From Paraburkholderia sp. Tr-20389 (GTDB lineage Bacteria > Pseudomonadota > Gammaproteobacteria > Burkholderiales > Burkholderiaceae): 64,000 nt of DNA. A program made the translations under genes and the position numbers. This document shows, in pieces, positions 1 to 64,000 of the stretch. How positions within the stretch are numbered: the stretch's first letter is position 1; every line of letters begins with the position of its first letter. The notes under the pieces are model-generated. The model was not told where the DNA came from and did no database searches. It was given only the letters and a program-made list of their open reading frames with translations. The stretch spans positions 1 to 64,000 of the forward strand of contig NZ_JAAGPD010000009.1 in assembly GCF_017104565.1 (NCBI RefSeq). The letters run 5' to 3'.

Positions 1-1347
1 TGCGACGGCGGCAGTCGCCGCCGAGTGCGGCGCCACGGGCTCGACGCGCGAGCGGGCTTTCGAATCGAGCTGTCGATGCAGACGGCAATATGTGGCGACC
101 GCGAGGCCGAGCGCGACGCCGAATACGAGTCCCGAGAAGCGCGGGCCGAGTGGATTGCCGCCGATCGACGTCGCAGGCAGAGCGGCGAGCAGCAGGATCG
201 CGCGTCCGAACACGGGCAAGAGCGGCGCGCCGGGGCTGCGCGCGCGCCATCGGCGGTACGCGTTGGCGCAATGCCACAAGGTCACCAGCACCGCCAGCGG
301 CAGCGCGAGCCCGAACAGCAGGCCGCCTGCGAACAGCTGATAGATCCAGAAGTTATGGCCCGCCGCCCATTCGTGGATCGCGTAGAAATCCTTCTCGCTG
401 ATCGTTCCTGCCAGATCGGGCAGGTATTGCGGCGAATAGCGATAGTAGTGACCGTAGCCTTGGCCGAGCAGCAGCGATTGTGTCGACGAGGTCACCTGAT
501 CGACCTGATCCTTGATTTCGGCAAGGCGCGTGATGGTGGTCGGATCCTTGCCCGTCTGCGTGTTGGCGGCCACCGTGAAGCGCTGCATCCAGTGTTCGCT
601 GACGGACGGCATGCTCCAGATGGCTGCCGCAGCCATCGCGCCGAGCACGATGCTCACGATGAACACGCGGAAGGCCGAGCGCAGCAGATAACGCAGCGAC
701 GGCGCGCTCATCCACGCGGCCATCACGAACAGCAGCACGGTGCCGACCAGCAGGCTGCGCGTCACGCTCAGCAACTCGACCATCACCGTGCCGAGAAACA
801 CGGCGAGCATGAAAGGCGAAAAGCGCCGCGCCAGCACGAATTCATGCAGCAGCACGCCTTGCAGTCCGAGCAGCGTCACGGAGACGATGCGAAAGCGCAC
901 ATCGGCGATTCCGCCCAGGCCGCCGCCCGTCGCGATGCCGAAGATGAAGGTAAAGACGAGACAGATCAGATTCGCCCAAAAGAGTGCCTTTTCGATCTGG
1001 CCGATGCGGTTTTCGTGCCACGGATGGCAGGCCAATGCGTAGCCGAGCAGAAACAGCAGAAACGGCAACACCACGCGCAGATAGTTGCCGAAATCGTTGC
1101 CTTGCACGAGTTGCGAAATCAGGCTGCCCGGCACGCTGAGCACGAGGCAGAGTGTCACGAAGCGGCGCAGCGGGGACGCGTCGCGAAAGCGCGGCGCGAT
1201 GAAGATCAGCGCGAGCGCGGCGGCGAGCGTCGGGGCGACGAGCAGTATCTGCGCGGCGTGGCCCGAATCGGCATCCGGCGCCTTGTAGTCGAGCGCGAGC
1301 GGGCACAAGCACATCCAGATCCACAACGTAGCGTACTTGTTGCGCAT
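1..1347 (-). CDS. O-antigen ligase/polymerase-like membrane protein (3' end outside window)
   Basis: The minus frame is open from an ATG at 1347 to the left edge, giving 449 codons with no stop, so the C-terminus lies outside the window. A GGGGAG ribosome site precedes the ATG by 8 nt. The translation is almost entirely hydrophobic helices, about ten to twelve, with a larger periplasmic loop containing a YGHYYRYSPQYLPDL stretch and a downstream HNFWIYQLFAGGLLFG helix. That layout is typical of the Wzy/WaaL O-antigen polymerase/ligase superfamily (Wzy_C). Its position beside acyltransferases, glycosyltransferases and a flippase supports a role in joining or polymerising polysaccharide at the periplasmic face of the inner membrane. 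Whether it is a ligase or a polymerase cannot be decided from sequence alone. Confidence 0.75.
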   Translation of the reverse strand, partial: MRNKYATLWIWMCLCPLALDYKAPDADSGHAAQILLVAPTLAAALALIFIAPRFRDASPLRRFVTLCLVLSVPGSLISQLVQGNDFGNYLRVVLPFLLFLLGYALACHPWHENRIGQIEKALFWANLICLVFTFIFGIATGGGLGGIADVRFRIVSVTLLGLQGVLLHEFVLARRFSPFMLAVFLGTVMVELLSVTRSLLVGTVLLFVMAAWMSAPSLRYLLRSAFRVFIVSIVLGAMAAAAIWSMPSVSEHWMQRFTVAANTQTGKDPTTITRLAEIKDQVDQVTSSTQSLLLGQGYGHYYRYSPQYLPDLAGTISEKDFYAIHEWAAGHNFWIYQLFAGGLLFGLALPLAVLVTLWHCANAYRRWRARSPGAPLLPVFGRAILLLAALPATSIGGNPLGPRFSGLVFGVALGLAVATYCRLHRQLDSKARSRVEPVAPHSAATAAVA

Positions 1348-1744
1348 CGACGATTCTCCCCTTCCCGGTGCGGTGCATTTATCGTGTCAGCGGCGCGCGC
1401 CACTGTTCAGTCTGAATATAAATGGATGGCCTGGCGTCAAGTCCGGAGCAGGCGTAATACGCCTGGGTTCTGGCGGGGTCGCACGATGCGGGCAAAAGCC
1501 CGTAGTCAGACGGTTTGGCGGGGTCCGCCAGGCTGTCCGACAAGGACAGCAACTTGGCGCACGAGTGCGCGGTCAAGCTAGCAACATGACTGACATATCG
1601 TGCGAAAAAGTGCCGTGTCGACGATGCTGCCCGCAGTGGCTCGTCGATGGTGTCCGGCCATGAAAGCAGGCACGAAATCGCAGTGGCTCTCCGCGTGGCG
1701 GCTCACAAACAAAGACCAGCAAACGACGTCGAAGGGGAACAGGC
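1348..1744. other. Divergent intergenic region with two adjacent hairpins
   Basis: This 397-bp region separates the minus-strand Wzy/WaaL-like gene from the plus-strand acyltransferase, so it should hold both promoters. No credible gene is seen. Two neighbouring hairpins are visible: TGGCGG/CCGCCA at 1516-1530, and GCTGTCC/GGACAGC at 1532-1550. Neither has a T tract. No JUMPstart/ops element was recognised. Confidence 0.4.
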
Positions 1745-2890
1745 ATGAAGTTATTCGGCAGCGCGCAATCGATGACGCGGGGCAGGTCGGTCGAGCTCGA
1801 CTTCGTGCGCGGCATCGCGATTCTCGCGGTAATGGGCTACCACTTCCATGTGAATCACACGGGCAGCGCGCTGATCTCGATCATCGAGTATCCGCTGAAG
1901 AACTTCGGCCGCGAAGGCGTGAACCTGTTCTTCACGCTGAGCGGCTTTCTCGTCGGCGGGCTGCTGCTGCGGCAATACGCGGAGACGGGACACGTCGACG
2001 CGCGCCGCTTCATCGTGCGGCGGATGTTCAAGATCTGGCCCGCGTATTACGTGCTGATCCTGTTTCATTCGATAGTCGGCCGTCATCCGCTGGATACCTT
2101 CCTCTGGCAGAACCTGACGCATTTGCAGAATTACTTCGGCACTTCGATTTCGCAGACGTGGAGCCTCGCCGTCGAAGAGCACTTCTATCTGTTCCTGCCC
2201 GCCGTGCTGCTGCTGTTTGCGCGCTGGAAGATGCGCGCCGGTTCGATCATCAGCGTGCTCGGCGGCATCTGCGTGGTCGTGCTGATCGCGCGCTGTCTCG
2301 AAGTCGCGGGCGGCGACCTGCAAGCAGCGTTTTTCTATACGCAGTACCGGATCGACAGCTTGCTGTACGGCGTGATTCTCGCGGCGATCTACTGGATGAA
2401 GCCCGACGTGTATCAAGGCATCGCGAAGCGCACGGGCTGGCTGCTCGCGGTCGTGGCCGTGCTGGTCGCGTGGCTCGTGCTCGCGACGAAGCATGAGCCG
2501 CTCGACGAAAGCATCGGCTACACGATTCAGGCGATCGGCTTTTGCGCGTTCATCGTGCTGATGCTCGAGCACTCGGGCAAGGTGCGCGATTCGTTCGCGT
2601 ATCGCGCGGTCGCGTGGCTCGGCGTGTATTCGTATGGGATCTACCTGTGGCACTCGCTCGCGCTCGCGCCCGGCGACATCGTGATCCGCAAGGCGACGGC
2701 GCTCGGCTTGCCGCCTGCGGCGATCTGGTTCGTCGCGCTCGCCGCACAGTCTGCCATCGCGATCATCGCGGGCTACGTGATGACGCGTGCGGTCGAGTAT
2801 CCGTTCCTGCGGCTGCGCAACGCGCTGTTCCCGGCGAAGCGCAACGCGTCGGTGCGAGAGGAAATGCCCGTTGGCGGGCAGCTGTCCTGA
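1745..2890 (+). CDS. Acyltransferase-3 family membrane protein (OafA-like)
   Basis: This 381-residue protein is of usual length for the membrane acyltransferase-3 (OafA/NodX/YrhL) family, whose members transfer acetyl or other acyl groups to surface sugars. The hallmark N-terminal region is present (ELDFVRGIAILAVMGYHFH near residues 18-36), followed by NLFFTLSGFLVGGLLLR, an RRMFKIWPAYYVL segment and a QTWSLAVEEHFYLFLP motif. About ten membrane helices can be drawn. The gene starts the plus-strand part of the polysaccharide cluster and is followed 121 bp later by a second member of the same family. It probably O-acylates the glycan made by the neighbouring glycosyltransferases. The substrate cannot be inferred. 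Confidence 0.88.
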   Translation: MKLFGSAQSMTRGRSVELDFVRGIAILAVMGYHFHVNHTGSALISIIEYPLKNFGREGVNLFFTLSGFLVGGLLLRQYAETGHVDARRFIVRRMFKIWPAYYVLILFHSIVGRHPLDTFLWQNLTHLQNYFGTSISQTWSLAVEEHFYLFLPAVLLLFARWKMRAGSIISVLGGICVVVLIARCLEVAGGDLQAAFFYTQYRIDSLLYGVILAAIYWMKPDVYQGIAKRTGWLLAVVAVLVAWLVLATKHEPLDESIGYTIQAIGFCAFIVLMLEHSGKVRDSFAYRAVAWLGVYSYGIYLWHSLALAPGDIVIRKATALGLPPAAIWFVALAAQSAIAIIAGYVMTRAVEYPFLRLRNALFPAKRNASVREEMPVGGQLS

Positions 2891-3011
2891 TACAAACGCT
2901 GCTTCAAACCTGCTGCAAAGCCTGATTCAAAACTATTTCATGCTGCACAGTGCCGCACGCATCGCGTGCGCGCGGGCGGGCGAACCATCGGGCCCGCAGG
3001 GGAGAACTTGC

Positions 3012-4325
3012 GTGGGCTCCACAGGAACGCCGACATGGCTTGACCGCATCGGCAGCCGTTGCCTACGGCGCGTGAGCGTGTCAGGAACGCTCGCTCTGCA
3101 TGCGCCGTCGCCCGCGATGACGTCGGGCGCCGTTATCGCGAAGGCGGTCGCGCGCGACGAAGCGCGCGTCGCCGCACTCGATGCCGGCCGCGCGCTCGCG
3201 ATCGTCGGCGTGATTCTCGTGCATCTCGCGCTCTTCATGCCCGCGTTGCCCGCATGGCTGCAGGCCCTTGCGGACATGGGGCAATACGGCGTGCAACTGT
3301 TCTTCGTGATCAGCGCCGTGACGATCATGCTGACGCTCGAAGAGGAAACGAAGCGCTTCGGCGACGATCGCGCGCTGATCGCGTGGCGCTTCTACATCAA
3401 GCGTTTCTTTCGAATCGCACCGCTGTATTACCTCGCGATTGCCGTCTATTCGCTCGGCAATCTTCTTGCGGGACACTTCAATACGCAGGTCACGGCGCCG
3501 CACGATGTATCCGATGTCCTCGCGAATCTGCTCTTCATTCACGCGTGGTTGCCGAGTGCGGTGAACACGGTGGTGCCGGGCGGCTGGTCGATCGGCGTGG
3601 AGATGTGCTTCTATCTGTTCGCGCCGCTCATCTTCATCGCCACGCGCACGCGGCAGGGACTATGGCGCACGTCGCTGGCGTTGCTGGTGTGCAGCGCAGT
3701 CGTGCTCACGGCGGGCGCGTGTGCCGGCGACGTCTGCACCGTCGAGAACAATTCGTTCCTCTACTACTGGCCGCCGACGCAACTGCCGTGCTTCGTCGTG
3801 GGCTTCATATTCGCGCGTTACGGCAAGCGGCTGCTGCTGCGCGACGGCATCGACCTGTCGCGGTTCGGCAGCGCGTGTGCGCTGGCTGCCTTCGCCGCTT
3901 TTCTCGTGCTGCTGTACGCGACCGGCTCCGGGCTGGGTCTCGCGCACTGGCTCGCGCCTACCGTCGCCGCGTGCGCGGCCGCCGCGCTGTTGCTGCTGCT
4001 CGCGCAATTGCCGCGACGCTATCCGGGGGCGCGGATCGTCGCCGCGTTCGGGCAGAACAGCTATGGGCTGTACATCTGGAGCTTCGTCGTGATCCTGATG
4101 GTGCGTGTCGCGTTGAAAACGCCGCTCGATGCGCTCGATCATCGGGGGCCCGTGCTGGGTTTCGCGATCGCCGCGCTGTTCGCGTGCTGCGCGAGCTATG
4201 TGGCCGCGCGGATCAGCGCGGCACGCATCGAGAAGCCATGCGCGCAATGGGCGCGGCAGGTGCTGCTGCCGCGCGTGGCGCCTGCGAAGGGAATCGAGCG
4301 GGTGAGCGGCGAGACGCCTGAATGA
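3012..4325 (+). CDS. Acyltransferase-3 family membrane protein, second copy
   Basis: This is a second acyltransferase-3 protein, only distantly similar to its upstream neighbour, with RVAALDAGRALAIVGVILVHL, a QLFFVISAVTIML helix, FYIKRFFRIAPLYYLAI and GGWSIGVEMCFYLFAPLIF. GTG at 3012 is chosen because AGGGGAG lies 7 nt upstream, giving 437 residues with about 50 residues before the first helix. An ATG at 3117 without a ribosome site would trim this leader to the family's usual short N-terminus. The product is probably an inner-membrane enzyme that acylates polysaccharide or lipid-linked sugars. Two unlike acyltransferases side by side suggest that the glycan carries more than one acyl decoration. 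Confidence 0.85.
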   Translation: MGSTGTPTWLDRIGSRCLRRVSVSGTLALHAPSPAMTSGAVIAKAVARDEARVAALDAGRALAIVGVILVHLALFMPALPAWLQALADMGQYGVQLFFVISAVTIMLTLEEETKRFGDDRALIAWRFYIKRFFRIAPLYYLAIAVYSLGNLLAGHFNTQVTAPHDVSDVLANLLFIHAWLPSAVNTVVPGGWSIGVEMCFYLFAPLIFIATRTRQGLWRTSLALLVCSAVVLTAGACAGDVCTVENNSFLYYWPPTQLPCFVVGFIFARYGKRLLLRDGIDLSRFGSACALAAFAAFLVLLYATGSGLGLAHWLAPTVAACAAAALLLLLAQLPRRYPGARIVAAFGQNSYGLYIWSFVVILMVRVALKTPLDALDHRGPVLGFAIAALFACCASYVAARISAARIEKPCAQWARQVLLPRVAPAKGIERVSGETPE

Positions 4326-4389
4326 GCGCTCCGGATGCACGCTGACATGTTGACCGTGCGACGACGCAGACGCGCGTTGCGTCCTGACC

Positions 4390-5679
4390 TCAGACGCGCG
4401 CTTCGATTGCCGCGGTGATCGTCTGGCGCAGCGTTTCCTTGAACTGACCGAGCGTGTTGCGCGCGAGCAGATGATCGAGCGGCCGCTGATGCTTCTCGCC
4501 GCGCCGCCATTGCTCTGCGACGTCATCGAGCGCGCGCTTGATCGAATCCGCTGACAGATCGTCGAGACACGGCCCAAGCTGGCCGTCGCGGCAGAACCAG
4601 CCGATCAGTCCATCGCTCGTGGCGACGACGGGCTTGTCGAAGCGGTAGGCCTGCACGAGCACGCCGCTCATCCCATAGTGGCCCTTGTAGCCGAGCCAGA
4701 CGACGTCGCACGCGGAGAACAGGTCGCGCTCCATCTCGTTCGAAATGAAGCGGTCGAGAATCACGGGTGCGGGCTTGAGAATCGGAATGAACGCGCGCAT
4801 GAAGCCACGGATCTCCTGATCCTGTTCGCCCGCGAGCAGCAGCGTCGGTGCGTCCTTCATGCCTGCCAGCGCTTCCGCCAGCTCGCAGATGCCCTTGCGC
4901 TCGCTGATCGAACCGTAGACGAGCAGATAGCGGCCAGTGGGGTCGAGATCGAGACGCTCGCGCGCGACCAGGGGATCTTCCGCCTTCGCATCGGGGAACG
5001 GATCGGCGACATAGCGCACGGCCGCCCCATGTCTGGGCTTGTCCCGGCCGATCCATTCGGGCAGCGTCGGATCGATCGACAGAAGTGTGCGCAGTCCTTT
5101 CGTATGCACCGCGCGCCGGAACAGCAGCGACTTCAGCGTATTGACGAGCGGCCGCCCCGGCGTACGCACGCCGACCTTGCGATGATGGAAGGTTGCGCGC
5201 ATCGTAATCGCGATCCACGGCGCGTGGCCGAACGGCGTGCCGAGCAGCGGCAGTGCATGGAAGAAGTAATCGACGTACGGCACGACGACGAGACGGACGC
5301 GTTCGGCGTGCTTGACGGAGTCGTAGGCGAGCTTGAAATAGGCATGAAACCGCGCATAGCTGATGCGCTTGAGCCCCCGGCCTTGACGCTGGTTTTCAGC
5401 ATCGACGAAGGCGATCTGCAGATCCTCGCGCCGCGCGGACATGATCTCGCGCGCGAGCCGATGATCCTCGTTCGAGTTCTCGGTCACGACGAGACATGGA
5501 TAACCTGCTTCGAGGCAGGTCTGCGCGATCCATTCGACATAGCGCCACCGATGCCCGGTGAAATTCGGCTCGATGATGACGATATAGCCGCGACTCGCGG
5601 CATCGGCGATGGGTGCTTCGATGGGGGCGAGATGGGTTGCACGTTCCATAGCGATCGTAGGGAGCAGCCGTGCGTTCAC
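4390..5679 (-). CDS. Glycosyltransferase, group 1 (GT4-like)
   Basis: The product of about 429 residues has two Rossmann-like halves. The N-terminal half has IVIIEPNFTGHRWRYVEWIAQ. The C-terminal half has RYLLVYGSISERKGICELAEAL and VVWLGYKGHYGMSGVLVQAY, then FDKPVVATSDGLIGWF, the usual donor-binding region of GT-B enzymes. It probably adds a sugar to the lipid-linked glycan on the cytoplasmic face. The longest frame starts with GTG at 5679; an ATG at 5649 is the alternative, and neither has a strong ribosome site. It is convergent with the second acyltransferase and divergent from the flippase gene. Donor and acceptor are unknown. Confidence 0.8.
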   Translation of the reverse strand: MNARLLPTIAMERATHLAPIEAPIADAASRGYIVIIEPNFTGHRWRYVEWIAQTCLEAGYPCLVVTENSNEDHRLAREIMSARREDLQIAFVDAENQRQGRGLKRISYARFHAYFKLAYDSVKHAERVRLVVVPYVDYFFHALPLLGTPFGHAPWIAITMRATFHHRKVGVRTPGRPLVNTLKSLLFRRAVHTKGLRTLLSIDPTLPEWIGRDKPRHGAAVRYVADPFPDAKAEDPLVARERLDLDPTGRYLLVYGSISERKGICELAEALAGMKDAPTLLLAGEQDQEIRGFMRAFIPILKPAPVILDRFISNEMERDLFSACDVVWLGYKGHYGMSGVLVQAYRFDKPVVATSDGLIGWFCRDGQLGPCLDDLSADSIKRALDDVAEQWRRGEKHQRPLDHLLARNTLGQFKETLRQTITAAIEARV

Positions 5680-5914
5680 CTTAGCATCAGGCCTTCGCCG
5701 TGAACCGACAATTTCGCCATTTCTTTGGCGACAACAGACAGTCTGAATGGTGCCGTTGCCGAATCTGACTGACAGATGGCGTCCGTGTGCGGGTACGGCG
5801 AGTTACCTTGAGGGACGGCGTGCGTGAGCCGACGGACGGGCTGTGTCTGCCACGGGAACGGGCGCTCGAGCGCCGGCTTCGATCGACAGCCTTGCATGGG
5901 ACAGGAGAAAAAGA

Positions 5915-7162
5915 TTGCGGACGATGAGGCTACCGGGGTTCTCGTTCAGGGCAGGCCTGGGTTCGAGCGCAGCGACATGGGTGCTGTTGCAGCAGGTGTT
6001 GATGCGCGGGCTCGTGGCTATCAAGTTTCTCGCGATCGGCCGCATTCTCGGGCCGGAGGCGATCGGCAGCGTAAGCGTCGCGCTGCTCGCCGTCGCAATT
6101 GCAGAGTCGCTGTCTGATACGGGACTTTCGCAGGCGGTGATCCAGGGGCAGGCCGCGCCGACGCACGATGAGCTGGGCGCAGTGTGGACCACGCTCGCGA
6201 CGCGTGGTCTCGTGATCGGCGCCGCGCTCGTCGCGATAGCGCCGCTGATGAACAGTCAGTTCCATCTGGGCGGCGCGCTGCTGCTCCTGCAGCTCGCGGC
6301 GCTGTTGCCGTTGCTGCGCGGCGTCGCGTCACCCGCCTATTACGTCGTGCAGCGCGAGCGGCGCTTTCAGCATGTCGCGCTCATCGAGATCTCGGCGGCT
6401 TTTCTCGACTGCTGTTGCGGCCTCGCGCTGGCCCTCGCGGGGGCGGGCGCGTATTCGGTGCTGCTCGGGATGATCGTCGGCGAATCGCTGAAGACGGCGC
6501 TCACGTGGATCACGATGAGTCCGCGTCCGCCCATCCGGTTGCGCTGGTCGGGCATCGGTCATTACATCGGTTTCAGCCGCTGGATCTGGGCGGGCAGTGT
6601 CGTCAACCTGATCCTCAACCAGTTCGACAAGGTCGTGGTCGGCAAGCTGCTCGGTCCCGCGCAACTCGGCGCGTATCAGATGTCGTCGCGGCTCGCGCAG
6701 ATGCTGCTCGCCGATGCCGCGATTGCGATGTCGCAGTACCTGTTCCCGACTTTCGCCGCACGCCATCGCACCGATCCTCACGCGGCCGCGCGGCTCTTCA
6801 AGCGCTATATCGGCTTGATCGCGCTGGGGCTGGTGCTTGTCGTGATCGTGCTGCGGCTGGCGGCGCAGCCGCTGTTCGCGCTGATACTCGGCCCAGCCTG
6901 GCTGCCTGCCGTGCCGCTCTTCAAGATCTTCCTGATCAACATGGCGATCGGTGCGCTGATCGCGGTGCTGGTGTCGTATCTGCGCGCGGTCGGCGACGCG
7001 AAGGCGACGACTCAGGCGTCCGTGATCCAGGTGCTCGTGCTGCTCGCCTGCGTGCCGCCCGCGACGCACTACTGGGGCGTGACGGGCATCGCGTGGGGGA
7101 TGACGGTCGGCCTCAGCTCGGCGGCTGCATGGATGATGTACCGGACCGCGAGGGTGCTGTGA
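5915..7162 (+). CDS. Polysaccharide flippase, Wzx-like (MOP superfamily)
   Basis: This is a membrane protein of about 415 residues with twelve or more predicted helices. It has the N-terminal signature of oligosaccharide flippases: a short basic start, LLQQVLMRGLVAIKFLAIGR, LGPEAIGSVSVALL and SDTGLSQAVIQ, then a mid-protein KVVVGKLLGPAQLGAYQM repeat of the motif. The expected role is moving undecaprenyl-linked oligosaccharide across the inner membrane. TTG at 5915 is preferred because AGGAG lies 7 nt upstream. ATG at 5924 is the alternative, and a longer GTG frame begins at 5843. Its stop overlaps the next gene's ATG by one base, indicating translational coupling. Confidence 0.85.
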   Translation: MRTMRLPGFSFRAGLGSSAATWVLLQQVLMRGLVAIKFLAIGRILGPEAIGSVSVALLAVAIAESLSDTGLSQAVIQGQAAPTHDELGAVWTTLATRGLVIGAALVAIAPLMNSQFHLGGALLLLQLAALLPLLRGVASPAYYVVQRERRFQHVALIEISAAFLDCCCGLALALAGAGAYSVLLGMIVGESLKTALTWITMSPRPPIRLRWSGIGHYIGFSRWIWAGSVVNLILNQFDKVVVGKLLGPAQLGAYQMSSRLAQMLLADAAIAMSQYLFPTFAARHRTDPHAAARLFKRYIGLIALGLVLVVIVLRLAAQPLFALILGPAWLPAVPLFKIFLINMAIGALIAVLVSYLRAVGDAKATTQASVIQVLVLLACVPPATHYWGVTGIAWGMTVGLSSAAAWMMYRTARVL

Positions 7163-8229
7163 TGCGGATACTTCATCTCGTGCTGGAGCCGCGGCTGTCG
7201 GGCGCGGAAGTGCTGGCGAAGGATCTCGCGATCCATCAGCAGCGCGAGGGCAGCGTGGTCGGCGTGACGGCGTTGTTGCCCGAACGGCCCGACTTCGCGC
7301 CGTTCACGCGCGAGCTGGCGAGCCACGGCGTCGAGTGTGCGTTTCCCGCCAGGCGTTCGAGTCTGCCCGGCAAGCTGATTCATCTCGCCGCTGTGCTGCG
7401 GCGTTTCAGGCCCGACGTGCTGTTCGCGCATGCGACGATCCCCGCGTTCTATGCGCGTGCGCTGCCGACCAGCGTGCCCGTGATCTACGTGATGCACTCC
7501 GCCGTCAACGACTTCGAGCGCAAGCTGTTTCGCAACGTCGAGCGTCTGCTGTCATCGCGGGCGCGGGCCGTGATCGGCGTATCGCCGGCGAACGTGCGGG
7601 ACTACAACGACTGCGTCGGCTCGCATCCGCTCGTGACGTTGATTCCGAATGGCGTCGACATGTCGCGCTTCGCATTCGACGATCGTCCGCGTTCCGGCGA
7701 TGCGCCTCAGCAGATCGTGCAGATCGGCCGTTATACGTCGGTGAAGAACCAGTTGCAGACGGTGCACGCGTTCAGCGAGGTGGCGGCGCAAGTGCAGGAC
7801 GTGCGGCTGCAACTGTACGGCGTGGTCGAGGATCCCGCCTATCTGGCGGCAATTGAGGACCTGGTGAAGAAGCTCGGCATCGAAGACCGGGTCAGGGTCG
7901 ATGGTCCGCATTCGGACGTGAGCGGCGTGCTGCGCGCGTCGAACGTGTTCGCGATGCCGTCGCGCTCGGAAGGGCACAGCATTGCGTTTCTCGAGGCGCT
8001 GGCGTCGGGGATTCCCGTCGTCGCGAGCACGATTACACCGTTTCAATTCGCGAAGACGCTGCCCGGCGTTCAACTCGTCGATACCGACGATACGTCCGCC
8101 TATGCCGCGGCGCTGTTGACGGCGCTGGCGCAGCCCAAGGTGCCGAGGTCGCTTGCGGGTTTGACGCTGCAGGATACGGCGCAGCGTTATCTGGCCGTTG
8201 CGCAACAGGTGATCGGCGCGCGGGTTTGA
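7162..8229 (+). CDS. Glycosyltransferase family 4
   Basis: This 355-residue GT-B glycosyltransferase begins MRILHLVLEPRLSGAEVLAK. That is the N-terminal beta strand and glycine-containing loop of GT4 enzymes with the usual leading G of GG replaced by SG. The donor half has VQIGRYTSVKNQLQTVHAF and VFAMPSRSEGHSIAFLEAL, followed by SGIPVVAS, which carries the conserved E-x7-E region. The gene overlaps the flippase stop codon and so forms a two-gene unit with it. Transfer of a nucleotide-sugar residue to the growing cytoplasmic lipid-linked glycan is the likely role; specificity cannot be read from sequence. Confidence 0.88.
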   Translation: MRILHLVLEPRLSGAEVLAKDLAIHQQREGSVVGVTALLPERPDFAPFTRELASHGVECAFPARRSSLPGKLIHLAAVLRRFRPDVLFAHATIPAFYARALPTSVPVIYVMHSAVNDFERKLFRNVERLLSSRARAVIGVSPANVRDYNDCVGSHPLVTLIPNGVDMSRFAFDDRPRSGDAPQQIVQIGRYTSVKNQLQTVHAFSEVAAQVQDVRLQLYGVVEDPAYLAAIEDLVKKLGIEDRVRVDGPHSDVSGVLRASNVFAMPSRSEGHSIAFLEALASGIPVVASTITPFQFAKTLPGVQLVDTDDTSAYAAALLTALAQPKVPRSLAGLTLQDTAQRYLAVAQQVIGARV

Positions 8230-8275
8230 GTCTGTTGCCCGCTCTTTCGGGCTCGCGGTGGCGTGCGCCGCGCCT

Positions 8276-9436
8276 TCAAGGCTTCAACGCTGCGCGGACG
8301 ATCTCCGCGAGCTTTCTGCCGAGTGTCGGCGAATTCAGTTGCTGGTACTTCGAATGCGCGGCGGCGGCCGCCGCGCGCATCGTGTCGGGCGGCATCGTCC
8401 ACACGCGGCGCAGCGTATCCGCGAGCGCATCGACGCCGCCTTCGCGCGGATAGAAGAACCCTGTGCTGCCGTCCTCGACATAGCCGGGCTCCGGTCCCAT
8501 GTGCCGCTGCATTTCGTCGTGCACGAGGGGCGGCAGGCTCAGGCCGAACATGTGCACGACGCTCAGGCCCGCCGCGCCCGGATAGCAGCCGATGCGGCAC
8601 TGCCGGCTGATCGCGGCGATGCGGCTTTCGTCGAACACGGGACCGTACCAGACGACATACTCGCGGTCGCCGTACAGGCGCTTGAGTTGCGCTCCGTGCT
8701 TGCCGCCTCCGACCAGATGCAGCGTGATCTCATGATCTTCGCTGCGCAGACGGCCGACGGCTTCGATCAGCGCATCGACGTTCGAATCGTCGCGCAGCCG
8801 CCCGATGAACAGGATGCCTGTCTCCTTGCCGGATTTCTCGGCGGGATCGACGGTGTGTTCAACGGTCAGCGAGTTATCGGCCACGATCAGTTTCCCTGAA
8901 GGACATCCGACGCCTTCCAGCGAACGCTTGGATGCGTCGGTGTAGCAGATGTACTGCGTCGACAGCGCGACGGCGATCCGGTAGCACAGCCCGCGGATCA
9001 CGCCGACGTCTTCTTCGTGCCGGTACAGGCCCTGTCCGTGAATCAGGACGGGAATGCGCATCGTGCGGCCGGCCACCAGCGCGAGCCAGAGCGACAGGTA
9101 GCGGATATCGGCGAACATCAGCACGGCAGCGGGGCGCTCGCGCAGGATTCGTCCGACGACCTCGCGCTGCATGTTGATGCCCGGCGAAAACACATGGCTG
9201 ATCTGCGTTTCGACGAATTCCGCGCACGCGGGTTTTTCCCGCGAGAATCCGTTCGATTCCATACCCGCGGAACTGGCGAAGAGCTTGACGGAAAAGAGCC
9301 GGTTAAGCGACTCGATGACCTCCATCCGATAGTGCGCGATCAACGGCTGCACATAGAACACGGTCCGCTTGTTGTCGGCCGTCGTGCTTTTGCCCAGCGA
9401 CGCAGTACTCCAATCGGTAAGCAGTTTGTCGGTCAC
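8276..9436 (-). CDS. Glycosyltransferase family 4-like
   Basis: This GT-B type protein has 386 residues. The N-terminal half reads RTVFYVQPLIAHYRMEVIESL, cut here into the acceptor-side fold, with RIPVLIHGQGLYRHEED and YICYTDASKRSL. The C-terminal half has GILFIGRLRDDSNVDALIEA and LVGGGKHGAQLKRLYG, with GCYPGAAGLSVVHMFGLSLP in the donor-binding region. The start is GTG at 9436 with AAAGGG 8 nt upstream. It faces the preceding glycosyltransferase tail to tail with a 46-bp gap and closes the polysaccharide cluster on its right side. The AT-richer region upstream probably holds its promoter. Confidence 0.8.
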   Translation of the reverse strand: MTDKLLTDWSTASLGKSTTADNKRTVFYVQPLIAHYRMEVIESLNRLFSVKLFASSAGMESNGFSREKPACAEFVETQISHVFSPGINMQREVVGRILRERPAAVLMFADIRYLSLWLALVAGRTMRIPVLIHGQGLYRHEEDVGVIRGLCYRIAVALSTQYICYTDASKRSLEGVGCPSGKLIVADNSLTVEHTVDPAEKSGKETGILFIGRLRDDSNVDALIEAVGRLRSEDHEITLHLVGGGKHGAQLKRLYGDREYVVWYGPVFDESRIAAISRQCRIGCYPGAAGLSVVHMFGLSLPPLVHDEMQRHMGPEPGYVEDGSTGFFYPREGGVDALADTLRRVWTMPPDTMRAAAAAAHSKYQQLNSPTLGRKLAEIVRAALKP

Positions 9437-9920
9437 CGGATCAACCCTTTGCAGGTTAGTGATGCGCTGTTGATTGAAGGCCGCTTGAATTATGCAGTAG
9501 ACAATTCCCTTACGCAGATTAAATGGCCGAAATTGACTACGGCGAAGGGGTTATTGTCGGGAAAACACTATTTTTTCTGAAGCCGGAATGGGATATGACC
9601 GGTGCGAGGCTTTCTGTTTCACATATTGCACGCGCCGGATGTATGCCAGGCAAGGGTTTGACGCACTATTCGCGGTGATGGGCGCGGTGCGGCGGCTATG
9701 CTGAAAAACGCATTCTTTGGCGGCGGTATTTCGATTTAATTGTGTCTTTTTAAAAGCGCCGATCGTGATTTTGCAATTGGGAATGCGGCCAGTAATTTTG
9801 GCGGAGCTTAATGAAAATGAATGGGCGCGGGTAAATTTTTCGCGAGCGATGACGGCGCTTGCGAGGCACGGCGGAAATTGGCGATCGGGATGCGTCGTGC
9901 AGAAAGCGTGACGCGAAATG
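9437..9920. other. Non-coding region between the polysaccharide cluster and tRNA-Lys
   Basis: About 480 bp without a credible gene. The stretch is noticeably AT-richer than its surroundings (9480-9560 and 9700-9840). It probably contains the minus-strand promoter of the glycosyltransferase. A 64-codon open frame at 9717-9911 has no ribosome site and no recognisable product. Confidence 0.4.
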
Positions 9921-9948
9921 AAAAGGGCTCAGCTTGCGCTGAGCCCTT
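9921..9948 (-). terminator. Intrinsic terminator after tRNA-Lys
   Basis: A 9-bp perfect stem GGGCTCAGC/GCTGAGCCC with loop TTGC is followed on the minus strand by TTTT. It begins about ten bases past the tRNA 3' end, as expected for a monocistronic tRNA transcript or the end of a tol-tRNA transcript. Confidence 0.8.
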
Positions 9949-9956
9949 CATATCTT

Positions 9957-10032
9957 TGGTAGGCCGTACGGGATTCGAACCTGTGACCAACGGATTAAAA
10001 GTCCGCTGCTCTACCAGCTGAGCTAACGACCC
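9957..10032 (-). tRNA. tRNA-Lys (UUU)
   Basis: On the minus strand the sequence starts GGGTCGTTAGCTCAGCTGG and ends with an encoded CCA, 76 nt in all. The D-arm AGCTCAGCTGGTAGAGC, the T-arm GGTTCGAATCC and a 7-bp acceptor stem with two G-U pairs are all present. The anticodon loop is CTTTTAA, giving anticodon TTT (complement of 9997-9999), which reads Lys codons AAA and AAG. It lies just after cpoB on the same strand, behind that operon's terminator. Confidence 0.97.
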
Positions 10033-10110
10033 AAAAGAGAAGCGAAATTATAGCGACGCTACATCAGACTGTCAATAAACGGGCCGGCAATCATCGCCTG
10101 CGCGTGCTCC

Positions 10111-10146
10111 AAAAGAAAAGCCCGGAACGGTGAAGTTCCGGGCTTT
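10111..10146 (-). terminator. Intrinsic terminator of the tol-pal operon
   Basis: A 12-bp perfect stem AAAGCCCGGAAC/GTTCCGGGCTTT with a 6-nt loop is followed on the minus strand by TTTTCTTTT. It sits about 100 bp after the cpoB stop and before tRNA-Lys. Confidence 0.85.
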
Positions 10147-10243
10147 CCGGCGAGAGGCGCGCGTATCGGTTCTTGAAGCGTCGACACTGCGCGTTTACTG
10201 CATCATGACAAACGGACGTCCGGCGAGAGCCGGGTGTCACGAA

Positions 10244-10993
10244 TCATTTGATCTGCGAGAGCTTGCTTTGTGCCGACTGCGCGACATCCGAGCCGCCGTA
10301 CTGCGCGACGATCTGTTCGAGCGTCTTCTTGGCGGCCGCCTTCTGGCCTTGTTCGAGCTGGTTGTTCGCGATGGCCAGCAGCGCCTCAGGCGCGCGCGGA
10401 TGCTGCGGATACTTCTGCACGACGCCTTGCCACACTGACGTCGAGCCCTTGTAGTCGCGCAGCGCATACAGCGCGTTGCCTAGCCAGTATTGCGCAGTAG
10501 GCTGATACGGGCTTTGCGGATACTTCGCGATGAAGCTGCGGAACGACGTCGCCGCATTCTTGAAGTCACCGCTGCGGAACTGCTGTGAAGCCGCGTTGAA
10601 CGCCTCCGTTTCACCCGGCTGCACGGTGCCTTCCACGCCATCGACCGTCTGTTGCTGCGGCTCGAACTTCTTCAGACGACCGTCGAGGTCGGTGTAGTAG
10701 TCCTTTTGCTGCTTCTGCAACGTCGTGACCTGATTGGTGAGGTCCTCGTTCTGTCCGCGCAGCGTCGCGACCTGCTGGTTCAGCTGGTCGAGACGGTTTT
10801 GCTGATCGAGGATCGTGCGTTGAGCCGCCGACAGCTGGCTCGACAGACTATCAGTCTTGGTGCGCAGATCGAGGATCGCCTGGCGAGCCTGATCGTCGTC
10901 GAACATGCCGGCGTGAGCGGGCAGGGCCATCACGGCCGACCCCGCGACGCAGGCGGCTGCGGCCATGCGCAGCCAGGAGAAACGGTGCGTCAT
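10244..10993 (-). CDS. cpoB: CpoB (YbgF), Tol-Pal associated periplasmic protein
   Basis: CpoB coordinates outer-membrane constriction by Tol-Pal with septal peptidoglycan synthesis. The 249-residue product has a signal peptide ending near PAHA-GMFDD. An N-terminal coiled coil rich in Gln and Leu (about residues 30-105) follows, then a linker and tandem TPR repeats in the C-terminal half (EAFNAASQQFRSGDFKNAA, PYQPTAQYWLGNALYALRDY, APEALLAIANNQLEQGQKAA), the standard CpoB layout. ATG at 10993 is chosen over GTG at 11005 because AGGTG lies 9 nt before it. It is the last gene of the operon, only 15 bp after pal. Confidence 0.95.
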   Translation of the reverse strand: MTHRFSWLRMAAAACVAGSAVMALPAHAGMFDDDQARQAILDLRTKTDSLSSQLSAAQRTILDQQNRLDQLNQQVATLRGQNEDLTNQVTTLQKQQKDYYTDLDGRLKKFEPQQQTVDGVEGTVQPGETEAFNAASQQFRSGDFKNAATSFRSFIAKYPQSPYQPTAQYWLGNALYALRDYKGSTSVWQGVVQKYPQHPRAPEALLAIANNQLEQGQKAAAKKTLEQIVAQYGGSDVAQSAQSKLSQIK

Positions 10994-11008
10994 ACGGCTT
11001 GTCACCTA

Positions 11009-11518
11009 TTACTGTTGATAGACGAGGTCCGCGCGGCGGTTTTGCGCCCACGACGCTTCGTCATGACCCGTTGCCTGCGGCTTTTCCTTGCCGAGGCTCA
11101 CGGCTTCCATTTCCGAATCCGGCACGCCCAGCAGCGACATCGAACGGCGGACGGCTTCAGCACGCTTCTGGCCGAGTGCCAGGTTGTATTCGCTCGTGCC
11201 GCGCTCGTCGGTGTTGCCCTGGATCAGGACGTGACGTTGCGGGTGGCTCTTCAGGTACTGAGCGTGTTGCTGCAGCAGCGGCTGGTAGTCGTCCTTGACC
11301 GAGTAGCTGTCGAAATCGAAATAGATGCTGCGCTTTGCCAGCGGGCTGTTCGGATCGTTCAGCGGATCGACGTTGACCGTGGCGACATCGTTCGGGTTGG
11401 GTTGTGCGCCCGTCGCGCCGCCCTTGCCGGCGTTTTCGTCGAGCTTCACGCCCGAATGACAGGCAGCCAGCGTGCCGACCATTGCCACGGCCAACGCGAT
11501 ACGAAGTTTGGACATCAT
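11009..11518 (-). CDS. pal: Pal, peptidoglycan-associated lipoprotein
   Basis: Pal anchors the outer membrane to peptidoglycan and binds TolB. The 169-residue precursor has a lipobox LAAC with Cys20 as lipidation site and a Gly/Pro/Asn-rich linker. The OmpA-like domain (about residues 60-169) carries IYFDFDSYSV and the peptidoglycan-binding GNTDERGTSEYNLALGQKRA region. AAGGAG lies 8 nt before the ATG. It follows tolB by 19 bp on the same strand. Confidence 0.98.
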   Translation of the reverse strand: MMSKLRIALAVAMVGTLAACHSGVKLDENAGKGGATGAQPNPNDVATVNVDPLNDPNSPLAKRSIYFDFDSYSVKDDYQPLLQQHAQYLKSHPQRHVLIQGNTDERGTSEYNLALGQKRAEAVRRSMSLLGVPDSEMEAVSLGKEKPQATGHDEASWAQNRRADLVYQQ

Positions 11519-11537
11519 GCTTTACTCTCCTTGTGTG

Positions 11538-12830
11538 TTATTGCATAAACGGGCCCCAGGACGGCTCGCGTACGCTGCCACCCTGAACGGACAGGACCTG
11601 CCGCGTCCGACCATCGGTCGATACTGCGGCCAACACGCCACGGCCGTTCACCTGAGTGGCGTAAAGAATGTACTGACCATTCGCCGCGAAGCTCGGCGAT
11701 TCGTCATGTGTTGTATCGGTGAGCGCCGTCGCGACGCCCGACTGCAGATCCTGGATATACAGCTTGAAGCCCCCGCCCGTGCGCGAGATGTATGCGAGCT
11801 GCTTGCCGTCCGGGCTCACGCGCGGACTCGTATTGTAGTTGCCCGTGAACGTCACGCGCTGCGCGCCGCCCGATGCCTCGCCGCCGGCGGGCATCTTGTA
11901 GACCTGCGGCTGGCCGCCGCGGTCGCTCGTGAAATAGATCGACTGGCCATCCGGCGAGTACGACGGTTCGGTATCGATCGAGCTGCCTTGCGTCAGGCGG
12001 CGCAGGCCGCTGCCGTCGGCGTTGACGGCGAAAATCTGCGTGTTGCCCGTGCGCGACAGCGCGACGGCCAGCGTGCGGCCGTCGGGCGACCATGCGGGCG
12101 CGCTGTTGTTGCCCTTCTGGTCGGACACGACGACGCGGCGCCCCGTCGGCAGATCGTGGATATAGACGATCGGCTTCTTCTTTTCGAACGAGACATACGC
12201 GACCTTGGTGCCGTCCGGCGACCACGCCGGCGAGATGATCGGTTCCGGGCTGGACAGTGCGATGTGCGCGTCCTGGCCGTCGGAATCGGAAATCTGCAAC
12301 TGGTAGCGGTTGCCCGTCTTGATCACGTACGACAGACGCGTCGCGAACACGCCGCGGCCGCCCATCAGCTTCGCGTAGATGTAGTCGGCCACCTTGTGCG
12401 CGCTCATGCGCAGGCCGCTCTCCGGGCTGACCAGCTCGAGGCCGCCGAGGCTTTGCTGGTTGACGGTGTCGTACAGCTTGAAGCGCACCTGGTACTGGCC
12501 GTTCGGCAGCTTGGTGACGCTGCCCGCGACGAATGCGTTCGCGCCTTTCGCCTTCCATGCGCCCAGATCGACGGAATCGCCTTCCGATACGGGCGCGCTG
12601 CCGGCGTCGATGTTGGTGAATTTACCGCTGCGCTGAAGATCCTGGCGGACAATCGTGCTGATCTGCTGGGGAGAATTTGCCTCGTTGGCAAAATTTGCCG
12701 TGGCGATCGGGAACTGGGTGGACCCGACGCCCGTCACGAGGACGTTGAGTTGCGCATGGGCGGCACCGCCCGCGGCGATCAGACACGACGCTACGAGTGC
12801 TCGCAGGCCTAGCTTGGTCATCAAACTCAT
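11538..12830 (-). CDS. tolB: TolB, periplasmic beta-propeller of Tol-Pal
   Basis: TolB links TolA to Pal in the periplasm and can be displaced from Pal. The 430-residue precursor has a signal peptide ending [12 protein letters not shown]. The N-terminal alpha/beta domain includes [20 protein letters not shown], and six blades follow with repeated [46 protein letters not shown] and [14 protein letters not shown] motifs. Length is normal for the family. It lies between tolA and pal, 116 bp after tolA. Confidence 0.98.
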
Positions 12831-12946
12831 TGTTTATAGATTCCCCAAAAAACGAATTTCTAACACTTCACAACTGCAAACAGACCGGCTTGAGCAGAAA
12901 TCGTTCCCGGTAAGCCCGCGTAAGCGGGCGAATCGGGAACGGAGCA

Positions 12947-13987
12947 TCAGGCGGCCGGTCGCAGTGTGATCTTGAAGCTTTCAGGCGTCTTGCCGTTGAC
13001 GTCCTGCGGCATCGGGTCGGAGCGCTGGACGGCGCGCAATGCGGCGTCATCCCACGCCTGGTTGCCGCTGCTGCGCGTGACCGTCGCGCTCAGCAGCGTA
13101 CCCGTCGGCGAGCAGCGAACGGAAACGACGGTTTCGAGACCCGACGTATCGCCCGACCAGATGATGTTCGGTTGCACGCGACGCTTAACCTTGTCCGCAT
13201 AGCCCGGCGACGTGGCGTTGCCGCCCGAGCCGGTGCCCGTGCCGCTCTTCGCGAGGCCGTTGCCCGTCGAGCCTTCACCGCCCGCCATACCCTGCATCGC
13301 GGCGAGACGCTGACGGCGCTCCGCGTCGAGCTTCTTCGCGGCCTCGGCCTGCGCTTGAGCCTGAGCCTGAGCTTTCGCCTTGGCGGCCTTCGCGGCGTCA
13401 GCCTTCGCCTGCGCGTCGGCTTGCGCCTGCTTGGCTTCCTGTTCCTTCTGCTGTTCTTCCTGCTGCTTCTTCAACTGCTCCTGCTTCTGCTGGGCGAGTT
13501 GCTGCTGCTTGAGCTTTTCAGCCTGCTGTTGCTGCTGCTGTTGCTGCTGCTTGAGCTTCGCGGCGGCGGCTGCGGCGGCCTGGTCTGCCGCGAGTTGCTT
13601 CTGGCGCTTAGCCTCGGCTTCCTGCTGAGCCTGCAGCTTCTGCTGGCGCTGCTGCTCGGCGAGTTCGGCCTGACGCTGGGCTTCCTGCTGCTGCTTGCGC
13701 TTCTTCTCCTGCAGCGCGATGTCGGCCTCTTCGTCGTTCACCTGCGGCGCCGGCTTGACGGGCGCGGGCGCGGGCGGCGGCGGAGCGGGGCGCGGCGTCG
13801 GCACGTCGGGCACTTCCGTCCACAGTTCGGCTTCGGCGCCTGCGGGCGTGCTGTTCTGCCAGTGAATGCCGTGATACAGGAAGAATCCGAGCAGCACGTG
13901 CATCACCACGGCGAGCGCAATGGCGCGGCCTGTACCGCGCTCGCGCGGCGGTTGCAGCGGATAGGCGTTGTTCTGTCGGCGGGTCAT
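12947..13987 (-). CDS. tolA: TolA, energy-transducing envelope-spanning protein
   Basis: TolA carries the proton-motive signal of TolQR across the periplasm to TolB and Pal. The 346-residue protein has one membrane anchor (about residues 21-38) and a Pro-rich stretch (62-83). A long Ala/Gln/Lys/Glu-rich helix runs from about 90 to 235 and includes nine consecutive Gln at 147-155. The C-terminal TonB-like domain (from about 262) has YADKVKRRVQPNIIW and VRCSPTGTLLSATVTRSSG. Its ATG overlaps the tolR stop codon by four bases, so the two are translationally coupled. Confidence 0.97.
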   Translation of the reverse strand: MTRRQNNAYPLQPPRERGTGRAIALAVVMHVLLGFFLYHGIHWQNSTPAGAEAELWTEVPDVPTPRPAPPPPAPAPVKPAPQVNDEEADIALQEKKRKQQQEAQRQAELAEQQRQQKLQAQQEAEAKRQKQLAADQAAAAAAAKLKQQQQQQQQQAEKLKQQQLAQQKQEQLKKQQEEQQKEQEAKQAQADAQAKADAAKAAKAKAQAQAQAQAEAAKKLDAERRQRLAAMQGMAGGEGSTGNGLAKSGTGTGSGGNATSPGYADKVKRRVQPNIIWSGDTSGLETVVSVRCSPTGTLLSATVTRSSGNQAWDDAALRAVQRSDPMPQDVNGKTPESFKITLRPAA

Positions 13988-14430
13988 TGCGATTTGACGA
14001 GCAATCCAACGCGCTTGACGCCGCGAGCCTTGAGGTCGGACATCACGTTCATCACGACTTCATATTTGACGGTTTTGTCGGCGGCGATCACGACAGGCTG
14101 ATCGGGATGCGACGCTTCGCGGTCGGTGACGAAGCCGCGCAGGTCGGCTTGCGTCATCGTCTCCTGCTGGGTCGCGCCTGAGTCGTCCTTGTACTTGACG
14201 CTCATGTTGCCGTCGGCCTTGATGTTGACGACGACGGGCGGCGTCTGCTGCTGCGGCGCGGCGCCGCCGACCGTCGGCAGATTCACGATGGACGGCGCCA
14301 CGAGCGGGGCCGTCACCATGAAAATCACGAGCAGCACGAGCATCACGTCGATGTACGGCACGACGTTGATGTCGGCCATCGCGCGGCGCGAGCGGCTGCC
14401 GCGCATGCTGGAACGAACTGAACCGGCCAT
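13984..14430 (-). CDS. tolR: TolR, ExbD-type proton channel subunit
   Basis: TolR works with TolQ as the proton-driven motor of the Tol-Pal system. The 148-residue protein has a short basic N-terminus and a single helix, DINVVPYIDVMLVLLVIFMV, containing the conserved proton-carrying Asp (YIDVMLV). A periplasmic ExbD domain follows and ends in VMSDLKARGVKRVGLLVKSQ. AAGGAG lies upstream of the ATG, and tolQ ends only 11 bp before. Confidence 0.98.
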   Translation of the reverse strand: MAGSVRSSMRGSRSRRAMADINVVPYIDVMLVLLVIFMVTAPLVAPSIVNLPTVGGAAPQQQTPPVVVNIKADGNMSVKYKDDSGATQQETMTQADLRGFVTDREASHPDQPVVIAADKTVKYEVVMNVMSDLKARGVKRVGLLVKSQ

Positions 14431-14441
14431 CGTGGGACTCC

Positions 14442-15119
14442 TTAATGGGCCTGACGCTGCAGGATGTTCGAGAACTCTTCGATGAAGGTTTCGAAGCGGA
14501 TCGCGAGGCGATCGATGTCGTGCGCGTAGCGGTTGTAGGCGACCACGGCGGGGATCGCGGCGAACAGGCCGATCGCCGTTGCCGTCAGCGCTTCGGCGAT
14601 GCCGGGCGCAACGTTCGCAAGGGTAGCCTGCTGGACGTTCGCAAGGCCGCGGAACGCGTTCATGATCCCCCAGACCGTGCCGAACAGACCGATATACGGG
14701 CTGACTGAGCCGACGGAAGCGAGGAACGCGAGGTTCGCTTCGAGTACGTCCATTTCGCGCTGGAAGGCAGCGCGCATCGCACGGCGTGCGCCGTCGAGAA
14801 TCGCGCCCGGATCGTTGATCCGCTTTTCCTTGCCCTTCAGGAATTCACGCATGCCCGACTCGAAAATACGTTCGAGCGCACCGATCGTGTGACGGTTGTT
14901 CGCGGCGCTCTGATACAGCGCCTGCAGGTCGCCGCCCGACCAGAAATCGCGTTCGAAACGTTCAGTCTGCGCCCGCGCGCGGCGAATCGCAAACCACTTG
15001 CGGAAGATGAAAGTCCACGACATCAGCGACAGCAGCAACAGCAGCGCCATCACTGCCTGCGCCAGCAGGCTCGCATTGAGAACGAGAGAAATGATCGACA
15101 GATCTTGTGTAGTGTTCAT
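14442..15119 (-). CDS. tolQ: TolQ, MotA/ExbB-type proton channel subunit
   Basis: This is the inner-membrane motor subunit partnered with TolR. The start MNTTQDLSIISLVLNASLLA at 15119 gives 225 residues, the family norm. Three helices are clear: near residues 12-40, then SVGSVSPYIGLFGTVWGIMN (MotA/ExbB signature) and ANVAPGIAEALTATAIGLFA in the C-terminal half. A TTG-started extension to 15161 is possible but unusual. No strong ribosome site precedes 15119. It lies 164 bp after ybgC, so it may share the ybgC promoter. Confidence 0.97.
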   Translation of the reverse strand: MNTTQDLSIISLVLNASLLAQAVMALLLLLSLMSWTFIFRKWFAIRRARAQTERFERDFWSGGDLQALYQSAANNRHTIGALERIFESGMREFLKGKEKRINDPGAILDGARRAMRAAFQREMDVLEANLAFLASVGSVSPYIGLFGTVWGIMNAFRGLANVQQATLANVAPGIAEALTATAIGLFAAIPAVVAYNRYAHDIDRLAIRFETFIEEFSNILQRQAH

Positions 15120-15283
15120 AGAGGTTCGATGTAACGTCCCGGGTGGGGCGTCCGGCTGCAAGGTGGGTCGAAGCGTTCGGTCGGCATTCAGTCGGCAAAC
15201 CGGAAGCTTCGGCGGGTCCTTCGCCGAACCATACTTGGTCTTGTTGTGACCGTTACGAGTTCACTGTCCAGGTAACAACGCGT

Positions 15284-15754
15284 TCAAATACTCGCCGTTG
15301 ACACGCTGGCGCCGCTTGAGTCCGGTCCGCGCTGCAAGGCGGCGTGAACCGGTGGAGGAATGGCTGACGGCTTCATCGATTGTGCGTCGACACAACCGAC
15401 GCGGATCGTCCCCGTCGCCAGCAGCGTGTCGCCACGCCAGGCTTCCTGGGCGAAATCCACCGACGCGCGGCCAAGCTTCTCGATCCGGCTGACGATGCGC
15501 AGCATGTCGTCGAGCCGGGCAGGCGCGCGATAGTCGAGGGCAGTGCTGCGCACGACGAAGAGCGCACCCGTTTCTTCAGCCAGCTTGCGTTGATCGACGC
15601 CGCACGCGCGCAGCCATTCGGTGCGCGCGCGCTCGAAAAACTTCAGGTAGTTCGCGTAAAACACGATGCCGCCGGCGTCGGTGTCTTCGTAATACACGCG
15701 AATCGGCCAGATAAAGCCGATTTCGGCACCGGACTGACTATCAGACATATTCAT
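15284..15754 (-). CDS. ybgC: YbgC, Tol-Pal-associated acyl-CoA thioesterase
   Basis: This hotdog-fold thioesterase is conserved as the first gene of tol-pal operons. The 156-residue product has VYYEDTDAGGIVFYANYLKF near residue 19, with the catalytic Asp of the 4-hydroxybenzoyl-CoA thioesterase group, then FERARTEWLRACG. Family members hydrolyse short or medium acyl-CoA or acyl-ACP and are thought to act in phospholipid metabolism. ATG at 15754 is chosen by alignment to the usual start; ATGs at 15748 and 15763 are close alternatives. Confidence 0.93.
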   Translation of the reverse strand: MNMSDSQSGAEIGFIWPIRVYYEDTDAGGIVFYANYLKFFERARTEWLRACGVDQRKLAEETGALFVVRSTALDYRAPARLDDMLRIVSRIEKLGRASVDFAQEAWRGDTLLATGTIRVGCVDAQSMKPSAIPPPVHAALQRGPDSSGASVSTASI

Positions 15755-15895
15755 GGCGCGCATTTTACCGGAACGCAAAAGGGCGCCGCATTTTTGGGCA
15801 CTGTTGTACCGGAATGTGTTCTGCGCACGCGACAGGCGCCGCATCGACGCCACCCTGTGCAGGGCTGTGCGGTCGATGCGGCACGCTCGCGATGC

Positions 15896-16642
15896 CTAGC
15901 CCCGATGGATGTTCAGGCCGGCGAACGACTGTGCGACGGGCATCAACTCGATTGTATTGATGTTGACGTGCGCGGGACGCGTCGCGATCCAGTAGATGGA
16001 ATCGGCGATGTCTTCCGCCGTGAGCGGCTGGACGTTCTGGTAGACGTTCGCCGCCTTCTCGTCGTCGCCGCGGAAACGTACGTTCGAAAATTCGGTGCCG
16101 CCGCACAGTCCCGGCTCGATGTCCGTCACGCGGACGGGCGTGCCGTGCAGGTCCGCGCGCAGATTCAGGCTGAACTGGCGCACGAAGGCCTTGGTCGCGC
16201 CGTACACGTTGCCGCCCGGATACGGCCACATGCCCGCCACCGAGCCCAGATTGAACACGTGTCCGCGATTGCGCTCGATCATGCCCGGCAGGAACGCGCG
16301 CGTGACCTGCACGAGACCCGTGCAGTTGGTGTCGATCATCGTGGTCCAGTCGTCGAGCTCGGCGCGCTGCGCAGGCTCGAGACCGAGCGCGAGGCCGGCG
16401 TTGTTGACGAGCACGTCGACGGCGGCAAAGTCGGCGGGCAGCGCGGCGGGGACGGCTTCGACGGCCGCGCGGTCGCGCACGTCGAGCTCGAACGGCAGCA
16501 GGTTGTCGCCGAGTTCGTCGGCGAGCGCCTGAAGACGGTCCTTGCGGCGCGCGGTCGCGACGACGCGGTGGCCGCCTTTGACGAAAGCCCGGGCGATAGC
16601 GGCGCCGAATCCTGCGGACGCGCCGGTGACGAACACGATCAT
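15896..16642 (-). CDS. SDR family oxidoreductase, YdfG-like 3-hydroxy acid dehydrogenase
   Basis: This 248-residue classical short-chain dehydrogenase has the NADP-binding VTGASAGFGAAIARAF (residues 5-20) followed by ARRKDRL, with basic residues favouring NADP. It has NNAG at 80-83 and the catalytic triad Ser134, Tyr147 and Lys151 in NLGSVAGMWP/NVYGATK. The tail GLCGGTEFSNVRFRGD resembles YdfG, which acts on L-allo-threonine, serine and 3-hydroxy acids. AGGGA lies about 6 nt before the ATG. It is transcribed away from glyA, so both use the region 16643-17143. The exact substrate is inferred from family resemblance. Confidence 0.88.
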   Translation of the reverse strand: MIVFVTGASAGFGAAIARAFVKGGHRVVATARRKDRLQALADELGDNLLPFELDVRDRAAVEAVPAALPADFAAVDVLVNNAGLALGLEPAQRAELDDWTTMIDTNCTGLVQVTRAFLPGMIERNRGHVFNLGSVAGMWPYPGGNVYGATKAFVRQFSLNLRADLHGTPVRVTDIEPGLCGGTEFSNVRFRGDDEKAANVYQNVQPLTAEDIADSIYWIATRPAHVNINTIELMPVAQSFAGLNIHRG

Positions 16643-16808
16643 TGCTGTTCCCTGGTCGGTGGAGAAAGGCCACAAGCCTACTTCCAACGGCGCGATGCGG
16701 CAAGAATGACCCCGCCGCGCGAAGGCGCGTTCGGGCAGGCCCCCCGGCGGTCGCCGCACCGGTATGGCGGGGCTGCGGGCGGCTTGCGCGGGGCGCTCTC
16801 CCGCTTGG

Positions 16809-16837
16809 TTGCCTATTCGACCCGGTTCCAATACACT
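16809..16837 (+). promoter_or_regulatory. Candidate sigma-70 promoter of glyA
   Basis: TTGCCT (16809-16814) and TACACT (16832-16837) are separated by exactly 17 bp. A transcript would begin near 16844, a few bases before the ZTP aptamer, and would carry a leader of about 300 nt to the glyA ATG. Confidence 0.6.
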
Positions 16838-16850
16838 AACGCGCTCACCC

Positions 16851-16953
16851 CTGCGTGACTGGCGATAGAACCCAATGCTGTCAAGCCTGACGGGTTCAAG
16901 GTGGAGCGTCCCACCGTGAAGCGCAGGGTGCCGTTTTGCCGTTCGCCTGGGCA
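16851..16953 (+). promoter_or_regulatory. ZTP (pfl) riboswitch in the glyA leader
   Basis: The leader carries the conserved landmarks of the pfl RNA class, which senses the folate-stress alarmone ZMP/ZTP. These are CTGCGTGACTGGCG at 16851, CCACCGTGAAGCGC at 16911 and CGCCTGGGCA at 16944. The pairings fit: P1 is CTGCG (16851-16855) with CGCAG (16922-16926). Inner hairpins are GAACCC/GGGTTC (16868-16897) and GGTGG/CCACC (16900-16915). P3 is TGCC (16929-16932) with GGCA (16950-16953). The pseudoknot is GGCG (16861-16864) with CGCC (16944-16947). glyA, the source of one-carbon units, is an established target of this class. The expression platform is probably within 16954-17143. Confidence 0.88.
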
Positions 16954-17143
16954 GCCATGTATCGCGCGCGCCGTCGTTTGCGCTGCCGGTGGTTGTCCTG
17001 ACTCGCGTGTGCGGCACCTCCTTCATACGCCACGTCAAGCCTCCCGCCATCAGCAGTGGCCAGCAGTGCTGCGTACCTACTACGCTCCCGGCACACGACC
17101 TGCGCACGATCCGGTCAACCTGAACACACTTAACGGAACCAGC

Positions 17144-18391
17144 ATGTTTGACAGAGCCCAAAGCACCATCGCCAACGTCGATCCGGAAATCTGGAACGCC
17201 ATCCAGGACGAAAACCGCCGTCAGGAAGAGCACATCGAACTGATCGCGTCGGAAAACTACACGAGCCCGGCCGTGATGGCCGCGCAGGGCTCGCAGCTCA
17301 CCAACAAGTACGCCGAAGGCTACCCGGGCAAGCGCTACTACGGCGGCTGCGAATACGTCGACGTCGTCGAGCAGCTCGCGATCGACCGCGTGAAGCAGCT
17401 GTTCGGCGCGGAAGCCGCGAACGTCCAGCCGAACTCGGGCTCGCAGGCCAACCAGGGCGTGTTCTTCGCGATGCTCAAGCCGGGCGACACGATCATGGGC
17501 ATGAGCCTCGCGCACGGCGGCCACCTGACGCACGGCTCGCCCGTCAACATGTCGGGCAAGTGGTTCAACGTGGTCAGCTACGGCCTGAACGAAGCCGAAG
17601 ACATCGACTACGAAGCGGCCGAGAAGCTCGCCCAGGAACACAAGCCGAAGATCATCGTCGCGGGCGCATCGGCGTTCGCGCTGCGCATCGACTTCGAGCG
17701 TCTGTCGAAGATCGCGAAGTCGGTCGGCGCGTATCTGATGGTCGACATGGCGCACTACGCCGGCCTGATCGCGGCAGGCGTCTACCCGAACCCGGTGCCG
17801 TTCGCCGACTTCGTCACCACGACCACCCACAAGAGCCTGCGCGGCCCGCGCGGCGGCGTGATCCTGATGAAGGCCGAATTCGAGAAGCAGATCAACTCGG
17901 CAATCTTCCCGGGCATCCAGGGTGGTCCGCTGATGCATGTGATCGCGGGCAAGGCCGTCGCGTTCAAGGAAGCGCTGGCGCCCGAATTCAAGGAATACCA
18001 GCAACGCGTGGTCGAGAACGCGCGCGTGCTGGCTGAAACGCTCGTCAAGCGCGGCCTGCGCATCGTCTCGGGCCGAACGGAAAGCCACGTGATGCTGGTC
18101 GACCTGCGCGCGAAGAAGATCACGGGCAAGGCAGCGGAAGCGGCGCTCGGCGCGGCGCACATCACCGTCAACAAGAACGCGATTCCGAACGATCCGGAAA
18201 AGCCGTTCGTGACGAGCGGCGTGCGTCTGGGTTCGCCCGCGATGACGACGCGCGGCTTCGGCACGAAGGAAGCCGAGCAGGTCGGCTTCCTGATCGCCGA
18301 CGTGCTGGACAACCCGGAAGACACGGCGACGATCGAGCGCGTGCGCGCGCAGGTCGCCGAGCTGACGCAGCGTTTCCCGGTTTACCGCTAA
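17144..18391 (+). CDS. glyA: Serine hydroxymethyltransferase
   Basis: This PLP enzyme interconverts serine and glycine while charging tetrahydrofolate with a one-carbon unit; it is cytoplasmic and usually dimeric. The 415-residue protein shows [19 protein letters not shown] near the N-terminus, the [11 protein letters not shown] cofactor region and [19 protein letters not shown]. The PLP lysine is Lys230 in [16 protein letters not shown] at 17144 gives the standard N-terminus ([17 protein letters not shown]); the ribosome site is weak, which suits control from the leader. nrdR follows after 6 bp, so the two are probably co-transcribed. Confidence 0.98.
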
Positions 18392-18397
18392 GCCGCC

Positions 18398-18892
18398 ATG
18401 CGCTGCCCCTTCTGCCGGCATGACGACACGCAGGTTGTCGACTCGCGTGTGTCCGAGGACGGCGCCGCGATCCGGCGCCGCCGGCGCTGCCCGGCCTGCG
18501 ACAAGCGTTTTACGACGTACGAGCGGGTCGAGCTGGCGTTGCCCTCGGTCGTGAAGAAGGACGGCAGCCGCACGGAATTCGATCGCCGCAAGATCGTGGC
18601 TAGCATGCAACTGGCGCTGCGCAAGCGTCCAGTTGCTGCCGACGCCATCGATGCCGCCGCGTCGCGCATCGAATATCAGCTGCTTGGCAGCGGCGAGCGC
18701 GAAGTGCGCAGCGAGCGCCTCGGCGAACTCGTGATGAACGAACTGCGCGCGCTCGACACCATTGCGTACGTGCGCTTTGCTTCCGTCTACCGGCGCTTCG
18801 AAGACGTCTCCGAATTCGAAGACGTCATTGAAGAGTTTCGCCGGATGAACGCTCCTCCGGCCGCGCCCGCGAAGCCTACCCGCAAGCGCTGA
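18398..18892 (+). CDS. nrdR: NrdR, transcriptional repressor of ribonucleotide reductase genes
   Basis: NrdR senses nucleotides and binds NrdR boxes upstream of nrd operons. The 164-residue protein has an N-terminal zinc ribbon with Cys3, Cys6, Cys31 and Cys34, followed by RFTTYERVE. An ATP-cone domain spans about residues 46-136 ([20 protein letters not shown]). The C-terminal tail is Pro/Ala-rich. It starts 6 bp after glyA without its own clear ribosome site, so coupling to glyA translation is likely. Confidence 0.97.
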
Positions 18893-19064
18893 TTGTTCGC
18901 GCATCCGCATTTTCTCTCCCTGAAGTTCTGCCGCGAATTCACTTGATGCACGGGCATTTTCGTGCAGGAATTCGCGCGCCCGCCACCTGGCCATCCGGCT
19001 AATTGTTGGCGTTCCTGCACGCCGTTAGAGTCATCGCGTTCTTGGCGAAAATCGAGGAATGCTG

Positions 19065-19625
19065 ATGAAACGGGATGCTCATACGCGGCGCGCACGCCGT
19101 GGCTTCACGCTGTTCGAAACGCTCGTGGTGATCGCACTGCTGGCGATCATCGCGACGTTGACGGTGCCGTCGTTCGTCGCGTGGCACGTGCGCGATCAGG
19201 TCGACGCTCGCGCACGCGCGCTGCTGGCCACGCTCAGTTACGCACGCGGCGAGGCGTTGCGCCGGGGCGCACGCGTGACCGTGTGCCGCGTCGACGCCGC
19301 GCGTCATTGCCTCACTACGGCGCAGCCGTGCAAGACGGGTGTCGTCGACTGGTCGTGCGGGTGGGCCGTGATGATCGAGCGCGCGAGCGGCTTCTATCCG
19401 TTGCGCGTGCAGCCCGATCTCGCGTCGGTCAGCATCGCGGGCGCGCTCACCAATCTGACGTTCACGCCGCCCGCAGGCCAGGTCAACGGCAGCTTCCGCA
19501 GCTTCGATATCGGTCCGCGCGCCGATTCGAAGGCGACGCAAGGCAAGGACTGGCGGCGCTGCATTCGCATCGCGGCGGGCGGACGTGCGCGCATCGCTGA
19601 CGGCGCATGCGGAGCAACGGCATGA
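19065..19625 (+). CDS. FimT/GspH-type minor pseudopilin
   Basis: This 186-residue type IV pilin-like protein has a basic leader and the prepilin peptidase site RRG|FTLFETLVVIALLAI, with Glu at mature position 5 and a long hydrophobic helix. The GspH/FimT-type C-terminal half contains RVDAARHC and NGSFRSFDIG. FimT-like proteins are minor pilins, some of which bind DNA. ATG at 19065 is preferred to 19059 because GAGGA lies 6 nt upstream. It is the first gene of a five-gene pilin cluster, and its stop overlaps the next start by four bases. Confidence 0.88.
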   Translation: MKRDAHTRRARRGFTLFETLVVIALLAIIATLTVPSFVAWHVRDQVDARARALLATLSYARGEALRRGARVTVCRVDAARHCLTTAQPCKTGVVDWSCGWAVMIERASGFYPLRVQPDLASVSIAGALTNLTFTPPAGQVNGSFRSFDIGPRADSKATQGKDWRRCIRIAAGGRARIADGACGATA

Positions 19626-20056
19626 CGCGCGCGCTTCTCTCATTGCAGCGCGGCCAGACATTGATCGAAGTGCTGGTTGCCGTGGCCGTGACGGCTGTGA
19701 CTGTGCTTGGCCTGATCGCCGTCCAGCTGGCGATCGCACGCGATGCGCGAGCCATGTCTTATCGTGCGCAGGCGGCACTTGTTGCGGATGCCATCGCAGA
19801 GGCGGCGCGCGCGCCGAGCCCCAACGAAGCCTCGACCAGTCAATGGAAGACCCGTGCAGCGAGCCTGCTGCCGAAAGGCGACGTCGGCATAAACGCCGGG
19901 ATTGACCTTGCGTTCTCCCGAGTGACATGGGCGTGGCAGGCAAGCACGCCGCGCGGCATCGCGAATCCCGGTGACACAATCGATGCGCCTGCGTCGTGCG
20001 GCGACGTCGATGTGCCGCGAGGCATGCAGTGCGTTGCCATCGCGTTCTCACGATGA
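19622..20056 (+). CDS. pilV: PilV-type minor pilin
   Basis: The 144-residue protein has a type III signal sequence cleaved as QRG|QTLIEVLVAVAVTAVTV, with Glu5 present, then an amphipathic helix and a short cysteine-containing C-terminal domain (SCGDVDVPRGMQCVAIAF). In type IV pili PilV joins PilW and PilX in the priming complex for fibre assembly. GGAG lies 7 nt before ATG 19622, which overlaps the preceding stop as ATGA. The tail overlaps pilW in the same way. Confidence 0.85.
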   Translation: MTRALLSLQRGQTLIEVLVAVAVTAVTVLGLIAVQLAIARDARAMSYRAQAALVADAIAEAARAPSPNEASTSQWKTRAASLLPKGDVGINAGIDLAFSRVTWAWQASTPRGIANPGDTIDAPASCGDVDVPRGMQCVAIAFSR

Positions 20057-20895
20057 AAGCACGTGTCTCTTTCACGCGTGCATGCGGTTGGCAAAGGCGC
20101 TTCGGACACGCATGCGGTCACACGCTTCTTGAGATGACGATCGCGCTCGCGCTCGGACTGATCGTGACGGCGGGCGTGGTGTCGCTGTACCGCTCGCAGC
20201 GAATCGCCTTTGCACGGGCGGCCGACGCAGCGCAGATCCACGAAGCGGCGATGAGCGCGCTGACGCTGATCGGCGAGCAGTTGCAGATGGCAGGTTTCGT
20301 TTCCGCCGACATGCCACGCCCGTATTCCGCGCGGCCCGCGCTATTCGGCTGCACGGGTGGAAGGCCGATCGGTACGGACGACAATCCGACCTGCGAGTCT
20401 CTCGCGACACATTCGGACGGGGTCGCAGTGCGTTATGTCGCCGACAGCGTCTCGACATGGCCGTCCACGACGGGGCTCGCGACAGACTGTCTCGGCCAGG
20501 GCGTCACGAAGACGGACGCCGATGCGCCTGGCGCGCCTGTCGTCAACCGCTTCTATGCGAAGACGAGCAGCTCCACAGGTGAGCCGGAGCTGTATTGCGA
20601 AGGCACGGGGAAGGCCAATTCTTCGCAGCCGCTCGTCGAAGGCGTTGAGCGCGTGCGCTTGCGGTATTGGCTCGCGGGTGCATCGTCGGCGGCGGACGCG
20701 GCGGCGTTGGCACCCGCGCAATGGGCCAACGTCGTTGCCGTCGATCTTTGCGTGCTGGTTCGGGGCACGCCGCAGAACGCGCGAACTGGCTACGTCGATT
20801 GCGACGGCGTGTCGGCGGTCGGTTCGGACATGCGCGTGAGACGCGCATTCTGGCGGCGCGTCGCGATACGCAACATCGAGGGAGGCGCAACATGA
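20053..20895 (+). CDS. pilW: PilW-type minor pilin
   Basis: The 280-residue protein has a leader ending ACG|HTLLEMTIALALGLIVTAG, with Glu5. After the helix comes a large globular domain with several cysteines (LFGCTGGR, DNPTCESL, TDCLGQG, LYCEGTG), consistent with PilW. Its ATG overlaps the pilV stop as ATGA and its own stop overlaps pilX in the same way. It is expected to act with PilV and PilX in initiating pilus assembly at the inner membrane. Confidence 0.85.
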   Translation: MKARVSFTRACGWQRRFGHACGHTLLEMTIALALGLIVTAGVVSLYRSQRIAFARAADAAQIHEAAMSALTLIGEQLQMAGFVSADMPRPYSARPALFGCTGGRPIGTDDNPTCESLATHSDGVAVRYVADSVSTWPSTTGLATDCLGQGVTKTDADAPGAPVVNRFYAKTSSSTGEPELYCEGTGKANSSQPLVEGVERVRLRYWLAGASSAADAAALAPAQWANVVAVDLCVLVRGTPQNARTGYVDCDGVSAVGSDMRVRRAFWRRVAIRNIEGGAT

Positions 20896-21425
20896 TCCCT
20901 TTTCAATGCAGATCGCGGCGACTGCGCGCACGCAGCCAGGGCATTGCGCTACCCGTCGTGTTGCTGATCGCCGCCATGATGCTGACGACGTCGGCCGCAT
21001 GGTTCGAGCAGACGGTGGCGGCGGCGCGCAACGCGGCAGGCATTGGCGATCATCTGATCGCATTGCATGCGGCGGACTCGGCTCTGACCGCGTGCGCCCG
21101 CAATCTCGTCAACGGATCGCTCACAGGCGTATCGCCTGTACAGGGAGCAAGCGGCGAGCCGGTTGGATGGAAGTCGCAGACGACGTTCGAATCCAGCGCG
21201 ATCACGCCGTTCGCATCGTGGCCTGTGTCGCTATCGGTCCGCGCTCCGCAATGCCTGATCGAGACATGGCGATTGTCGAATCGCGCTAACGCACAGGCCT
21301 TTCTCGTCACCGCGAGAGGCTACGGTCGCAGCGCGGATTCGCAGATGTGGCTGCAACTGCAACTGGTAATCGACGGCAGCGTGGTGGAAAAACATTGGCG
21401 CCGTATTGCCGCGCGTCCCTTCTGA
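20892..21425 (+). CDS. pilX: PilX-type minor pilin
   Basis: The 177-residue protein begins with a basic leader and a hydrophobic segment RSQG|IALPVVLLIAAMMLT that lacks Glu at position 5. This is usual for PilX, and for GspK in type II secretion, which sits at the fibre tip. Downstream is DHLIALHAADSALTACARNL, the family's post-helix motif. GGAGG lies 6 nt before ATG 20892. The gene overlaps pilW by four bases. Confidence 0.82.
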   Translation: MIPFQCRSRRLRARSQGIALPVVLLIAAMMLTTSAAWFEQTVAAARNAAGIGDHLIALHAADSALTACARNLVNGSLTGVSPVQGASGEPVGWKSQTTFESSAITPFASWPVSLSVRAPQCLIETWRLSNRANAQAFLVTARGYGRSADSQMWLQLQLVIDGSVVEKHWRRIAARPF

Positions 21426-21436
21426 GTGCACATCTT

Positions 21437-21868
21437 ATGAGCGTCGACATGAAGCCGAACACGCACGCCTTTTCCCTGCTAGAACTGGTTGTCGCACTGG
21501 CGATCGCAGCGACGTTCGCCGCTTTCGCGATGCCGTCGTATCGCGACCATATTGCGAAGGCGCACCGAACCGATGCCGCGTCCGCGCTGTTTCGCGCGGC
21601 GCAGTTCGCCGAGTCCGCCGTGCGCGCAGATGGTGCACCGTTGCCGTCCGGTTTCGATCAGGCGCCGCAAGCGGGAAGGGCAATCTACCGGCTGCGCATT
21701 CTGCCCGCCGACGAGACCAACGGTGGCTATGCGCTCGAAGCCCAGCCGCTCGAAAACGGTCCGATGGCCGGCGACGCGTGCGGCACATTCATACTCGATG
21801 CAACGGGCTTGAGGAACAATCGGGGTGCAGCAGGCGCCGCCCCTGACGACTGCTGGAGCGCGCGCTAG
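21437..21868 (+). CDS. PilE-like type IV pilin
   Basis: The 143-residue pilin-like protein has the N-terminal helix FSLLELVVALAIAATFAAFA followed by MPSYRDHIAKAHRTDAASAL, the usual pattern for PilE-type minor pilins, and ends in a short disulfide-type region (GDACGTF ... DDCWSAR). The residue before the cleavage site is Ala (NTHA|FSLLE), not the nearly invariant Gly, although Glu5 is kept. It follows pilX by 11 bp and closes the cluster. No pilY1 gene follows; the next genes are on the other strand. Confidence 0.82.
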   Translation: MSVDMKPNTHAFSLLELVVALAIAATFAAFAMPSYRDHIAKAHRTDAASALFRAAQFAESAVRADGAPLPSGFDQAPQAGRAIYRLRILPADETNGGYALEAQPLENGPMAGDACGTFILDATGLRNNRGAAGAAPDDCWSAR

Positions 21869-21898
21869 ATGGGAAAGATATCGACGACGCGCGTCCCG

Positions 21899-22384
21899 TC
21901 AGGGCGGGTTCATATCGGCGTCGTCCGACGCCGTGGAGGCCGCCGGTTTGCGCGATTCGCGCTTCACCTGCTGATAGATGCGAAACGCTTCCCAGGCCGC
22001 GAGGCCGAGGCTGCCCCACTTGAGCGTGGGCTTCGCCACGCCGAGCACGCTGTTGCGAATCGGCTTGGCGAGCACCAGCGACACGATCGAGCTGATCAGC
22101 GGATATTCCTTGAGCAACGCGCCAATCCCGCTCGCGGCGCCGCCGCGCCGGCGTCCCCATGGCATCGAACTCATCGCGCCGAAGCCCGGCAGGATGAACT
22201 TGAGCCAGCTGAAATGCGTGACCGCATTACGGAGTTCGTAGGTCGCCTGCGCGAGTTCCATGCGCTCGACGTCCGCGCGCACGATCAGCAGTTCCTTGCG
22301 CAGCGCGCGCAGATGCGGCGCGCTGAGGTCTTTGGCGGTCGGTCGGCGGCTGCGAAATTCGTTATCGGAATGGACCTGGCTCAT
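21899..22384 (-). CDS. DUF3318-type conserved protein
   Basis: The 161-residue protein resembles the DUF3318 family of Burkholderiales; its function is unknown. An N-terminal charged helix (KDLSAPHLRALRKELLIVRADVE, shown here only as a region near residues 18-40) is followed by moderately hydrophobic segments, FLPGFG-like and LISSIVSLVLAKPIRNSVLG, and a basic tail. It is third in a minus-strand unit after the DUF883 and holin-superfamily genes, which suggests a membrane-associated stress function, but that is inference from neighbours. Confidence 0.7.
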   Translation of the reverse strand: MSQVHSDNEFRSRRPTAKDLSAPHLRALRKELLIVRADVERMELAQATYELRNAVTHFSWLKFILPGFGAMSSMPWGRRRGGAASGIGALLKEYPLISSIVSLVLAKPIRNSVLGVAKPTLKWGSLGLAAWEAFRIYQQVKRESRKPAASTASDDADMNPP

Positions 22385-22429
22385 GAAGTTGATCGATGGC
22401 GTTGGACAAGGGAGAGAAGGACGCTGCGT

Positions 22430-22813
22430 TCAGCGTTTGCGGAAAATGTCGCGATCTTTCTCAAACTCGTGAAGCGTGGCTTCGAAGATCATCGGTGCGT
22501 TGTGCAAGCCGCTGCGCGCTTTCAACGCGCAGACGATCGCCAGGATCGCATAGACGAGCGTGATGCCGGCGAGTGCCTGCCAACGGTAGGTGTCCCAGAA
22601 CGCGATTGCGACCAGCGCGGTGAGCGCGATCAAGGCCATCGTCGCGAGCATCATGGCAGCGAGGCCCATGAACAGAACCATCAGCAGTCGGTCCTTCTCT
22701 TCGGCCAGTTCGATGCCGATGAGTTCGAGCCGTGTCTGCAGGATCGAAAAGAACGAACTGAGAATGCGCCGCAGTGGTCCGCGGTCCCCGCTCTGCGATT
22801 GTGTATCGATCAT
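22430..22813 (-). CDS. Phage-holin-superfamily/YqjE-like membrane protein
   Basis: The 127-residue protein has an amphipathic N-terminus (RRILSSFFSILQTRLELIGI), the sequence ELAEEKDRLL and then two long membrane helices (LMVLFMGLAAMMLATMALIA and ALAGITLVYAILAIVCAL). This is the layout of the PF07332 group that includes E. coli YqjE. Despite the family name there is no phage context here. It lies between DUF883 and DUF3318 genes, reproducing the yqjD-yqjE pairing of enterobacteria. The cellular role is not established. Confidence 0.82.
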   Translation of the reverse strand: MIDTQSQSGDRGPLRRILSSFFSILQTRLELIGIELAEEKDRLLMVLFMGLAAMMLATMALIALTALVAIAFWDTYRWQALAGITLVYAILAIVCALKARSGLHNAPMIFEATLHEFEKDRDIFRKR

Positions 22814-22932
22814 GGCGTCAGCGTGTTGCGCGCGAGGATGCGCGAAGAAGGCGCGGACAGGGCGCGCGCGCCCGTCCGCCTGTCAGCGAAGCGCGCCGGC
22901 CGCCGAATGCACGGCCGGCGGCTCCACTCGCA

Positions 22933-23235
22933 TTACTTGCGATTGATCAGCAGGCCAACCAGCACGCCCACTCCGGCTGCGATGCCGATCGACGCCCACG
23001 GGTGTTCGTGGACATAGTCGTCGGTGGCGCGAGCGGCTTTCTTGCCTTTCTCGACGACCACGACCTGCACGTCGGCTGCCTTTTCCTTCGCCTGCTTGAG
23101 ACGCGAGAGCGCCGTCTCGCGCAGTTCAGAAGCGCGTTCGCCGGTGGCGCTCGCGGCCTGCTTCAGCAGATCTTCCGCGTCTGCGAGTACGGTTTTGATA
23201 TCCGACATCAATCTCTCCTTGTTGACTTCCGACAT
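22933..23235 (-). CDS. DUF883 (YqjD/ElaB-like) membrane-anchored protein
   Basis: The 100-residue protein has an N-terminal charged helix with TVLADAEDLLKQAASATGER and many Ala/Lys/Glu residues. The C-terminal membrane anchor HPWASIGIAAGVGVLVGLLI is followed by NRK, typical of YqjD/ElaB/YgaM. E. coli members bind ribosomes at the inner membrane in stationary phase, so a similar role is possible. AGGGAG lies 6 nt before the ATG. It is the first gene of the three-gene minus-strand unit. Confidence 0.88.
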   Translation of the reverse strand: MSEVNKERLMSDIKTVLADAEDLLKQAASATGERASELRETALSRLKQAKEKAADVQVVVVEKGKKAARATDDYVHEHPWASIGIAAGVGVLVGLLINRK

Positions 23236-23618
23236 TGACTGCTCCCTTCGTGCACGCTACGCGTGAATCGTAACCAAAGAAACGGCCGCTGGCGAGCCAG
23301 CGGGCCGTGCGCATGGGTTACGCGCAAATCGCGCGCAATTTCCCGAACGCGGTCGCATGAAGCGTTCCCGAACATCGCGTGCGTTTCATATCGCCCGTTT
23401 CGAACGTTTACGCTCATGGCCGTGCAGAGCACTCCACCGTTTGATGGAGCTGATCTGTCCCGCTAAGTTTCGTACATCGGCGAGAAAATTACAAAAACTG
23501 ATAAGCGTTTTAGCGAATGTTCGTTAGAAGTGCATGCTCCCGTCCCTTATGCTCTAATTTGTACCCCTCGACCGGGCCGAGCCTGGCGAAACATTCGAAC
23601 ACTTCTAGGAGCTGCACT
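23236..23618. other. Divergent promoter region between DUF883 and peroxiredoxin genes
   Basis: This 383-bp intergenic stretch is AT-richer at 23460-23560. It should contain both divergent promoters. No gene and no convincing OxyR-type box could be assigned by eye. Confidence 0.4.
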
Positions 23619-24257
23619 ATGAGTCTACGTCTTGGCGACGTCGCACCCGATTTCGAGCAGGAGTCGAGCATTGGCCGCATCAGTTTCCACGAATGGCTGG
23701 GTGACAGCTGGGGCGTTCTGTTTTCGCACCCGGCCGACTTCACGCCCGTCTGCACGACGGAACTGGGCCTGACCGCAAAGCTCGCGAGCGAATTCGAGAA
23801 GCGCAACGTGAAGACGATCGCGCTGTCCGTCGACAGCAAGGAATCGCACGGCGAATGGATCAAGGACATCAACGAGACGCAGGCCGCGAACGTTGGCTTT
23901 CCGATTCTCGCCGACGGCGACCGCAAGGTTTCGCAGCTGTACGACATGATCCATCCGAACGCGAACGAAACGCTGACCGTGCGTTCGCTGTTCATCATCG
24001 ACCCGAAAAAGAAGGTGCGACTGATCATCACGTACCCGGCCAGCACGGGCCGTAACTTCGACGAAGTGCTGCGCGTGATCGACTCGCTGCAGCTGACGGA
24101 TAACTATCAGGTCGCCACGCCCGGCAATTGGAAACATGGCGACGATGTCGTGATCGTGCCGTCGCTCAAGGACGAAGAAGAGATCAAGCGCAAGTTCCCG
24201 AAGGGCTACAAGGCGCTGCGTCCGTATCTGCGTTTGACGCCGCAACCGAACAAGTAA
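23619..24257 (+). CDS. 1-Cys peroxiredoxin (Prx6/LsfA-like)
   Basis: This thiol peroxidase reduces hydrogen peroxide and alkyl hydroperoxides. The 212-residue protein has the peroxidatic Cys45 in HPADFTPVCTTELG, the conserved ALSVDSKESHGEW region and a long C-terminal extension (VATPGNWKHGDDVVIVPSL) that distinguishes Prx6-type 1-Cys enzymes from 2-Cys AhpC. No C-terminal resolving Cys is present. AGGAG lies 7 nt before the ATG at 23619; the longer open frame from 23517 lacks a ribosome site. It appears monocistronic with its own terminator. Confidence 0.95.
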   Translation: MSLRLGDVAPDFEQESSIGRISFHEWLGDSWGVLFSHPADFTPVCTTELGLTAKLASEFEKRNVKTIALSVDSKESHGEWIKDINETQAANVGFPILADGDRKVSQLYDMIHPNANETLTVRSLFIIDPKKKVRLIITYPASTGRNFDEVLRVIDSLQLTDNYQVATPGNWKHGDDVVIVPSLKDEEEIKRKFPKGYKALRPYLRLTPQPNK

Positions 24258-24285
24258 GCGACGGCTTCTTACGAGGCGAAAAGAA

Positions 24286-24322
24286 AAGCCCGCGTTTGTT
24301 GAGAACGCGGGCTTGTTATTTT
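24286..24322 (+). terminator. Intrinsic terminator after the peroxiredoxin gene
   Basis: An 11-bp perfect stem AAGCCCGCGTT/AACGCGGGCTT with a 7-nt loop is followed by GTTATTTT, 28 bp after the stop codon. Confidence 0.8.
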
Positions 24323-24348
24323 GGCGCTGTCCGAGGCGGGCGGAGGTG

Positions 24349-25539
24349 TCAGAAGAACGCCTGAATGCCCGTCTGTGCGCGTCCGAGAATCAGCGCGTGA
24401 ATATCGTGCGTCCCTTCGTACGTGTTGACCACTTCCAGATTCACCAGATGCCGCGCGACGCCGAATTCGTCCGAAATGCCGTTGCCGCCCAGCATGTCAC
24501 GCGCCATGCGCGCGATGTCGAGCGCCTTGCCGCATGAATTGCGCTTCATGATCGACGTGATTTCGACGGCCGCCGTGCCTTCGTCCTTCATCCGGCCAAG
24601 GCGCAGCACGCCTTGCAGGCCGAGTGTGATTTCCGTCTGCATGTCGGCGAGCTTCTTCTGGATCAGCTGGTTGGCGGCGAGCGGGCGGCCAAACTGCTTG
24701 CGGTCGAGCGTGTACTGACGCGCCGTGTGCCAGCAGGATTCCGCCGCGCCGAGCGCGCCCCACGCGATGCCATAACGCGCCGAGTTCAGACAGGTGAACG
24801 GTCCACGCAGACCTTTCACGCCCGGCATCAGATTTTCTTCAGGCACGAACACTTCATCGAGAACGATCTCACCCGTGATCGACGCACGCAGGCCGACCTT
24901 GCCGTGGATCGCGGGCGCGCTCAAACCCTTCCAGCCTTTCTCAAGAATGAAGCCGCGAATCTCGTCCTTGCCGTCCGTTTCGAGCTGCGCCCAGACGACG
25001 AACACGTCCGCGATCGGCGAATTGGTGATCCACATCTTCGCGCCGGACAGCGAATAGCCGCCGTCGACTTTCTTCGCGCGCGTGACCATGCTGCCCGGAT
25101 CGGAGCCATGGTTCGGCTCGGTCAGGCCGAAGCAGCCGATCCACTCGCCCGAAGCGAGCTTCGGCAGGTATTTGTCCTTCTGCGCGTCGGAGCCGAACTC
25201 GAAGATCGGGACCATCACCAGCGACGACTGCACCGACATCATCGAGCGATAGCCCGAATCCACGCGCTCGACTTCGCGTGCGATCAGCCCGTAGCTCACA
25301 TAGTTCAGGCCGGGGCCGCCGTATTGCTCGGGAATGGTCGGGCCGAGCAGACCGAGTTCGCCCATTTCGCGGAAGATCGCGATGTCCGTCTTCTCGTTGC
25401 GGAACGCGTCGAGCACGCGAGGCGCGAGCTTGTCCTGCGCGTAAGCCTCTGCGGCGTCGCGCACCATGCGTTCTTCTTCCGTGAGCTGCTGGTTCAGGAG
25501 CAGCGGGTCTTCCCAGTGAAATTGCGCGGCGGCTGCCAT
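24349..25539 (-). CDS. gcdH: Glutaryl-CoA dehydrogenase
   Basis: This FAD enzyme oxidises and decarboxylates glutaryl-CoA to crotonyl-CoA in lysine, tryptophan and aromatic breakdown. The 396-residue protein starts [15 protein letters not shown]. It shows the acyl-CoA dehydrogenase blocks [16 protein letters not shown] and [18 protein letters not shown], the GcdH-type [17 protein letters not shown], and the catalytic base around Glu375 in [23 protein letters not shown] at 25539 has AAGGAG upstream; the open frame extends further but without support. It is divergent from an IclR-family regulator, with a shared 19-bp palindrome between them. Confidence 0.94.
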
Positions 25540-25614
25540 GACGTATCTCCTTGTCGACGAGAAGGGGCGCTTTCGTCCAGATTCCCGTCCGAATGCTTGA
25601 CTTGAGTTCCGCTC

Positions 25615-25633
25615 TGCGAAACAATGTTTTGCA
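25615..25633. promoter_or_regulatory. Candidate IclR-family operator between gcdH and its regulator
   Basis: The sequence TGCGAAACAATGTTTTGCA is a 19-bp near-perfect palindrome (one mismatch between 9-bp arms). It is placed 76 bp before gcdH and 26 bp before the IclR gene, in the only space between two divergent genes. That is where an IclR-type repressor/activator site would be expected. Assignment to this regulator is inference. Confidence 0.6.
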
Positions 25634-25658
25634 AAACGACGATTGAGTGTAGCACCCG

Positions 25659-26483
25659 ATGTCGAAACCTGCATCCACAACATCCCCAAGTTCCGCGATG
25701 TCCGTGTCCGCACGCACGTCCGATGCCGTCGACGAGCGCAAGTTCGTCGTCGCGCTGGCTCGCGGGCTCGATTTGCTGCGCGCGTTCCGGCCTGGCGAGA
25801 CGCTGCTCGGCAATCGCGACTTCGTCGAGCGCACGGGCCTGCCGAAGGCGACGGTGAACCGGCTCGCGTACACGCTGACGGTGCTCGGCTATCTGCGCTT
25901 CGACGAGGCGCTCGGCAAGTACGCGCTCGACGCCGGCGTGCTGTCGCTCGGCTTCGCGCTGCTGTCGGGCACCGACACGCTCGAACTCGCGCGCCCGCAC
26001 ATGCGCAATTTCGCGCGCGAGGTCGGCGCGGCGGTGTCGCTCGGCTGTCGCGACGGACTCGACATGATTTATCTGGAGACGATCCGCAGCGAGACGGCGC
26101 TGACGCTCGGCCTCGCATCGGGTTCGAAGTTGTCGATGCTGACGAGTTCGATGGGGCGCGCGTATCTCGCCGTCCAGCCCGCCGACGTGCGGGCCGCATT
26201 GCTCGACGAATTGGAGCGCGCAGCGGGCGACGAAGGCGCGGCGTTGGTCGCGCAGGCGCAAAAGGAAATCGACGCCTACGCGAGCGAAGGATGCTGCTAT
26301 TCGTTCCGCGACTGGCACGACGATGTGAACGCCGTGGCCGTGCCGTTCAGCGATCCGCGCGACGGCCGCCTGCTCGTGTTGAGTTGCAGCGGGCCGGCGT
26401 CGTCGATGGGGGAGAGCGTGTTTCGGGAAATGGTCGCGCCACGATTGAAGGCGCTCGCGCGCCGGCTGGGCGACAGTCCTTGA
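25659..26483 (+). CDS. IclR family transcriptional regulator
   Basis: The 274-residue protein has an N-terminal winged helix-turn-helix ([17 protein letters not shown], then [20 protein letters not shown], near residues 29-80). The C-terminal effector-binding domain contains [20 protein letters not shown] and [20 protein letters not shown]. IclR proteins commonly regulate an adjacent, divergent catabolic gene, here gcdH, and respond to a pathway intermediate such as a glutaryl or aromatic acid; that ligand is a guess. The start codon lacks a strong ribosome site. Confidence 0.92.
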
Positions 26484-26489
26484 ATAATC

Positions 26490-27320
26490 TCAAGCCGTCC
26501 GGTTCTCGTGCACGACGAATAGCGGTCCCTGCACGAATCGCACGTCGTACTGCTGCAGAAGATCGAACTGCGCTTCCGTCGCCACGCGATTGAAGATCAA
26601 CGGAATCTTGAGCCGATTCGCATAGCTGACCAGCGGCTTCACCATCGAATCGCGCAACGCCGAAGCGGCGTCCATCTTGACGAAATCCAGTCTCGCCATG
26701 TCCGACACGGACAGGATCTGCCCCGCGTTCGGCAGGTTGCCGGCCACCTTGAATCCATAGTGCTGATAGCTCTTGGTCAGATAACCAAGAAACGTCCGAT
26801 GCGCGACCGCAGCGGGCGGCAATTCGATCACCACCCGCGACGGATTCAACCCAAACGACATGAGCACGGTCGAGAAATGTCGGCCGTGATCGTAGCGCAC
26901 GCTTTTCAGCAACCGCTCGTGCACGCGCAGGAACAGCAGGCCGTGCCGCTGCGGGCCGAAGAAGTTGATGGAGTGCATTGCGCGCGACATGCGGTCGAGC
27001 GCCACCAGTTGCTGGTCGTCGGGTACGTGATCGAACGGGTCGAACGCGTCGAGCGGCGTGCCGTCGACCAGTTGTGTGACCGCCTGGACGCCGAGTTCGT
27101 CGCCGAAACGGTCCGCGCTGTCCGGCGACGACGATAACGACTGCGCAAGCGCATGCACCGAGATGTCGAAGATCGGTTCGTAGCTGCTGCCGATTTCGAC
27201 GTCGCCGTAAGTCGCGATGGCCTCGCCGCTGCGCGGGCCAGCGCCCATTCTTAGATGCTCCCCGAGAAACGGGTGAGTGGAGGCGCGTTCGACGAGTTCG
27301 GGGATGGTCAGCGGAATCAT
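26490..27320 (-). CDS. Degenerate EAL-domain protein (probably not a c-di-GMP phosphodiesterase)
   Basis: The 276-residue single-domain protein follows the EAL fold from YEPIFDISVHA through HSINFFGPQRH, SRVVIELPPAAV, MARLDFVKMD and FNRVATEAQFDLLQQY to FVQGPLF. The signature position reads GVQAVTQLVDG, where EAL is replaced by QAV, so the first metal-binding Glu is missing. It probably lacks hydrolase activity and may act as a binding or scaffold protein. It lies 6 bp from the convergent IclR gene end and is divergent from hmgA. ATG 27320 is preferred; 27362 is an alternative. Neither has a clear ribosome site. Confidence 0.8.
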   Translation of the reverse strand: MIPLTIPELVERASTHPFLGEHLRMGAGPRSGEAIATYGDVEIGSSYEPIFDISVHALAQSLSSSPDSADRFGDELGVQAVTQLVDGTPLDAFDPFDHVPDDQQLVALDRMSRAMHSINFFGPQRHGLLFLRVHERLLKSVRYDHGRHFSTVLMSFGLNPSRVVIELPPAAVAHRTFLGYLTKSYQHYGFKVAGNLPNAGQILSVSDMARLDFVKMDAASALRDSMVKPLVSYANRLKIPLIFNRVATEAQFDLLQQYDVRFVQGPLFVVHENRTA

Positions 27321-27482
27321 GAATACGTGGGGAGCGGACTGGGATCGCGGCGGACGCCGCATGATTCGATGGTAGCAGCGGCGGCCGCTCTTTCATGCAC
27401 CAAATACTGATATGGATTTCGCCGTTCGTGTGGCGCTCGTGGCCCAACTCGGGGTTAACGTTAATTTCACTAATCATAATCT

Positions 27483-27501
27483 GTTTTACTATTCGTAAAA
27501 C
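27483..27501. promoter_or_regulatory. Palindromic operator candidate upstream of hmgA
   Basis: GTTTTAC, 5 nt, GTAAAAC forms a perfect inverted repeat 51 bp before the hmgA start. It lies directly after a TAATCT hexamer that could be a -10 box (27477-27482). A second, shorter palindrome TTAACGTTAA is at 27455-27464. The position suits a repressor of the homogentisate operon. No hmgR gene is adjacent, so the regulator is unknown. Confidence 0.55.
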
Positions 27502-27552
27502 GTCGGCGGCGATGCGCGAGCACGCGGCCAAAGCATTCACGGAGATCACTGC

Positions 27553-28875
27553 ATGGAATCGAGCACACGACGCGAAATACAGCCGGGCTACCAGTCGGGC
27601 TTCGCCAATGAATTCGCCACCGAGGCGTTACCCGGCGCGCTGCCGCAAGGCCGCAATTCGCCGCAGCGCGCGCCGTACGGGCTCTACGCGGAGCAACTGT
27701 CGGGCACCGCGTTCACCGCGCCGCGAGGCCACAACCGGCGCTCGTGGCTGTACCGCATCCGGCCGGCGGCCGTGCATCAGCCGTTCACGGCGTTGCCGTC
27801 GCACCGGCTCGTGGCGAATTTCGCCGAGGTCCCGCCGACGCCGCCCAACCAGCTACGCTGGGATCCGCTGCCGATGCCGACCGAGCCGACCGATTTCATC
27901 GACGGCTGGGTGACGATGGCGGGCAACGGCTCGGCGGAAGCGATGAGCGGCTGCGCGATCCACGTGTATGCGGCCAACCAGTCGATGCAAGACCGCTTCT
28001 TCTACAACGCCGACGGCGAACTGCTGATCGTGCCGCAGGCTGGGCGCCTGTCGATCTTCACGGAAATGGGCAAGCTCGATATCGAGCCGTTCGAGATCGC
28101 GGTGATTCCGCGCGGCGTGCGTTTTTCGGTGGCGCTGCCGGACGGTCGCGCGAGCGGCTACATCTGCGAAAACTTCGGCGCGCTGCTGCGCTTACCCGAC
28201 CTCGGGCCGATCGGCTCGAACGGACTCGCGAATCCGCGCGACTTCCTCACGCCGCACGCCGCCTATGAAGACCGCGAAGGCGACTTCGAACTGGTCGCGA
28301 AGATGAACGGTCACTTGTGGCGCGCGGACATCGGCCACTCGCCGCTCGACGTGGTCGCATGGCATGGCAACTTCGCGCCGTGCAAATACGATCTGCGCCA
28401 CTTCAACACGATCGGCTCGATCAGCTACGACCATCCGGACCCGTCGATCTTCCTCGTGCTGCAATCGCAGAGCGACACGCCGGGCGTCGATTCGATCGAC
28501 TTCGTGATCTTCCCGCCGCGCTGGCTCGCCGCCGAAGATACGTTCCGTCCGCCCTGGTTTCACCGCAATGTCGCGAGCGAGTTCATGGGGCTCGTGCATG
28601 GCGCGTACGACGCGAAGGCGGAAGGCTTCGTGCCCGGCGGCGCGAGCCTGCACAACTGCATGTCGGGCCACGGCCCGGACGCCGACACGTTCGAGAAGGC
28701 GTCGAACATCGACACGAGCAAGCCGAACAAGGTCGACAACACGATGGCCTTCATGTTCGAAACGCGCACGCTCATCAAACCGACCCGCTTCGCGCTCGAA
28801 ACGGCGCAGCTTCAGGCGCATTACTTCGAATGCTGGCAAGGTCTCAAGAAACACTTCAACCCGGAGCAACGATGA
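27553..28875 (+). CDS. hmgA: Homogentisate 1,2-dioxygenase
   Basis: This non-haem iron enzyme opens the homogentisate ring to maleylacetoacetate in phenylalanine and tyrosine degradation. The 440-residue length is typical. Seen blocks are [19 protein letters not shown] at the N-terminus, RIPRG-like [10 protein letters not shown] and the iron-binding C-terminal region [18 protein letters not shown], with [18 protein letters not shown] after it. GGAG lies 8 nt before the ATG. Its stop overlaps the fahA start (ATGA), so the two consecutive pathway steps are translationally coupled. Confidence 0.98.
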
Positions 28876-30182
28876 ACGCATTGAGCGATCTTCAGGCGAC
28901 GCTCGACGCGTCGCGCAAGAGTTGGATCGAATCGGCGAACGATCCGTCCTGTGATTTTTCGATCCAGAACCTGCCGTTCGGCATCTTCACCAACGGACTG
29001 AACGCGACTCGCCGGGTCGGCGTCGCGATTGGCGATGACATCGTCGATCTGGCTGCGCTCGAAAGCGCGGGCCTGCTGACGGTGCCGTCGTCGGGCGCCG
29101 GCGACAGCGTGTTCGTGCGCGACGCGTTGAACGACTTCATCGCACTGGGCCGCGATACGTGGCGCAGCGTGCGAATCCAGTTGAGCAAGCTGTTGTCGCG
29201 CGATAACGCCACGCTGCGCGACGACGCCGAACTGCGCAACCGCGCGCTGATCCGCCAGGCCGACGCGACGCTGCATCTGCCCGTACAGATTCCGGGCTAC
29301 ACGGATTTCTATTCGTCGAAGGAACACGCGACGAACGTCGGCTCGATGTTCCGCGATCCGAAGAATGCGCTGCTGCCCAACTGGCTGGAGATTCCGATCG
29401 GGTACAACGGACGGGCGTCGTCAGTGGTGGTGAGCGGCACGCCCGTGCGCCGTCCCAACGGGCAGTTGAAGCTGCCCGATCAGGAGCGGCCGGTGTTCGG
29501 CGCGTGCCGCAAGCTCGATATCGAACTGGAGACGGGTTTCTTCGTCGGACGCGGCAATGTGCTGGGCGAACCTATCCCCTGCGAGCAGGCGGAGGATCAT
29601 ATCTTCGGCATGGTGCTGCTGAACGACTGGAGCGCCCGCGACATCCAGCAATGGGAATACGTGCCGCTCGGGCCGTTCAATTCCAAAGGCTTCGCGACCA
29701 CGATCTCGCCGTGGATCGTCACGCTCGATGCGCTTGAACCGTTCCGCGTCGCGCAGCCTGTGCAGGATCCGCAGCCGCTCGACTATCTGCGTCACGGCGG
29801 CGAACATGGCTTCGATATCTCGCTCGAAGTGCTGCTGAAGCCAAAGGCCGCGAAGGAAGCGACGACGATCTCGCGCACCAGCTTCCGTCACATGTACTGG
29901 ACGATGGCGCAGCAGCTCGCACATCACACGGTGTCGGGCTGCAATACGCGTGTCGGCGATCTGATGGGTTCGGGCACGATCAGCGGACCGACGGACGATT
30001 CGTTCGGCAGCCTGCTCGAACTGACGTGGAACGGCAAGAATCCGCTGCAGCTTAAGGGCGGCGGCACGCGCGCGTTCATCGAAGACGGTGACGAACTGAC
30101 GCTCGCCGGATGGTGCCAGGGCGACGGATATCGCGTCGGCTTCGGTACCTGCGTCGGCGAGGTCGTACCGGCGCAGCGCTGA
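28872..30182 (+). CDS. fahA: Fumarylacetoacetase
   Basis: This enzyme hydrolyses fumarylacetoacetate to fumarate and acetoacetate, the last step of tyrosine catabolism. The 436-residue protein has [10 protein letters not shown] near the start, the catalytic-site stretches [20 protein letters not shown] and [15 protein letters not shown], and [18 protein letters not shown] and [20 protein letters not shown] maleylacetoacetate isomerase gene, needed between HmgA and FahA, is not in the window. A terminator follows directly. Confidence 0.98.
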
Positions 30183-30195
30183 ATCATCAGCGAGA

Positions 30196-31353
30196 TCAGG
30201 ACGCGGCGCTCGCCACGCCGCGTCTTTTTTCCCACAGCGCCGCGGCGAGAAACGCCAACGCGCTCACGAGCACGACGCCGATCATCGCGTCGTTGCCGAC
30301 ACTCTTCATCAAGGCGCCCGCGACCAGCGGCCCGCCGAAACTCGCGATGCTCCATGAAGCGCCGACGAGCGAACTCGCCGACACCAGCGCCACGCCGCGA
30401 AAGCGTTCACCACATGCGACGAGTGACAGCGTGTAGATCGCGCCCGCCGCCGCGCCCAGCACATACAGCAGCGGCCAGCACAGCCAGGGCGACTGCACGG
30501 CCCACGGCAGCAGCGGCAGCAACACGACGACGAGCACGGCGCAGCCGATATGCACGCGCTCGCGTCCGAGGTGATCCGCGAGCCAGCCGATCGGAAACTG
30601 CATCGTCGTATCGCCGAGCAGCAGCGCCGACGCGAACAGCACCGCTACTTCGCTCGAAATGCCATGCGCCATCGCGAAGAGCGGCATCAGCGAGAGCGCG
30701 ATCGTATCGAACAGCGCGAAAAAACCCGTGCCGAGCACCAGCGCAGGCATCTGCGGCAGCACGCGACGCCAGCTGCCGTGCGGCTCGTGTTCGTCGGATG
30801 CGTGAGGCGCCGAGCGGATCATCGACAGCACGGGCAGTGCGATCAGAAAGATCGCGCCGCAGATCAGGAAACGCGACGCGTCGTGCTGCGCGATCTGACT
30901 GACGAGCACGGGGCCCGCCATCTGGAACAGCGTGAAGTTGGTTGCGTAGATCGCGACGACGCGGCCACGCGATGCGTCGTCGGCGAGCTGGTTGACCCAT
31001 GCTTCGCCGATCGTGAAGAGCAGCATCAGCGCCGCGCCGCACAGCACGCGCAGCACGGCCCAGACGAACAGATTGGCGGTCAGCTGCATCAGCGCGGTGG
31101 CGATCGCGACGATCAGCACCGAGCCGATGATTGCGTGGCGGCCGCCGCAGCGCGCGGCGATCCAGCCGGCGACGGGCACCACCAGCAGCCCGCCGCCCGC
31201 CTGCGCAGCCGTCAGCAGGCCGACGACGTCGGTGCCGTAGCCCGCTTGCGTCAGCGCGAGGGCAGTGAGAGGAAGGGTCGCGCCGCTGCCGAGGCCGACG
31301 ACGGCGACGCTCAGGATCAGCGCGAGGAAATCACGTGAGAAGACGACTTTCAT
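30196..31353 (-). CDS. MFS transporter, YcaD-like subfamily
   Basis: The 385-residue protein has about twelve membrane helices and major facilitator features: GGLLVVPVAGWIAARCGGRH in the loop 2-3 region, RVLCGAALMLLFTIGEAWVN and QFPIGWLADHLGRERVHIG. The resemblance is to the YcaD/YfkF group of putative drug or metabolite exporters; the substrate is unknown. It converges on fahA and lies 67 bp after another MFS gene on the same strand, though the two are different subfamilies. Confidence 0.88.
   Translation of the reverse strand: MKVVFSRDFLALILSVAVVGLGSGATLPLTALALTQAGYGTDVVGLLTAAQAGGGLLVVPVAGWIAARCGGRHAIIGSVLIVAIATALMQLTANLFVWAVLRVLCGAALMLLFTIGEAWVNQLADDASRGRVVAIYATNFTLFQMAGPVLVSQIAQHDASRFLICGAIFLIALPVLSMIRSAPHASDEHEPHGSWRRVLPQMPALVLGTGFFALFDTIALSLMPLFAMAHGISSEVAVLFASALLLGDTTMQFPIGWLADHLGRERVHIGCAVLVVVLLPLLPWAVQSPWLCWPLLYVLGAAAGAIYTLSLVACGERFRGVALVSASSLVGASWSIASFGGPLVAGALMKSVGNDAMIGVVLVSALAFLAAALWEKRRGVASAAS
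30200..30230 (+). terminator. Intrinsic terminator of hmgA-fahA
   Basis: A 9-bp perfect stem GACGCGGCG/CGCCGCGTC with a 7-nt loop is followed by six T. It overlaps the last codons of the convergent MFS gene. Confidence 0.8.
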
Positions 31354-31420
31354 CGGGCGAGATGCTACACCGCCACTGTGTCACGCGCACCCTGTGATGC
31401 CGGGTATGGGCGGCTGTCGC

Positions 31421-32578
31421 TCAGCCCGCCACAGGCACACGCCGATCGAGCGACACCGACCACCACGTGAGCGCCACCGCGCCCGCCGCCGTCGCGACGC
31501 CGACCCACGGCAGCGAGGTGAGCGGCGCGCCCGCGCCGATCGCCATGCCGCCGAGCCACGCGCCCGTCGCATTGCCGAGGTTGAACGCACCCTGATTGAG
31601 CGTCGAGGCCAGATTCGGTGCACTGCTTGCACGATCGACGATCAGCATTTGCAGCGGCGGCACGATCGCGAACGCGAGCACGCCCCACAGGAAGATCGTG
31701 ATCATCGCGGGGATTTCGCTGTGCATCGTCATTGCGAAGATCGACAGGATCGCGACGATCGCGAGCAGGAACGATAGCAGCGACTGCACGGGACGCCAGT
31801 CGGCGAGCTTGCCGCCGAGCGTGCTGCCCACGGTCAGGCCGAGGCCGAACAGCAGCAGCACCATCGTCACGGCGTGCGGCGTGAAGCCCGTCACGTCTTC
31901 GAGGATCGGCGTGATGTAGGTGAAGGTCGAGAACAGGCTCGCGGAGGCGAGCACGCTCGTGCCGAGCACCATCAGCACCTGCGGGTTCTTCAGCACCGTG
32001 AATTCGTGGACGAGGCTGGCTTTCTGCATCTCGATCTTCGACGGCAGGCACAGCGCCAGCGCGACAGCCGCGAGCACGCCGATGGCTGTCACGGCCCAAA
32101 ACGTCGCGCGCCAGCCGACGGCCTGGCCGAGCGCCGTGCCGAGCGGCACGCCGAGCACGTTGGCGAGCGTCAGGCCCGTGAACATCAGCGCGATCGCCTG
32201 TGCGCGGCGGTTCGGCGCAACGAGCCCGGCCGCGACGACGGAGCCGATGCCGAAGAACGCGCCGTGGCAGAACGCGGTCACGATGCGCGCGGCCATCAGC
32301 ACCGCGTAGCCCGGTGCGATCGCGCACAGCAGATTGCCGAGAATGAAGATGCCGATCAGGCTCATCAGCGCCTTCTTGCGCGGCATGTTGGCGACCGCGA
32401 TCGCGACGATAGGTGCGCCGATCGTCACGCCGAGCGCATACGCCGATACCAGCATTCCCGCGGCTGGAATCGACACGCTCAGATCGCGCGCGACATCGGG
32501 CAGCAGCCCCATGATGACGAACTCGGTGGTACCGATTCCAAACGCCGCGATAGCAAGCGCAAGCAGGGGCAAAGGCAT
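31421..32578 (-). CDS. MFS transporter, DHA1/AraJ-YdhP-like
   Basis: The 385-residue, twelve-helix protein has the DHA1 N-terminus LAIAAFGIGTTEFVIMGLLP, the motif A region AVANMPRKKALMSLIGIFI and the helix 5 motif TGLTLANVLGVPLGTALGQ, typical of drug:proton antiporters related to AraJ, YdhP and Cmr. It probably exports a sugar or drug-like compound; the substrate cannot be stated. The downstream MFS gene on the same strand may be co-transcribed. Confidence 0.9.
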   Translation of the reverse strand: MPLPLLALAIAAFGIGTTEFVIMGLLPDVARDLSVSIPAAGMLVSAYALGVTIGAPIVAIAVANMPRKKALMSLIGIFILGNLLCAIAPGYAVLMAARIVTAFCHGAFFGIGSVVAAGLVAPNRRAQAIALMFTGLTLANVLGVPLGTALGQAVGWRATFWAVTAIGVLAAVALALCLPSKIEMQKASLVHEFTVLKNPQVLMVLGTSVLASASLFSTFTYITPILEDVTGFTPHAVTMVLLLFGLGLTVGSTLGGKLADWRPVQSLLSFLLAIVAILSIFAMTMHSEIPAMITIFLWGVLAFAIVPPLQMLIVDRASSAPNLASTLNQGAFNLGNATGAWLGGMAIGAGAPLTSLPWVGVATAAGAVALTWWSVSLDRRVPVAG

Positions 32579-32767
32579 GATGGGACTTTTACGGGAGGGT
32601 CGCGGCGGCGGACGGAAGCGCCGTGCGCGTTGCCGTCGCGCGCTTTCGGGACGAGTGCGCAGACGTCGGCAGGGGTAAATCAGTAGGGGATTGTACCTAA
32701 GCCATATCGGCCGTGCAGTCTGCGTTGCGCACTGTTGTATTTCGTCGATCCGGATGCGATTGCGTAG

Positions 32768-32792
32768 CGAAAAGCCCTTATTTCAAGGGACT
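32768..32792 (-). terminator. Weak intrinsic terminator after the enoyl-CoA hydratase gene
   Basis: On the minus strand AAGTCCCTT pairs with AAGGGCTT (one bulged T) around GAAAT and is followed by TTTC. The stop codon lies inside the stem-loop. Confidence 0.45.
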
Positions 32793-33661
32793 TTTTTGTC
32801 AGGTGAATGATGTGGTCCGGCGTCCAGTACGCCGCCGTGGCGGCCCGCACCCGCAGCGAATGCGGCGGCGCCCGTCAGCCCTTGCTCGAACACGGCCTCG
32901 TAGCCGCCTGCGCCCTCGCGGCGCAGGGCTTCTGGCAGATCGTCGAGTAACGAATTCTCGTAGACGGAGCGGCGGTCGGCGAGCAGCGCCGCCTGCGGAA
33001 ATGCGGCCAGTTCGGCGGCCAGTTGCTCGGCGGCGGCGCGCGCGTGGCCCTTCGGCACGACGCGGTTCGCAAGACCGAACGCGAGCGCTTCATCAGCCGT
33101 CACGGCGCGGCCCGTCAGGATCAGATCGAGCGCGCGAGATTGCCCGATCAGGCGCGGCAGCCGGATCGTGCCTCCGTCGATCAGCGGAATGCCCACGCGC
33201 CGGCAGAACACGCCCAGCACGGCGTCTTCCTCGACCACGCGCAGATCGCACATCGCCGCCAGTTCCAGACCGCCCGCCACCGCATGGCCAGCAATCGCGG
33301 CGATCACCGGCTTCGTGAACATCATGCGCGTCGGTCCCATCGGTCCGGGGCCGCTGCCGTCGGCGTGCAATTCATTGCGCCGCGCGTCGTCTTGTAGAGC
33401 AGTGAGGTCTGCGCCCGCGCAGAACGTGCCGCCCGCGCCCGTCAGCACCGCGACGCGCCATGCGTCGTTTGCTTCGAAGCGGCGGAATGCGGCGCACAGC
33501 GCTTCCGCTGTTGGGCGGTCGACGGCATTGCGGCGCGCGGGCCGGTCGATGACGATCGTCGCGACGGCATCAAGCGGGCGCGCAACTTGCTGATTCTGTG
33601 CAATTGGGTTTTTTTGTGCAGTTTCAATTCGCACGTGTTCGCCGAACTGTTCGCTAGCCAT
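32783..33661 (-). CDS. Enoyl-CoA hydratase/isomerase family protein
   Basis: The 292-residue crotonase-fold protein has DAVATIVIDRPARRNAVDRP, the oxyanion-hole segments AVLTGAGGTFCAGADLTAL and VIAAIAGHAVAGGLELAAMC, and the GIPLIDGGTIRLPRLIG stretch. The catalytic-Glu position after DLRVVEEDAVLG is in place. It probably hydrates or isomerises an acyl-CoA; the pathway is unknown. ATG at 33661 has GGAG 6 nt upstream and is preferred to the longer frame from 33736. Confidence 0.9.
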   Translation of the reverse strand: MASEQFGEHVRIETAQKNPIAQNQQVARPLDAVATIVIDRPARRNAVDRPTAEALCAAFRRFEANDAWRVAVLTGAGGTFCAGADLTALQDDARRNELHADGSGPGPMGPTRMMFTKPVIAAIAGHAVAGGLELAAMCDLRVVEEDAVLGVFCRRVGIPLIDGGTIRLPRLIGQSRALDLILTGRAVTADEALAFGLANRVVPKGHARAAAEQLAAELAAFPQAALLADRRSVYENSLLDDLPEALRREGAGGYEAVFEQGLTGAAAFAAGAGRHGGVLDAGPHHSPDKKVP

Positions 33662-33943
33662 CGTTCGCTCCGTTGAGAAGCTTTCGCAAAGACCTGGACT
33701 GAATGAAAAGCATCGTTTAAAAGCGGCCGCGCGCATGCCGACACCCTTAAGAAGCGCGCAAAACGACCGCTAAACGGGAAACAACTCGAGAAGCATCGCC
33801 GACGCGACGATGCGTGGCGAACGGATGGCGATGCAGCGCGAATCGCTTGTTCGCACGTCACGCGGTTTTAACAATCGACTCGTAGCTTAGGCGAATTTTG
33901 AACAGCCAGGGCGCGCGCACGCACCGGCGCAAGGAGCACGCCC

Positions 33944-34507
33944 ATGTCCACCTTGATGGAATCACCGATCGCATCACCTGCGGCGTCGCCGTCGTCCGGC
34001 AGCGAACCCGTCTGGATCGTGCCGCTGCACGATCATCCACCGTACGGACACGTGCGCCTGAAGCGCGTCTTCTCGACGGACGGCACGCGGCATCAGGTCG
34101 TGCTCGTCGATGCACGCAAGCTGGTCGCGTGCGCCGATCGTGACGACACCGATTACGTATTGCGTCCCGTGCAGGAATGGCATCAAGGGAAGCTGCGCGG
34201 CATCCGCGAGTTTCTCGATCCATCGAACACGCGCATTCCGCAGATGCCCTATGTGACGATCACGACGCGCCGGGCGCCGGGTGTGCTCGGCCTGCTCAGG
34301 CTCGAACACGAGGGCGTGGTCGCGTTCCGCAACGGCCAGCATCGCGCGCGCTACATGATGGCGGCGGGCGCCGTGTGGTTTCCCGTGGAAGTGCACGAGC
34401 GCGAAGCTGCGCTGCTGCGTCAGTACTGCGGCGCGTCCGACGATGCCCGCACGGCATTGCGGCCCACGCCGGCCAATGCGAGCGGCGGCCCGCACTCGAC
34501 GCCATGA
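33944..34507 (+). CDS. Conserved small protein, resembling the plasmid fertility inhibition factor family
   Basis: This 187-residue soluble protein is led by AAGGAG 7 nt before the ATG. After a low-complexity Ser/Pro/Ala N-terminus come VRLKRVFSTDGTRHQVVLVD, FLDPSNTRIPQMPYVTITTR and GVVAFRNGQHRARYMMAAGA followed by PVEVHEREAALLRQYCG. The NGQHRARY-VEVHEREA block resembles a ParB/Srx-like nuclease fold motif. I believe Burkholderiales homologues are labelled plasmid fertility inhibition factor family; this is recollection, not a search. Function here is unknown, and no plasmid transfer genes are nearby. Confidence 0.65.
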   Translation: MSTLMESPIASPAASPSSGSEPVWIVPLHDHPPYGHVRLKRVFSTDGTRHQVVLVDARKLVACADRDDTDYVLRPVQEWHQGKLRGIREFLDPSNTRIPQMPYVTITTRRAPGVLGLLRLEHEGVVAFRNGQHRARYMMAAGAVWFPVEVHEREAALLRQYCGASDDARTALRPTPANASGGPHSTP

Positions 34508-34549
34508 GCGTCTGACGAGCGACGCGTCGTCATTCGACGCCGCGCCGCT

Positions 34550-35557
34550 TCAACCGCTCGCGGGCGGCGCCTCGACGACGTTGCGAGGCGTGCCGTCCCG
34601 CCACGCCTCGACATTGCCAAGTGTCGTCTGCGCGATTTCCGTCATCGCCTCGCGCGTGAAGAACGCCTGGTGCGCGGTGACGATCACGTTGGGGAACATC
34701 AACAGCCGCGCGAGCACGTCGTCCTGCAGCGGCAGATTCGAATGATCCTCGAAGAAGATCCCGCCTTCTTCCTCGTACACATCCAGCCCGAGATGTCCCA
34801 ACTGGCCGCTCTTGAGCGCGCCGACCAGCGCATTGCTTTCGACCAGCCCGCCGCGCCCCGTGTTGATCAGCATCGCGCCGCGTTTCATCTTCGCGAGCGC
34901 GTGGCTGTCGATCAGGTGATACGTGGACGGCAGCAGCGGGCAGTGCAGGCTGACGATGTCCGAATCCGCGAGCAGCGTATCGAGCGGCACGTAGCGTCCG
35001 CCGAGCGCGATCAGCTCGGTGGCGGGCGGACCGGGATCGTGCGCGAGCACCTGCATGCCGAAGCCCGCCATGATGCGCGCGAAGCAGCGGCCGATGATGC
35101 CCGTGCCGATCACGCCGACCGTCTTGCCATGCAGATCGAAACCGAGCAGGCCGTTCAGCGAGAAGTCGCCTTCGCGCGTACGCGCGACCGCGCGCGCGAG
35201 CTTGCGGTTCAGCGCGAGGATCAGCCCGACCGCATGCTCGGCGACCGCGTACGGCGAATAGGCCGGCACGCGCACGACCCCGATGCCGAGCCGTTGCGCC
35301 GCCGCGAGATCGACGTGATTGAAGCCCGCCGAACGCAGTGCGATGAGCCGCGTGCCGCCCGCGTGCAGAGTTTCGAGCGTCGCGGCGTCGACGCTGTCGT
35401 TGACGAACGGACACACGACCTCGTAACCCTCGGCGAGAACGGCCGTGTCCGCGTCGAGATGCGACTCCTGAAAGTGCAACTCGAAGCCTGACGCGGCATT
35501 CGCCTCGGTGAACGTGTCGATGTCGTACTGGCGGCTGCTGAACAGGATCATGCGCAT
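34550..35557 (-). CDS. ldhA: D-lactate dehydrogenase, LdhA-like (2-hydroxyacid dehydrogenase)
   Basis: This NAD-dependent enzyme probably reduces pyruvate to D-lactate. The 335-residue protein has LRSAGFNHVDLAAAQRLGI with the substrate-binding Arg, the dinucleotide motif KTVGVIGTGIIGRCFARIM, INTGRGGLVESNALVGAL and LGLDVYEEE. The catalytic His is in NVIVTAHQAFFTREA. Spacing and sequence match fermentative LdhA more than glyoxylate reductases. AGGAG precedes the ATG by 9 nt. A LysR-type gene lies 63 bp upstream in the same direction and may regulate it. Confidence 0.9.
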   Translation of the reverse strand: MRMILFSSRQYDIDTFTEANAASGFELHFQESHLDADTAVLAEGYEVVCPFVNDSVDAATLETLHAGGTRLIALRSAGFNHVDLAAAQRLGIGVVRVPAYSPYAVAEHAVGLILALNRKLARAVARTREGDFSLNGLLGFDLHGKTVGVIGTGIIGRCFARIMAGFGMQVLAHDPGPPATELIALGGRYVPLDTLLADSDIVSLHCPLLPSTYHLIDSHALAKMKRGAMLINTGRGGLVESNALVGALKSGQLGHLGLDVYEEEGGIFFEDHSNLPLQDDVLARLLMFPNVIVTAHQAFFTREAMTEIAQTTLGNVEAWRDGTPRNVVEAPPASG

Positions 35558-35620
35558 GTCACGGCTCTCCTCATGGGCTTCCTGTGCGGCGTCGGCGGTG
35601 CGTGGGCCACGGCGCGCACC

Positions 35621-36610
35621 TCACGAAGCGTGCTGCGCGAGATGCAGGTCGTGCGCCACGATCGCATGCGCGGCGACGGGCAGGACGGTTGCCGGACAGC
35701 CCGCATGCTCGACGGTGTAATCGACGAACGCGCGCGTTTTCGCGGGCAAATGACGGCGGCGCGGATACACGAGCGACACCTTGGCCTGCGATTCGTCGAC
35801 GGTGTAATCCTGCATGATGCGCTTCAACGCGCCCGTTGCGAAGTCGTCGGCGACCAGCGACTCGGGCAGCACGGCGATGCCCATGCCCGCGATCGCCGCG
35901 AGCCGCACGAGCAGCGGACTGTTGACCGTGTATGAAGGTTCGAGCGTGACGGGTTGCGCGTCGCCGTCGTTGTCGATGAAATGCCAGACGGTGGGGCCGC
36001 GCTGCTCGGCGGGTGTCGCAATACACGAATGCAGCGCCAGCTGCTCAGGGTGGCGCGGCTCCTCGCGCGTCGCCAGATAGGACGGCGCCGCGCACGCGAC
36101 GAGTCGCTGCGTTGCAAACGACAGTTCGATGCTGTCGATCTCGGCCGCCGCGCCCGGTGTCGGCGCCGGACTCGCGATGAAGAGCCCGACGTCATAGCCG
36201 TCTTCCAGCAGGTGCGGCATGCGCTCGGCGAGTGTGAGCCGGATCCGCACCTTCGGATAATGCCGCCGGTAGCCGTCTAGCAGCTGCGTGAGCGCCTGGG
36301 CCGATAGCGCGCCCGTTGCGACGACGCGCAGCGTGCCGCCCGGCTCGCGCTCCGTGCCCGCGACCGAGCCCTCCAGATGGTCGAGTTCCTCCAGCAGCCC
36401 ACGGCAGCCTTCCAGATAATGCGTGCCGGCTTCCGTCAGCGAAAGGTTGCGCGTGGTGCGGTTGATGAGGCGCGCGTGCAGATGCGCCTCGAGTGTGGCG
36501 ATCGAGCGAGTGACCAGTGCGTTCGATACCTTCAGTTGCTGGGCCGCGCGTCTGAAGCTCTGTGTTTCGGCGACCCGGACAAAGACCCGCATTGCGTAGA
36601 TCTGATTCAT
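35621..36610 (-). CDS. LysR family transcriptional regulator
   Basis: The 329-residue protein has the LysR winged-helix domain MNQIYAMRVFVRVAETQSF ... RRAAQQLKVSNALVTRSIAT with LEAHLHARLINRTTRNLSLT, and a periplasmic-binding-type effector domain (GTLRVVATGALSAQALTQLL onward). ATG at 36610 has GAGGG 7 nt upstream; the longer frame from 36712 is unsupported. It is followed by ldhA on the same strand and is divergent from the aspT-aspD cluster, so either could be its target. The shared upstream region is 582 bp. Confidence 0.9.
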   Translation of the reverse strand: MNQIYAMRVFVRVAETQSFRRAAQQLKVSNALVTRSIATLEAHLHARLINRTTRNLSLTEAGTHYLEGCRGLLEELDHLEGSVAGTEREPGGTLRVVATGALSAQALTQLLDGYRRHYPKVRIRLTLAERMPHLLEDGYDVGLFIASPAPTPGAAAEIDSIELSFATQRLVACAAPSYLATREEPRHPEQLALHSCIATPAEQRGPTVWHFIDNDGDAQPVTLEPSYTVNSPLLVRLAAIAGMGIAVLPESLVADDFATGALKRIMQDYTVDESQAKVSLVYPRRRHLPAKTRAFVDYTVEHAGCPATVLPVAAHAIVAHDLHLAQHAS

Positions 36611-36766
36611 GGTGGCGCCCTCTAAAGCGCGATGCTGCCGCGCGTCGTTGACCCGGTGGTGGCGTGCGGCAGATAGTTCTGCGTCGGCCTTTGGCGGGTG
36701 TAATACGGGCATATTGAATGCAATTTGCCCGCACAGGAATTTTGCAGATCCGGCTTAAAAATAATA

Positions 36767-36795
36767 TTGACAGTCGCCGACGATTACAATATCTA
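36767..36795 (+). promoter_or_regulatory. Candidate sigma-70 promoter of the aspT-aspD cluster
   Basis: A consensus TTGACA (36767-36772) and TATCTA (36790-36795) are 17 bp apart on the plus strand, within an AT-rich stretch. A transcript would start near 36802 and carry about 390 nt of leader before the first aspT start. Confidence 0.6.
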
Positions 36796-36954
36796 TAAAA
36801 ACGATGAGGACATTTCGCAAATGTAAAAATGCCTCATCCCGTGATTTGACGCAATCCGGCGATACGATTCCCGCTCGCTTCAAATACGGACATAAAAAAG
36901 CCATCAGGCTGCAGAACGCTGTCCTCTGTTGTTCAACAACTTTACGAGGGAACG

Positions 36955-36984
36955 ATGCCTGTCAACGGAACCAACACGAGCTGA
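36955..36984 (+). CDS. Possible nine-codon leader peptide before aspT
   Basis: Within the long aspT leader, ATG at 36955 follows GAGGGAACG, an appropriate ribosome site, and reads MPVNGTNTS then stop. The peptide has two Asn and two Thr, both aspartate-family residues. The stop overlaps a 6-bp hairpin AGCTGA/TCAGCT (36979-36993), and a second hairpin ACTGACG/CGTCAGT lies at 37017-37036. A role in attenuation is speculative; such a short frame may occur by chance. Confidence 0.3.
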   Translation: MPVNGTNTS

Positions 36985-37192
36985 TTTTCAGCTTTCTCAC
37001 CGCCGCGCCATTCCGGACTGACGCATGCCCGTCAGTGCGGCGCAGCACATTTCGCTTCGAATATAGCCGATTAATTCGGGCGAATATACGCGCACATTTT
37101 CATTTAACGCGACTAATGTCCGTGGGGATAATCGCGCGCGCAAAATTTTTAAAAAAATTCGTACAAGATCCGCCTTGCCGGGAAATCCGAAC

Positions 37193-38881
37193 ATGGTCGC
37201 CGAATTGCTTAAGTCTCAGCCGGAGATTGCGCTGTTCGCGAGCCTTGCGCTCGGCTATCTGATTGGTTCGTTCAAGCTGGGGCCGATCCAGTTGGGCGGC
37301 GTGTGCGGCACGCTGATCGTGTCGCTGCTGCTCGGCCAGACGGGCGCGCGCATCGCGCCCGACCTGAAGAACATCGCGTTCGCGCTGTTCATCTTCGCGC
37401 TCGGCTTCACGGGCGGCCCCCAATTCTTTGCCAACGTCGGGCGCGGCTGGCGCTACGGGCTGCTGTCCGTCGTCGAGATCGTCTCGGTGCTCACGCTCGT
37501 GATGATCGCGGTCGCGCTGCTGCATCTCGATCCGGGTACGGCGGCGGGACTGCTGGCGGGCGCGGCGACGGAATCTGCCGTGATCGGCACGGCGTCGGAA
37601 GCCGTTGCGAAGCTCGGCCTGTCCGACGCCGAGACGCTGCGCCTCGAGGCGAACATCGTCACTGCGTACAGCGTCAGCTATCTGTTCGGGCTTATCACGA
37701 TCGTGCTGTTCACCAGCCAGTTCGCCGCGCTGCTGTTGCGGGTGAATCTGCGCGAGGAAGCCGAACGCCTCTGGCGGAAGCTGGGCGGCGGCGAGTCGCT
37801 CGGCGAAGGGGAGCGGCTCGCCGCGCCCGCGCTGGTCGGACGCGCGTTCCGGATCGGCCCGGCGGCGGGCGTTGCCGTCGGCGCGTTCGAAGCCCGATAC
37901 GGACACAACCTGACCATCGAGCAGATCGAGCGCGGCGGCGCGCGGCTGGCCGTTGCGCCCGAACTCGCGCTCGCGCCCGGAGACCTGGTGCTGGTCGGCG
38001 GTCGGCGCGAGGCGCTCGTGACCGCCGCGCCTTCGCTCGGCGAGGAAGTCGCGGCCGGGCACCATTTCTCGACGGCACTCGCCGACTCCATCGACGTCGT
38101 GCTCACGCGCAAGGATGCGCACGGCGCGACGATCCGCCAGTTGCGCGAGCGCGCGGACCCGGTGCAGGGGCGCGGCATCTACATCGCGGCCGTCACGCGG
38201 CTGGAGACGCGCGTGCCGGCGCTGCCCGGCACGGAACTGAATCGCGGCGACGTGCTGACGCTGGTCGGCATGAAGGAAGGCGTGATGCGCGGTGCGCAGC
38301 GGCTCGGCTACGTGCTGCCCGCGACGCTCAAGACCGACTTCGTCTATCTCGGGCTCGGCGTGCTGATCGGTATGGGGATCGGGCGTCTGTCGGGCACCTT
38401 CGGCGGCGTCACGCTCGCGCTCGGCACGGGCGGCGGGTGTCTGCTGTCGGGACTGCTGTTCGGCTGGATCCGCTCGCGGCATCCCATCGTCGGCTCGCTG
38501 CCGCCCGCCGCCGCGCAGATTCTCAAGGATTTCGGACTCGCTACCTTCATTGCCGCCGTCGGCCTTTCCGCCGGTCCGGATGCGATCAAGCTCGTGCGCG
38601 AGTACGGGCTCGCGCTGCCCGTCGCCGGGATTCTGATGGTGCTGGTGCCTGGTCTGTTGTCGCTGTGGATCGGCCGCATGTTTCTCAAGCTCGACGCGCC
38701 GATGCTGCTCGGCGCGATTGCCGGCCAGCAGTGCAGCACGCCCGCGATCAGCGCACTCGTCGGCGTGACGGGCAATTCGACGCCCGTCATCGGCTACACG
38801 ATCACCTACGCGCTGTCGAACATCCTGCTGCCGCTGATGGGGCCCGTTGTCGTCGGGCTGACGGCGCAGTTCGGGCACTGA
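37193..38881 (+). CDS. aspT: AspT-type aspartate:alanine exchanger, first copy
   Basis: Members of this family (AAE) exchange external aspartate for internal alanine and so help generate proton motive force. The 562-residue protein has two membrane halves. The first has IALFASLALGYLIGSFKLGP, FALGFTGGPQFFANVGRGW and LAGAATESAVIGTASEAVA. The second has ALGTGGGCLLSGLLFGWIRS, ATFIAAVGLSAGPDAIKL and GAIAGQQCSTPAISALV. The central cytosolic part carries two TrkA-C-like domains (LVGRAFRIGPAAG, LVLVGGRREALV). ATG 37193 follows GGGAA by 8 nt; TTG 37175 is also open. A second aspT and aspD follow on the same strand. Confidence 0.9.
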   Translation: MVAELLKSQPEIALFASLALGYLIGSFKLGPIQLGGVCGTLIVSLLLGQTGARIAPDLKNIAFALFIFALGFTGGPQFFANVGRGWRYGLLSVVEIVSVLTLVMIAVALLHLDPGTAAGLLAGAATESAVIGTASEAVAKLGLSDAETLRLEANIVTAYSVSYLFGLITIVLFTSQFAALLLRVNLREEAERLWRKLGGGESLGEGERLAAPALVGRAFRIGPAAGVAVGAFEARYGHNLTIEQIERGGARLAVAPELALAPGDLVLVGGRREALVTAAPSLGEEVAAGHHFSTALADSIDVVLTRKDAHGATIRQLRERADPVQGRGIYIAAVTRLETRVPALPGTELNRGDVLTLVGMKEGVMRGAQRLGYVLPATLKTDFVYLGLGVLIGMGIGRLSGTFGGVTLALGTGGGCLLSGLLFGWIRSRHPIVGSLPPAAAQILKDFGLATFIAAVGLSAGPDAIKLVREYGLALPVAGILMVLVPGLLSLWIGRMFLKLDAPMLLGAIAGQQCSTPAISALVGVTGNSTPVIGYTITYALSNILLPLMGPVVVGLTAQFGH

Positions 38882-39018
38882 CGGCAATGGTAACGACGAC
38901 ATCGGGATTCGCGCGGCCGGACAGCGTCGCGCGGGCAGGAGCGGCGGACGGTAGTGCCACGTCGTCCGCTGCGTTTCGTTCGCGGGTCACGCGCCCGCCT
39001 TTTCAATGAGAGGGCACG

Positions 39019-40704
39019 ATGGACTGGATACACAACATCTTTCACAAATCACCGGAGATAGCGCTGTTCCTGTCGCTGGCCGTCGGTTACTACATCGGCC
39101 AGATCAATTTCGGCAAGTTCCAGCTAGGCGGCGTCGGTGGCTCGCTGCTGGCGGCCGTCGTCATCAGCCAGGCGGGCGTGTCGATCGACAGCGGCGTAAA
39201 GGCGGTGATGTTCGCCGTGTTCATCTATGCGGTCGGGTACGACTCGGGGCCGGGCTTCTTCAACTCGCTCAATCGCAGGACGCTGCGCGAGATCGCGATG
39301 GCGCTGTTTCTCGCCATCTCCGCGCTGATCACGGTGATCATTTGCGCGAAGATTTTCCATCTGAACAAGGGGCTCGCCGCCGGGCTGGCGGGGGGCGCGC
39401 TGACGCAGTCGGCCATCATCGGCACGGCGGGCGATGCGATCGCCCGGCTCGGACTGCCGCCCGAAGAGGTGAAGTCGCTGCAGTCCGACGTCGCGATTGC
39501 GTACGCGGTGACCTACGTGTTCGGCTCTCTCGGCGCGATCATCGTGTGCGTCAACATCCTGCCCAAGTTCATGGGCCGCGACCTGCGCTCGGCCGCGCTC
39601 GACGCCGAGGCGAAACTCGCGGGAGGCACGCCGTCGCGCGCGCCGGGGCAGTTGCCCGCGTTGCCGGATCTGGTGGGCCGCGCGTTCAAGGTCGGGCCTG
39701 CGGCGGGGCGCAAGGTGTCCGAGATCGAAATGGCGGGGCAGGACTTCATTTCGATCGAGAAGATCCGGCGCGGCGGCAAGGAAATCGAGCCCGGGCCGAA
39801 CGTCGTGCTGAATGCCGACGACGTCGTGCTGCTCGTCGGGCGGCGCGAAGGCATGGTGCCCGTCGCGCCGATGATCGGCCCCGAGGTCTCGGACGTGACC
39901 GACGTCAGCGCCGTCATGCAGACGCGCCAGGCCGTGTTCACCGCGAAGGGCCTGAACCACACGACGATCAGGGCCGTGCGCGAAACGGTCGACCGTGATC
40001 TGCGCCACGGCGTGTTTCTCGAAAGCATCACGCGCGTCGGCCAGCCGGTGCCGATCCTGCCCGAGACGCAGCTCGAACACGGCGACGTCATCACCTATTT
40101 CGGCTCCGCGAAGGACACGAAGCGTGCGGTGCAGGCGACGGGCTACGAGCTGCCGTATTCGATCAAGACGGACTTCATCTACATGGGCATCGGCCTCGTG
40201 ATCGGCCTGCTGATCGGGCTGATCGTCGTCAACGTGGGCGGGGTGCCGCTCACGCTCGGCTCGGGCGGCGGCTGTCTGCTCGCGGGCCTCGTGTTCGGCT
40301 GGCTGCGCGGCAAGCATCCGATGTACGGCGTGATGCCGCCCGCCGCGTCGCGTCTGTTGCAGGACTTCGGGCTGGCCGCGTTCGTCGCCGTGGTCGGGCT
40401 GAACTCGGGCTTGCAGGCCGTCACGACGGTCAAGCAGCTTGGCCTCACGATCTTCCTGCTCGGCGTGCTCGTCACGATACTGCCGCTGATCCTCACGATG
40501 CTGTTCGGCCGCTACGTGCTGCGCTACGACAACGCGGCGATTCTCGCGGGCGCGCTGTCCGGCTCGCGCAGCGCGAATCCGGCGTTCGGCGGCGTGCTGG
40601 ACAAGGCCGAAAGCGCGGTGCCGACCGTGCCGTTCGCGATCACGTATGCGATTGCGAACGTGCTGCTGACCTTGCTGGGGCCGCTTGTCGTCGGGCTGGT
40701 TTGA
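39019..40704 (+). CDS. aspT: AspT-type aspartate:alanine exchanger, second copy
   Basis: The 561-residue paralogue of the preceding gene has the same architecture: N-terminal helices (EIALFLSLAVGYYIGQINFG, YAVGYDSGPGFFNSLNRR, GGALTQSAIIGTAGDAIARL), two central TrkA-C-like domains and C-terminal helices (LGSGGGCLLAGLVFGWLRGK, VAVVGLNSGLQAV, GALSGSRSANPAFGGVL). The QQCSTPA block of copy one is SRSANPA here, so substrate preference may differ. It starts 137 bp after copy one and ends 115 bp before aspD. The closest functional tie is to aspD directly downstream. Confidence 0.9.
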   Translation: MDWIHNIFHKSPEIALFLSLAVGYYIGQINFGKFQLGGVGGSLLAAVVISQAGVSIDSGVKAVMFAVFIYAVGYDSGPGFFNSLNRRTLREIAMALFLAISALITVIICAKIFHLNKGLAAGLAGGALTQSAIIGTAGDAIARLGLPPEEVKSLQSDVAIAYAVTYVFGSLGAIIVCVNILPKFMGRDLRSAALDAEAKLAGGTPSRAPGQLPALPDLVGRAFKVGPAAGRKVSEIEMAGQDFISIEKIRRGGKEIEPGPNVVLNADDVVLLVGRREGMVPVAPMIGPEVSDVTDVSAVMQTRQAVFTAKGLNHTTIRAVRETVDRDLRHGVFLESITRVGQPVPILPETQLEHGDVITYFGSAKDTKRAVQATGYELPYSIKTDFIYMGIGLVIGLLIGLIVVNVGGVPLTLGSGGGCLLAGLVFGWLRGKHPMYGVMPPAASRLLQDFGLAAFVAVVGLNSGLQAVTTVKQLGLTIFLLGVLVTILPLILTMLFGRYVLRYDNAAILAGALSGSRSANPAFGGVLDKAESAVPTVPFAITYAIANVLLTLLGPLVVGLV

Positions 40705-40819
40705 ACACGCTGACTCGATCGAACCGATTCATACGATCGTCAGGACTGTAGCCGGTGCAGCGAGCGGGCCAATGCCCGCGTCGCGTCGGCGCATTTCCTC
40801 TTCTACTGGAGAACGCATC

Positions 40820-42466
40820 ATGGCAAAGGACAAAGGCAACGACAAGGCAGCGCTGCAGGCGCTCAGCCCGTTCGAACTGAAGGACGAGCTGATCAAGGCG
40901 GCAGGCGGCGGCGCCGTCGAGCGCCCGGCCAACGCGTCGATGCTGAACGCGGGCCGCGGCAACCCGAACTTTCTCGCGACGATTCCGCGCTACGGCTTCT
41001 GGCAACTCGGTCTGTTCGCGATGCGCGAGTCCGAGCGTTCGTTCGCGTATATGCCAGAGGGCGTCGGCGGCTTTCCGAAACGCGAAGGGCTGTCCGAGCG
41101 CTTCGAACTTTTCCTGCGCGAGAACAAGGGGCTGCCGGGCATTTCGTTTCTCGCGGGCTGCGTGTCGTACGTGCGCGACCAGCTGGGTCTGTCGGGCACC
41201 GACTTTCTCTATGAGATGTGCGAAGGCATTCTCGCGTCGAACTACCCCGTGCCCGACCGCATGCTGAAGCTGTCGGAGACCATTGTCGGGCAGTATCTGC
41301 GGCGCGAGATGATCGGCAAGTATCCGTTCGTCGGCGAGTTCGACATCTTCGCGGTCGAAGGCGGCACGGCGGCGATGACGTACATCTTCAACACGATGAA
41401 GCAGAACCACCTGATCAAGGCGGGCGACACGATCGCGCTCGGCCGCCCGATCTTCACGCCGTACATCGAGATTCCGACGCTCAACGACTACGAGCTGAAC
41501 GTCGTCAATCTGGACGCGGACGTCGAGAACAACTGGCAGTACTCGAAGGCCGAACTCGACAAGCTGCGTGATCCGAAGGTGAAGGCGTTCTTCCTTGTGA
41601 ACCCGAGCAATCCGCCTTCCGTGCGTATCAGCGACGAGAGCCTCGAATACATCGCGCAGATCGTCAAGGAGCGCCCGGACCTGATCCTGCTGACGGACGA
41701 CGTGTACGGCACCTTCGCCGACGACTTCGTGTCGCTGTTCGCGCTTGCGCCGAAGAACACGATCCTCGTGTATTCTTATTCGAAGTATTTCGGCGCGACG
41801 GGCTGGCGCCTCGGCACGATCGCGACGCACAAGGACAACATCCTCGACAAGCTGATCGCCGAACTGCCGAAGGACACGAAGAAGATTCTGCACAAACGTT
41901 ACGAGTCGATCACGACGGAGCCGGACAAGCTGAAGTTCATCGACCGGCTGGTCGCCGACAGCCGCACCGTCGCGCTGAATCATACGGCCGGGCTGTCGAC
42001 GCCGCAGCAGGTGCAGATGGTGCTGTTCTCGCTGTTCTCGCTGATGGATACGCCGGATGCGTACAAGAACGCGCTGAAGCGGCTGATCCGCAGCCGCAAG
42101 CGTGCGCTTTACGAAGAGATCGGCATTGCCTTCGACGAGAAGGATGCGAACCAGGTCGATTACTACACGATCCTCGACATGGAGTATTTCGGCGAGCGCG
42201 CGTACGGCCGGGAGTTCGTCGACTGGCTGCTGAAGAATACCGAGGCGTCGGAAATGCTGTTCCGGCTTGCTGCCGAGGCGCGGGTCGTGCTGCTGCCGGG
42301 CATGGGCTTCGGCACGAAGCATCCGTCGGGACGCGTGTCGCTCGCGAATCTCAACGAGTCCGACTACCGCAAGATCGGGCGCGCGATACGCAAGCTGACG
42401 GAAGACTACGTCGAGCGGTATCGCAAGGAGACGGGCAAGAACCTCGTGCGGAAAGAGGTGAAGTGA
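40820..42466 (+). CDS. aspD: Aspartate 4-decarboxylase / aspartate aminotransferase
   Basis: This bifunctional PLP enzyme converts L-aspartate to L-alanine and CO2, with side transaminase activity. The 548-residue protein is characteristically longer than ordinary aminotransferases. Visible blocks are MLNAGRGNPNFLATIPRYGF, FAYMPEGVGGFPKREGLSER and FLVNPSNPPSVRISDES. The PLP lysine is Lys322 in YSYSKYFGATGWRLG, followed by PSGRVSLANLNESDYRKIG. GGAGA lies 7 nt before the ATG. With the two upstream AspT exchangers it forms the known aspartate-in, alanine-out decarboxylation cycle, which consumes a cytoplasmic proton. Confidence 0.95.
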   Translation: MAKDKGNDKAALQALSPFELKDELIKAAGGGAVERPANASMLNAGRGNPNFLATIPRYGFWQLGLFAMRESERSFAYMPEGVGGFPKREGLSERFELFLRENKGLPGISFLAGCVSYVRDQLGLSGTDFLYEMCEGILASNYPVPDRMLKLSETIVGQYLRREMIGKYPFVGEFDIFAVEGGTAAMTYIFNTMKQNHLIKAGDTIALGRPIFTPYIEIPTLNDYELNVVNLDADVENNWQYSKAELDKLRDPKVKAFFLVNPSNPPSVRISDESLEYIAQIVKERPDLILLTDDVYGTFADDFVSLFALAPKNTILVYSYSKYFGATGWRLGTIATHKDNILDKLIAELPKDTKKILHKRYESITTEPDKLKFIDRLVADSRTVALNHTAGLSTPQQVQMVLFSLFSLMDTPDAYKNALKRLIRSRKRALYEEIGIAFDEKDANQVDYYTILDMEYFGERAYGREFVDWLLKNTEASEMLFRLAAEARVVLLPGMGFGTKHPSGRVSLANLNESDYRKIGRAIRKLTEDYVERYRKETGKNLVRKEVK

Positions 42467-42497
42467 CAGGTGAAGTGACAATCGAGGTCAAGTGACA
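42456..42497 (+). repeat. Three imperfect tandem repeats across the aspD stop codon
   Basis: AGGTGAAGTGACA occurs at 42456-42468 (containing the aspD stop), again at 42468-42480, and as AGGTCAAGTGACA at 42485-42497. The later units restate the aspD stop context, as expected from a local duplication of its 3' end. Confidence 0.7.
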
Positions 42498-42562
42498 ATC
42501 CGGCATGCGAAGACGGGGATGCATCCCTTGCGCAAACGGACATATGGGTGAATGATCGAACG

Positions 42563-42608
42563 ACGGCCCGCCGCCCGCAGGTGCTGCTGCGCGCGGCGGG
42601 CCGTTTTT
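42563..42608 (+). terminator. Intrinsic terminator between aspD and the class V aminotransferase
   Basis: A 12-bp perfect stem ACGGCCCGCCGC/GCGGCGGGCCGT is followed by TTTTT, ending only 36 bp before the next ATG at 42645. This leaves little room for a separate promoter after it, so it may act as an attenuator rather than a complete stop. Confidence 0.85.
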
Positions 42609-42644
42609 CCTGCAACGTTCACTTCCGTTTCATGCGTACCGATC

Positions 42645-43865
42645 ATGACCATTACAACGTCCAACGTCGTTCCCTGTCCTGAAGTCGAATCGCTCGATGC
42701 GATTCTTCCCGAAGAACCGCTCCTGATGATGGGCGCCGGCCCTGTGCCGATCCCCGCCGCCGTCGCGAAGGCCAATGCGATCGTCATCAACCATCTGGGC
42801 AACACGATGGCCAAAGTGGTCGGACAGGTGAAGACGATGGCGCGCTACGTGTTCCAGACGAACTCGAAGTGGGTGCTAGGCGTCGCGGGGCCGGGCTCGG
42901 CCGCGATGGAAATGGCGATTTCCAATCTCGCGTGGCGGGGCACACGTGTGCTGAGCATCAAGAATGGCTTTTTCAGCGCGCGGATGGCGGAGATGGGGCG
43001 GCGCGTCGGTGCGGACGTGACGCTGCTCGAAGTCGAGGACCGCGCGGTTGCGACGCTCGAGCAGATCGAAGAGGCGATCCGCCGCACGCGTCCTGAGATC
43101 GTGACGATCGTGCAGGGCGAGACGTCGAACACCGTCTGGAACTACCACCTGAAGGACATCGCGGCGCTCGCGAAGAAGGCGGGGGCGCTGGTCGTCGTGG
43201 ATGCCGTCTGCACGCTGTCGACGATGCCGCTCGACATGGATGCCTGGGGCATCGACGCGGTGATCACGGGCGGGCAGAAGGGTTTGTCGTCGATTCCGGG
43301 CGTATCGCTGATCGCGTTTTCGGATGCGGCGTGGGAGCGGGTGAAGGGGCGCAAGGATGCTAGCCCGCACTGGTGTCTGGATGCGTCGCTGGCGGAGAAC
43401 TTCTGGCACAACGCGGGGTATCACTACACGGCGCCTGTGTCGGGTGTGCTGGCGCTGCACGAGGCGTTGCGGCTCGTGTGCGCGGAGACGCTGGAGAAGC
43501 GCTTCGCGCGGCATCTGCGGTGCTCGCTTGCGTTGCAGGCGGGGATCAGCGCAATGGGCTTGCAACTGTATGCGCCGGCTGAGTGCCGGTTGAATTCGGT
43601 GGTGGGGATCGAGGTGCCTGCCAGGCCGTCGCTCACACCTGCCGATATTTGCGGGCATATTTCGCGGTATCACCAGGTGGAGATTTCGGGATCGTTCGGG
43701 TTGCCGATCGTGCGGATCGGGCAGATGGGCGAGCAGGCTCGCGCTCATAATCTGTTTCGCACGCTCCATGCGTTTGGGCGGACGATGTCCGAGCTTGATG
43801 TCAGGGTTGACTTGCCAGCTGGCGTGGCGGCTTTGGAGCGGGCTCTCGCCGCTGGAAGGGATTGA
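42645..43865 (+). CDS. Class V aminotransferase, alanine/serine-glyoxylate type
   Basis: The 406-residue fold-type I PLP enzyme starts at MTITTSNVVPCPEVESLDAI. It shows LLMMGAGPVPIPAAVAKANA, GVAGPGSAAMEMAISNLAWR and VQGETSNTVWNYHLKDIAAL. The PLP lysine is about Lys212 in VITGGQKGLSSIPGVSLIAF. The closest families are alanine-glyoxylate, serine-glyoxylate and pyridoxamine-pyruvate aminotransferases. Following aspD, it might transfer the amino group of alanine, but that link is inference. The start was placed after the terminator; no strong ribosome site is seen. The open frame back to 42552 runs through the terminator stem and is not favoured. Confidence 0.85.
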   Translation: MTITTSNVVPCPEVESLDAILPEEPLLMMGAGPVPIPAAVAKANAIVINHLGNTMAKVVGQVKTMARYVFQTNSKWVLGVAGPGSAAMEMAISNLAWRGTRVLSIKNGFFSARMAEMGRRVGADVTLLEVEDRAVATLEQIEEAIRRTRPEIVTIVQGETSNTVWNYHLKDIAALAKKAGALVVVDAVCTLSTMPLDMDAWGIDAVITGGQKGLSSIPGVSLIAFSDAAWERVKGRKDASPHWCLDASLAENFWHNAGYHYTAPVSGVLALHEALRLVCAETLEKRFARHLRCSLALQAGISAMGLQLYAPAECRLNSVVGIEVPARPSLTPADICGHISRYHQVEISGSFGLPIVRIGQMGEQARAHNLFRTLHAFGRTMSELDVRVDLPAGVAALERALAAGRD

Positions 43866-43995
43866 GTTTTGGTTTGTTTGTTTGTTTGTCTGTCTGCGAC
43901 GTAGTCGCCATTCTTGCCTTCTCGGCGCGGGCTTCGCCTTTTGGTTTTTGCTCCGCGCTTTCGCTGGCATCCGCGCTTTCGTAGTGGTTGTTCAT

Positions 43996-44581
43996 GCGTT
44001 GCCCCTGTGCGGGGCGGCACCTACTTTTCTTTGCAGCGGCAAAGAAAAGTAGGCAAAAGAAAGCCGCTCACACCGCCAGCCCTTGTTCCTGCCTGCGGGC
44101 CCCCAACGGGTCCCGCACTCCACTCGGCAACACTTTGTTTTGCGCCCGTTGCCAGCGCCTTGAGCAGGCGCATCACCCACTCCAGTCACCCGCAGGCAGC
44201 CAGCGGCAGCGACTCGTCTGCGCCGCCCAGGTGGCAAACTGTGTGTAGCTTGTCGCACCATATGCGTTGGCGATCCTACGACACCGATCCGCTTTTCCGT
44301 CCGGAGTGATGCACGTCCGTCGCGATCGCCTACACACAGTTTGCCACCTGGGCGGCGGTGGACTTTCTGGTAGAGCAGGCCGTGACGTGGGAGCGTGGAA
44401 TGGGTGATGAGAATCCAAGAGCGCTGGCAACGAGCATGGATTAGCGCGCTGCCGCATGAAGCGTAAGAACTGTTGAGGGCCCGCAGGCAAACACACCGGC
44501 TGGCGGTGTGAGCCCGCTTTCTTTGCTTACTTTCTTTGCGGCGGCAAAGAAAGTAAGTGCCGCCCCGCACAGGGGCAACGC
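43996..44581. mobile_element. 586-bp composite palindromic element, copy A (MITE-like)
   Basis: Terminal inverted repeats of about 100 bp (43996-44099 and 44479-44581) run from GCGTTGCCCCTGTGCGGGGC inward. Each contains a hairpin: 44020-44053 (15-bp stem) and 44526-44557 (14-bp stem). A perfect 28-bp inverted repeat (44221-44248 with 44330-44357) brackets an 81-bp core. No protein gene lies inside. The outer flanks carry CGCTGGCATCCGCG-like units (43962-43975; CGCGGACGCCAGCG after the right end). Copy B at 58775-59359 is the same element in reverse. No transposase is present, so it would be non-autonomous. Confidence 0.8.
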
Positions 44582-44671
44582 CAGCAAACCAGAAGCAAAA
44601 CGCGGACGCCAGCGCTAAGTCAAGAACCGGAAGGAAAACCGCCGCGCCGCGAAAAGCACCAGCAGTAAACG

Positions 44672-45883
44672 TCAAGCAGCAGCAGGCGCATTCGGCGTTC
44701 GCGCATTGCGCAAATACAGCATGGTGGACAGACCGACAGCCGCCGCAGCGGCAACAGCTGCAAACAGAAACACCGATCCGTATCCAAACTCACCGGCAAT
44801 ATATCCGGCCAGCGGCCCAGTAATCCCGAGCGACAAATCGAGGAACACCGAATACGCCGACAACGCCGCGCCACGGCTGGCAGGCGGCACGAGCCCAACC
44901 GCCTCGACGCCCAGCGCCGGAAACACCAACGCAAATCCAAACCCCGTCAACGCAGCGCCCGCAAGCGCAACATGCGGCTCCGGCGCGAGCCACAACAACA
45001 GCAAGCCAGCGCATTCAAACGAAAACGAAGCAATCGCGACGCGAAACCCGCCATACGTCTTGATCGTGTTGGCAAACAGCAGACGCGCACCGATGAACAG
45101 CGTGCCGAACACCGTCAGCGACAACGCAGCATTAGGCCAATGATTGGCCGCATAGAACAGCGTGATGAACGTCGCAATCGAACCGAAGCCCGCCGAGCCG
45201 AGCGCGAGGCCAATGCCGTGCGGCAGCACGCGCGTGAACACGCTGCGATACGACATCCGCTCGCCATGCACGACCGGCACAGGCGCAATTCGCTGCGCGA
45301 GCGTATAGCCAATCGCCGCCAGTGCGATCACCACGACGCCAAGCGCGAAAAAGCCCACGCTGCGCGAAATCCATACGCCCACCGGCGCGCCGATCGCGAG
45401 CGCGCCATACGTGGCGATACCGTTCCACGAAATCACGCGCGCATTGTTCGTCGTGCCGACCCGTCCGATGCCCCACAGGATCGCACCCGTGCCGCACAGG
45501 CTTTCGCCGAAACCGAGCACCAGCCGGCTCAGCACCAGCAGGCTCAGGCTCAACGTCGGCCAGCGGCCCAGCAAGACGGCCAGCAACAACATAATGCCGC
45601 TCGCGCCGCAGCCGAGCAGACCAATCGTCACCGTCTTCTTCGGCCCGAGCGTGTCCGCCGAACGGCCGGCAATCGGACGCGACGCGAGCGTCGCGAAATA
45701 CTGGACGCTGATCGCCAGGCCCGCGATCACCGCGCTGTAGCCAAGGTCGTCATGGACGTAGCCAGGCAGCACGGCAAGCGGCACGCCGATCGTCAGATAA
45801 CAAAGAAACGTGAAGAAAACGACCGGAATGATCTGCAAAGTGGTCGCAAATTCGCTGCGCGGTGTAGCGGAGTCGGCGGACAT
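44672..45883 (-). CDS. MFS transporter, YhhS-like
   Basis: The 403-residue protein has twelve predicted helices, with [20 protein letters not shown] in helix 1, [20 protein letters not shown] as motif A and [20 protein letters not shown] in helix 4. This pattern matches the YhhS/arabinose-exporter group of the DHA1 superfamily. The transported compound is unknown. Its 3' end lies 90 bp from the right edge of repeat element A. It is divergent from xdhA with 385 bp between them. Confidence 0.88.
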
Positions 45884-46268
45884 GGGGAAAACGAGACTTG
45901 AATTTGGCGGGGAGCCATGATTTTCCCATGGAACCGATTCCCCTGCAGGCTCCGCTTAAAAATTTTCTCGTCGAAACAACGCGCTGAAACGGCCTTCTGA
46001 CGGCTTCCCATCAAATTTTTCGGCATCGCGTCGCCCGTACGAATCAATCCGATTGTCCTAATCTCGTTAAAAATTACCAAAACAGCTTGAAACGGACATC
46101 CAGATATAAGCCGAGCTACCGTCCGCTGTCTCAATTTATCGCTCCAGCTGTATGTCCCCCATGCGATCGGGCCTATGGGTTGTGAATATTGATGATGCTA
46201 CTTTTCGACCATCAGCCGCACCGTCCGCAGCCCCACGCGGACGCGAACAACCGAAACGAGCACGAGAC
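45884..46268. other. Divergent promoter region between the MFS gene and xdhABC
   Basis: This 385-bp region is AT-richer than its neighbours (45950-46150) and should hold both promoters. CGGAC at 46093 and GTCCG at 46122 form a loose inverted repeat, but no confident operator or gene is seen. Confidence 0.4.
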
Positions 46269-47786
46269 ATGAGCCAGCCGATCCGCTTCTACCATCGCAA
46301 CGCGATCCGTGAAATCACCGACGCGCCCGTCACCCGCACCGTTCTTCAATACCTGCGCGAAGACGCGCGCTGCACGGGCACCAAGGAAGGCTGCGCGGAA
46401 GGCGACTGCGGCGCGTGCACGGTCGTGGTCGGCGAGCGCAACGACGCGGGCGGCGTCAGCTTCAAGGCGGTCAACGCGTGCATCCAGTTTCTGCCGACGC
46501 TCGACGGCAAGGCGCTCTTCACCGTCGAAGACCTGCGCCAGCCGGACGGCAGCCTCCATCCCGTGCAGGAAGCGATGGTCGAATGCCACGGCTCGCAATG
46601 CGGCTTCTGCACGCCGGGCTTCGTGATGTCGATGTGGTCGATGTATGAAAAGCACGGCCACGAGCACGCCTGCAGAAACAAGACGGTGCCAGACCGCGCT
46701 GACATCGCCAACGCGCTGACGGGCAATCTGTGCCGCTGCACCGGCTATCGCCCGATCATCGACGCGGCCGAGCGCATGTTCCAGCTGCCCGCGCCGAAAG
46801 CGCCCGTCGACGTGAAGGCGCTCGCAGCGAAGCTTGCGACGCTCGAACGCGGCGAAACCTTCCACTACGAACACAACGGCCAGCAGTTCGACGCGCCGCG
46901 CACCGTCGCCGCGCTCGCGCAGATCAAGGCCGCCGCACCCGACACGCGGATTCTCGCGGGCAGCACCGACATCGGCCTGTGGGTCACGAAGATGATGCGC
47001 GACCTCGGTCATATCGTGTACGTCGGCCAGATCGCCGAAATGCAGAAGATCGACGTCACCGAAGACTGGATCGAAATCGGCGCCGGTGTCACCGTCGAGC
47101 GCGCGTACGCCGAACTCGCGAAGCAGTATCCCGAACTGACGGAGATGTGGCAGCGCTTCGCGTCGCTTCCCATCCGCAACGCGGGCACGCTCGGCGGCAA
47201 CGTGGCGAACGGCTCGCCCATCGGCGATTCGATGCCGGGCCTGATCGCGCTGGGCGCGCGGGTCGTGCTGCGCGGCGCCGACGTCGAACGCGAACTGGCG
47301 CTCGAAGACCTGTACCTCGCGTATCAGAAGAAGGACATGGCCGCGCACGAGTTCGTCGTCGGTCTGAAGGTGCCCGCGCGCAATGCGGCGCGTAAGCACT
47401 TCCAGTTCCGCACGTACAAGATTTCGAAGCGCTTCGACTCGGATATTTCCGCCGTATGCGCCGCGTTTTCGTTCATCGCCGACGGCGAGACGATCCGCGA
47501 GCCGCGCATCGCGTTCGGCGGGATGGCCGCGACGCCGAAGCGCGCAACGCACGCCGAAGCCGTGCTCGCCGACAACGACTGGCACGAAGCCACCGCGCAG
47601 ATCGCGATGCTCGCGCTCGCGAAGGACTATCAGCCGCTGTCCGACATGCGCGCGACCAGCGACTACCGCCTCGAAGCCGCGAAGAACACGCTGTACCGCT
47701 TCTGGCTCGAAACGCGCCCGAACAATCCGCTGCAAAAGAGCGCGCTCGATGTGCGCGCGGTGCTGGCGGCAGGCGCGGACGCCTGA
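46269..47786 (+). CDS. xdhA: Xanthine dehydrogenase small subunit (FeS/FAD)
   Basis: This subunit carries the two [2Fe-2S] clusters and FAD of xanthine dehydrogenase, which oxidises hypoxanthine and xanthine to urate. The 505-residue protein has the plant-type ferredoxin motif KEGCAEGDCGACTVVVGE, the second cluster CGFCTPGFVMSMWSMYE with GNLCRCTGYRPIIDA, and the FAD domain ILAGSTDIGLWVTKMMRDLG with LPIRNAGTLGGNVANGSPIG. The start MSQPIRFYHRN at 46269 gives the expected N-terminus. xdhB follows after 33 bp. Confidence 0.97.
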   Translation: MSQPIRFYHRNAIREITDAPVTRTVLQYLREDARCTGTKEGCAEGDCGACTVVVGERNDAGGVSFKAVNACIQFLPTLDGKALFTVEDLRQPDGSLHPVQEAMVECHGSQCGFCTPGFVMSMWSMYEKHGHEHACRNKTVPDRADIANALTGNLCRCTGYRPIIDAAERMFQLPAPKAPVDVKALAAKLATLERGETFHYEHNGQQFDAPRTVAALAQIKAAAPDTRILAGSTDIGLWVTKMMRDLGHIVYVGQIAEMQKIDVTEDWIEIGAGVTVERAYAELAKQYPELTEMWQRFASLPIRNAGTLGGNVANGSPIGDSMPGLIALGARVVLRGADVERELALEDLYLAYQKKDMAAHEFVVGLKVPARNAARKHFQFRTYKISKRFDSDISAVCAAFSFIADGETIREPRIAFGGMAATPKRATHAEAVLADNDWHEATAQIAMLALAKDYQPLSDMRATSDYRLEAAKNTLYRFWLETRPNNPLQKSALDVRAVLAAGADA

Positions 47787-47819
47787 TAGCGAACGGTACG
47801 AATACGGAGAACCAGCAGA

Positions 47820-50177
47820 ATGAACCAGCAAGCCGAACCGTTCCTGAAAGACGCGAAGGAACTCGCCGACTTTACGCAAGTACATGTGTCGCGCCCGCAC
47901 GAATCCGCGCATCTGCACGTGAGCGGCCGAGCCACCTACACCGACGACATCCCGGAACTCGCGGGCACGCTGCACGCCGCGCTCGGCCTGTCGCCGAAAG
48001 CGCACGCAAAGATCCTGTCGATGTCGTTCGACAAGGTGCGCGCGACGCCCGGCGTCGTCGCCGTCTTCACGGCTGACGACATTCCCGGCCACAACGATTG
48101 CGCGCCGATCGTCAAGGGCGACGATCCGATCCTCGCAGATGGGCTCGTCCAGTACGTCGGCCAGCCGATGTTCATCGTGGTCGCGACGTCGCACGACGCG
48201 GCGCGCCTCGGCGCACGTCGCGCGGATATCGAATTCGAGGAACTGCCCGCCGTGCTGACGGCGCAGCAGGCGCGCGCCGCGAACCAGAGCGTGATTCCGC
48301 CGATGAAGCTCGCACGTGGCGATGCCGCGTCGAAGCTCCAGCGCGCGGTGCATCGCGATGCGGGCGAAATGCTGCTCGGCGGCCAGGAGCAGTTCTATCT
48401 GGAAGGGCAGATCTCCTACGCCGTGCCGAAGGACGACGACGGCATGCACGTGCATTGTTCGACGCAGCACCCGACGGAAATGCAGCACCTCGTCGCGCAC
48501 ATGCTGAACGTGCATTCGCACAACGTGCTGGTCGAGTGCCGCCGCATGGGCGGCGGCTTCGGCGGCAAGGAATCGCAGTCGAGCATGTTCGCGTGCTGCG
48601 CGGCGCTGGCCGCATGGAAGCTGCTGTGTCCCGTCAAGCTGCGCCCGGACCGCGACGACGACATGATGGTCACGGGCAAGCGCCACGACTTCCACTACAC
48701 GTATGACGTCGGCTACGACGACGAAGGCGTGATCGAGGGCGTGTCCGTCGACATGACCTCGCGCTGCGGCTTTTCGGCCGACCTGTCCGGTCCTGTGATG
48801 ACGCGCGCCGTGTGCCACTTCGACAACGCGTACTTTCTGTCGGACGTCGCGATCGACGGCTTCTGCGGCAAGACGAACACGCAGTCGAACACCGCGTTTC
48901 GCGGCTTCGGCGGCCCGCAGGGTGCGTTCGCGATCGAATACATCATGGACGACATCGCGCGCTCGCTCGGCAAGGATTCGCTCGACGTGCGCCGCCGCAA
49001 CCTGTACGGCAAGACTGAGCGCAACCAGACGCCGTATGGACAGGTCGTCGAAGACAACGTAATTCACGAACTGATCGACGAACTCGAAGCGACGAGCGAC
49101 TATCGCCGGCGCCGTGCCGAAGTGTTCGAGTTCAACCGCAACAACGACGTGCTGAAGAAGGGCCTCGCGCTCACGCCCGTCAAGTTCGGCATCGCGTTCA
49201 ACGTCACGCACTTCAACCAGGCGGGCGCGCTCGTACATATCTATACCGATGGCTCGGTGCTCGTGAATCACGGCGGCACGGAAATGGGCCAGGGCTTGAA
49301 CACGAAGGTCGCGCAGGTGGTCGCGCATGAACTCGGCGTGAGCTTCAACCGCGTGCGCGTCACGGCGACGGATACGTCGAAGGTCGCGAATACGTCGGCG
49401 ACGGCGGCATCGACGGGCTCGGACCTGAACGGCAAGGCCGCGCAGGACGCCGCGCGTCAATTGCGCGAGCGCCTTGCCGCGTTCGCCGCCGACAAGTTCG
49501 GCGCGGGCGAAGTGACGGCGGCGGAGGTGCGCTTCGCGGGCGACTGCGCGCTGATCGGCGATGCTGTCGTGCCGTTCGAGGAAGTGATCGCGAAGGCGTA
49601 TCTCGCGCGCGTGCAACTGTGGTCCGATGGTTTCTACGCGACGCCGAAGCTCTACTGGGATCAGGCAAAGCTGCAAGGCCGGCCGTTCTTCTACTACTCG
49701 TACGGCGCGGCCGTGTCGGAAGTCGTGATCGACACGCTGACGGGAGAAATGCGCGTGCTGCGCGCCGACGCGCTGCACGATGTGGGCGCGTCGCTGAACC
49801 CGGCCATCGACGTGGGCCAGGTCGAAGGCGGCTTCATTCAGGGCATGGGCTGGCTCACGACGGAAGAACTGTGGTGGAACGCCGGCGGCAAGCTGATGAC
49901 GCACGCGCCGTCCACGTACAAGATTCCGACCGTCAACGACACGCCGCCCGATTTCCGCGTGCGTCTCTTCAAGAACCGCAACGCGGAGGACAGCATCCAT
50001 CGCTCGAAGGCGACGGGCGAGCCGCCGCTGCTGTTGCCGTTCTCGGTGTTCTTCGCGATTCGCGATGCCGTGGCCGCTGTCGGCGACTACAAGGTGAATC
50101 CACCGTTGAACGCGCCCGCGACGGGCGAAGAAATCCTCAAGGCGATTCGCGCGGTGCGCGCTTCGCGCTCGGCTTGA
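47820..50177 (+). CDS. xdhB: Xanthine dehydrogenase large subunit (molybdopterin-binding)
   Basis: This 785-residue subunit binds the molybdenum cofactor and substrate. Blocks seen are SAHLHVSGRATYTDDIPELA at the N-terminal hammerhead domain, CRRMGGGFGGKESQSSMFAC and NTAFRGFGGPQGAFAIEYIM with the substrate Arg. HGGTEMGQGLNTKVAQVVAH follows, and the catalytic Glu is in KATGEPPLLLPFSVFFAIRD. GGAG lies 10 nt before the ATG. It lies between xdhA and a short xdhC in one operon. Confidence 0.98.
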   Translation: MNQQAEPFLKDAKELADFTQVHVSRPHESAHLHVSGRATYTDDIPELAGTLHAALGLSPKAHAKILSMSFDKVRATPGVVAVFTADDIPGHNDCAPIVKGDDPILADGLVQYVGQPMFIVVATSHDAARLGARRADIEFEELPAVLTAQQARAANQSVIPPMKLARGDAASKLQRAVHRDAGEMLLGGQEQFYLEGQISYAVPKDDDGMHVHCSTQHPTEMQHLVAHMLNVHSHNVLVECRRMGGGFGGKESQSSMFACCAALAAWKLLCPVKLRPDRDDDMMVTGKRHDFHYTYDVGYDDEGVIEGVSVDMTSRCGFSADLSGPVMTRAVCHFDNAYFLSDVAIDGFCGKTNTQSNTAFRGFGGPQGAFAIEYIMDDIARSLGKDSLDVRRRNLYGKTERNQTPYGQVVEDNVIHELIDELEATSDYRRRRAEVFEFNRNNDVLKKGLALTPVKFGIAFNVTHFNQAGALVHIYTDGSVLVNHGGTEMGQGLNTKVAQVVAHELGVSFNRVRVTATDTSKVANTSATAASTGSDLNGKAAQDAARQLRERLAAFAADKFGAGEVTAAEVRFAGDCALIGDAVVPFEEVIAKAYLARVQLWSDGFYATPKLYWDQAKLQGRPFFYYSYGAAVSEVVIDTLTGEMRVLRADALHDVGASLNPAIDVGQVEGGFIQGMGWLTTEELWWNAGGKLMTHAPSTYKIPTVNDTPPDFRVRLFKNRNAEDSIHRSKATGEPPLLLPFSVFFAIRDAVAAVGDYKVNPPLNAPATGEEILKAIRAVRASRSA

Positions 50178-50199
50178 ACGTTATAAGAGGGCGCTCGCC

Positions 50200-50790
50200 A
50201 TGATGCACGTTCCGTCTTCTGTCGACATGCCCGTTCAGATCGGCCGGCGCAGCGGCCACGCGACGAAGCTACCGCCGCCGATGCACGTCGTGCTGTTCGG
50301 CGCGGGCCATGTCGGCCATGCGCTGATCTCGCTGCTCGGCCGGCTGCCGTGCGTGGTGCAATGGGTCGACGAACGCGACGAGCTGTTCCCCGACGAAGTG
50401 CCCGCGAACGTGCAGGTCGAGGCGACCGACACGCCCGCCGCGATCGTCGACGAAGCGCCCGCCGGCGCGTACTTCCTCGTGATGACGCACAACCACGCGC
50501 TCGATTTCGCGCTCGCCGAGCGCATCATGCGGCGGCGCGATTTCACGTACTTCGGGATGATCGGTTCGAAGACGAAGCGCGTGAAGTTCGAGCGTCGTCT
50601 GATCGATCGTGGCGTCGATCCGCAGCGTCTGTTCGAGATGACCTGTCCGATCGGCGTGCCGGGAATCGTCGACAAGGCGCCGCCGTCGATTGCCGTCGCC
50701 GTCTGCGCGGAACTGCTGCAGGTGCGTTCGCAGCAGATTTCGCTCGCCGATCTCGCATCCGCTCAGCAGGCGGACTGCGTCGGCGCGTGA
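50200..50790 (+). CDS. xdhC: XdhC-type accessory protein lacking the N-terminal XdhC/CoxI domain
   Basis: XdhC binds the molybdenum cofactor and inserts it into XdhB. This 196-residue product has only the C-terminal Rossmann part: MHVVLFGAGHVGHALISLLG, CVVQWVDERDELFPDEVP, YFLVMTHNHALDFALAERIM and YFGMIGSKTKRVKFERRLID. XdhC proteins usually run near 250-350 residues, with an N-terminal XdhC/CoxI domain before this part; here only about 27 residues precede it. GAGGG lies 8 nt before the ATG and xdhB ends 22 bp upstream, leaving no room for the missing domain. It may be reduced but functional, or decayed. Confidence 0.85.
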   Translation: MMHVPSSVDMPVQIGRRSGHATKLPPPMHVVLFGAGHVGHALISLLGRLPCVVQWVDERDELFPDEVPANVQVEATDTPAAIVDEAPAGAYFLVMTHNHALDFALAERIMRRRDFTYFGMIGSKTKRVKFERRLIDRGVDPQRLFEMTCPIGVPGIVDKAPPSIAVAVCAELLQVRSQQISLADLASAQQADCVGA

Positions 50791-50791
50791 T

Positions 50792-51820
50792 TCACTGACC
50801 GATTCCTCCAGCGGGCGCAGCGGGCACACTCGCGGCGCCCGTTTTTTTCTCCGCCTTTTCTTCACGTGCCGCCGCCCGCGCGCGCCGCGGCTTATTTGCC
50901 ACCAGCATCTCCGACACCTGCGCCATCAGGCTGCGCAGCCATGCGATATCGCTTGGCCGGTCCGGTTGCGGATGCCACATCTGATAGCACTTGATGCGCG
51001 GAAACGGAATCGGCACATCGACCACGGCCAGCGGCAACATCTCCGCATAGTGCAGTGCGAAGCGGCGTGTCGTCGTGAAGATCAGATCCGATTGCAGCAG
51101 CACCTGCGGTACGAGACCGAAATAGGGCAGCGTCGCGACGATACGGCGCGACGCCTGCGCGCGCGCGAAACCCGTGTCGATGGCGCCGCCGCGCGCGCCG
51201 CTGTAGTGCGCGGGCGCGAGATGCGGCGCGGCGAGATAGGCGTCGCGCGTGAGCGGCGCCTTTGCCAGCGGATGATCGGCGCGCATCATGCACACGACGG
51301 TATCGGAGAACAGGTCGCTGCGCTCGAAGCGCACGTCGGGCTTCGGCCAGTTGCCGATCACGAGATCGAGTTCGCCCGCATCGAGCGCGGAGGTGTGATC
51401 GAAGAGCGGCCCGAGCGACTCGATCTCGAGCCGCGCATGCGGCGCCGCCTCGCGGAACTGCGCGATCACGGTCGGCATGAAGAAATCGTTCAGATAATCG
51501 GGCGCGGCGATGCGGAACGTGCGGCGCGAGCGCGCCGGATCGAAGTCGCCGTGCGGCGTCGCGACGAAGTCGACATCGCGCAGCACTTTCTGCGCGGCCG
51601 CCAGCAGCGATTCGCCGTATTCCGTCGGCACCATGCCTGACTTGCCGCGCACGAGGATCGGATCGTTCAGCGTTTCGCGCAGCTTGCGCAGCGCGGTGCT
51701 GATGGCGGGCTGCGTCTGGTTCAGCCGCAGTGCCGTCTGCGTGACGCTGCGCTCGACGAGCAGCGTGCGCAGCACGCGCACGAGCCAGATATCGAGTGAA
51801 GCGGCGGTGTCGTCATCCAT
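50792..51820 (-). CDS. LysR family transcriptional regulator
   Basis: The 342-residue protein has the LysR DNA-binding domain LRTLLVERSVTQTALRLNQT followed by QPAISTALRKLRETLNDPIL, and an effector domain with RTFRIAAPDYLNDFFMPTVI. The C-terminal tail is unusually basic and Ala-rich (RRARAAAREEKAEKKTG). It converges on xdhC, so it may control xdhABC from a distance or an unlinked target. ATG at 51820 is preferred to GTG 51922; neither has a clear ribosome site. Confidence 0.88.
   Translation of the reverse strand: MDDDTAASLDIWLVRVLRTLLVERSVTQTALRLNQTQPAISTALRKLRETLNDPILVRGKSGMVPTEYGESLLAAAQKVLRDVDFVATPHGDFDPARSRRTFRIAAPDYLNDFFMPTVIAQFREAAPHARLEIESLGPLFDHTSALDAGELDLVIGNWPKPDVRFERSDLFSDTVVCMMRADHPLAKAPLTRDAYLAAPHLAPAHYSGARGGAIDTGFARAQASRRIVATLPYFGLVPQVLLQSDLIFTTTRRFALHYAEMLPLAVVDVPIPFPRIKCYQMWHPQPDRPSDIAWLRSLMAQVSEMLVANKPRRARAAAREEKAEKKTGAASVPAAPAGGIGQ
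50812..50848 (+). terminator. Intrinsic terminator of xdhABC
   Basis: A 7-bp stem CGGGCGC/GCGCCCG around a 16-nt loop is followed by seven T, 22 bp after the xdhC stop. It overlaps the 3' end of the convergent LysR gene. Confidence 0.65.
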
Positions 51821-52053
51821 GAATCGGCGGGGCGGGGGAGGCCCGTTGAAGGCATTTCGAGTGCTTGTGTCAGGCGGTGCATCGTGCGTGCGCGGCGTCT
51901 CGTAGTCGACGCCGTGCCGCACGCGTACGAAGCCATAACCTTATGCCCGTTTAACCGGCGCGGGCATAGTGCGCGCCCTATGCCGGGCATCACGGCCGGC
52001 GATCCGCTCATGCTTTGCGCGCCGCGCCGCCGCCGTGCGACGCGGGAAGAGAC

Positions 52054-52698
52054 TCACGCCTGCGCCAGACCCTTCGGCAGCGACGTGATCCGCTTCACTT
52101 CCTTCGATTCGAGCCAGTTCGGCGTGCGCGCGCAATAGAGCACCATGGGCAGCGCGTCTTCACCCCAGAACAACTGCTTGTTCAGCCAGAACGTCGGCAC
52201 GCCGAACACGCCGATCGCGATCGCGTCAGCGCCGTTGCGCATCATTTGTGCGCGTGTCGCTTCGCGTTCGATCAGTTCCTGGCCGTCCGGCACCTTCAGG
52301 CGTTCGCACAGCGCGGCGAAGCCTTCGTCGGTCGACGGATCGCGGCCGTCGCGCCAGATGAAGCGGAATATCTCGCGCACCGTGTGCAGGTCGGAGCCGA
52401 GCGCGACGGACAGTAGCATCGGCCTCGTCGAATCGAACGGATGCGAGGGTGGCATGCGGAACGGAATGCCCAGTTGCTCCGCGCGAAACAGCGCGTACCG
52501 GTACGTGAAAATGCGTTTCGCGGGCACGTCGTAGGCGACCCGCTGGCCCCAGTGGCGATACAGGTCGTTCAGCAGCACCGGCGTCAGCACGAACGGCAGT
52601 TCAGGCCATTTATCGTGCTGTTCGAGCAGCAGATACGAGAACGGTGAGACAAAGTCGTAAAACCACAACGGCTGCGTGGCGTCGATGCCATCGGTCAT
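52054..52698 (-). CDS. DsbA-family protein, 2-hydroxychromene-2-carboxylate isomerase-like
   Basis: The 214-residue thioredoxin-fold protein has WFYDFVSPFSYLLLEQHDKW, where the Ser of SPFSY replaces the DsbA CxxC site as in HCCA isomerases (kappa glutathione transferase group). The closing motif is FGVPTFWLNKQLFWGEDALP. HCCA isomerase works in naphthalene breakdown, but many relatives in proteobacteria have unknown substrates, and no aromatic-ring genes are beside it. A glutathione-dependent isomerase is the best general call. Confidence 0.82.
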   Translation of the reverse strand: MTDGIDATQPLWFYDFVSPFSYLLLEQHDKWPELPFVLTPVLLNDLYRHWGQRVAYDVPAKRIFTYRYALFRAEQLGIPFRMPPSHPFDSTRPMLLSVALGSDLHTVREIFRFIWRDGRDPSTDEGFAALCERLKVPDGQELIEREATRAQMMRNGADAIAIGVFGVPTFWLNKQLFWGEDALPMVLYCARTPNWLESKEVKRITSLPKGLAQA

Positions 52699-52884
52699 GA
52701 TGTCTCCCGGTTGCCTGAATCGGCGGGCTGTCGGCGATGCCGCGCGTCAGCCCATTCTGATTGTTTCGATCTTACGCGGAGCAAGCCCCGTGCGCATCAT
52801 TTGACGAAATGCCGTTGCGGCATTGTTTGTTGCGCGGACGCTCGGAGGGTGCGTCATGACGCACCCGGTCTCGACAGGGCGGTC

Positions 52885-54399
52885 CTAGCGGTTCTCTCCG
52901 CCTTCGCGGTCTTCGTGGCCTTCGTTCGCCGCGTGGCCCTCGTGCATGGCCGCGCGCGCTTCGGCGCGGCCGACGGCGCCTGCCTCCGACGAACCCGGCG
53001 TTCCCGCGGCGCCCCCGGCGTCACGCGTCGCAGCCGCTTCCGACGCGCGCGCGAGGCGCGTCCGGACGAAGCCGATATGCTCGCGCAGCACGTAGAACTG
53101 ATCCGCATACGCAAGCGGCATCTTCAGTCCGTTCACCGATTCCTCGATCTTGTCGAGTCTCACGATGAGCGCCTCGCGCTCGGCCGCCGAGGTGTCGCTG
53201 AGCGCCTCGCGCTCGATCGCGATCAGCGCGCCGTACCAGCGGTAGATGCGAGATTTCACACGCCACGCATACAGCGACGGCACGAGCCGCAGCCCCGGTA
53301 TCAGCACGACGATGATCGGGACGAGGACGACCAGCAGCCGGTCCGCGAGACTCGCGAGCCAGAACGGCAGCATGCGATAGAGGAAGCCCTTGCCCGACTT
53401 GTAGTAGCGGGCGGCGTCGTCGCTGATCGTGAAATCATGCGCGAGCGGCGCGGGGAACTCCCCCGCCTTCTGCAGCGCCGTCGCCTTGCCATGCACTTCG
53501 CGCGCGGCTTCGATCAGCAGATCGGACAGCGCGGGATGCAGCGAGTCGCGCGCGACCAGTTCGGCTGTGGGCGCGATCATGTGCAGCGCGGTCGACGGCA
53601 GGTTCTTGCCGAGATCGAACGAGCCCATCGGCATGTCGAGTTGCGTCAGATACGGGAAGCGTTTGGCATACGCGCTCGCCTGGGTGAAGTCGTAGAACTG
53701 CACGCCCGCCGTGCGATACAGCTTGCCCATTACGGGCGGCTGCGCGGAATCGCCCGTGAGGATCGCCGCATCGATCTTGCCTTCCGTCAGCGCGCGGGCG
53801 GCGTCGTCGCCCGACAGCGGCAACAGTTTCGTCGTACCGTCGGGCGTGATCCCGTTCGCTTTCAGCAATTGCAGCGCGAGTTCGCGCGTGCCGCTGCCTT
53901 CGACGCCGATCGCGATGCGCTTGCCCTTGAACTCCGACAGCAGCGTGACCATCGGCCCGCGATAAAAGATCGCGACGGGCACATAGGCGACGCTGCCGAG
54001 CGACATCAGATCGTCCGTCGGTTTGGACGGCGCGATGCCGTCCTGCACGAAGCCAACATCGACGTTCGCGTGCGGGTCGGCCAGACGACGGTAGTTGTCG
54101 AGCGAGCCTTCCGTCTCCAGCACGTTGAGCGTGATGCGGTTGCGAGCGAGGATTTCCTTGTACTTCTGCGCCGCGACCCAGAAGGTGCTGCCTTTGGGAC
54201 CGGCCGCCATCGTCAGCGTATCGGGCGGGGCCGGCTGGATCAGGCGCACGGCGATATAGATCGCGATGGCGCTGATGATCAGGATCGGTCCGAACGAGAT
54301 GGCGAGATCGCGCCACGAAATCGCCACGAAACGGGCGACGAGCTTGGGCGGCTTGTGTTCAGCCGTGCGTTCCGGCCGACGTCCTTCGGAAGGCTTCAT
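52885..54399 (-). CDS. TAXI-family TRAP transporter solute-binding protein, membrane-anchored
   Basis: The 504-residue protein starts with a cytosolic leader and one helix (ISFGPILIISAIAIYIAVRL near residues 35-55). The TAXI binding domain follows (TLTMAAGPKGSTFWVAAQKY; VGFVQDGIAPSKPTDDLMSL; GKRIAIGVEGSGTRELALQL). A second hydrophobic stretch LLVVLVPIIVVLIPGLRLVP and a charged, low-complexity C-terminus then follow. Unlike secreted TAXI proteins it is anchored at both ends. No TRAP permease genes are adjacent, so its partner or signalling role is unknown. Confidence 0.85.
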   Translation of the reverse strand: MKPSEGRRPERTAEHKPPKLVARFVAISWRDLAISFGPILIISAIAIYIAVRLIQPAPPDTLTMAAGPKGSTFWVAAQKYKEILARNRITLNVLETEGSLDNYRRLADPHANVDVGFVQDGIAPSKPTDDLMSLGSVAYVPVAIFYRGPMVTLLSEFKGKRIAIGVEGSGTRELALQLLKANGITPDGTTKLLPLSGDDAARALTEGKIDAAILTGDSAQPPVMGKLYRTAGVQFYDFTQASAYAKRFPYLTQLDMPMGSFDLGKNLPSTALHMIAPTAELVARDSLHPALSDLLIEAAREVHGKATALQKAGEFPAPLAHDFTISDDAARYYKSGKGFLYRMLPFWLASLADRLLVVLVPIIVVLIPGLRLVPSLYAWRVKSRIYRWYGALIAIEREALSDTSAAEREALIVRLDKIEESVNGLKMPLAYADQFYVLREHIGFVRTRLARASEAAATRDAGGAAGTPGSSEAGAVGRAEARAAMHEGHAANEGHEDREGGENR

Positions 54400-54940
54400 G
54401 GGAATGCGGGGCGGTCGGATGAATGATTTCGCGCCGATGGTACATGAGATTGACGGCGCGGCGGCACGTCGGGCGGACCGACGGCGCCCTAAACGCGTAA
54501 CAAAAGGTGACCAGACGGGCGATCGTGAAAGGCTTGGGCCGTTTGCAGAATGTGGGAAGCCGGCGTCCTGGGCCGGGCGAGGTATCCGCCGAACCGTCGA
54601 CGGAAACCGTGCGTCACGCGCGATATCCTTTGCAGAACTTGCGCGGCTAGATTACATTGGCATCGCTGCCGCGAATCGACGTTGGCGCAGCGCGACCCGG
54701 CCAGACTCAAGAGCACAGGGCACGCTGCCAACCGCGCGGCGCACGGCAAGCGTCATGCATCGTCGCGCAAGGTGGATCGCGCCGGCCGTCACCACTTCCA
54801 ATGCCTCTCGCAGACCGTGACAACGCTCCAGGCTCGCCATGCCTCGTTGCGCCTTCGTGCGCGCGCGCAGGCGGGCCGTCCGCAGTCGTAACCAAGCCGC
54901 AAGTGAAACGCGGTCCAAACCAAAGCAAAAAGGAGAAGTT
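54400..54940. other. Non-coding region upstream of the BON-domain gene
   Basis: This 541-bp stretch lies between the divergent TAXI and BON genes. Open frames inside it lack ribosome sites and recognisable products. Apart from one promoter-like site at 54630-54658, nothing else can be supported. Confidence 0.4.
54630..54658 (+). promoter_or_regulatory. Candidate promoter of the BON-domain gene
   Basis: TTGCAG (54630-54635) and TACATT (54653-54658) are spaced by 17 bp on the plus strand. The implied leader to the BON-gene ATG is about 275 nt. Similarity to consensus is moderate. Confidence 0.35.
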
Positions 54941-55294
54941 ATGAAATCGGTCGATTTTCTGAAGGCAGTGGGTGGTGTTGTCGCAATGGTCGTCGCATGC
55001 CACACGTATGCCCAGGCAAGCGACTCCACGGCAACCGGCACGACGGCAACCGCGCCCGCCGCGAACTCGAAGGCCGCCAAGAAGGAAAACCGCACACTCG
55101 GCAAGAAGGTCCGCTCAGCGCTCACGAAGGGTGGCGTCGACGTGTCGAAGGTCAACGTGCGCGCCCACGGCGGCGCTATTTCGCTGACGGGCACCGCGCC
55201 TGACAACGACCAGATCCAGAAGGCCGGCGAAATCGCGAAGGGCGTCGAAGGCGTCACTTCGGTGTCGAACAAGATCAACGTCAAGCAGCAGTAA
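54941..55294 (+). CDS. Periplasmic BON-domain protein
   Basis: The 117-residue precursor has a signal peptide (KSVDFLKAVGGVVAMVVACH, cleaved near TYAQA) and a low-complexity Ala/Thr linker. One BON domain follows, from about residue 50: LGKKVRSALTKGGVDVSKVN, GAISLTGTAPDNDQIQKAGE and GVEGVTSVSNKINV. BON domains bind phospholipid or envelope surfaces (as in OsmY), so a periplasmic envelope-stress role is likely. AGGAG lies 5 nt before the ATG. A strong terminator follows 120 bp downstream; the gene appears monocistronic. Confidence 0.9.
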   Translation: MKSVDFLKAVGGVVAMVVACHTYAQASDSTATGTTATAPAANSKAAKKENRTLGKKVRSALTKGGVDVSKVNVRAHGGAISLTGTAPDNDQIQKAGEIAKGVEGVTSVSNKINVKQQ

Positions 55295-55661
55295 GCGGCG
55301 AAGGCCGCGCCGGCGCAGGGCGGATCGAATGATCCGGCGCGTGCGGCAACGGCCAGCCGGTCGCCGCCGGACGGCACGCTGCAGATCGCGGCGTGCCTGG
55401 CGGTCGACATGACAAGCGGGCTCCCGTCCGAGACGGGAGCCCGCTTCATTTTGCATGCCGTTGCGCTTCAGGACGAGCGATATAAAGCGGCGGCCCGTGT
55501 GACGAGCGCGTGACAACCATGCACGCTCAGCGCGCATGCGTGCAGCCGATTGTGGCAGCCACCGGCCAAACGCGACGGACCTTCGCTCTTGCACGCCGTG
55601 ACATACTTTTTACCCGCCGGGTGCGGTACTGTGAAGCTATCGATCTTCGCCGGGGACCGCT
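55295..55661. other. Intergenic region with a terminator, otherwise empty
   Basis: The 367-bp region holds the terminator at 55414-55452. From there to the next small gene no further feature is supported. Confidence 0.4.
55414..55452 (+). terminator. Intrinsic terminator after the BON-domain gene
   Basis: A 15-bp perfect stem AAGCGGGCTCCCGTC/GACGGGAGCCCGCTT with loop CGA is followed by CATTTT. Confidence 0.85.
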
Positions 55662-55916
55662 ATGGACACGACCCGTTTCACTTACACCGATTTGCCCATC
55701 GGCGAGCGCGCGGCGTTCGAGCTGGTGTGCGCGCGGCATGGTTTCGCGCCGGTGCATTTCGACATCAGCGCAAGCGACGATCCCGATGACAACTCGCATC
55801 AATCGCGTCTTCTGACGATACGGCGCGGCGGCTGGGCGCAGTCGTATCACGAGGATACGGCGGGGCATTGGGTGCGTCAGTTCGAGACCGATCTGAACTG
55901 CCGCTTCTTCAAGTAA
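55662..55916 (+). CDS. Hypothetical small protein
   Basis: The 84-residue open frame has GGGGA 5 nt before its ATG. It reads MDTTRFTYTDLPIGERAAFE and contains LVCARHGFAPVHFDISASDD, RRGGWAQSYHEDTAGHWVRQ and FETDLNCRFFK. It is soluble, somewhat acidic, with two Cys, and has no membrane segment. I do not recognise a family. Codon use resembles neighbouring genes. It stands alone between the BON gene and a convergent permease. Confidence 0.6.
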   Translation: MDTTRFTYTDLPIGERAAFELVCARHGFAPVHFDISASDDPDDNSHQSRLLTIRRGGWAQSYHEDTAGHWVRQFETDLNCRFFK

Positions 55917-55965
55917 CCGTCGATGTGATCGCCCGCACGCGGCGGACGTGTGCGCGCGTTCGCGC

Positions 55966-56754
55966 TCAGGCAATCACCAGCCTCACGCCGACGAGCGTCA
56001 ACGTGGCGGCGAGGAGGTTGCGCAGCAGCTTTTCGGGCGCCTTTGTCGACAGGTAGCTGCCGAGCACGATGCCCGGCAGCGAGCCGACCAGGAGCGAGAT
56101 CAGCATTGACCAGTCGATAGAGCCGAGCAGCCAGTGGCCCGCGCCCGCGAGCAGCGTGAGCGGCACGGCGTGCGCGATATCGGAGCCGACGATGCGCGTG
56201 GTCGGCAGCAGCGGATAGAGCAGCAGGAGCACCGTGACGCCGATCGCGCCTGCGCCGACCGACGTCAGCGACACCAGCACCCCGAGGACGGCGCCCGTCA
56301 GCATGGTCAGCGCGAGCGTGCTGCCCTGGCCCGTCCCGCGCGTGCGCGACGCCGCGAACGCGGTCAGCTGCGGCCGGAACACCAGCGCAACGGCCGTGAT
56401 GAGCAGCGCCACGCCGAGCACGACGGAGATCAGATGGCCGCCGCGCGAGGACGTCATGCCGTAGCGGTGCAACAGGATCAGCGTGATCGTGGCGGCGGGC
56501 ACACTGCCCGCGGCGAGACGCAACGTCACCTGCCAGTCGATCGACCCCTTCACCCCATGTACGAGCGTGCCCGTCGCCTTGGTCGCGGCGGCGTACAGCA
56601 GATCCGTGCCGACGGCCGTCGCGGGATGGACGTTGAAGAGCAGCACGAGGATCGGCGTCATCAGCGAGCCGCCGCCGACGCCCGTCAGTCCGACCAGAAA
56701 GCCGACGAAGAGACCGGACGCGGAATACAGGAGATCGATATGGGGAAGTGCCAT
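55966..56754 (-). CDS. TSUP family (TauE/SafE-like) permease
   Basis: The 262-residue protein has about eight membrane helices with the duplicated TSUP pattern: SGLFVGFLVGLTGVGGGSLM at the start and GVLVSLTSVGAGAIGVTVLL in the middle. Both halves carry the Gly-rich GVGGG / SVGAG turn. Members move sulfite, sulfoacetate or other organosulfur anions. The substrate is unknown, and no sulfur-metabolism gene is beside it. It is divergent from rarD. Confidence 0.88.
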   Translation of the reverse strand: MALPHIDLLYSASGLFVGFLVGLTGVGGGSLMTPILVLLFNVHPATAVGTDLLYAAATKATGTLVHGVKGSIDWQVTLRLAAGSVPAATITLILLHRYGMTSSRGGHLISVVLGVALLITAVALVFRPQLTAFAASRTRGTGQGSTLALTMLTGAVLGVLVSLTSVGAGAIGVTVLLLLYPLLPTTRIVGSDIAHAVPLTLLAGAGHWLLGSIDWSMLISLLVGSLPGIVLGSYLSTKAPEKLLRNLLAATLTLVGVRLVIA

Positions 56755-57096
56755 TGCGCGGACCGCGGACGGTCGTAAAAGGTTGCGGGCAAGCTTGCCG
56801 GTACTGTCGCCAGAGCGCCGCGCCCGGGCTTGCGCGTCGGGCGAACGACGCTGAGCGGCGCGGCGAAAGACCGCTATTGTCGCAAAACCGGCGCTGCCGC
56901 GTACGAATCCGAGGCGATACCGTTATCGGGGTTGTCCCGACAGTCGGCTTACAATAACTGTTTCGGGCGCCACGGTGTGCCGGACAGCGCGCTCATGGCG
57001 ACGTCCGCCAGGCTGGCTGCGTCTTGCTCCCGCCACTTCGGCTGGTGCTTTCCCCGTGTGTTTTTCGCGCGTTTTTCCATCCGCAGACCGATAAAA
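56755..57096. other. Divergent promoter region between the TSUP and rarD genes
   Basis: This 342-bp intergenic stretch should contain both promoters. A TACAAT hexamer near 56952 could be a -10 box for rarD, but no well-spaced -35 was found. No gene is seen. Confidence 0.35.
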
Positions 57097-57972
57097 ATGA
57101 ATCCCGGCGTCGCCTACGCATTGCTCGCGTTCACTCTGTGGGGACTGTTTCCCGTCTACTTCAAGTCGCTGCATCAGATTTCACCCGTGGAGATGCTCGC
57201 GCACCGGATGGTGTGGTCGATGCTGTTTCTCTTCATCGTGTTGACGGTGCGGCAGCAGTGGCGGTGGCTTGCGCCCGTGCTGCGCGATCGGCGGCTGCTG
57301 GCGCGCTTCGCCGCGAGTGCGCTGTTGCTGTCGACGAACTGGGGCATCTATATCTGGGCCGTCAACGCGGGGCATATCGTCGAGGCGAGCCTTGGTTACT
57401 TCGTCAATCCGCTGATCAATGTGCTGTTCGGCCTTGCGTTTCTCGGCGAGCGTCTGCGGCGCGTGCAGTGGGTGTCCGTCGCGATCGCCACGTCGGGTGT
57501 GCTGTGGCTCACCTGGCAAAACGGCCATCCGCCGTGGATCAGCCTTGCGCTTGCCTTCAGCTTTGCGGGTTATGGCTTGTTGCGCAAGACGGCGCAACTC
57601 GGCGCGCTCGAAGGGCTGACACTCGAAACGGTGCTGCTGTTTCCTGTGGCGGTGCTGTATCTGTTCTTCGCGTCGTCGCACGGGGAGAGCGGGTTTGGCG
57701 CGGCGTCCGTCGGGGTGAAGGTATTGCTTGCGCTCGCGGGACCGATCACGGCCGTGCCGCTGCTGCTGTTCGCGGCGGGTGCGCGGCGCATTCCGCTGTC
57801 GATGCTCGGCTTGATTCAGTACGTGACGCCTTCGCTGCAACTGCTGATTGGCGTGCTGATCTATCGCGAGCCGTTCGGGCAGACGCAGCTGATCGGCTAT
57901 GGCGCGATCTGGATTGCGCTCGCGCTGTATTCGCTCGATGGCTTGTGGCGCGCGCGTTTTGCGCGCGCCTAG
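57097..57972 (+). CDS. rarD: RarD, EamA-family permease
   Basis: The 291-residue protein has ten helices, two EamA repeats and the RarD hallmark start NPGVAYALLAFTLWGLFPVY, with SPVEMLAHRMVWSMLFLFIV, LLSTNWGIYIWAVNAGHIVE and SLGYFVNPLINVLFGLAFL. RarD proteins are inner-membrane transporters of uncertain substrate, originally linked to chloramphenicol sensitivity. ATG 57097 gives the standard N-terminus; the open frame extends upstream to 56830 without support. The 3' end carries a GC-rich hairpin without a T tract. Confidence 0.93.
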   Translation: MNPGVAYALLAFTLWGLFPVYFKSLHQISPVEMLAHRMVWSMLFLFIVLTVRQQWRWLAPVLRDRRLLARFAASALLLSTNWGIYIWAVNAGHIVEASLGYFVNPLINVLFGLAFLGERLRRVQWVSVAIATSGVLWLTWQNGHPPWISLALAFSFAGYGLLRKTAQLGALEGLTLETVLLFPVAVLYLFFASSHGESGFGAASVGVKVLLALAGPITAVPLLLFAAGARRIPLSMLGLIQYVTPSLQLLIGVLIYREPFGQTQLIGYGAIWIALALYSLDGLWRARFARA

Positions 57973-57982
57973 GGGCCGATGA

Positions 57983-58639
57983 TCAGATCGCGCGTTTGAT
58001 CTCGACGACGCCGAACGCGGCGAGCGCGAAGCCTGCGATACGGTCGATGATCACCCGCAGTTTGTGACCGATGGCATGCCGCGCGAGCGACACGGCTGTC
58101 ACGAGGAAGCACCACCACGCGATCGATCCGCAGAACACGCCGAACACCGTCGTGAGTGCGACGCCCGACGAAAACGGCCCGCGCGGCGCGAGGGTCGTGA
58201 AGAGGGCCGCGAACATGATGACCGTCTGCGGATTGGTGAGGGTGAGGAGCAACGCGCTCGCGAATGCTTTTAGGGCCCCTGCGTGGCCGATGGCTGCGAG
58301 TTTGCTGTTTTTGTCGCTGTTGCCATTGCCATTACTGCCGTTGTCGGCGGGGACTTTTTGCAGCATCGTGCGGATGCCGAGATACAGCAGGAAGAGTCCT
58401 GCGATGATGTGCAGCGGTTTGTCGTAGGCAAGCATGAATTGCGACACACTGACGAGGCCTAGTGCTGCCACCAGGCCGTAGATCGCGTCGCCGCCCGCGA
58501 TGCCCAGGCCGATCGCCAGCCCCGCGCGTGGGCCTTCCGTTAGCGTTCGGCGAATGCATAGCATGCCCATCGGGCCGACCGGGGCGGCCACTGCGAGGCC
58601 TACGCCTGCCGCTGTCAGAAATAAGGTGGTGCTGAACAT
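57983..58639 (-). CDS. LysE/RhtB-family amino acid exporter
   Basis: The 218-residue protein has six helices and the family signature LAVAAPVGPMGMLCIRRTL followed by GPRAGLAIGLGIAGGDAIYG. There is a hydrophilic Asn/Gly/Lys loop (PADNGSNGNGNSDKNSKLAA) in the middle, then LTLTNPQTVIMFAALF. It probably exports an amino acid or its derivative. AAGGA lies 7 nt before the ATG at 58639. The frame extended to 58750 would run into the flanking repeats of element B and is not favoured. Its promoter region abuts that element. Confidence 0.9.
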   Translation of the reverse strand: MFSTTLFLTAAGVGLAVAAPVGPMGMLCIRRTLTEGPRAGLAIGLGIAGGDAIYGLVAALGLVSVSQFMLAYDKPLHIIAGLFLLYLGIRTMLQKVPADNGSNGNGNSDKNSKLAAIGHAGALKAFASALLLTLTNPQTVIMFAALFTTLAPRGPFSSGVALTTVFGVFCGSIAWWCFLVTAVSLARHAIGHKLRVIIDRIAGFALAAFGVVEIKRAI

Positions 58640-58716
58640 TTGGGGTTCCTTTGGTTTTTTGTCTGCGACGCTGGTTGGGTATTTTGCCTTTTTTGCTCGT
58701 CGCTGCGGTTTTGTTT

Positions 58717-58757
58717 CGCTGGCATCCGCGTTGTGTTTCCGCGCTGGCATCCGCGTT
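58717..58757 (+). repeat. Two units of a short repeat flanking element B on the left
   Basis: CGCTGGCATCCGCGTT occurs at 58717-58732 and 58742-58757. The same unit appears once outside element A (43962-43975) and in reverse beyond both right ends, so it belongs to the outer border of the element family. Confidence 0.7.
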
Positions 58758-58774
58758 TTGCTTCTGGTTTGCTG

Positions 58775-59359
58775 GCGTTGCCCCTGTGCGGGGCGGCACT
58801 TACTTTCTTTGCCGCCGCAAAGAAAGTAAGCAAAGAAAGCGGGCTCACACCGCCAGTGCTAGTTGTTGCCTGCGGGCCCTCAACAGTTCTTACGCTTCAT
58901 GCGGCAGCGCGCTAATCCATGCTCGTTGCCAGCGCTCCTGGATTCTCATCACCCACTTCAAACTCCCGGGTTACAGACCACGTTACCAGAAGTCCACGGC
59001 CGCCCAGGTGGCAAACTCTGTGTAGGCCGTCGCGATCGAAGTGCACCACTCCGGACTGAAAAGCGGGATCGGTGTCGTAGAAGCGCGAACGCATATGGCG
59101 CGACAACCTACACACAGTTTGCCACCTGGGCGGCGCAAACGGACCGCCGCCGCTGGCCGCGCTATGGGTGGCTGGAGTGGGGGATGCACCTGTTCAAAGC
59201 GTTGGCTACGGGCGCAAAACGATGAGTTGCCGTGTGAAGTGTGGGACCCGTTGGGGGCCCGCAGGCAGGGACACGGGCTGGCGGTGTTAGCCCGCTTTCT
59301 TTGCTTACTTTCTTTGCGGCGGCAAAGAAAGTAAGTGCCGCCCCGCACAGGGGCAACGC
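58775..59359. mobile_element. 585-bp composite palindromic element, copy B (MITE-like)
   Basis: This is the reverse-orientation counterpart of copy A. Terminal inverted repeats are 58775-58877 and 59257-59359, with hairpins CTTACTTTCTTTGC/GCAAAGAAAGTAAG at 58799-58830 and 59304-59335. The central 26-bp inverted repeat (59001-59026 with 59107-59132) has one mismatch. Its left arm (58878-59000) matches the reverse complement of copy A's right arm closely, and its right arm matches copy A's left arm more loosely. No open frame is conserved between copies. Confidence 0.8.
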
Positions 59360-59372
59360 CAGCAAACCAGAG

Positions 59373-59438
59373 ACAAACCGCGGATGCCCGCGAAACAAAC
59401 CGCGGAGGCCCGCGAAACAAACCGCGGATGCCAGCAAC
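59373..59438 (+). repeat. Three 22-bp tandem repeats at the right edge of element B
   Basis: ACAAACCGCGGATGCCCGCG plus AA repeats at 59373-59394, 59395-59416 (GATG to GAGG) and 59417-59438 (ending CAGCAAC). The units are the reverse form of the CGCTGGCATCCGCG border unit on the other side. Confidence 0.8.
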
Positions 59439-59457
59439 AACCACCAGCATACAAAAA

Positions 59458-62400
59458 TCAAGCAACCGCCGCACGCCCACGATGCTCAGCAGCAAGAAAC
59501 ATATACATAGCCGGCACAACAAAGAGCGTAAACAAAGTCCCAATAGAAAGCCCGGAAAAAATAACGAGCCCCATAGCATTACGCCCTGCCGCGCCGGCAC
59601 CAGAGGCGATAACGAGTGGCAAAACCCCGAGCACCATCGCGGCAGTGGTCATAAGAATAGGCCGCAACCGCACAGCGGCAGCCTCTTCGAGAGCCTCGCG
59701 CTTACCGCGACCCGCCCGCTGCAACTCATTAGCAAACTGCACGATCAGAATGCCGTGCTTGCTGACCAGACCCATCAGCGTAACAAGCCCGACCTGCGTA
59801 TAGATGTTGAGCGTCGACAGCCCCATGTTGATAAAAATGAGCGCTCCAAACAACGCCATCGGCACAGAAACAAGAATCACGACAGGATCGCGAAAACTCT
59901 CGAACTGCGCGGCCAGCGCAAGAAACACGATGATCGTCGCGAACATCAGCGTAACGACGAAGCCCCCCGATTCCTGCACGAACTGCCTCGACAATCCCGA
60001 GTAGTCCGCGCTATAGCCGGTCGGCGCGGCATCCGTCGTCGCCTTGCGCAGGAAGTCGAGCACCTCGCCCTGCGAAATGCCCGGCGCGATCACGCCCGAG
60101 ATCGTCGCCGAGTTCAACTGCTGGAAGTGATTGATCGATTCGGGCACGACGTTCTGCTTCAGATGCGTGACCGTCGATGCAGGAATCACGCTGCCATCCG
60201 GCGTGCGCAAATAGTAGTCGAGCACCTGCGACGGATTCAGCCGGTCCGTTTGCAACACTTGCGGAATCACCTTGTACGAACGGCCCGCAATCGAAAAGTA
60301 ATTCACGTAGTTGCCGCCAAGCGCCGCGCCCAGCGTCTGCCCGACATCGCTTTGCGTGAGCCCGAGCGTCGCCACCTTGTCGCGATCCACCACCAGCACG
60401 CTCTCCGGCTTGTCGATCTTCAGATCGCTGTCGACGAAGAAGAACATGCCGCTCTCGCGCGCCTTCTGCAGCACCGTCTGCGACACTTCGTTGAGGTTCT
60501 CGAACGGTTCCGTCGTGCTGATCACGAACTGCACGGGCAAGCCCTGCGCGCCCGGCAACGGAGGAAACTGGAACGCGGCCACGCGCGCGCCCGCGATACC
60601 GTTCCACTTCGCCTGCAACTCCTGCTGCAACTGCGTGGCGTTCTTCTTGCGCTTGTCCCAGGTCTTGAACAGCACGCCGCCGATACCCTGATTCAACGTC
60701 GGCGCGCCCGTCAACTGGAACATCTGCGAATACTCGGGCAAGCCCTTCGAGATGTCGAACACCTGATCCGCGTAAGTCTGCATCTGCTGGATCGTCGCGT
60801 TGGGCGGCCCCTGGATCTGCGACAGCACGATGCCCTGGTCCTCTTGCGGCGCGAGTTCCGATTGCGAAGTCATGAACAGATAGACGGTGCCGCACAACAG
60901 CAGCGCGCCCATCACGATGAACACGGGCCACGTGTCGAGCATCGCATGCAGAAGCCGCGCATAGCCGTGGTGCACGCGCTCGAACTGCCGGTCGACGAAA
61001 CGCGCGAAGCGCCCCGACTCCTGATCCATGCGGAAAAAACGCGAGCACATCATTGGCGACAGGCTCAGCGCGATCACGCCCGACACGGCCACCGCGCCCG
61101 CCAGCGTGAATGCGAACTCGGTGAACAGCGCGCCCGTCAGTCCGCCCTGAAAACCGATGGGCAGATACACCGCGATCAGCACGACCGTCATCGCGAGAAT
61201 CGGCCCGCCCAACTCGCGCGCGGCGATCAACGCCGCTTCGAATGGCTGCTTGCCTTCTTCCTTCATATGCCGGTCGACGTTCTCGACCACGATGATCGCA
61301 TCGTCCACCACGAGCCCGATCGCGAGCACGAGCGCGAGCAGCGTCAGCAGATTGATCGAGTAGCCGAGCAGTTGCATCACGAAGAACGTGCCGATCAGCG
61401 ACAGCGGCATCGCGATCACGGGCACGATCACCGCGCGGAAGCTGCCGAGGAACAGGAAGATCACGACCGTCACGATCAGCAGCGCTTCGACGAGCGTCTT
61501 CACCACTTCTTCGATAGCGGTGTTGATGAAGTCGGTCGCGTCGTAGACGATGTCGCCCGTCATGCCCGTCGGGAACTGCTTCTGCAGATCGGGAAAGATC
61601 GCTTTCACACGCTTCGCGACATCGAGCACGTTCGCATCCGGCGCGACCTTGATGCCGATGAATACCGAGCGCTTGCCGCTGAATGCCACGTTGAAGTCGT
61701 AGCTGTCCGCGCCGAGCACGACATTGCCGACATCTTCGAGCCGCACGATCGCGCCGTTCTTCTGCTTGACGACCAGCTTCTTGAAGTCGTCGACGGAGTG
61801 CAGATCGGTGCCCGCGTTCAGGTCGACGCTGATCATCTGGCCTTTGGTCGTGCCCAGCGTCGCCAGATAGTTGTTGCTGCCGAGCGCCGTGAAGACATCG
61901 GATGCCGTCACGTTGTGCGCGGCGAGCTTCGCCGAGTCGAGCCACGCGCGCAACGCGAACTGGCGGCCGCCGAGAATTTCCGCCGTCTGCACGCCCTGAA
62001 CCGAATCGAGCTTCGGCTTCACGACGCGCAGAAGATAGTCGGTGACGTTGTTGCTTGGCAGCACGGTGCTGTAGAAGCCCATGTACATCGCATCGGTAGT
62101 CTGACCGACCTGCACGGTGAGCACGGGCTGCTGCGCCTGCGGCGGCAACTGGTTGCGCACCGACGCGATCTGCGTGTTGATCTCCGTCAGCGCGCGATTC
62201 GAGTCGTAGTTCAGGCGCAGCGTCGCGGTGATCGTCGATACGCCCGTCGTGCTCGTCGACGACATGTAGTCGATGCCCTGCGCCTGCGCGATCGCCGCTT
62301 CGAGCGGCTGCGTGATGAAGCCGGCCATCGTGTCCGCGCTTGCGCCGTAGTACGAGGTCGTGATCGTGACGACGCCGTTCTCGGTCTGCGGATATTCGCT

Positions 62401-62502
62401 GACCTTCAGCGTCGACAGCGCTCGCAGGCCGAGCACGAGAATCAGCAGGCTCACAACCGATGCGAGCACCGGCCGTTCGATAAAGATGTCGGTGAATTTC
62501 AT
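59458..62502 (-). CDS. RND multidrug efflux pump, HAE1 permease
   Basis: The 1014-residue inner-membrane pump is of normal length for the AcrB/MexB type. It starts MKFTDIFIERPVLASVVSLL. The proton-relay pair is Asp400-Asp401 in AIGLVVDDAIIVVENVDRHM, and FVMQLLGYSINLLTLLALVL precedes it. The second half shows GLVTLMGLVSKHGILIVQFA and AAAVRLRPILMTTAAMVLG. It should extrude drugs or solvents through a tripartite complex. It starts 10 bp after the adaptor gene in the same operon. The specific mex/acr name is not assigned. Confidence 0.96.
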   Translation of the reverse strand: MKFTDIFIERPVLASVVSLLILVLGLRALSTLKVSEYPQTENGVVTITTSYYGASADTMAGFITQPLEAAIAQAQGIDYMSSTSTTGVSTITATLRLNYDSNRALTEINTQIASVRNQLPPQAQQPVLTVQVGQTTDAMYMGFYSTVLPSNNVTDYLLRVVKPKLDSVQGVQTAEILGGRQFALRAWLDSAKLAAHNVTASDVFTALGSNNYLATLGTTKGQMISVDLNAGTDLHSVDDFKKLVVKQKNGAIVRLEDVGNVVLGADSYDFNVAFSGKRSVFIGIKVAPDANVLDVAKRVKAIFPDLQKQFPTGMTGDIVYDATDFINTAIEEVVKTLVEALLIVTVVIFLFLGSFRAVIVPVIAMPLSLIGTFFVMQLLGYSINLLTLLALVLAIGLVVDDAIIVVENVDRHMKEEGKQPFEAALIAARELGGPILAMTVVLIAVYLPIGFQGGLTGALFTEFAFTLAGAVAVSGVIALSLSPMMCSRFFRMDQESGRFARFVDRQFERVHHGYARLLHAMLDTWPVFIVMGALLLCGTVYLFMTSQSELAPQEDQGIVLSQIQGPPNATIQQMQTYADQVFDISKGLPEYSQMFQLTGAPTLNQGIGGVLFKTWDKRKKNATQLQQELQAKWNGIAGARVAAFQFPPLPGAQGLPVQFVISTTEPFENLNEVSQTVLQKARESGMFFFVDSDLKIDKPESVLVVDRDKVATLGLTQSDVGQTLGAALGGNYVNYFSIAGRSYKVIPQVLQTDRLNPSQVLDYYLRTPDGSVIPASTVTHLKQNVVPESINHFQQLNSATISGVIAPGISQGEVLDFLRKATTDAAPTGYSADYSGLSRQFVQESGGFVVTLMFATIIVFLALAAQFESFRDPVVILVSVPMALFGALIFINMGLSTLNIYTQVGLVTLMGLVSKHGILIVQFANELQRAGRGKREALEEAAAVRLRPILMTTAAMVLGVLPLVIASGAGAAGRNAMGLVIFSGLSIGTLFTLFVVPAMYMFLAAEHRGRAAVA

Positions 62503-62512
62503 CGGCGGCCCC

Positions 62513-63664
62513 TTATTGTTCCTGAGGCGTCGGATTCGGGCTGTCCGCAGGCTGTACGCGATTGTCGATCACGAGCGGCGTGCCGTTCTTCAGCTTCAAC
62601 TGGCCGCTCGTCACGACCTGCGTGCCTTCGGCAATGCCCTTGAGTATCGCGACCTGATCGCCGCGCGTCGGTCCCGGCGTGACGAACACCTGCTGCGCGA
62701 CGGGCATGATCTTGCCTTGCGCGTCCTTGTGTTCGCCGGGTTTGACGACGAACACGGTCGCGCCGTACGGGTTGTACGTGATGGCCGTCTGCGGCAGTGT
62801 CAGATAGCGCTCTTCGCCGCCCGCATCGATCTTCACGTTCGCGTACATGCCGGGCAGCAGCTTGCGTTCGCGGTTGTCGACGGTGGCTTCGATCTGCACG
62901 TTGCGCGTCGTGCTGTCGACGCGCGGATTGATCGAGCGGATCCTGCCGTCGAAGGTGCGGCTGCTGTACGCATTCGTATCCACGACGACGGTTTGTCCCA
63001 CCTGCAATTGCCCGAGTTGCTGCTGCGGCAGATAAAAGTCGGCGTAGATGGGATCGATGGCCTGCAACGTGACGATGGCATCGCCGGGGTTCATGTACTG
63101 GCCGGGATTGACCGTCGTGATGCCGACGCGTCCTGCGAACGGCGCGCGGATCGTTTTCTTGTCGACGAGCGCGGCCTGCTGATCGACCTGCGCACGCTTG
63201 CTCTTGAGGTCGGCGGCATCGGCATCGAGTTGCGCCTTGGCGATGGCCTGAATGTCGAACTGAGCTTTGTCGCGCTTGTAGACAGTTTGCGCGAGGTCGG
63301 CGGCCGCTTGCAGCGACGCGAGTTGCGCGCGGTCCGAATCGTCGTTCAGGCGCAGGAGCACCTGGCCTGCCTTCACTTCCTGCCCCGAGTTGAACGCAAT
63401 CTCACGCACGAGCCCAGGCACTTCCGTCGTCACGTCGACGCCGCGCACGGCGCGCAGGCTGCCCACGGCAATCAGTTGCGGCTGCCACTGCTGATAGCGC
63501 GCGACGGCGGACGTGACGGTCGCGGAGGGCACCGCGTTGCTCGCCATGAACTTGCGGATCATGTGCGCCTTGAACAGATTGAAACCGATCAGTGCGCCGA
63601 GCAGTACACCCACGCAGATCAGCATGATGATCATCCGCTTTGCCATCGGTCTTTTCGTCGTCAT
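62513..63664 (-). CDS. RND efflux periplasmic adaptor (membrane fusion protein)
   Basis: The 383-residue protein has one N-terminal helix (RMIIMLICVGVLLGALIGFN), a lipoyl-like half motif EVPGLVREIAFNSGQEVKAG, a coiled-coil hairpin (AQLASLQAAADLAQTVYKRD through KRAQVDQQAALVDKKTIRAP) and the second half FAGRVGITTVNPGQYMNPGD. A beta-barrel and membrane-proximal domain follow. ATG 63664 is preferred to 63670 because AAGGA sits 7 nt upstream. It bridges the pump encoded downstream and the outer-membrane factor encoded upstream. Confidence 0.95.
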   Translation of the reverse strand: MTTKRPMAKRMIIMLICVGVLLGALIGFNLFKAHMIRKFMASNAVPSATVTSAVARYQQWQPQLIAVGSLRAVRGVDVTTEVPGLVREIAFNSGQEVKAGQVLLRLNDDSDRAQLASLQAAADLAQTVYKRDKAQFDIQAIAKAQLDADAADLKSKRAQVDQQAALVDKKTIRAPFAGRVGITTVNPGQYMNPGDAIVTLQAIDPIYADFYLPQQQLGQLQVGQTVVVDTNAYSSRTFDGRIRSINPRVDSTTRNVQIEATVDNRERKLLPGMYANVKIDAGGEERYLTLPQTAITYNPYGATVFVVKPGEHKDAQGKIMPVAQQVFVTPGPTRGDQVAILKGIAEGTQVVTSGQLKLKNGTPLVIDNRVQPADSPNPTPQEQ

Positions 63665-63765
63665 CGTCATGTCCTTGCACGGCAAACTGAGGCACAAACC
63701 TGTCCGGCGGCGCTGCGTTTCATCGCCTGCGCTGCCCGGTGACTGCATGAAGAATCACTGCGGAA

Positions 63766-64000
63766 TCACTGCGATGTAGCGACGGGCGGTGCTGCGCCCG
63801 TCGCCGCGTCGTTCCACCAGCCGCCGCCGAGGGCCTGGAACAGCGCCGCCGTGTCCGCGTAGCGCGCGGCCTGCGCCTGCGCGAGATTCACGACGGTCTG
63901 CTGGTACTGGCGCTGCGCATCGAGCAGCGCCAGATAGCTGACGCCGCCGACACGAAACTGGCCGCGCGTCAGGTCGAGCGAATCGCTGGCCGAACGCCAC
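63766..64000 (-). CDS. RND outer-membrane efflux factor, OprM/NodT family (C-terminal part only)
   Basis: The last 77 codons of the gene are in the window, and the 5' part lies beyond the right edge. The translation has FRVGGVSYLALLDAQRQYQQ followed by TVVNLAQAQAARYADTAALF and QALGGGWWND, the conserved C-terminal helix and end of OprM/NodT outer-membrane factors. The stop at 63766-63768 is 101 bp before the adaptor start, completing an outer-membrane factor-adaptor-pump operon order. Confidence 0.9.
   Translation of the reverse strand, partial: WRSASDSLDLTRGQFRVGGVSYLALLDAQRQYQQTVVNLAQAQAARYADTAALFQALGGGWWNDAATGAAPPVATSQ

Follow-up and report, generated by a model that had tools for sequence, protein, structure and literature searches.

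The window, i.e. the whole 64,000-nucleotide stretch of Paraburkholderia sp. Tr-20389 DNA that was analysed, contains two palindromic copies of about 586 bp in opposite orientations. Copy A (586 bp; 43996..44581, + strand) is flanked by a class-V aminotransferase-like gene (+ strand) and an MFS gene (- strand), each with its 3' end towards the element. Copy B (585 bp; 58775..59359, - strand) is flanked by two genes of the - strand, an AcrB-type gene with its 3' end and a LysE gene with its 5' end towards the element. The copies align as inverted stretches of 251 nt (91% identity), 146 nt (84%), 95 nt (88%) and 77 nt (88%). The inverted-repeat architecture described in a previous, sequence-only reading is confirmed. 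The terminal repeats, measured in copy A, are 32 nt long and 97% identical, and the central repeats, measured in both copies, extend over 28 nt with 100% identity in A (44221-44248, + strand; 44330-44357, - strand) and over 36 nt with 92% identity in B (58999-59034, + strand; 59099-59134, - strand). The left tip of A (43998..44020, +) consists of GTT, the hairpin GCCCC-TGTGC-GGGGC and GGCAC; the right tip is inverted (44557..44579, -), and the tips of B are found at 58777..58799 (+) and 59335..59357 (-). That reading had rightly delimited two elements, but the repeat runs further outward, and the family is large rather than limited to two. With its outer repeats, copy A covers about 650 bp (43963-44613), the outer limit being GCTGGCATCCGCG and its complement. 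This outer repeat is located at 43963..43975 (+; at most one mismatch) on the left of A and at 44601..44613 (-) on its right, as two units at 58718..58755 (+) on the left of B, and at 59379..59435 (-) on its right.

The palindrome family of Paraburkholderia sp. Tr-20389 is made of about 125 intergenic, non-coding copies, and the element is thus not restricted to the two places of the window. A search for the 23-base pattern of the ends, allowing at most 3 mismatches, gives 129 forward and 125 reverse tips over 8,997,065 bases, versus 0 for the reversed control, and single and tandem tips are also present. Among relatives within one genus, the copy number varies from 0 to about 190, low tip counts being possibly due to chance (the reversed control is 1 in some genomes). 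A set of 66 of the about 125 copies, spanning 440-600 bp, was taken among the matches listed by BLAST or pattern search, leaving out lone tips and two IS-bearing copies and dropping L070 and L071 as duplicates. The lengths of these copies are spread over the three residues modulo 3 (24/22/20), a frame is open from end to end in at most 2 of them, and no Pfam family scores above cut-off for the six ORFs within or crossing A and B; the predicted lack of a protein gene is therefore borne out as far as tested. At least one adjacent gene is directed into the element in 60 of the 66 copies.

Comparison of orthologous positions shows that element sites are common to several species and exist in three states, full, hairpin scar or empty, as seen at shared sites across 8 genomes, our strain included. 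The scar has the sequence expected from a deletion between GCCCC repeats. The orientation is flipped at site F, in one of the four pairs shared by our strain and genome G420, and at site B in genome G408. In some genomes the element is lacking altogether at sites C, D and E; true insertion must therefore have occurred, by a route outside the mechanism that we propose below. At site D, the element is found, by eye, just downstream of a terminator-like hairpin common to the empty genomes. The recommended check of empty sites for target duplications could be carried out in part: none is visible by eye at site D, while flanks are diverged and clean empty sites are few.

The ends of the element share a module composed, in this order, of a pyrimidine/purine hairpin, a further purine run in mirror symmetry with the preceding one, and bases pairing with the loop. 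The left module of A (44020..44070, +), of the 4A type, comprises a pyrimidine stem, the loop CAGCGG, both purine runs and the loop-pairing bases GCCGCT; its right module (44510..44557, -), of the 3A type, has the loop CCGCCG and the loop-pairing bases GCGG, and both modules of B (58799..58846, +; 59288..59335, -) are of the 3A type. Of 132 ends of our genome, 127 match the strict module, in these two compensating types, which are never mixed. The module displays a three-block Y-R-R pattern with mirror symmetry, which could allow an intrastrand triplex.

This module is conserved across bacteria beyond its own family, with its loop pairing and mirror relation covarying. The loop-pairing score, established on 67 unique loop/flank combinations (84 occurrences in 80 of 120 loci), is 4.24 versus 3.10 in shuffles, the maximum of 1000 shuffles being 3.42. 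Mirror symmetry, established on 243 modules, of which 152 have an A-rich second run, 84 are unique and 42 are distinct pairs, is 0.838 versus 0.768 (maximum 0.804 of 1000). The A-rich filter, which was also applied in the TwoAYGGAY module search and the stem-mismatch count presented below, necessarily enriches adenine; in the mirror test the shuffles permute the filtered set, and those of the module search went through the same filter. The organisms retrieved by the contig scan are a sample among the matches listed, with many MAGs that possibly include foreign contigs. The stretch between the ends varies widely among families while remaining palindromic. In 116 loci that do not belong to our family, inward-facing module pairs within 900 nt are found 19 times, most of the modules found being single.

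The element had been presented as undescribed-looking. No description of the whole was found in the literature searched, mostly outside subscription journals, but pieces of it are already in Rfam as separate RNAs. The Burkholderia "sRNA" RF02421 (Bp1_684, Bp1_Cand684_SIPHT) is listed as one 113-nt sRNA, whereas it is here one end of a larger palindrome: its model covers the tip and the outer repeat, and its matches often come in pairs that face outward, with a spacing of 0.5-0.8 kb in many genomes and of 2-4 kb in some genomes of the related genus g12. Copy A carries two outward-reading matches (44547..44659, +, 28.8 bits, E 3e-4; 43945..44030, -, 25 bits, E 3.1e-3), both under the gathering score of 44. 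Among 28 candidates scored in our genome, 18 match at E<=0.001 and at least one exceeds the cut-off (47 bits).

The second piece is TwoAYGGAY (RF01731), the function of which is given as unknown in the relevant passages of PMC2864571 and PMC11661157. In a Psychromonas locus (L183), where the ends are the same, it occupies both arms, and some of its matches in genomes G609 and G720 are inverted pairs. The logic of the end module is found at 11 of 30 TwoAYGGAY loci, in 5 of them as inward pairs. Strict modules occur 16 times per 60,000 nt near TwoAYGGAY (a nominal 1,000 nt per locus, set as the window of that search), versus 3 times per 115,958 nt further off and 0 times in 263,937 nt of shuffled sequence; a looser search finds some module near 22 of the 30 loci, many without an A-rich run, and the stricter count was used. 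TwoAYGGAY nevertheless differs by its arms, which are other than those of our family, and no match to it was obtained in our genome among the 7 of 268 candidates scored under strict filters. AaHKsRNA22 (RF02902), located next to the motif at an Aggregatibacter locus (L178) and at a Mannheimia locus (L223), is a single small piece that was given the name of an sRNA.

Another of the closest known systems is the E. coli BoxC, PIT element or TM_ECO, reported to consist of a pyrimidine arm, a purine arm and a second purine run, with patchy copy number and inverted pairs decaying to hairpins (Holder, 2015, PMC4666352). Our element resembles it in all these respects. In contrast, its G/C-rich consensus (CCCTCNCCC N3-6 GGGNGAGGG N3 GGGNGAGGG), present in 79 of 369 class genomes, occurs 0 times in ours, and it gives no loop-pairing signal (1.92 versus 2.10 in shuffles, for 24 loop/flank combinations).

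The sequence-only reading had suggested either a structured transcript or terminator module or a MITE-type non-autonomous unit. According to the first possibility, the element would act at RNA 3' ends in both directions, one strand of the module folding as an H-type pseudoknot in whose stem the additional run lies as a triple helix, and protecting or ending the transcripts of both neighbours. This possibility has some support: RF02421 covers the ends, its matches and those of RF01731 read outward, and terminator-like sites are clustered in the copies: 29 are found in 43800-59700 versus 15.7 (sd 4.3) in shuffles, and they include the four tips of the two copies, reading inward, and the inner end hairpins, reading outward. 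The intrinsic-terminator consensus is matched at all these tips and inner hairpins, with interrupted T runs. The gene context agrees as well, with 32 convergent, 28 co-directional and 5 divergent neighbour pairs (n=66, 1 undetermined) versus 17, 92 and 46 in 155 element-free gaps. Mismatches on the outward strand of the stem, in a count that additionally demanded mirror likeness, are 14 G.U to 1 A.C, with 7 others, but for those of the loop pairs the balance, 8 to 3, is towards the inward strand. As these wobble counts point to opposite strands, we keep the end module as either RNA or single-stranded DNA. Fold energy gives no strand preference: the raw value is lower outward in all 132 own arms, but this signal is gone after dinucleotide shuffles and was dropped. 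Arm mismatches are likewise even (962 G.U to 976 A.C). Moreover, a terminator-like hairpin separate from the element is present at site D, gene orientation around 91 modules across phyla is unbiased (29/29/17/16, with a crude gene caller), and, at 5 of 6 loci, an aminotransferase-like ORF points away from the g12 element beside it, with the element upstream in 4 of these 5. We consider a role at RNA 3' ends rather unlikely.

The element also has the features of a MITE, being small, non-coding, bounded by inverted ends and present in many copies; neither a target duplication nor an autonomous partner was found here. A classical MITE, moved by an end-binding transposase whose autonomous partner has disappeared or diverged beyond recognition, would explain the inverted ends, the variation in copy number within one genus and the wholly empty sites C, D and E. 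Nevertheless, the search for a full-length relative with a transposase and the same ends yielded none, and neither a transposase, a RAYT, a reverse transcriptase nor a DUF559 partner was found in the genomes and loci searched. No protein recurs beside the motif across unrelated organisms in 80 of 120 loci, the recurrent neighbour clusters being ORFs of Xanthomonadaceae loci, ORFs of Stenotrophomonas pairs, and a putative ABC-type ATPase in 3 loci. The DUF559 endonuclease, located between inverted BoxC motifs elsewhere, is absent from our genome and was rejected as a partner. The one clean empty site inspected, D, does not show a target duplication by eye. The transposase genes that were found sit inside the element: in copies C18 and C90, a transposase (Pfam DDE_Tnp_1), which we take to be of the IS5 family, lies at the same place, between other ends and flanked by TTA, indicating that an IS entered the element, which is thus an IS target and not an IS remnant. 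Similarly, long g12 elements, with 2.1-3.9 kb between modules, were considered as an autonomous form; in the six loci chosen from RF02421 matches (two of them short), 3 of the 4 long elements have no gene-like ORF above 112 aa inside, and the fourth bears, between its arms, two ORFs, transposase-like by eye, that resemble insertions. We hold a classical MITE to be as improbable as the role at RNA 3' ends.

Two other modes of spread were considered. REP, REPIN and BIME sequences are intergenic palindromes, many of them near gene 3' ends. Our element is likewise an intergenic palindrome with many copies near gene 3' ends, and its short hairpin tips, found also singly and in tandem, could suggest a REPIN spread by a RAYT transposase. 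Yet it is far longer than a REPIN, with a different end structure, and in our genome no Y1 transposase gene flanked by the repeat, i.e. no RAYT partner, was found: the single PF01797 (Y1_Tnp) gene has no tip within 1.5 kb, and its product has presumably lost the HxH motif, as judged by eye. This makes such an origin extremely improbable. Alternatively, in a non-autonomous retroelement, a 3'-tagged RNA would be reverse transcribed and the cDNA would snap back and self-prime, giving a palindrome with the tag at both ends. This would fit shared ends joined to unrelated arms and the nearly perfect palindromes of some families (90% paired in L155; 92-97.5% for g12 arms), but no RVT_1 gene is found either in our genome, for all its copies (about 125), or in G357, G124 and G030, which are likewise rich in copies, and we regard this route as very unlikely. 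Finally, no match was obtained among 50,697 phage records.

We rather favour, tentatively and at a little less than even chances, a high-copy, non-autonomous interspersed palindrome with structured ends, the copies of which would stay similar through copying from one sibling to another and from one arm to the other. Sequence identities show that the copies of our genome and of G420 are homogenised within each genome, i.e. evolve in concert. Between these genomes, 4 orthologous pairs are on average 77.8% identical and 38 non-orthologous cross pairs 77.9%, versus 84.2% for 15 pairs within our genome (76.2-89.0, or 84-89 without the odd 567-bp copy at 190644) and 86.6% for 21 pairs within G420. 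Fourteen other copies of our genome are on average 86.3% identical to each other and 73-76% identical to 10 copies of G398, G384, G419 and G420. The contrast is small in G398, G384 and G419 (81-86% within G398, 87-89% within G384 and 80-85% between them), which the tree leaves unresolved as clades, and the two copies of G451 are just 77% alike. At one g12 site, the arms of one copy are also more alike than arms between genomes: left and right arms are 91.8-97.5% identical (mean 95.0), although up to 2.7 kb separates them, versus a mean of 89.8% and a maximum of 94.0% for same-site arms between genomes, and in 5 of 5 copies the within-copy value is above every between-genome value of that copy. 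In our strain, the arm alleles of the 66 copies pair nearly at random (0.777 versus 0.775 in shuffles), which independent mutation fits too. Arm covariation is weak inside this family, with 104 paired double changes versus a shuffled mean of 79 and a maximum of 99 of 100; the column shuffle is the fairer test, because sites differ in rate and pairwise compensatory-change counts overstate covariation.

Under the mechanism proposed, copies and arms would be refreshed by gene conversion from sibling sequence, perhaps triggered by hairpin extrusion of the long palindrome and its cleavage by nucleases of the host, e.g. SbcCD. Loss through slippage from one 5-bp repeat GCCCC (or GGGGC) to the other would leave the hairpin scar, and the end module, in the form of RNA or of single-stranded DNA, could be a signal recognised by some factor. 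Nearly the same picture could result from recurrent insertion and loss.

A broader proposal is that a cross-phylum superfamily of palindromic mobile elements shares an end locked by its loop as a triple helix, TwoAYGGAY, Bp1_684 and AaHKsRNA22 being pieces of it. The end would then be an RNA triple-helix pseudoknot read by a conserved host factor and offered by the palindrome to transcripts from both sides. We consider this speculative and rather unlikely. The element described here in any case joins an sRNA candidate, an orphan structured RNA and an anonymous repeat into one testable type of element. Its end module, with its covarying positions, is a candidate natural triplex-pseudoknot, small enough for in vitro work on one short oligonucleotide, and the family provides a natural example of concerted evolution, both among its dispersed non-coding copies (about 125) and between the arms of one palindrome.

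The two composite palindromic copies proposed by the sequence-only reading, copy A (43996-44581) and copy B (58775-59359), are confirmed with the architecture claimed for them. They align best in opposite orientation, and the repeat continues outward as far as GCTGGCATCCGCG and its complement, which brings copy A to about 650 bp, with T-rich and A-rich flanks visible by eye beyond this outer repeat. Convergent class-V aminotransferase-like and MFS genes flank copy A; the neighbours of copy B, an AcrB-type gene and LysE, are both minus-strand genes. The window also contains a ZMP/ZTP riboswitch (16845-16959; RF01750, 61.5 bits).

The element is not confined to A and B, as tip counts and BLAST reveal a large family in the same genome (8,997,065 bases searched, in 129 contigs). 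The tip, a 23-base end pattern with a GCCCC-TGTGC-GGGGC hairpin, is counted 129 times forward and 125 times in reverse, against 0 for the reversed control (at most 3 mismatches). Among 40 BLAST-scored places of 170 candidates, 39 are near full length, and an insertion limits the remaining one to 534 of 586 bases. Among 66 copies fetched at spans of 440-600 bp, all except one of 512 bp measured 581-590 bp. Tips are also found solitary and in a 72-bp tandem array; at L003:1215-1503, tip and outer repeat recur with this period next to a full copy. The tip is present in 100 of 398 family genomes, spread over 8 of 25 genera; inside the genus of our genome, counts per strand range from 0 to 190 (control up to 1 in some genomes). 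Named plasmid records of Paraburkholderia (10), Burkholderia (7) and Caballeronia (5) also match, those of Burkholderia by tips only (12% of the query).

Related genomes carry full, short or empty versions of the same gene-flanked sites. The genes flanking copy A are kept across the genus (match in 97 of 98 genomes at 1e-60). Site A is full in our genome, G398, G384 and G420, and holds a 464-465-bp variant in G451; G408, G419 and G441 have just a short hairpin there. Site B is full in our genome, G398, G408, G384, G419 and G420, variant in G451 and short in G441. G398, G384, G419 and G420 have a full site C, which is empty (about 95-165 bp, tip-free) in our genome, G408, G451 and G441. G420 carries full elements at sites D and E, where our genome and G408 are empty; at site D, the three share a hairpin-plus-T-run, after which the G420 element comes (by eye). 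At site G, our genome has a truncated copy adjoining a full one. The short form, GTTGCCCC-GCACA-GGGGCAAC, is what the full form would become through deletion between its GCCCC (or GGGGC) repeats. When 20 genomes were queried, exact short forms were found in G398 (4), G451 (3), G408 (1) and G322 (5), and none in our own genome.

Orthologous copies of our genome and G420 are 77.7% (site A), 79.9% (B), 76.6% (F) and 76.8% (G) identical, a mean of 77.8%, and the 38 non-orthologous cross pairs average 77.9%; within-genome identity is 84.2% (15 pairs) and 86.6% (21 pairs), respectively, a pattern of concerted evolution. In a separate comparison, our copies were again distinct from those of G398, G384, G419 and G420. 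Among G398, G384 and G419, cross identity (80-85%) nearly equals within-genome identity (81-89%), and the two copies of G451 are only 77% alike. In a maximum-likelihood tree of 23 copies, G451, G420 and own-plus-G408 form supported groups (100/99 or more), the G384, G398 and G419 copies are adjacent without resolved clades, and copies do not group by site. Arm alleles combine near-randomly across our 66 copies, which fits recombination among copies and also independent mutation.

In a related genus, g12, matches to the Rfam family RF02421 (Bp1_684) form outward pairs spaced up to 4 kb. Of the six loci examined, five adjoin the same aminotransferase-like ORF, their end modules lying 0.57 to 3.9 kb from each other. 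Where the arms are long (five loci), the left and right arms of one copy are 91.8-97.5% identical (mean 95.0), and arms of different genomes average 89.8% with a maximum of 94.0 (40 comparisons); left arms are no nearer to left than to right arms. As within-copy identity exceeds that between genomes, the arms of one copy are kept alike despite up to 2.7 kb between them. Four g12 loci by this ORF (L371-L374) have near-identical arms around 2-4 kb of other DNA, one of them holding two transposase-like ORFs.

On the inward-reading strand, each end module consists of a pyrimidine (Y) stem, a loop, a purine arm (R1), a mirroring purine run (R2) and loop-pairing bases. Two types occur among our 132 ends, CTTACTTTCTTTG/CAAAGAAAGTAAG/CAAAGAAA (82 ends) and CCTACTTTTCTTTG/CAAAGAAAAGTAGG/CAAAAGAAA (45 ends), and mixtures are never seen; five ends miss the strict module, and the other 127 all pair loop and flank over at least 4 bases. 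In the exact-pattern matches from the organisms listed below, where loop and flank were left free, the two covary, 48 of 67 unique combinations pairing over at least 4 bases, with a mean run of 4.24 versus 3.10 when shuffled. R2 also mirrors R1 better than shuffled partners do. In one case only, in G597 (L286, L307), a T of the purine arm has a C as its counterpart in R2, that is, a G on the other strand; in pyrimidine-motif triplexes, G is the favoured partner over a T-A pair. Outside the family, the motif was found in 15 of 369 class genomes, our own counted in. With loop and flank left free, the exact pattern occurs, among the matches listed, in Stenotrophomonas, Xanthomonas, Lysobacter, Dyella, Silvimonas, Burkholderia, Cupriavidus, Pasteurellaceae, Psychromonas, Methylomonas, Pectinatus, Mucilaginibacter and MAGs labelled Desulfobacterales, Selenomonadales, Clostridia, Ruminococcus and Spirochaetia.

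Two catalogued RNA families match parts of such elements. B. seminalis and B. latens both have RF02421 matches at the two element ends. Of 120 family genomes, 32 contain this family, above cut-off in 26. TwoAYGGAY (RF01731) matches both arms of a Psychromonas element bearing these ends; searched alone, it is found in 21 of 350 class genomes (13 above cut-off), and an A-rich end module of different letters lies within 500 nt in 11 of 30 loci taken, 19 lacking it by the same test. At L183:238-519 (Psychromonas), a 94-aa ORF without Pfam match lies between two TwoAYGGAY arms. The E. coli repeat BoxC, unlike the end module, lacks loop pairing. In two genomes (L328 and L332), inverted BoxC-type motifs enclose a DUF559 endonuclease-like gene, of which L322 has a related ORF; this could possibly be a carrier gene of BoxC elements.

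On the question of RNA or DNA, stem wobbles, at a ratio of 14 to 1 (independent events being fewer), favour RNA on the outward strand; loop-pair wobbles, at 8 to 3, favour the opposite, inward strand. Arm mismatches are even, favouring neither strand, and no fold asymmetry between strands persists after shuffling. Terminator-like sites cluster within copies in both senses. By a GC-frame ORF caller with occasional errors (convergent copy A scored co-directional), neighbouring genes are convergent for 32 of our 66 copies, co-directional for 28, divergent for 5 and undetermined for one, compared with 17 convergent, 92 co-directional and 46 divergent among 155 element-free gaps (60-900 nt, from the window and seven related regions).

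No partner enzyme was found in the genomes and loci searched. Two loci of our genome, L032 (contig C18) and L067 (C90), carry a DDE transposase insertion of ~1.2 kb at the same place and in the same orientation of an end module, element plus insertion being about 90% alike. The only Y1_Tnp gene found (L072, C12:60223-60513) has apparently lost its HxH motif, as judged by eye, and adjoins what we take to be a glutamate-synthase-like gene. Host recombination might copy sibling sequence into element copies. Entry into wholly empty sites would fall outside this scheme and need another route. Sibling copying by host recombination would account for the shared sites, the likeness of copies within a genome, the likeness of arms, the flips and the scars.
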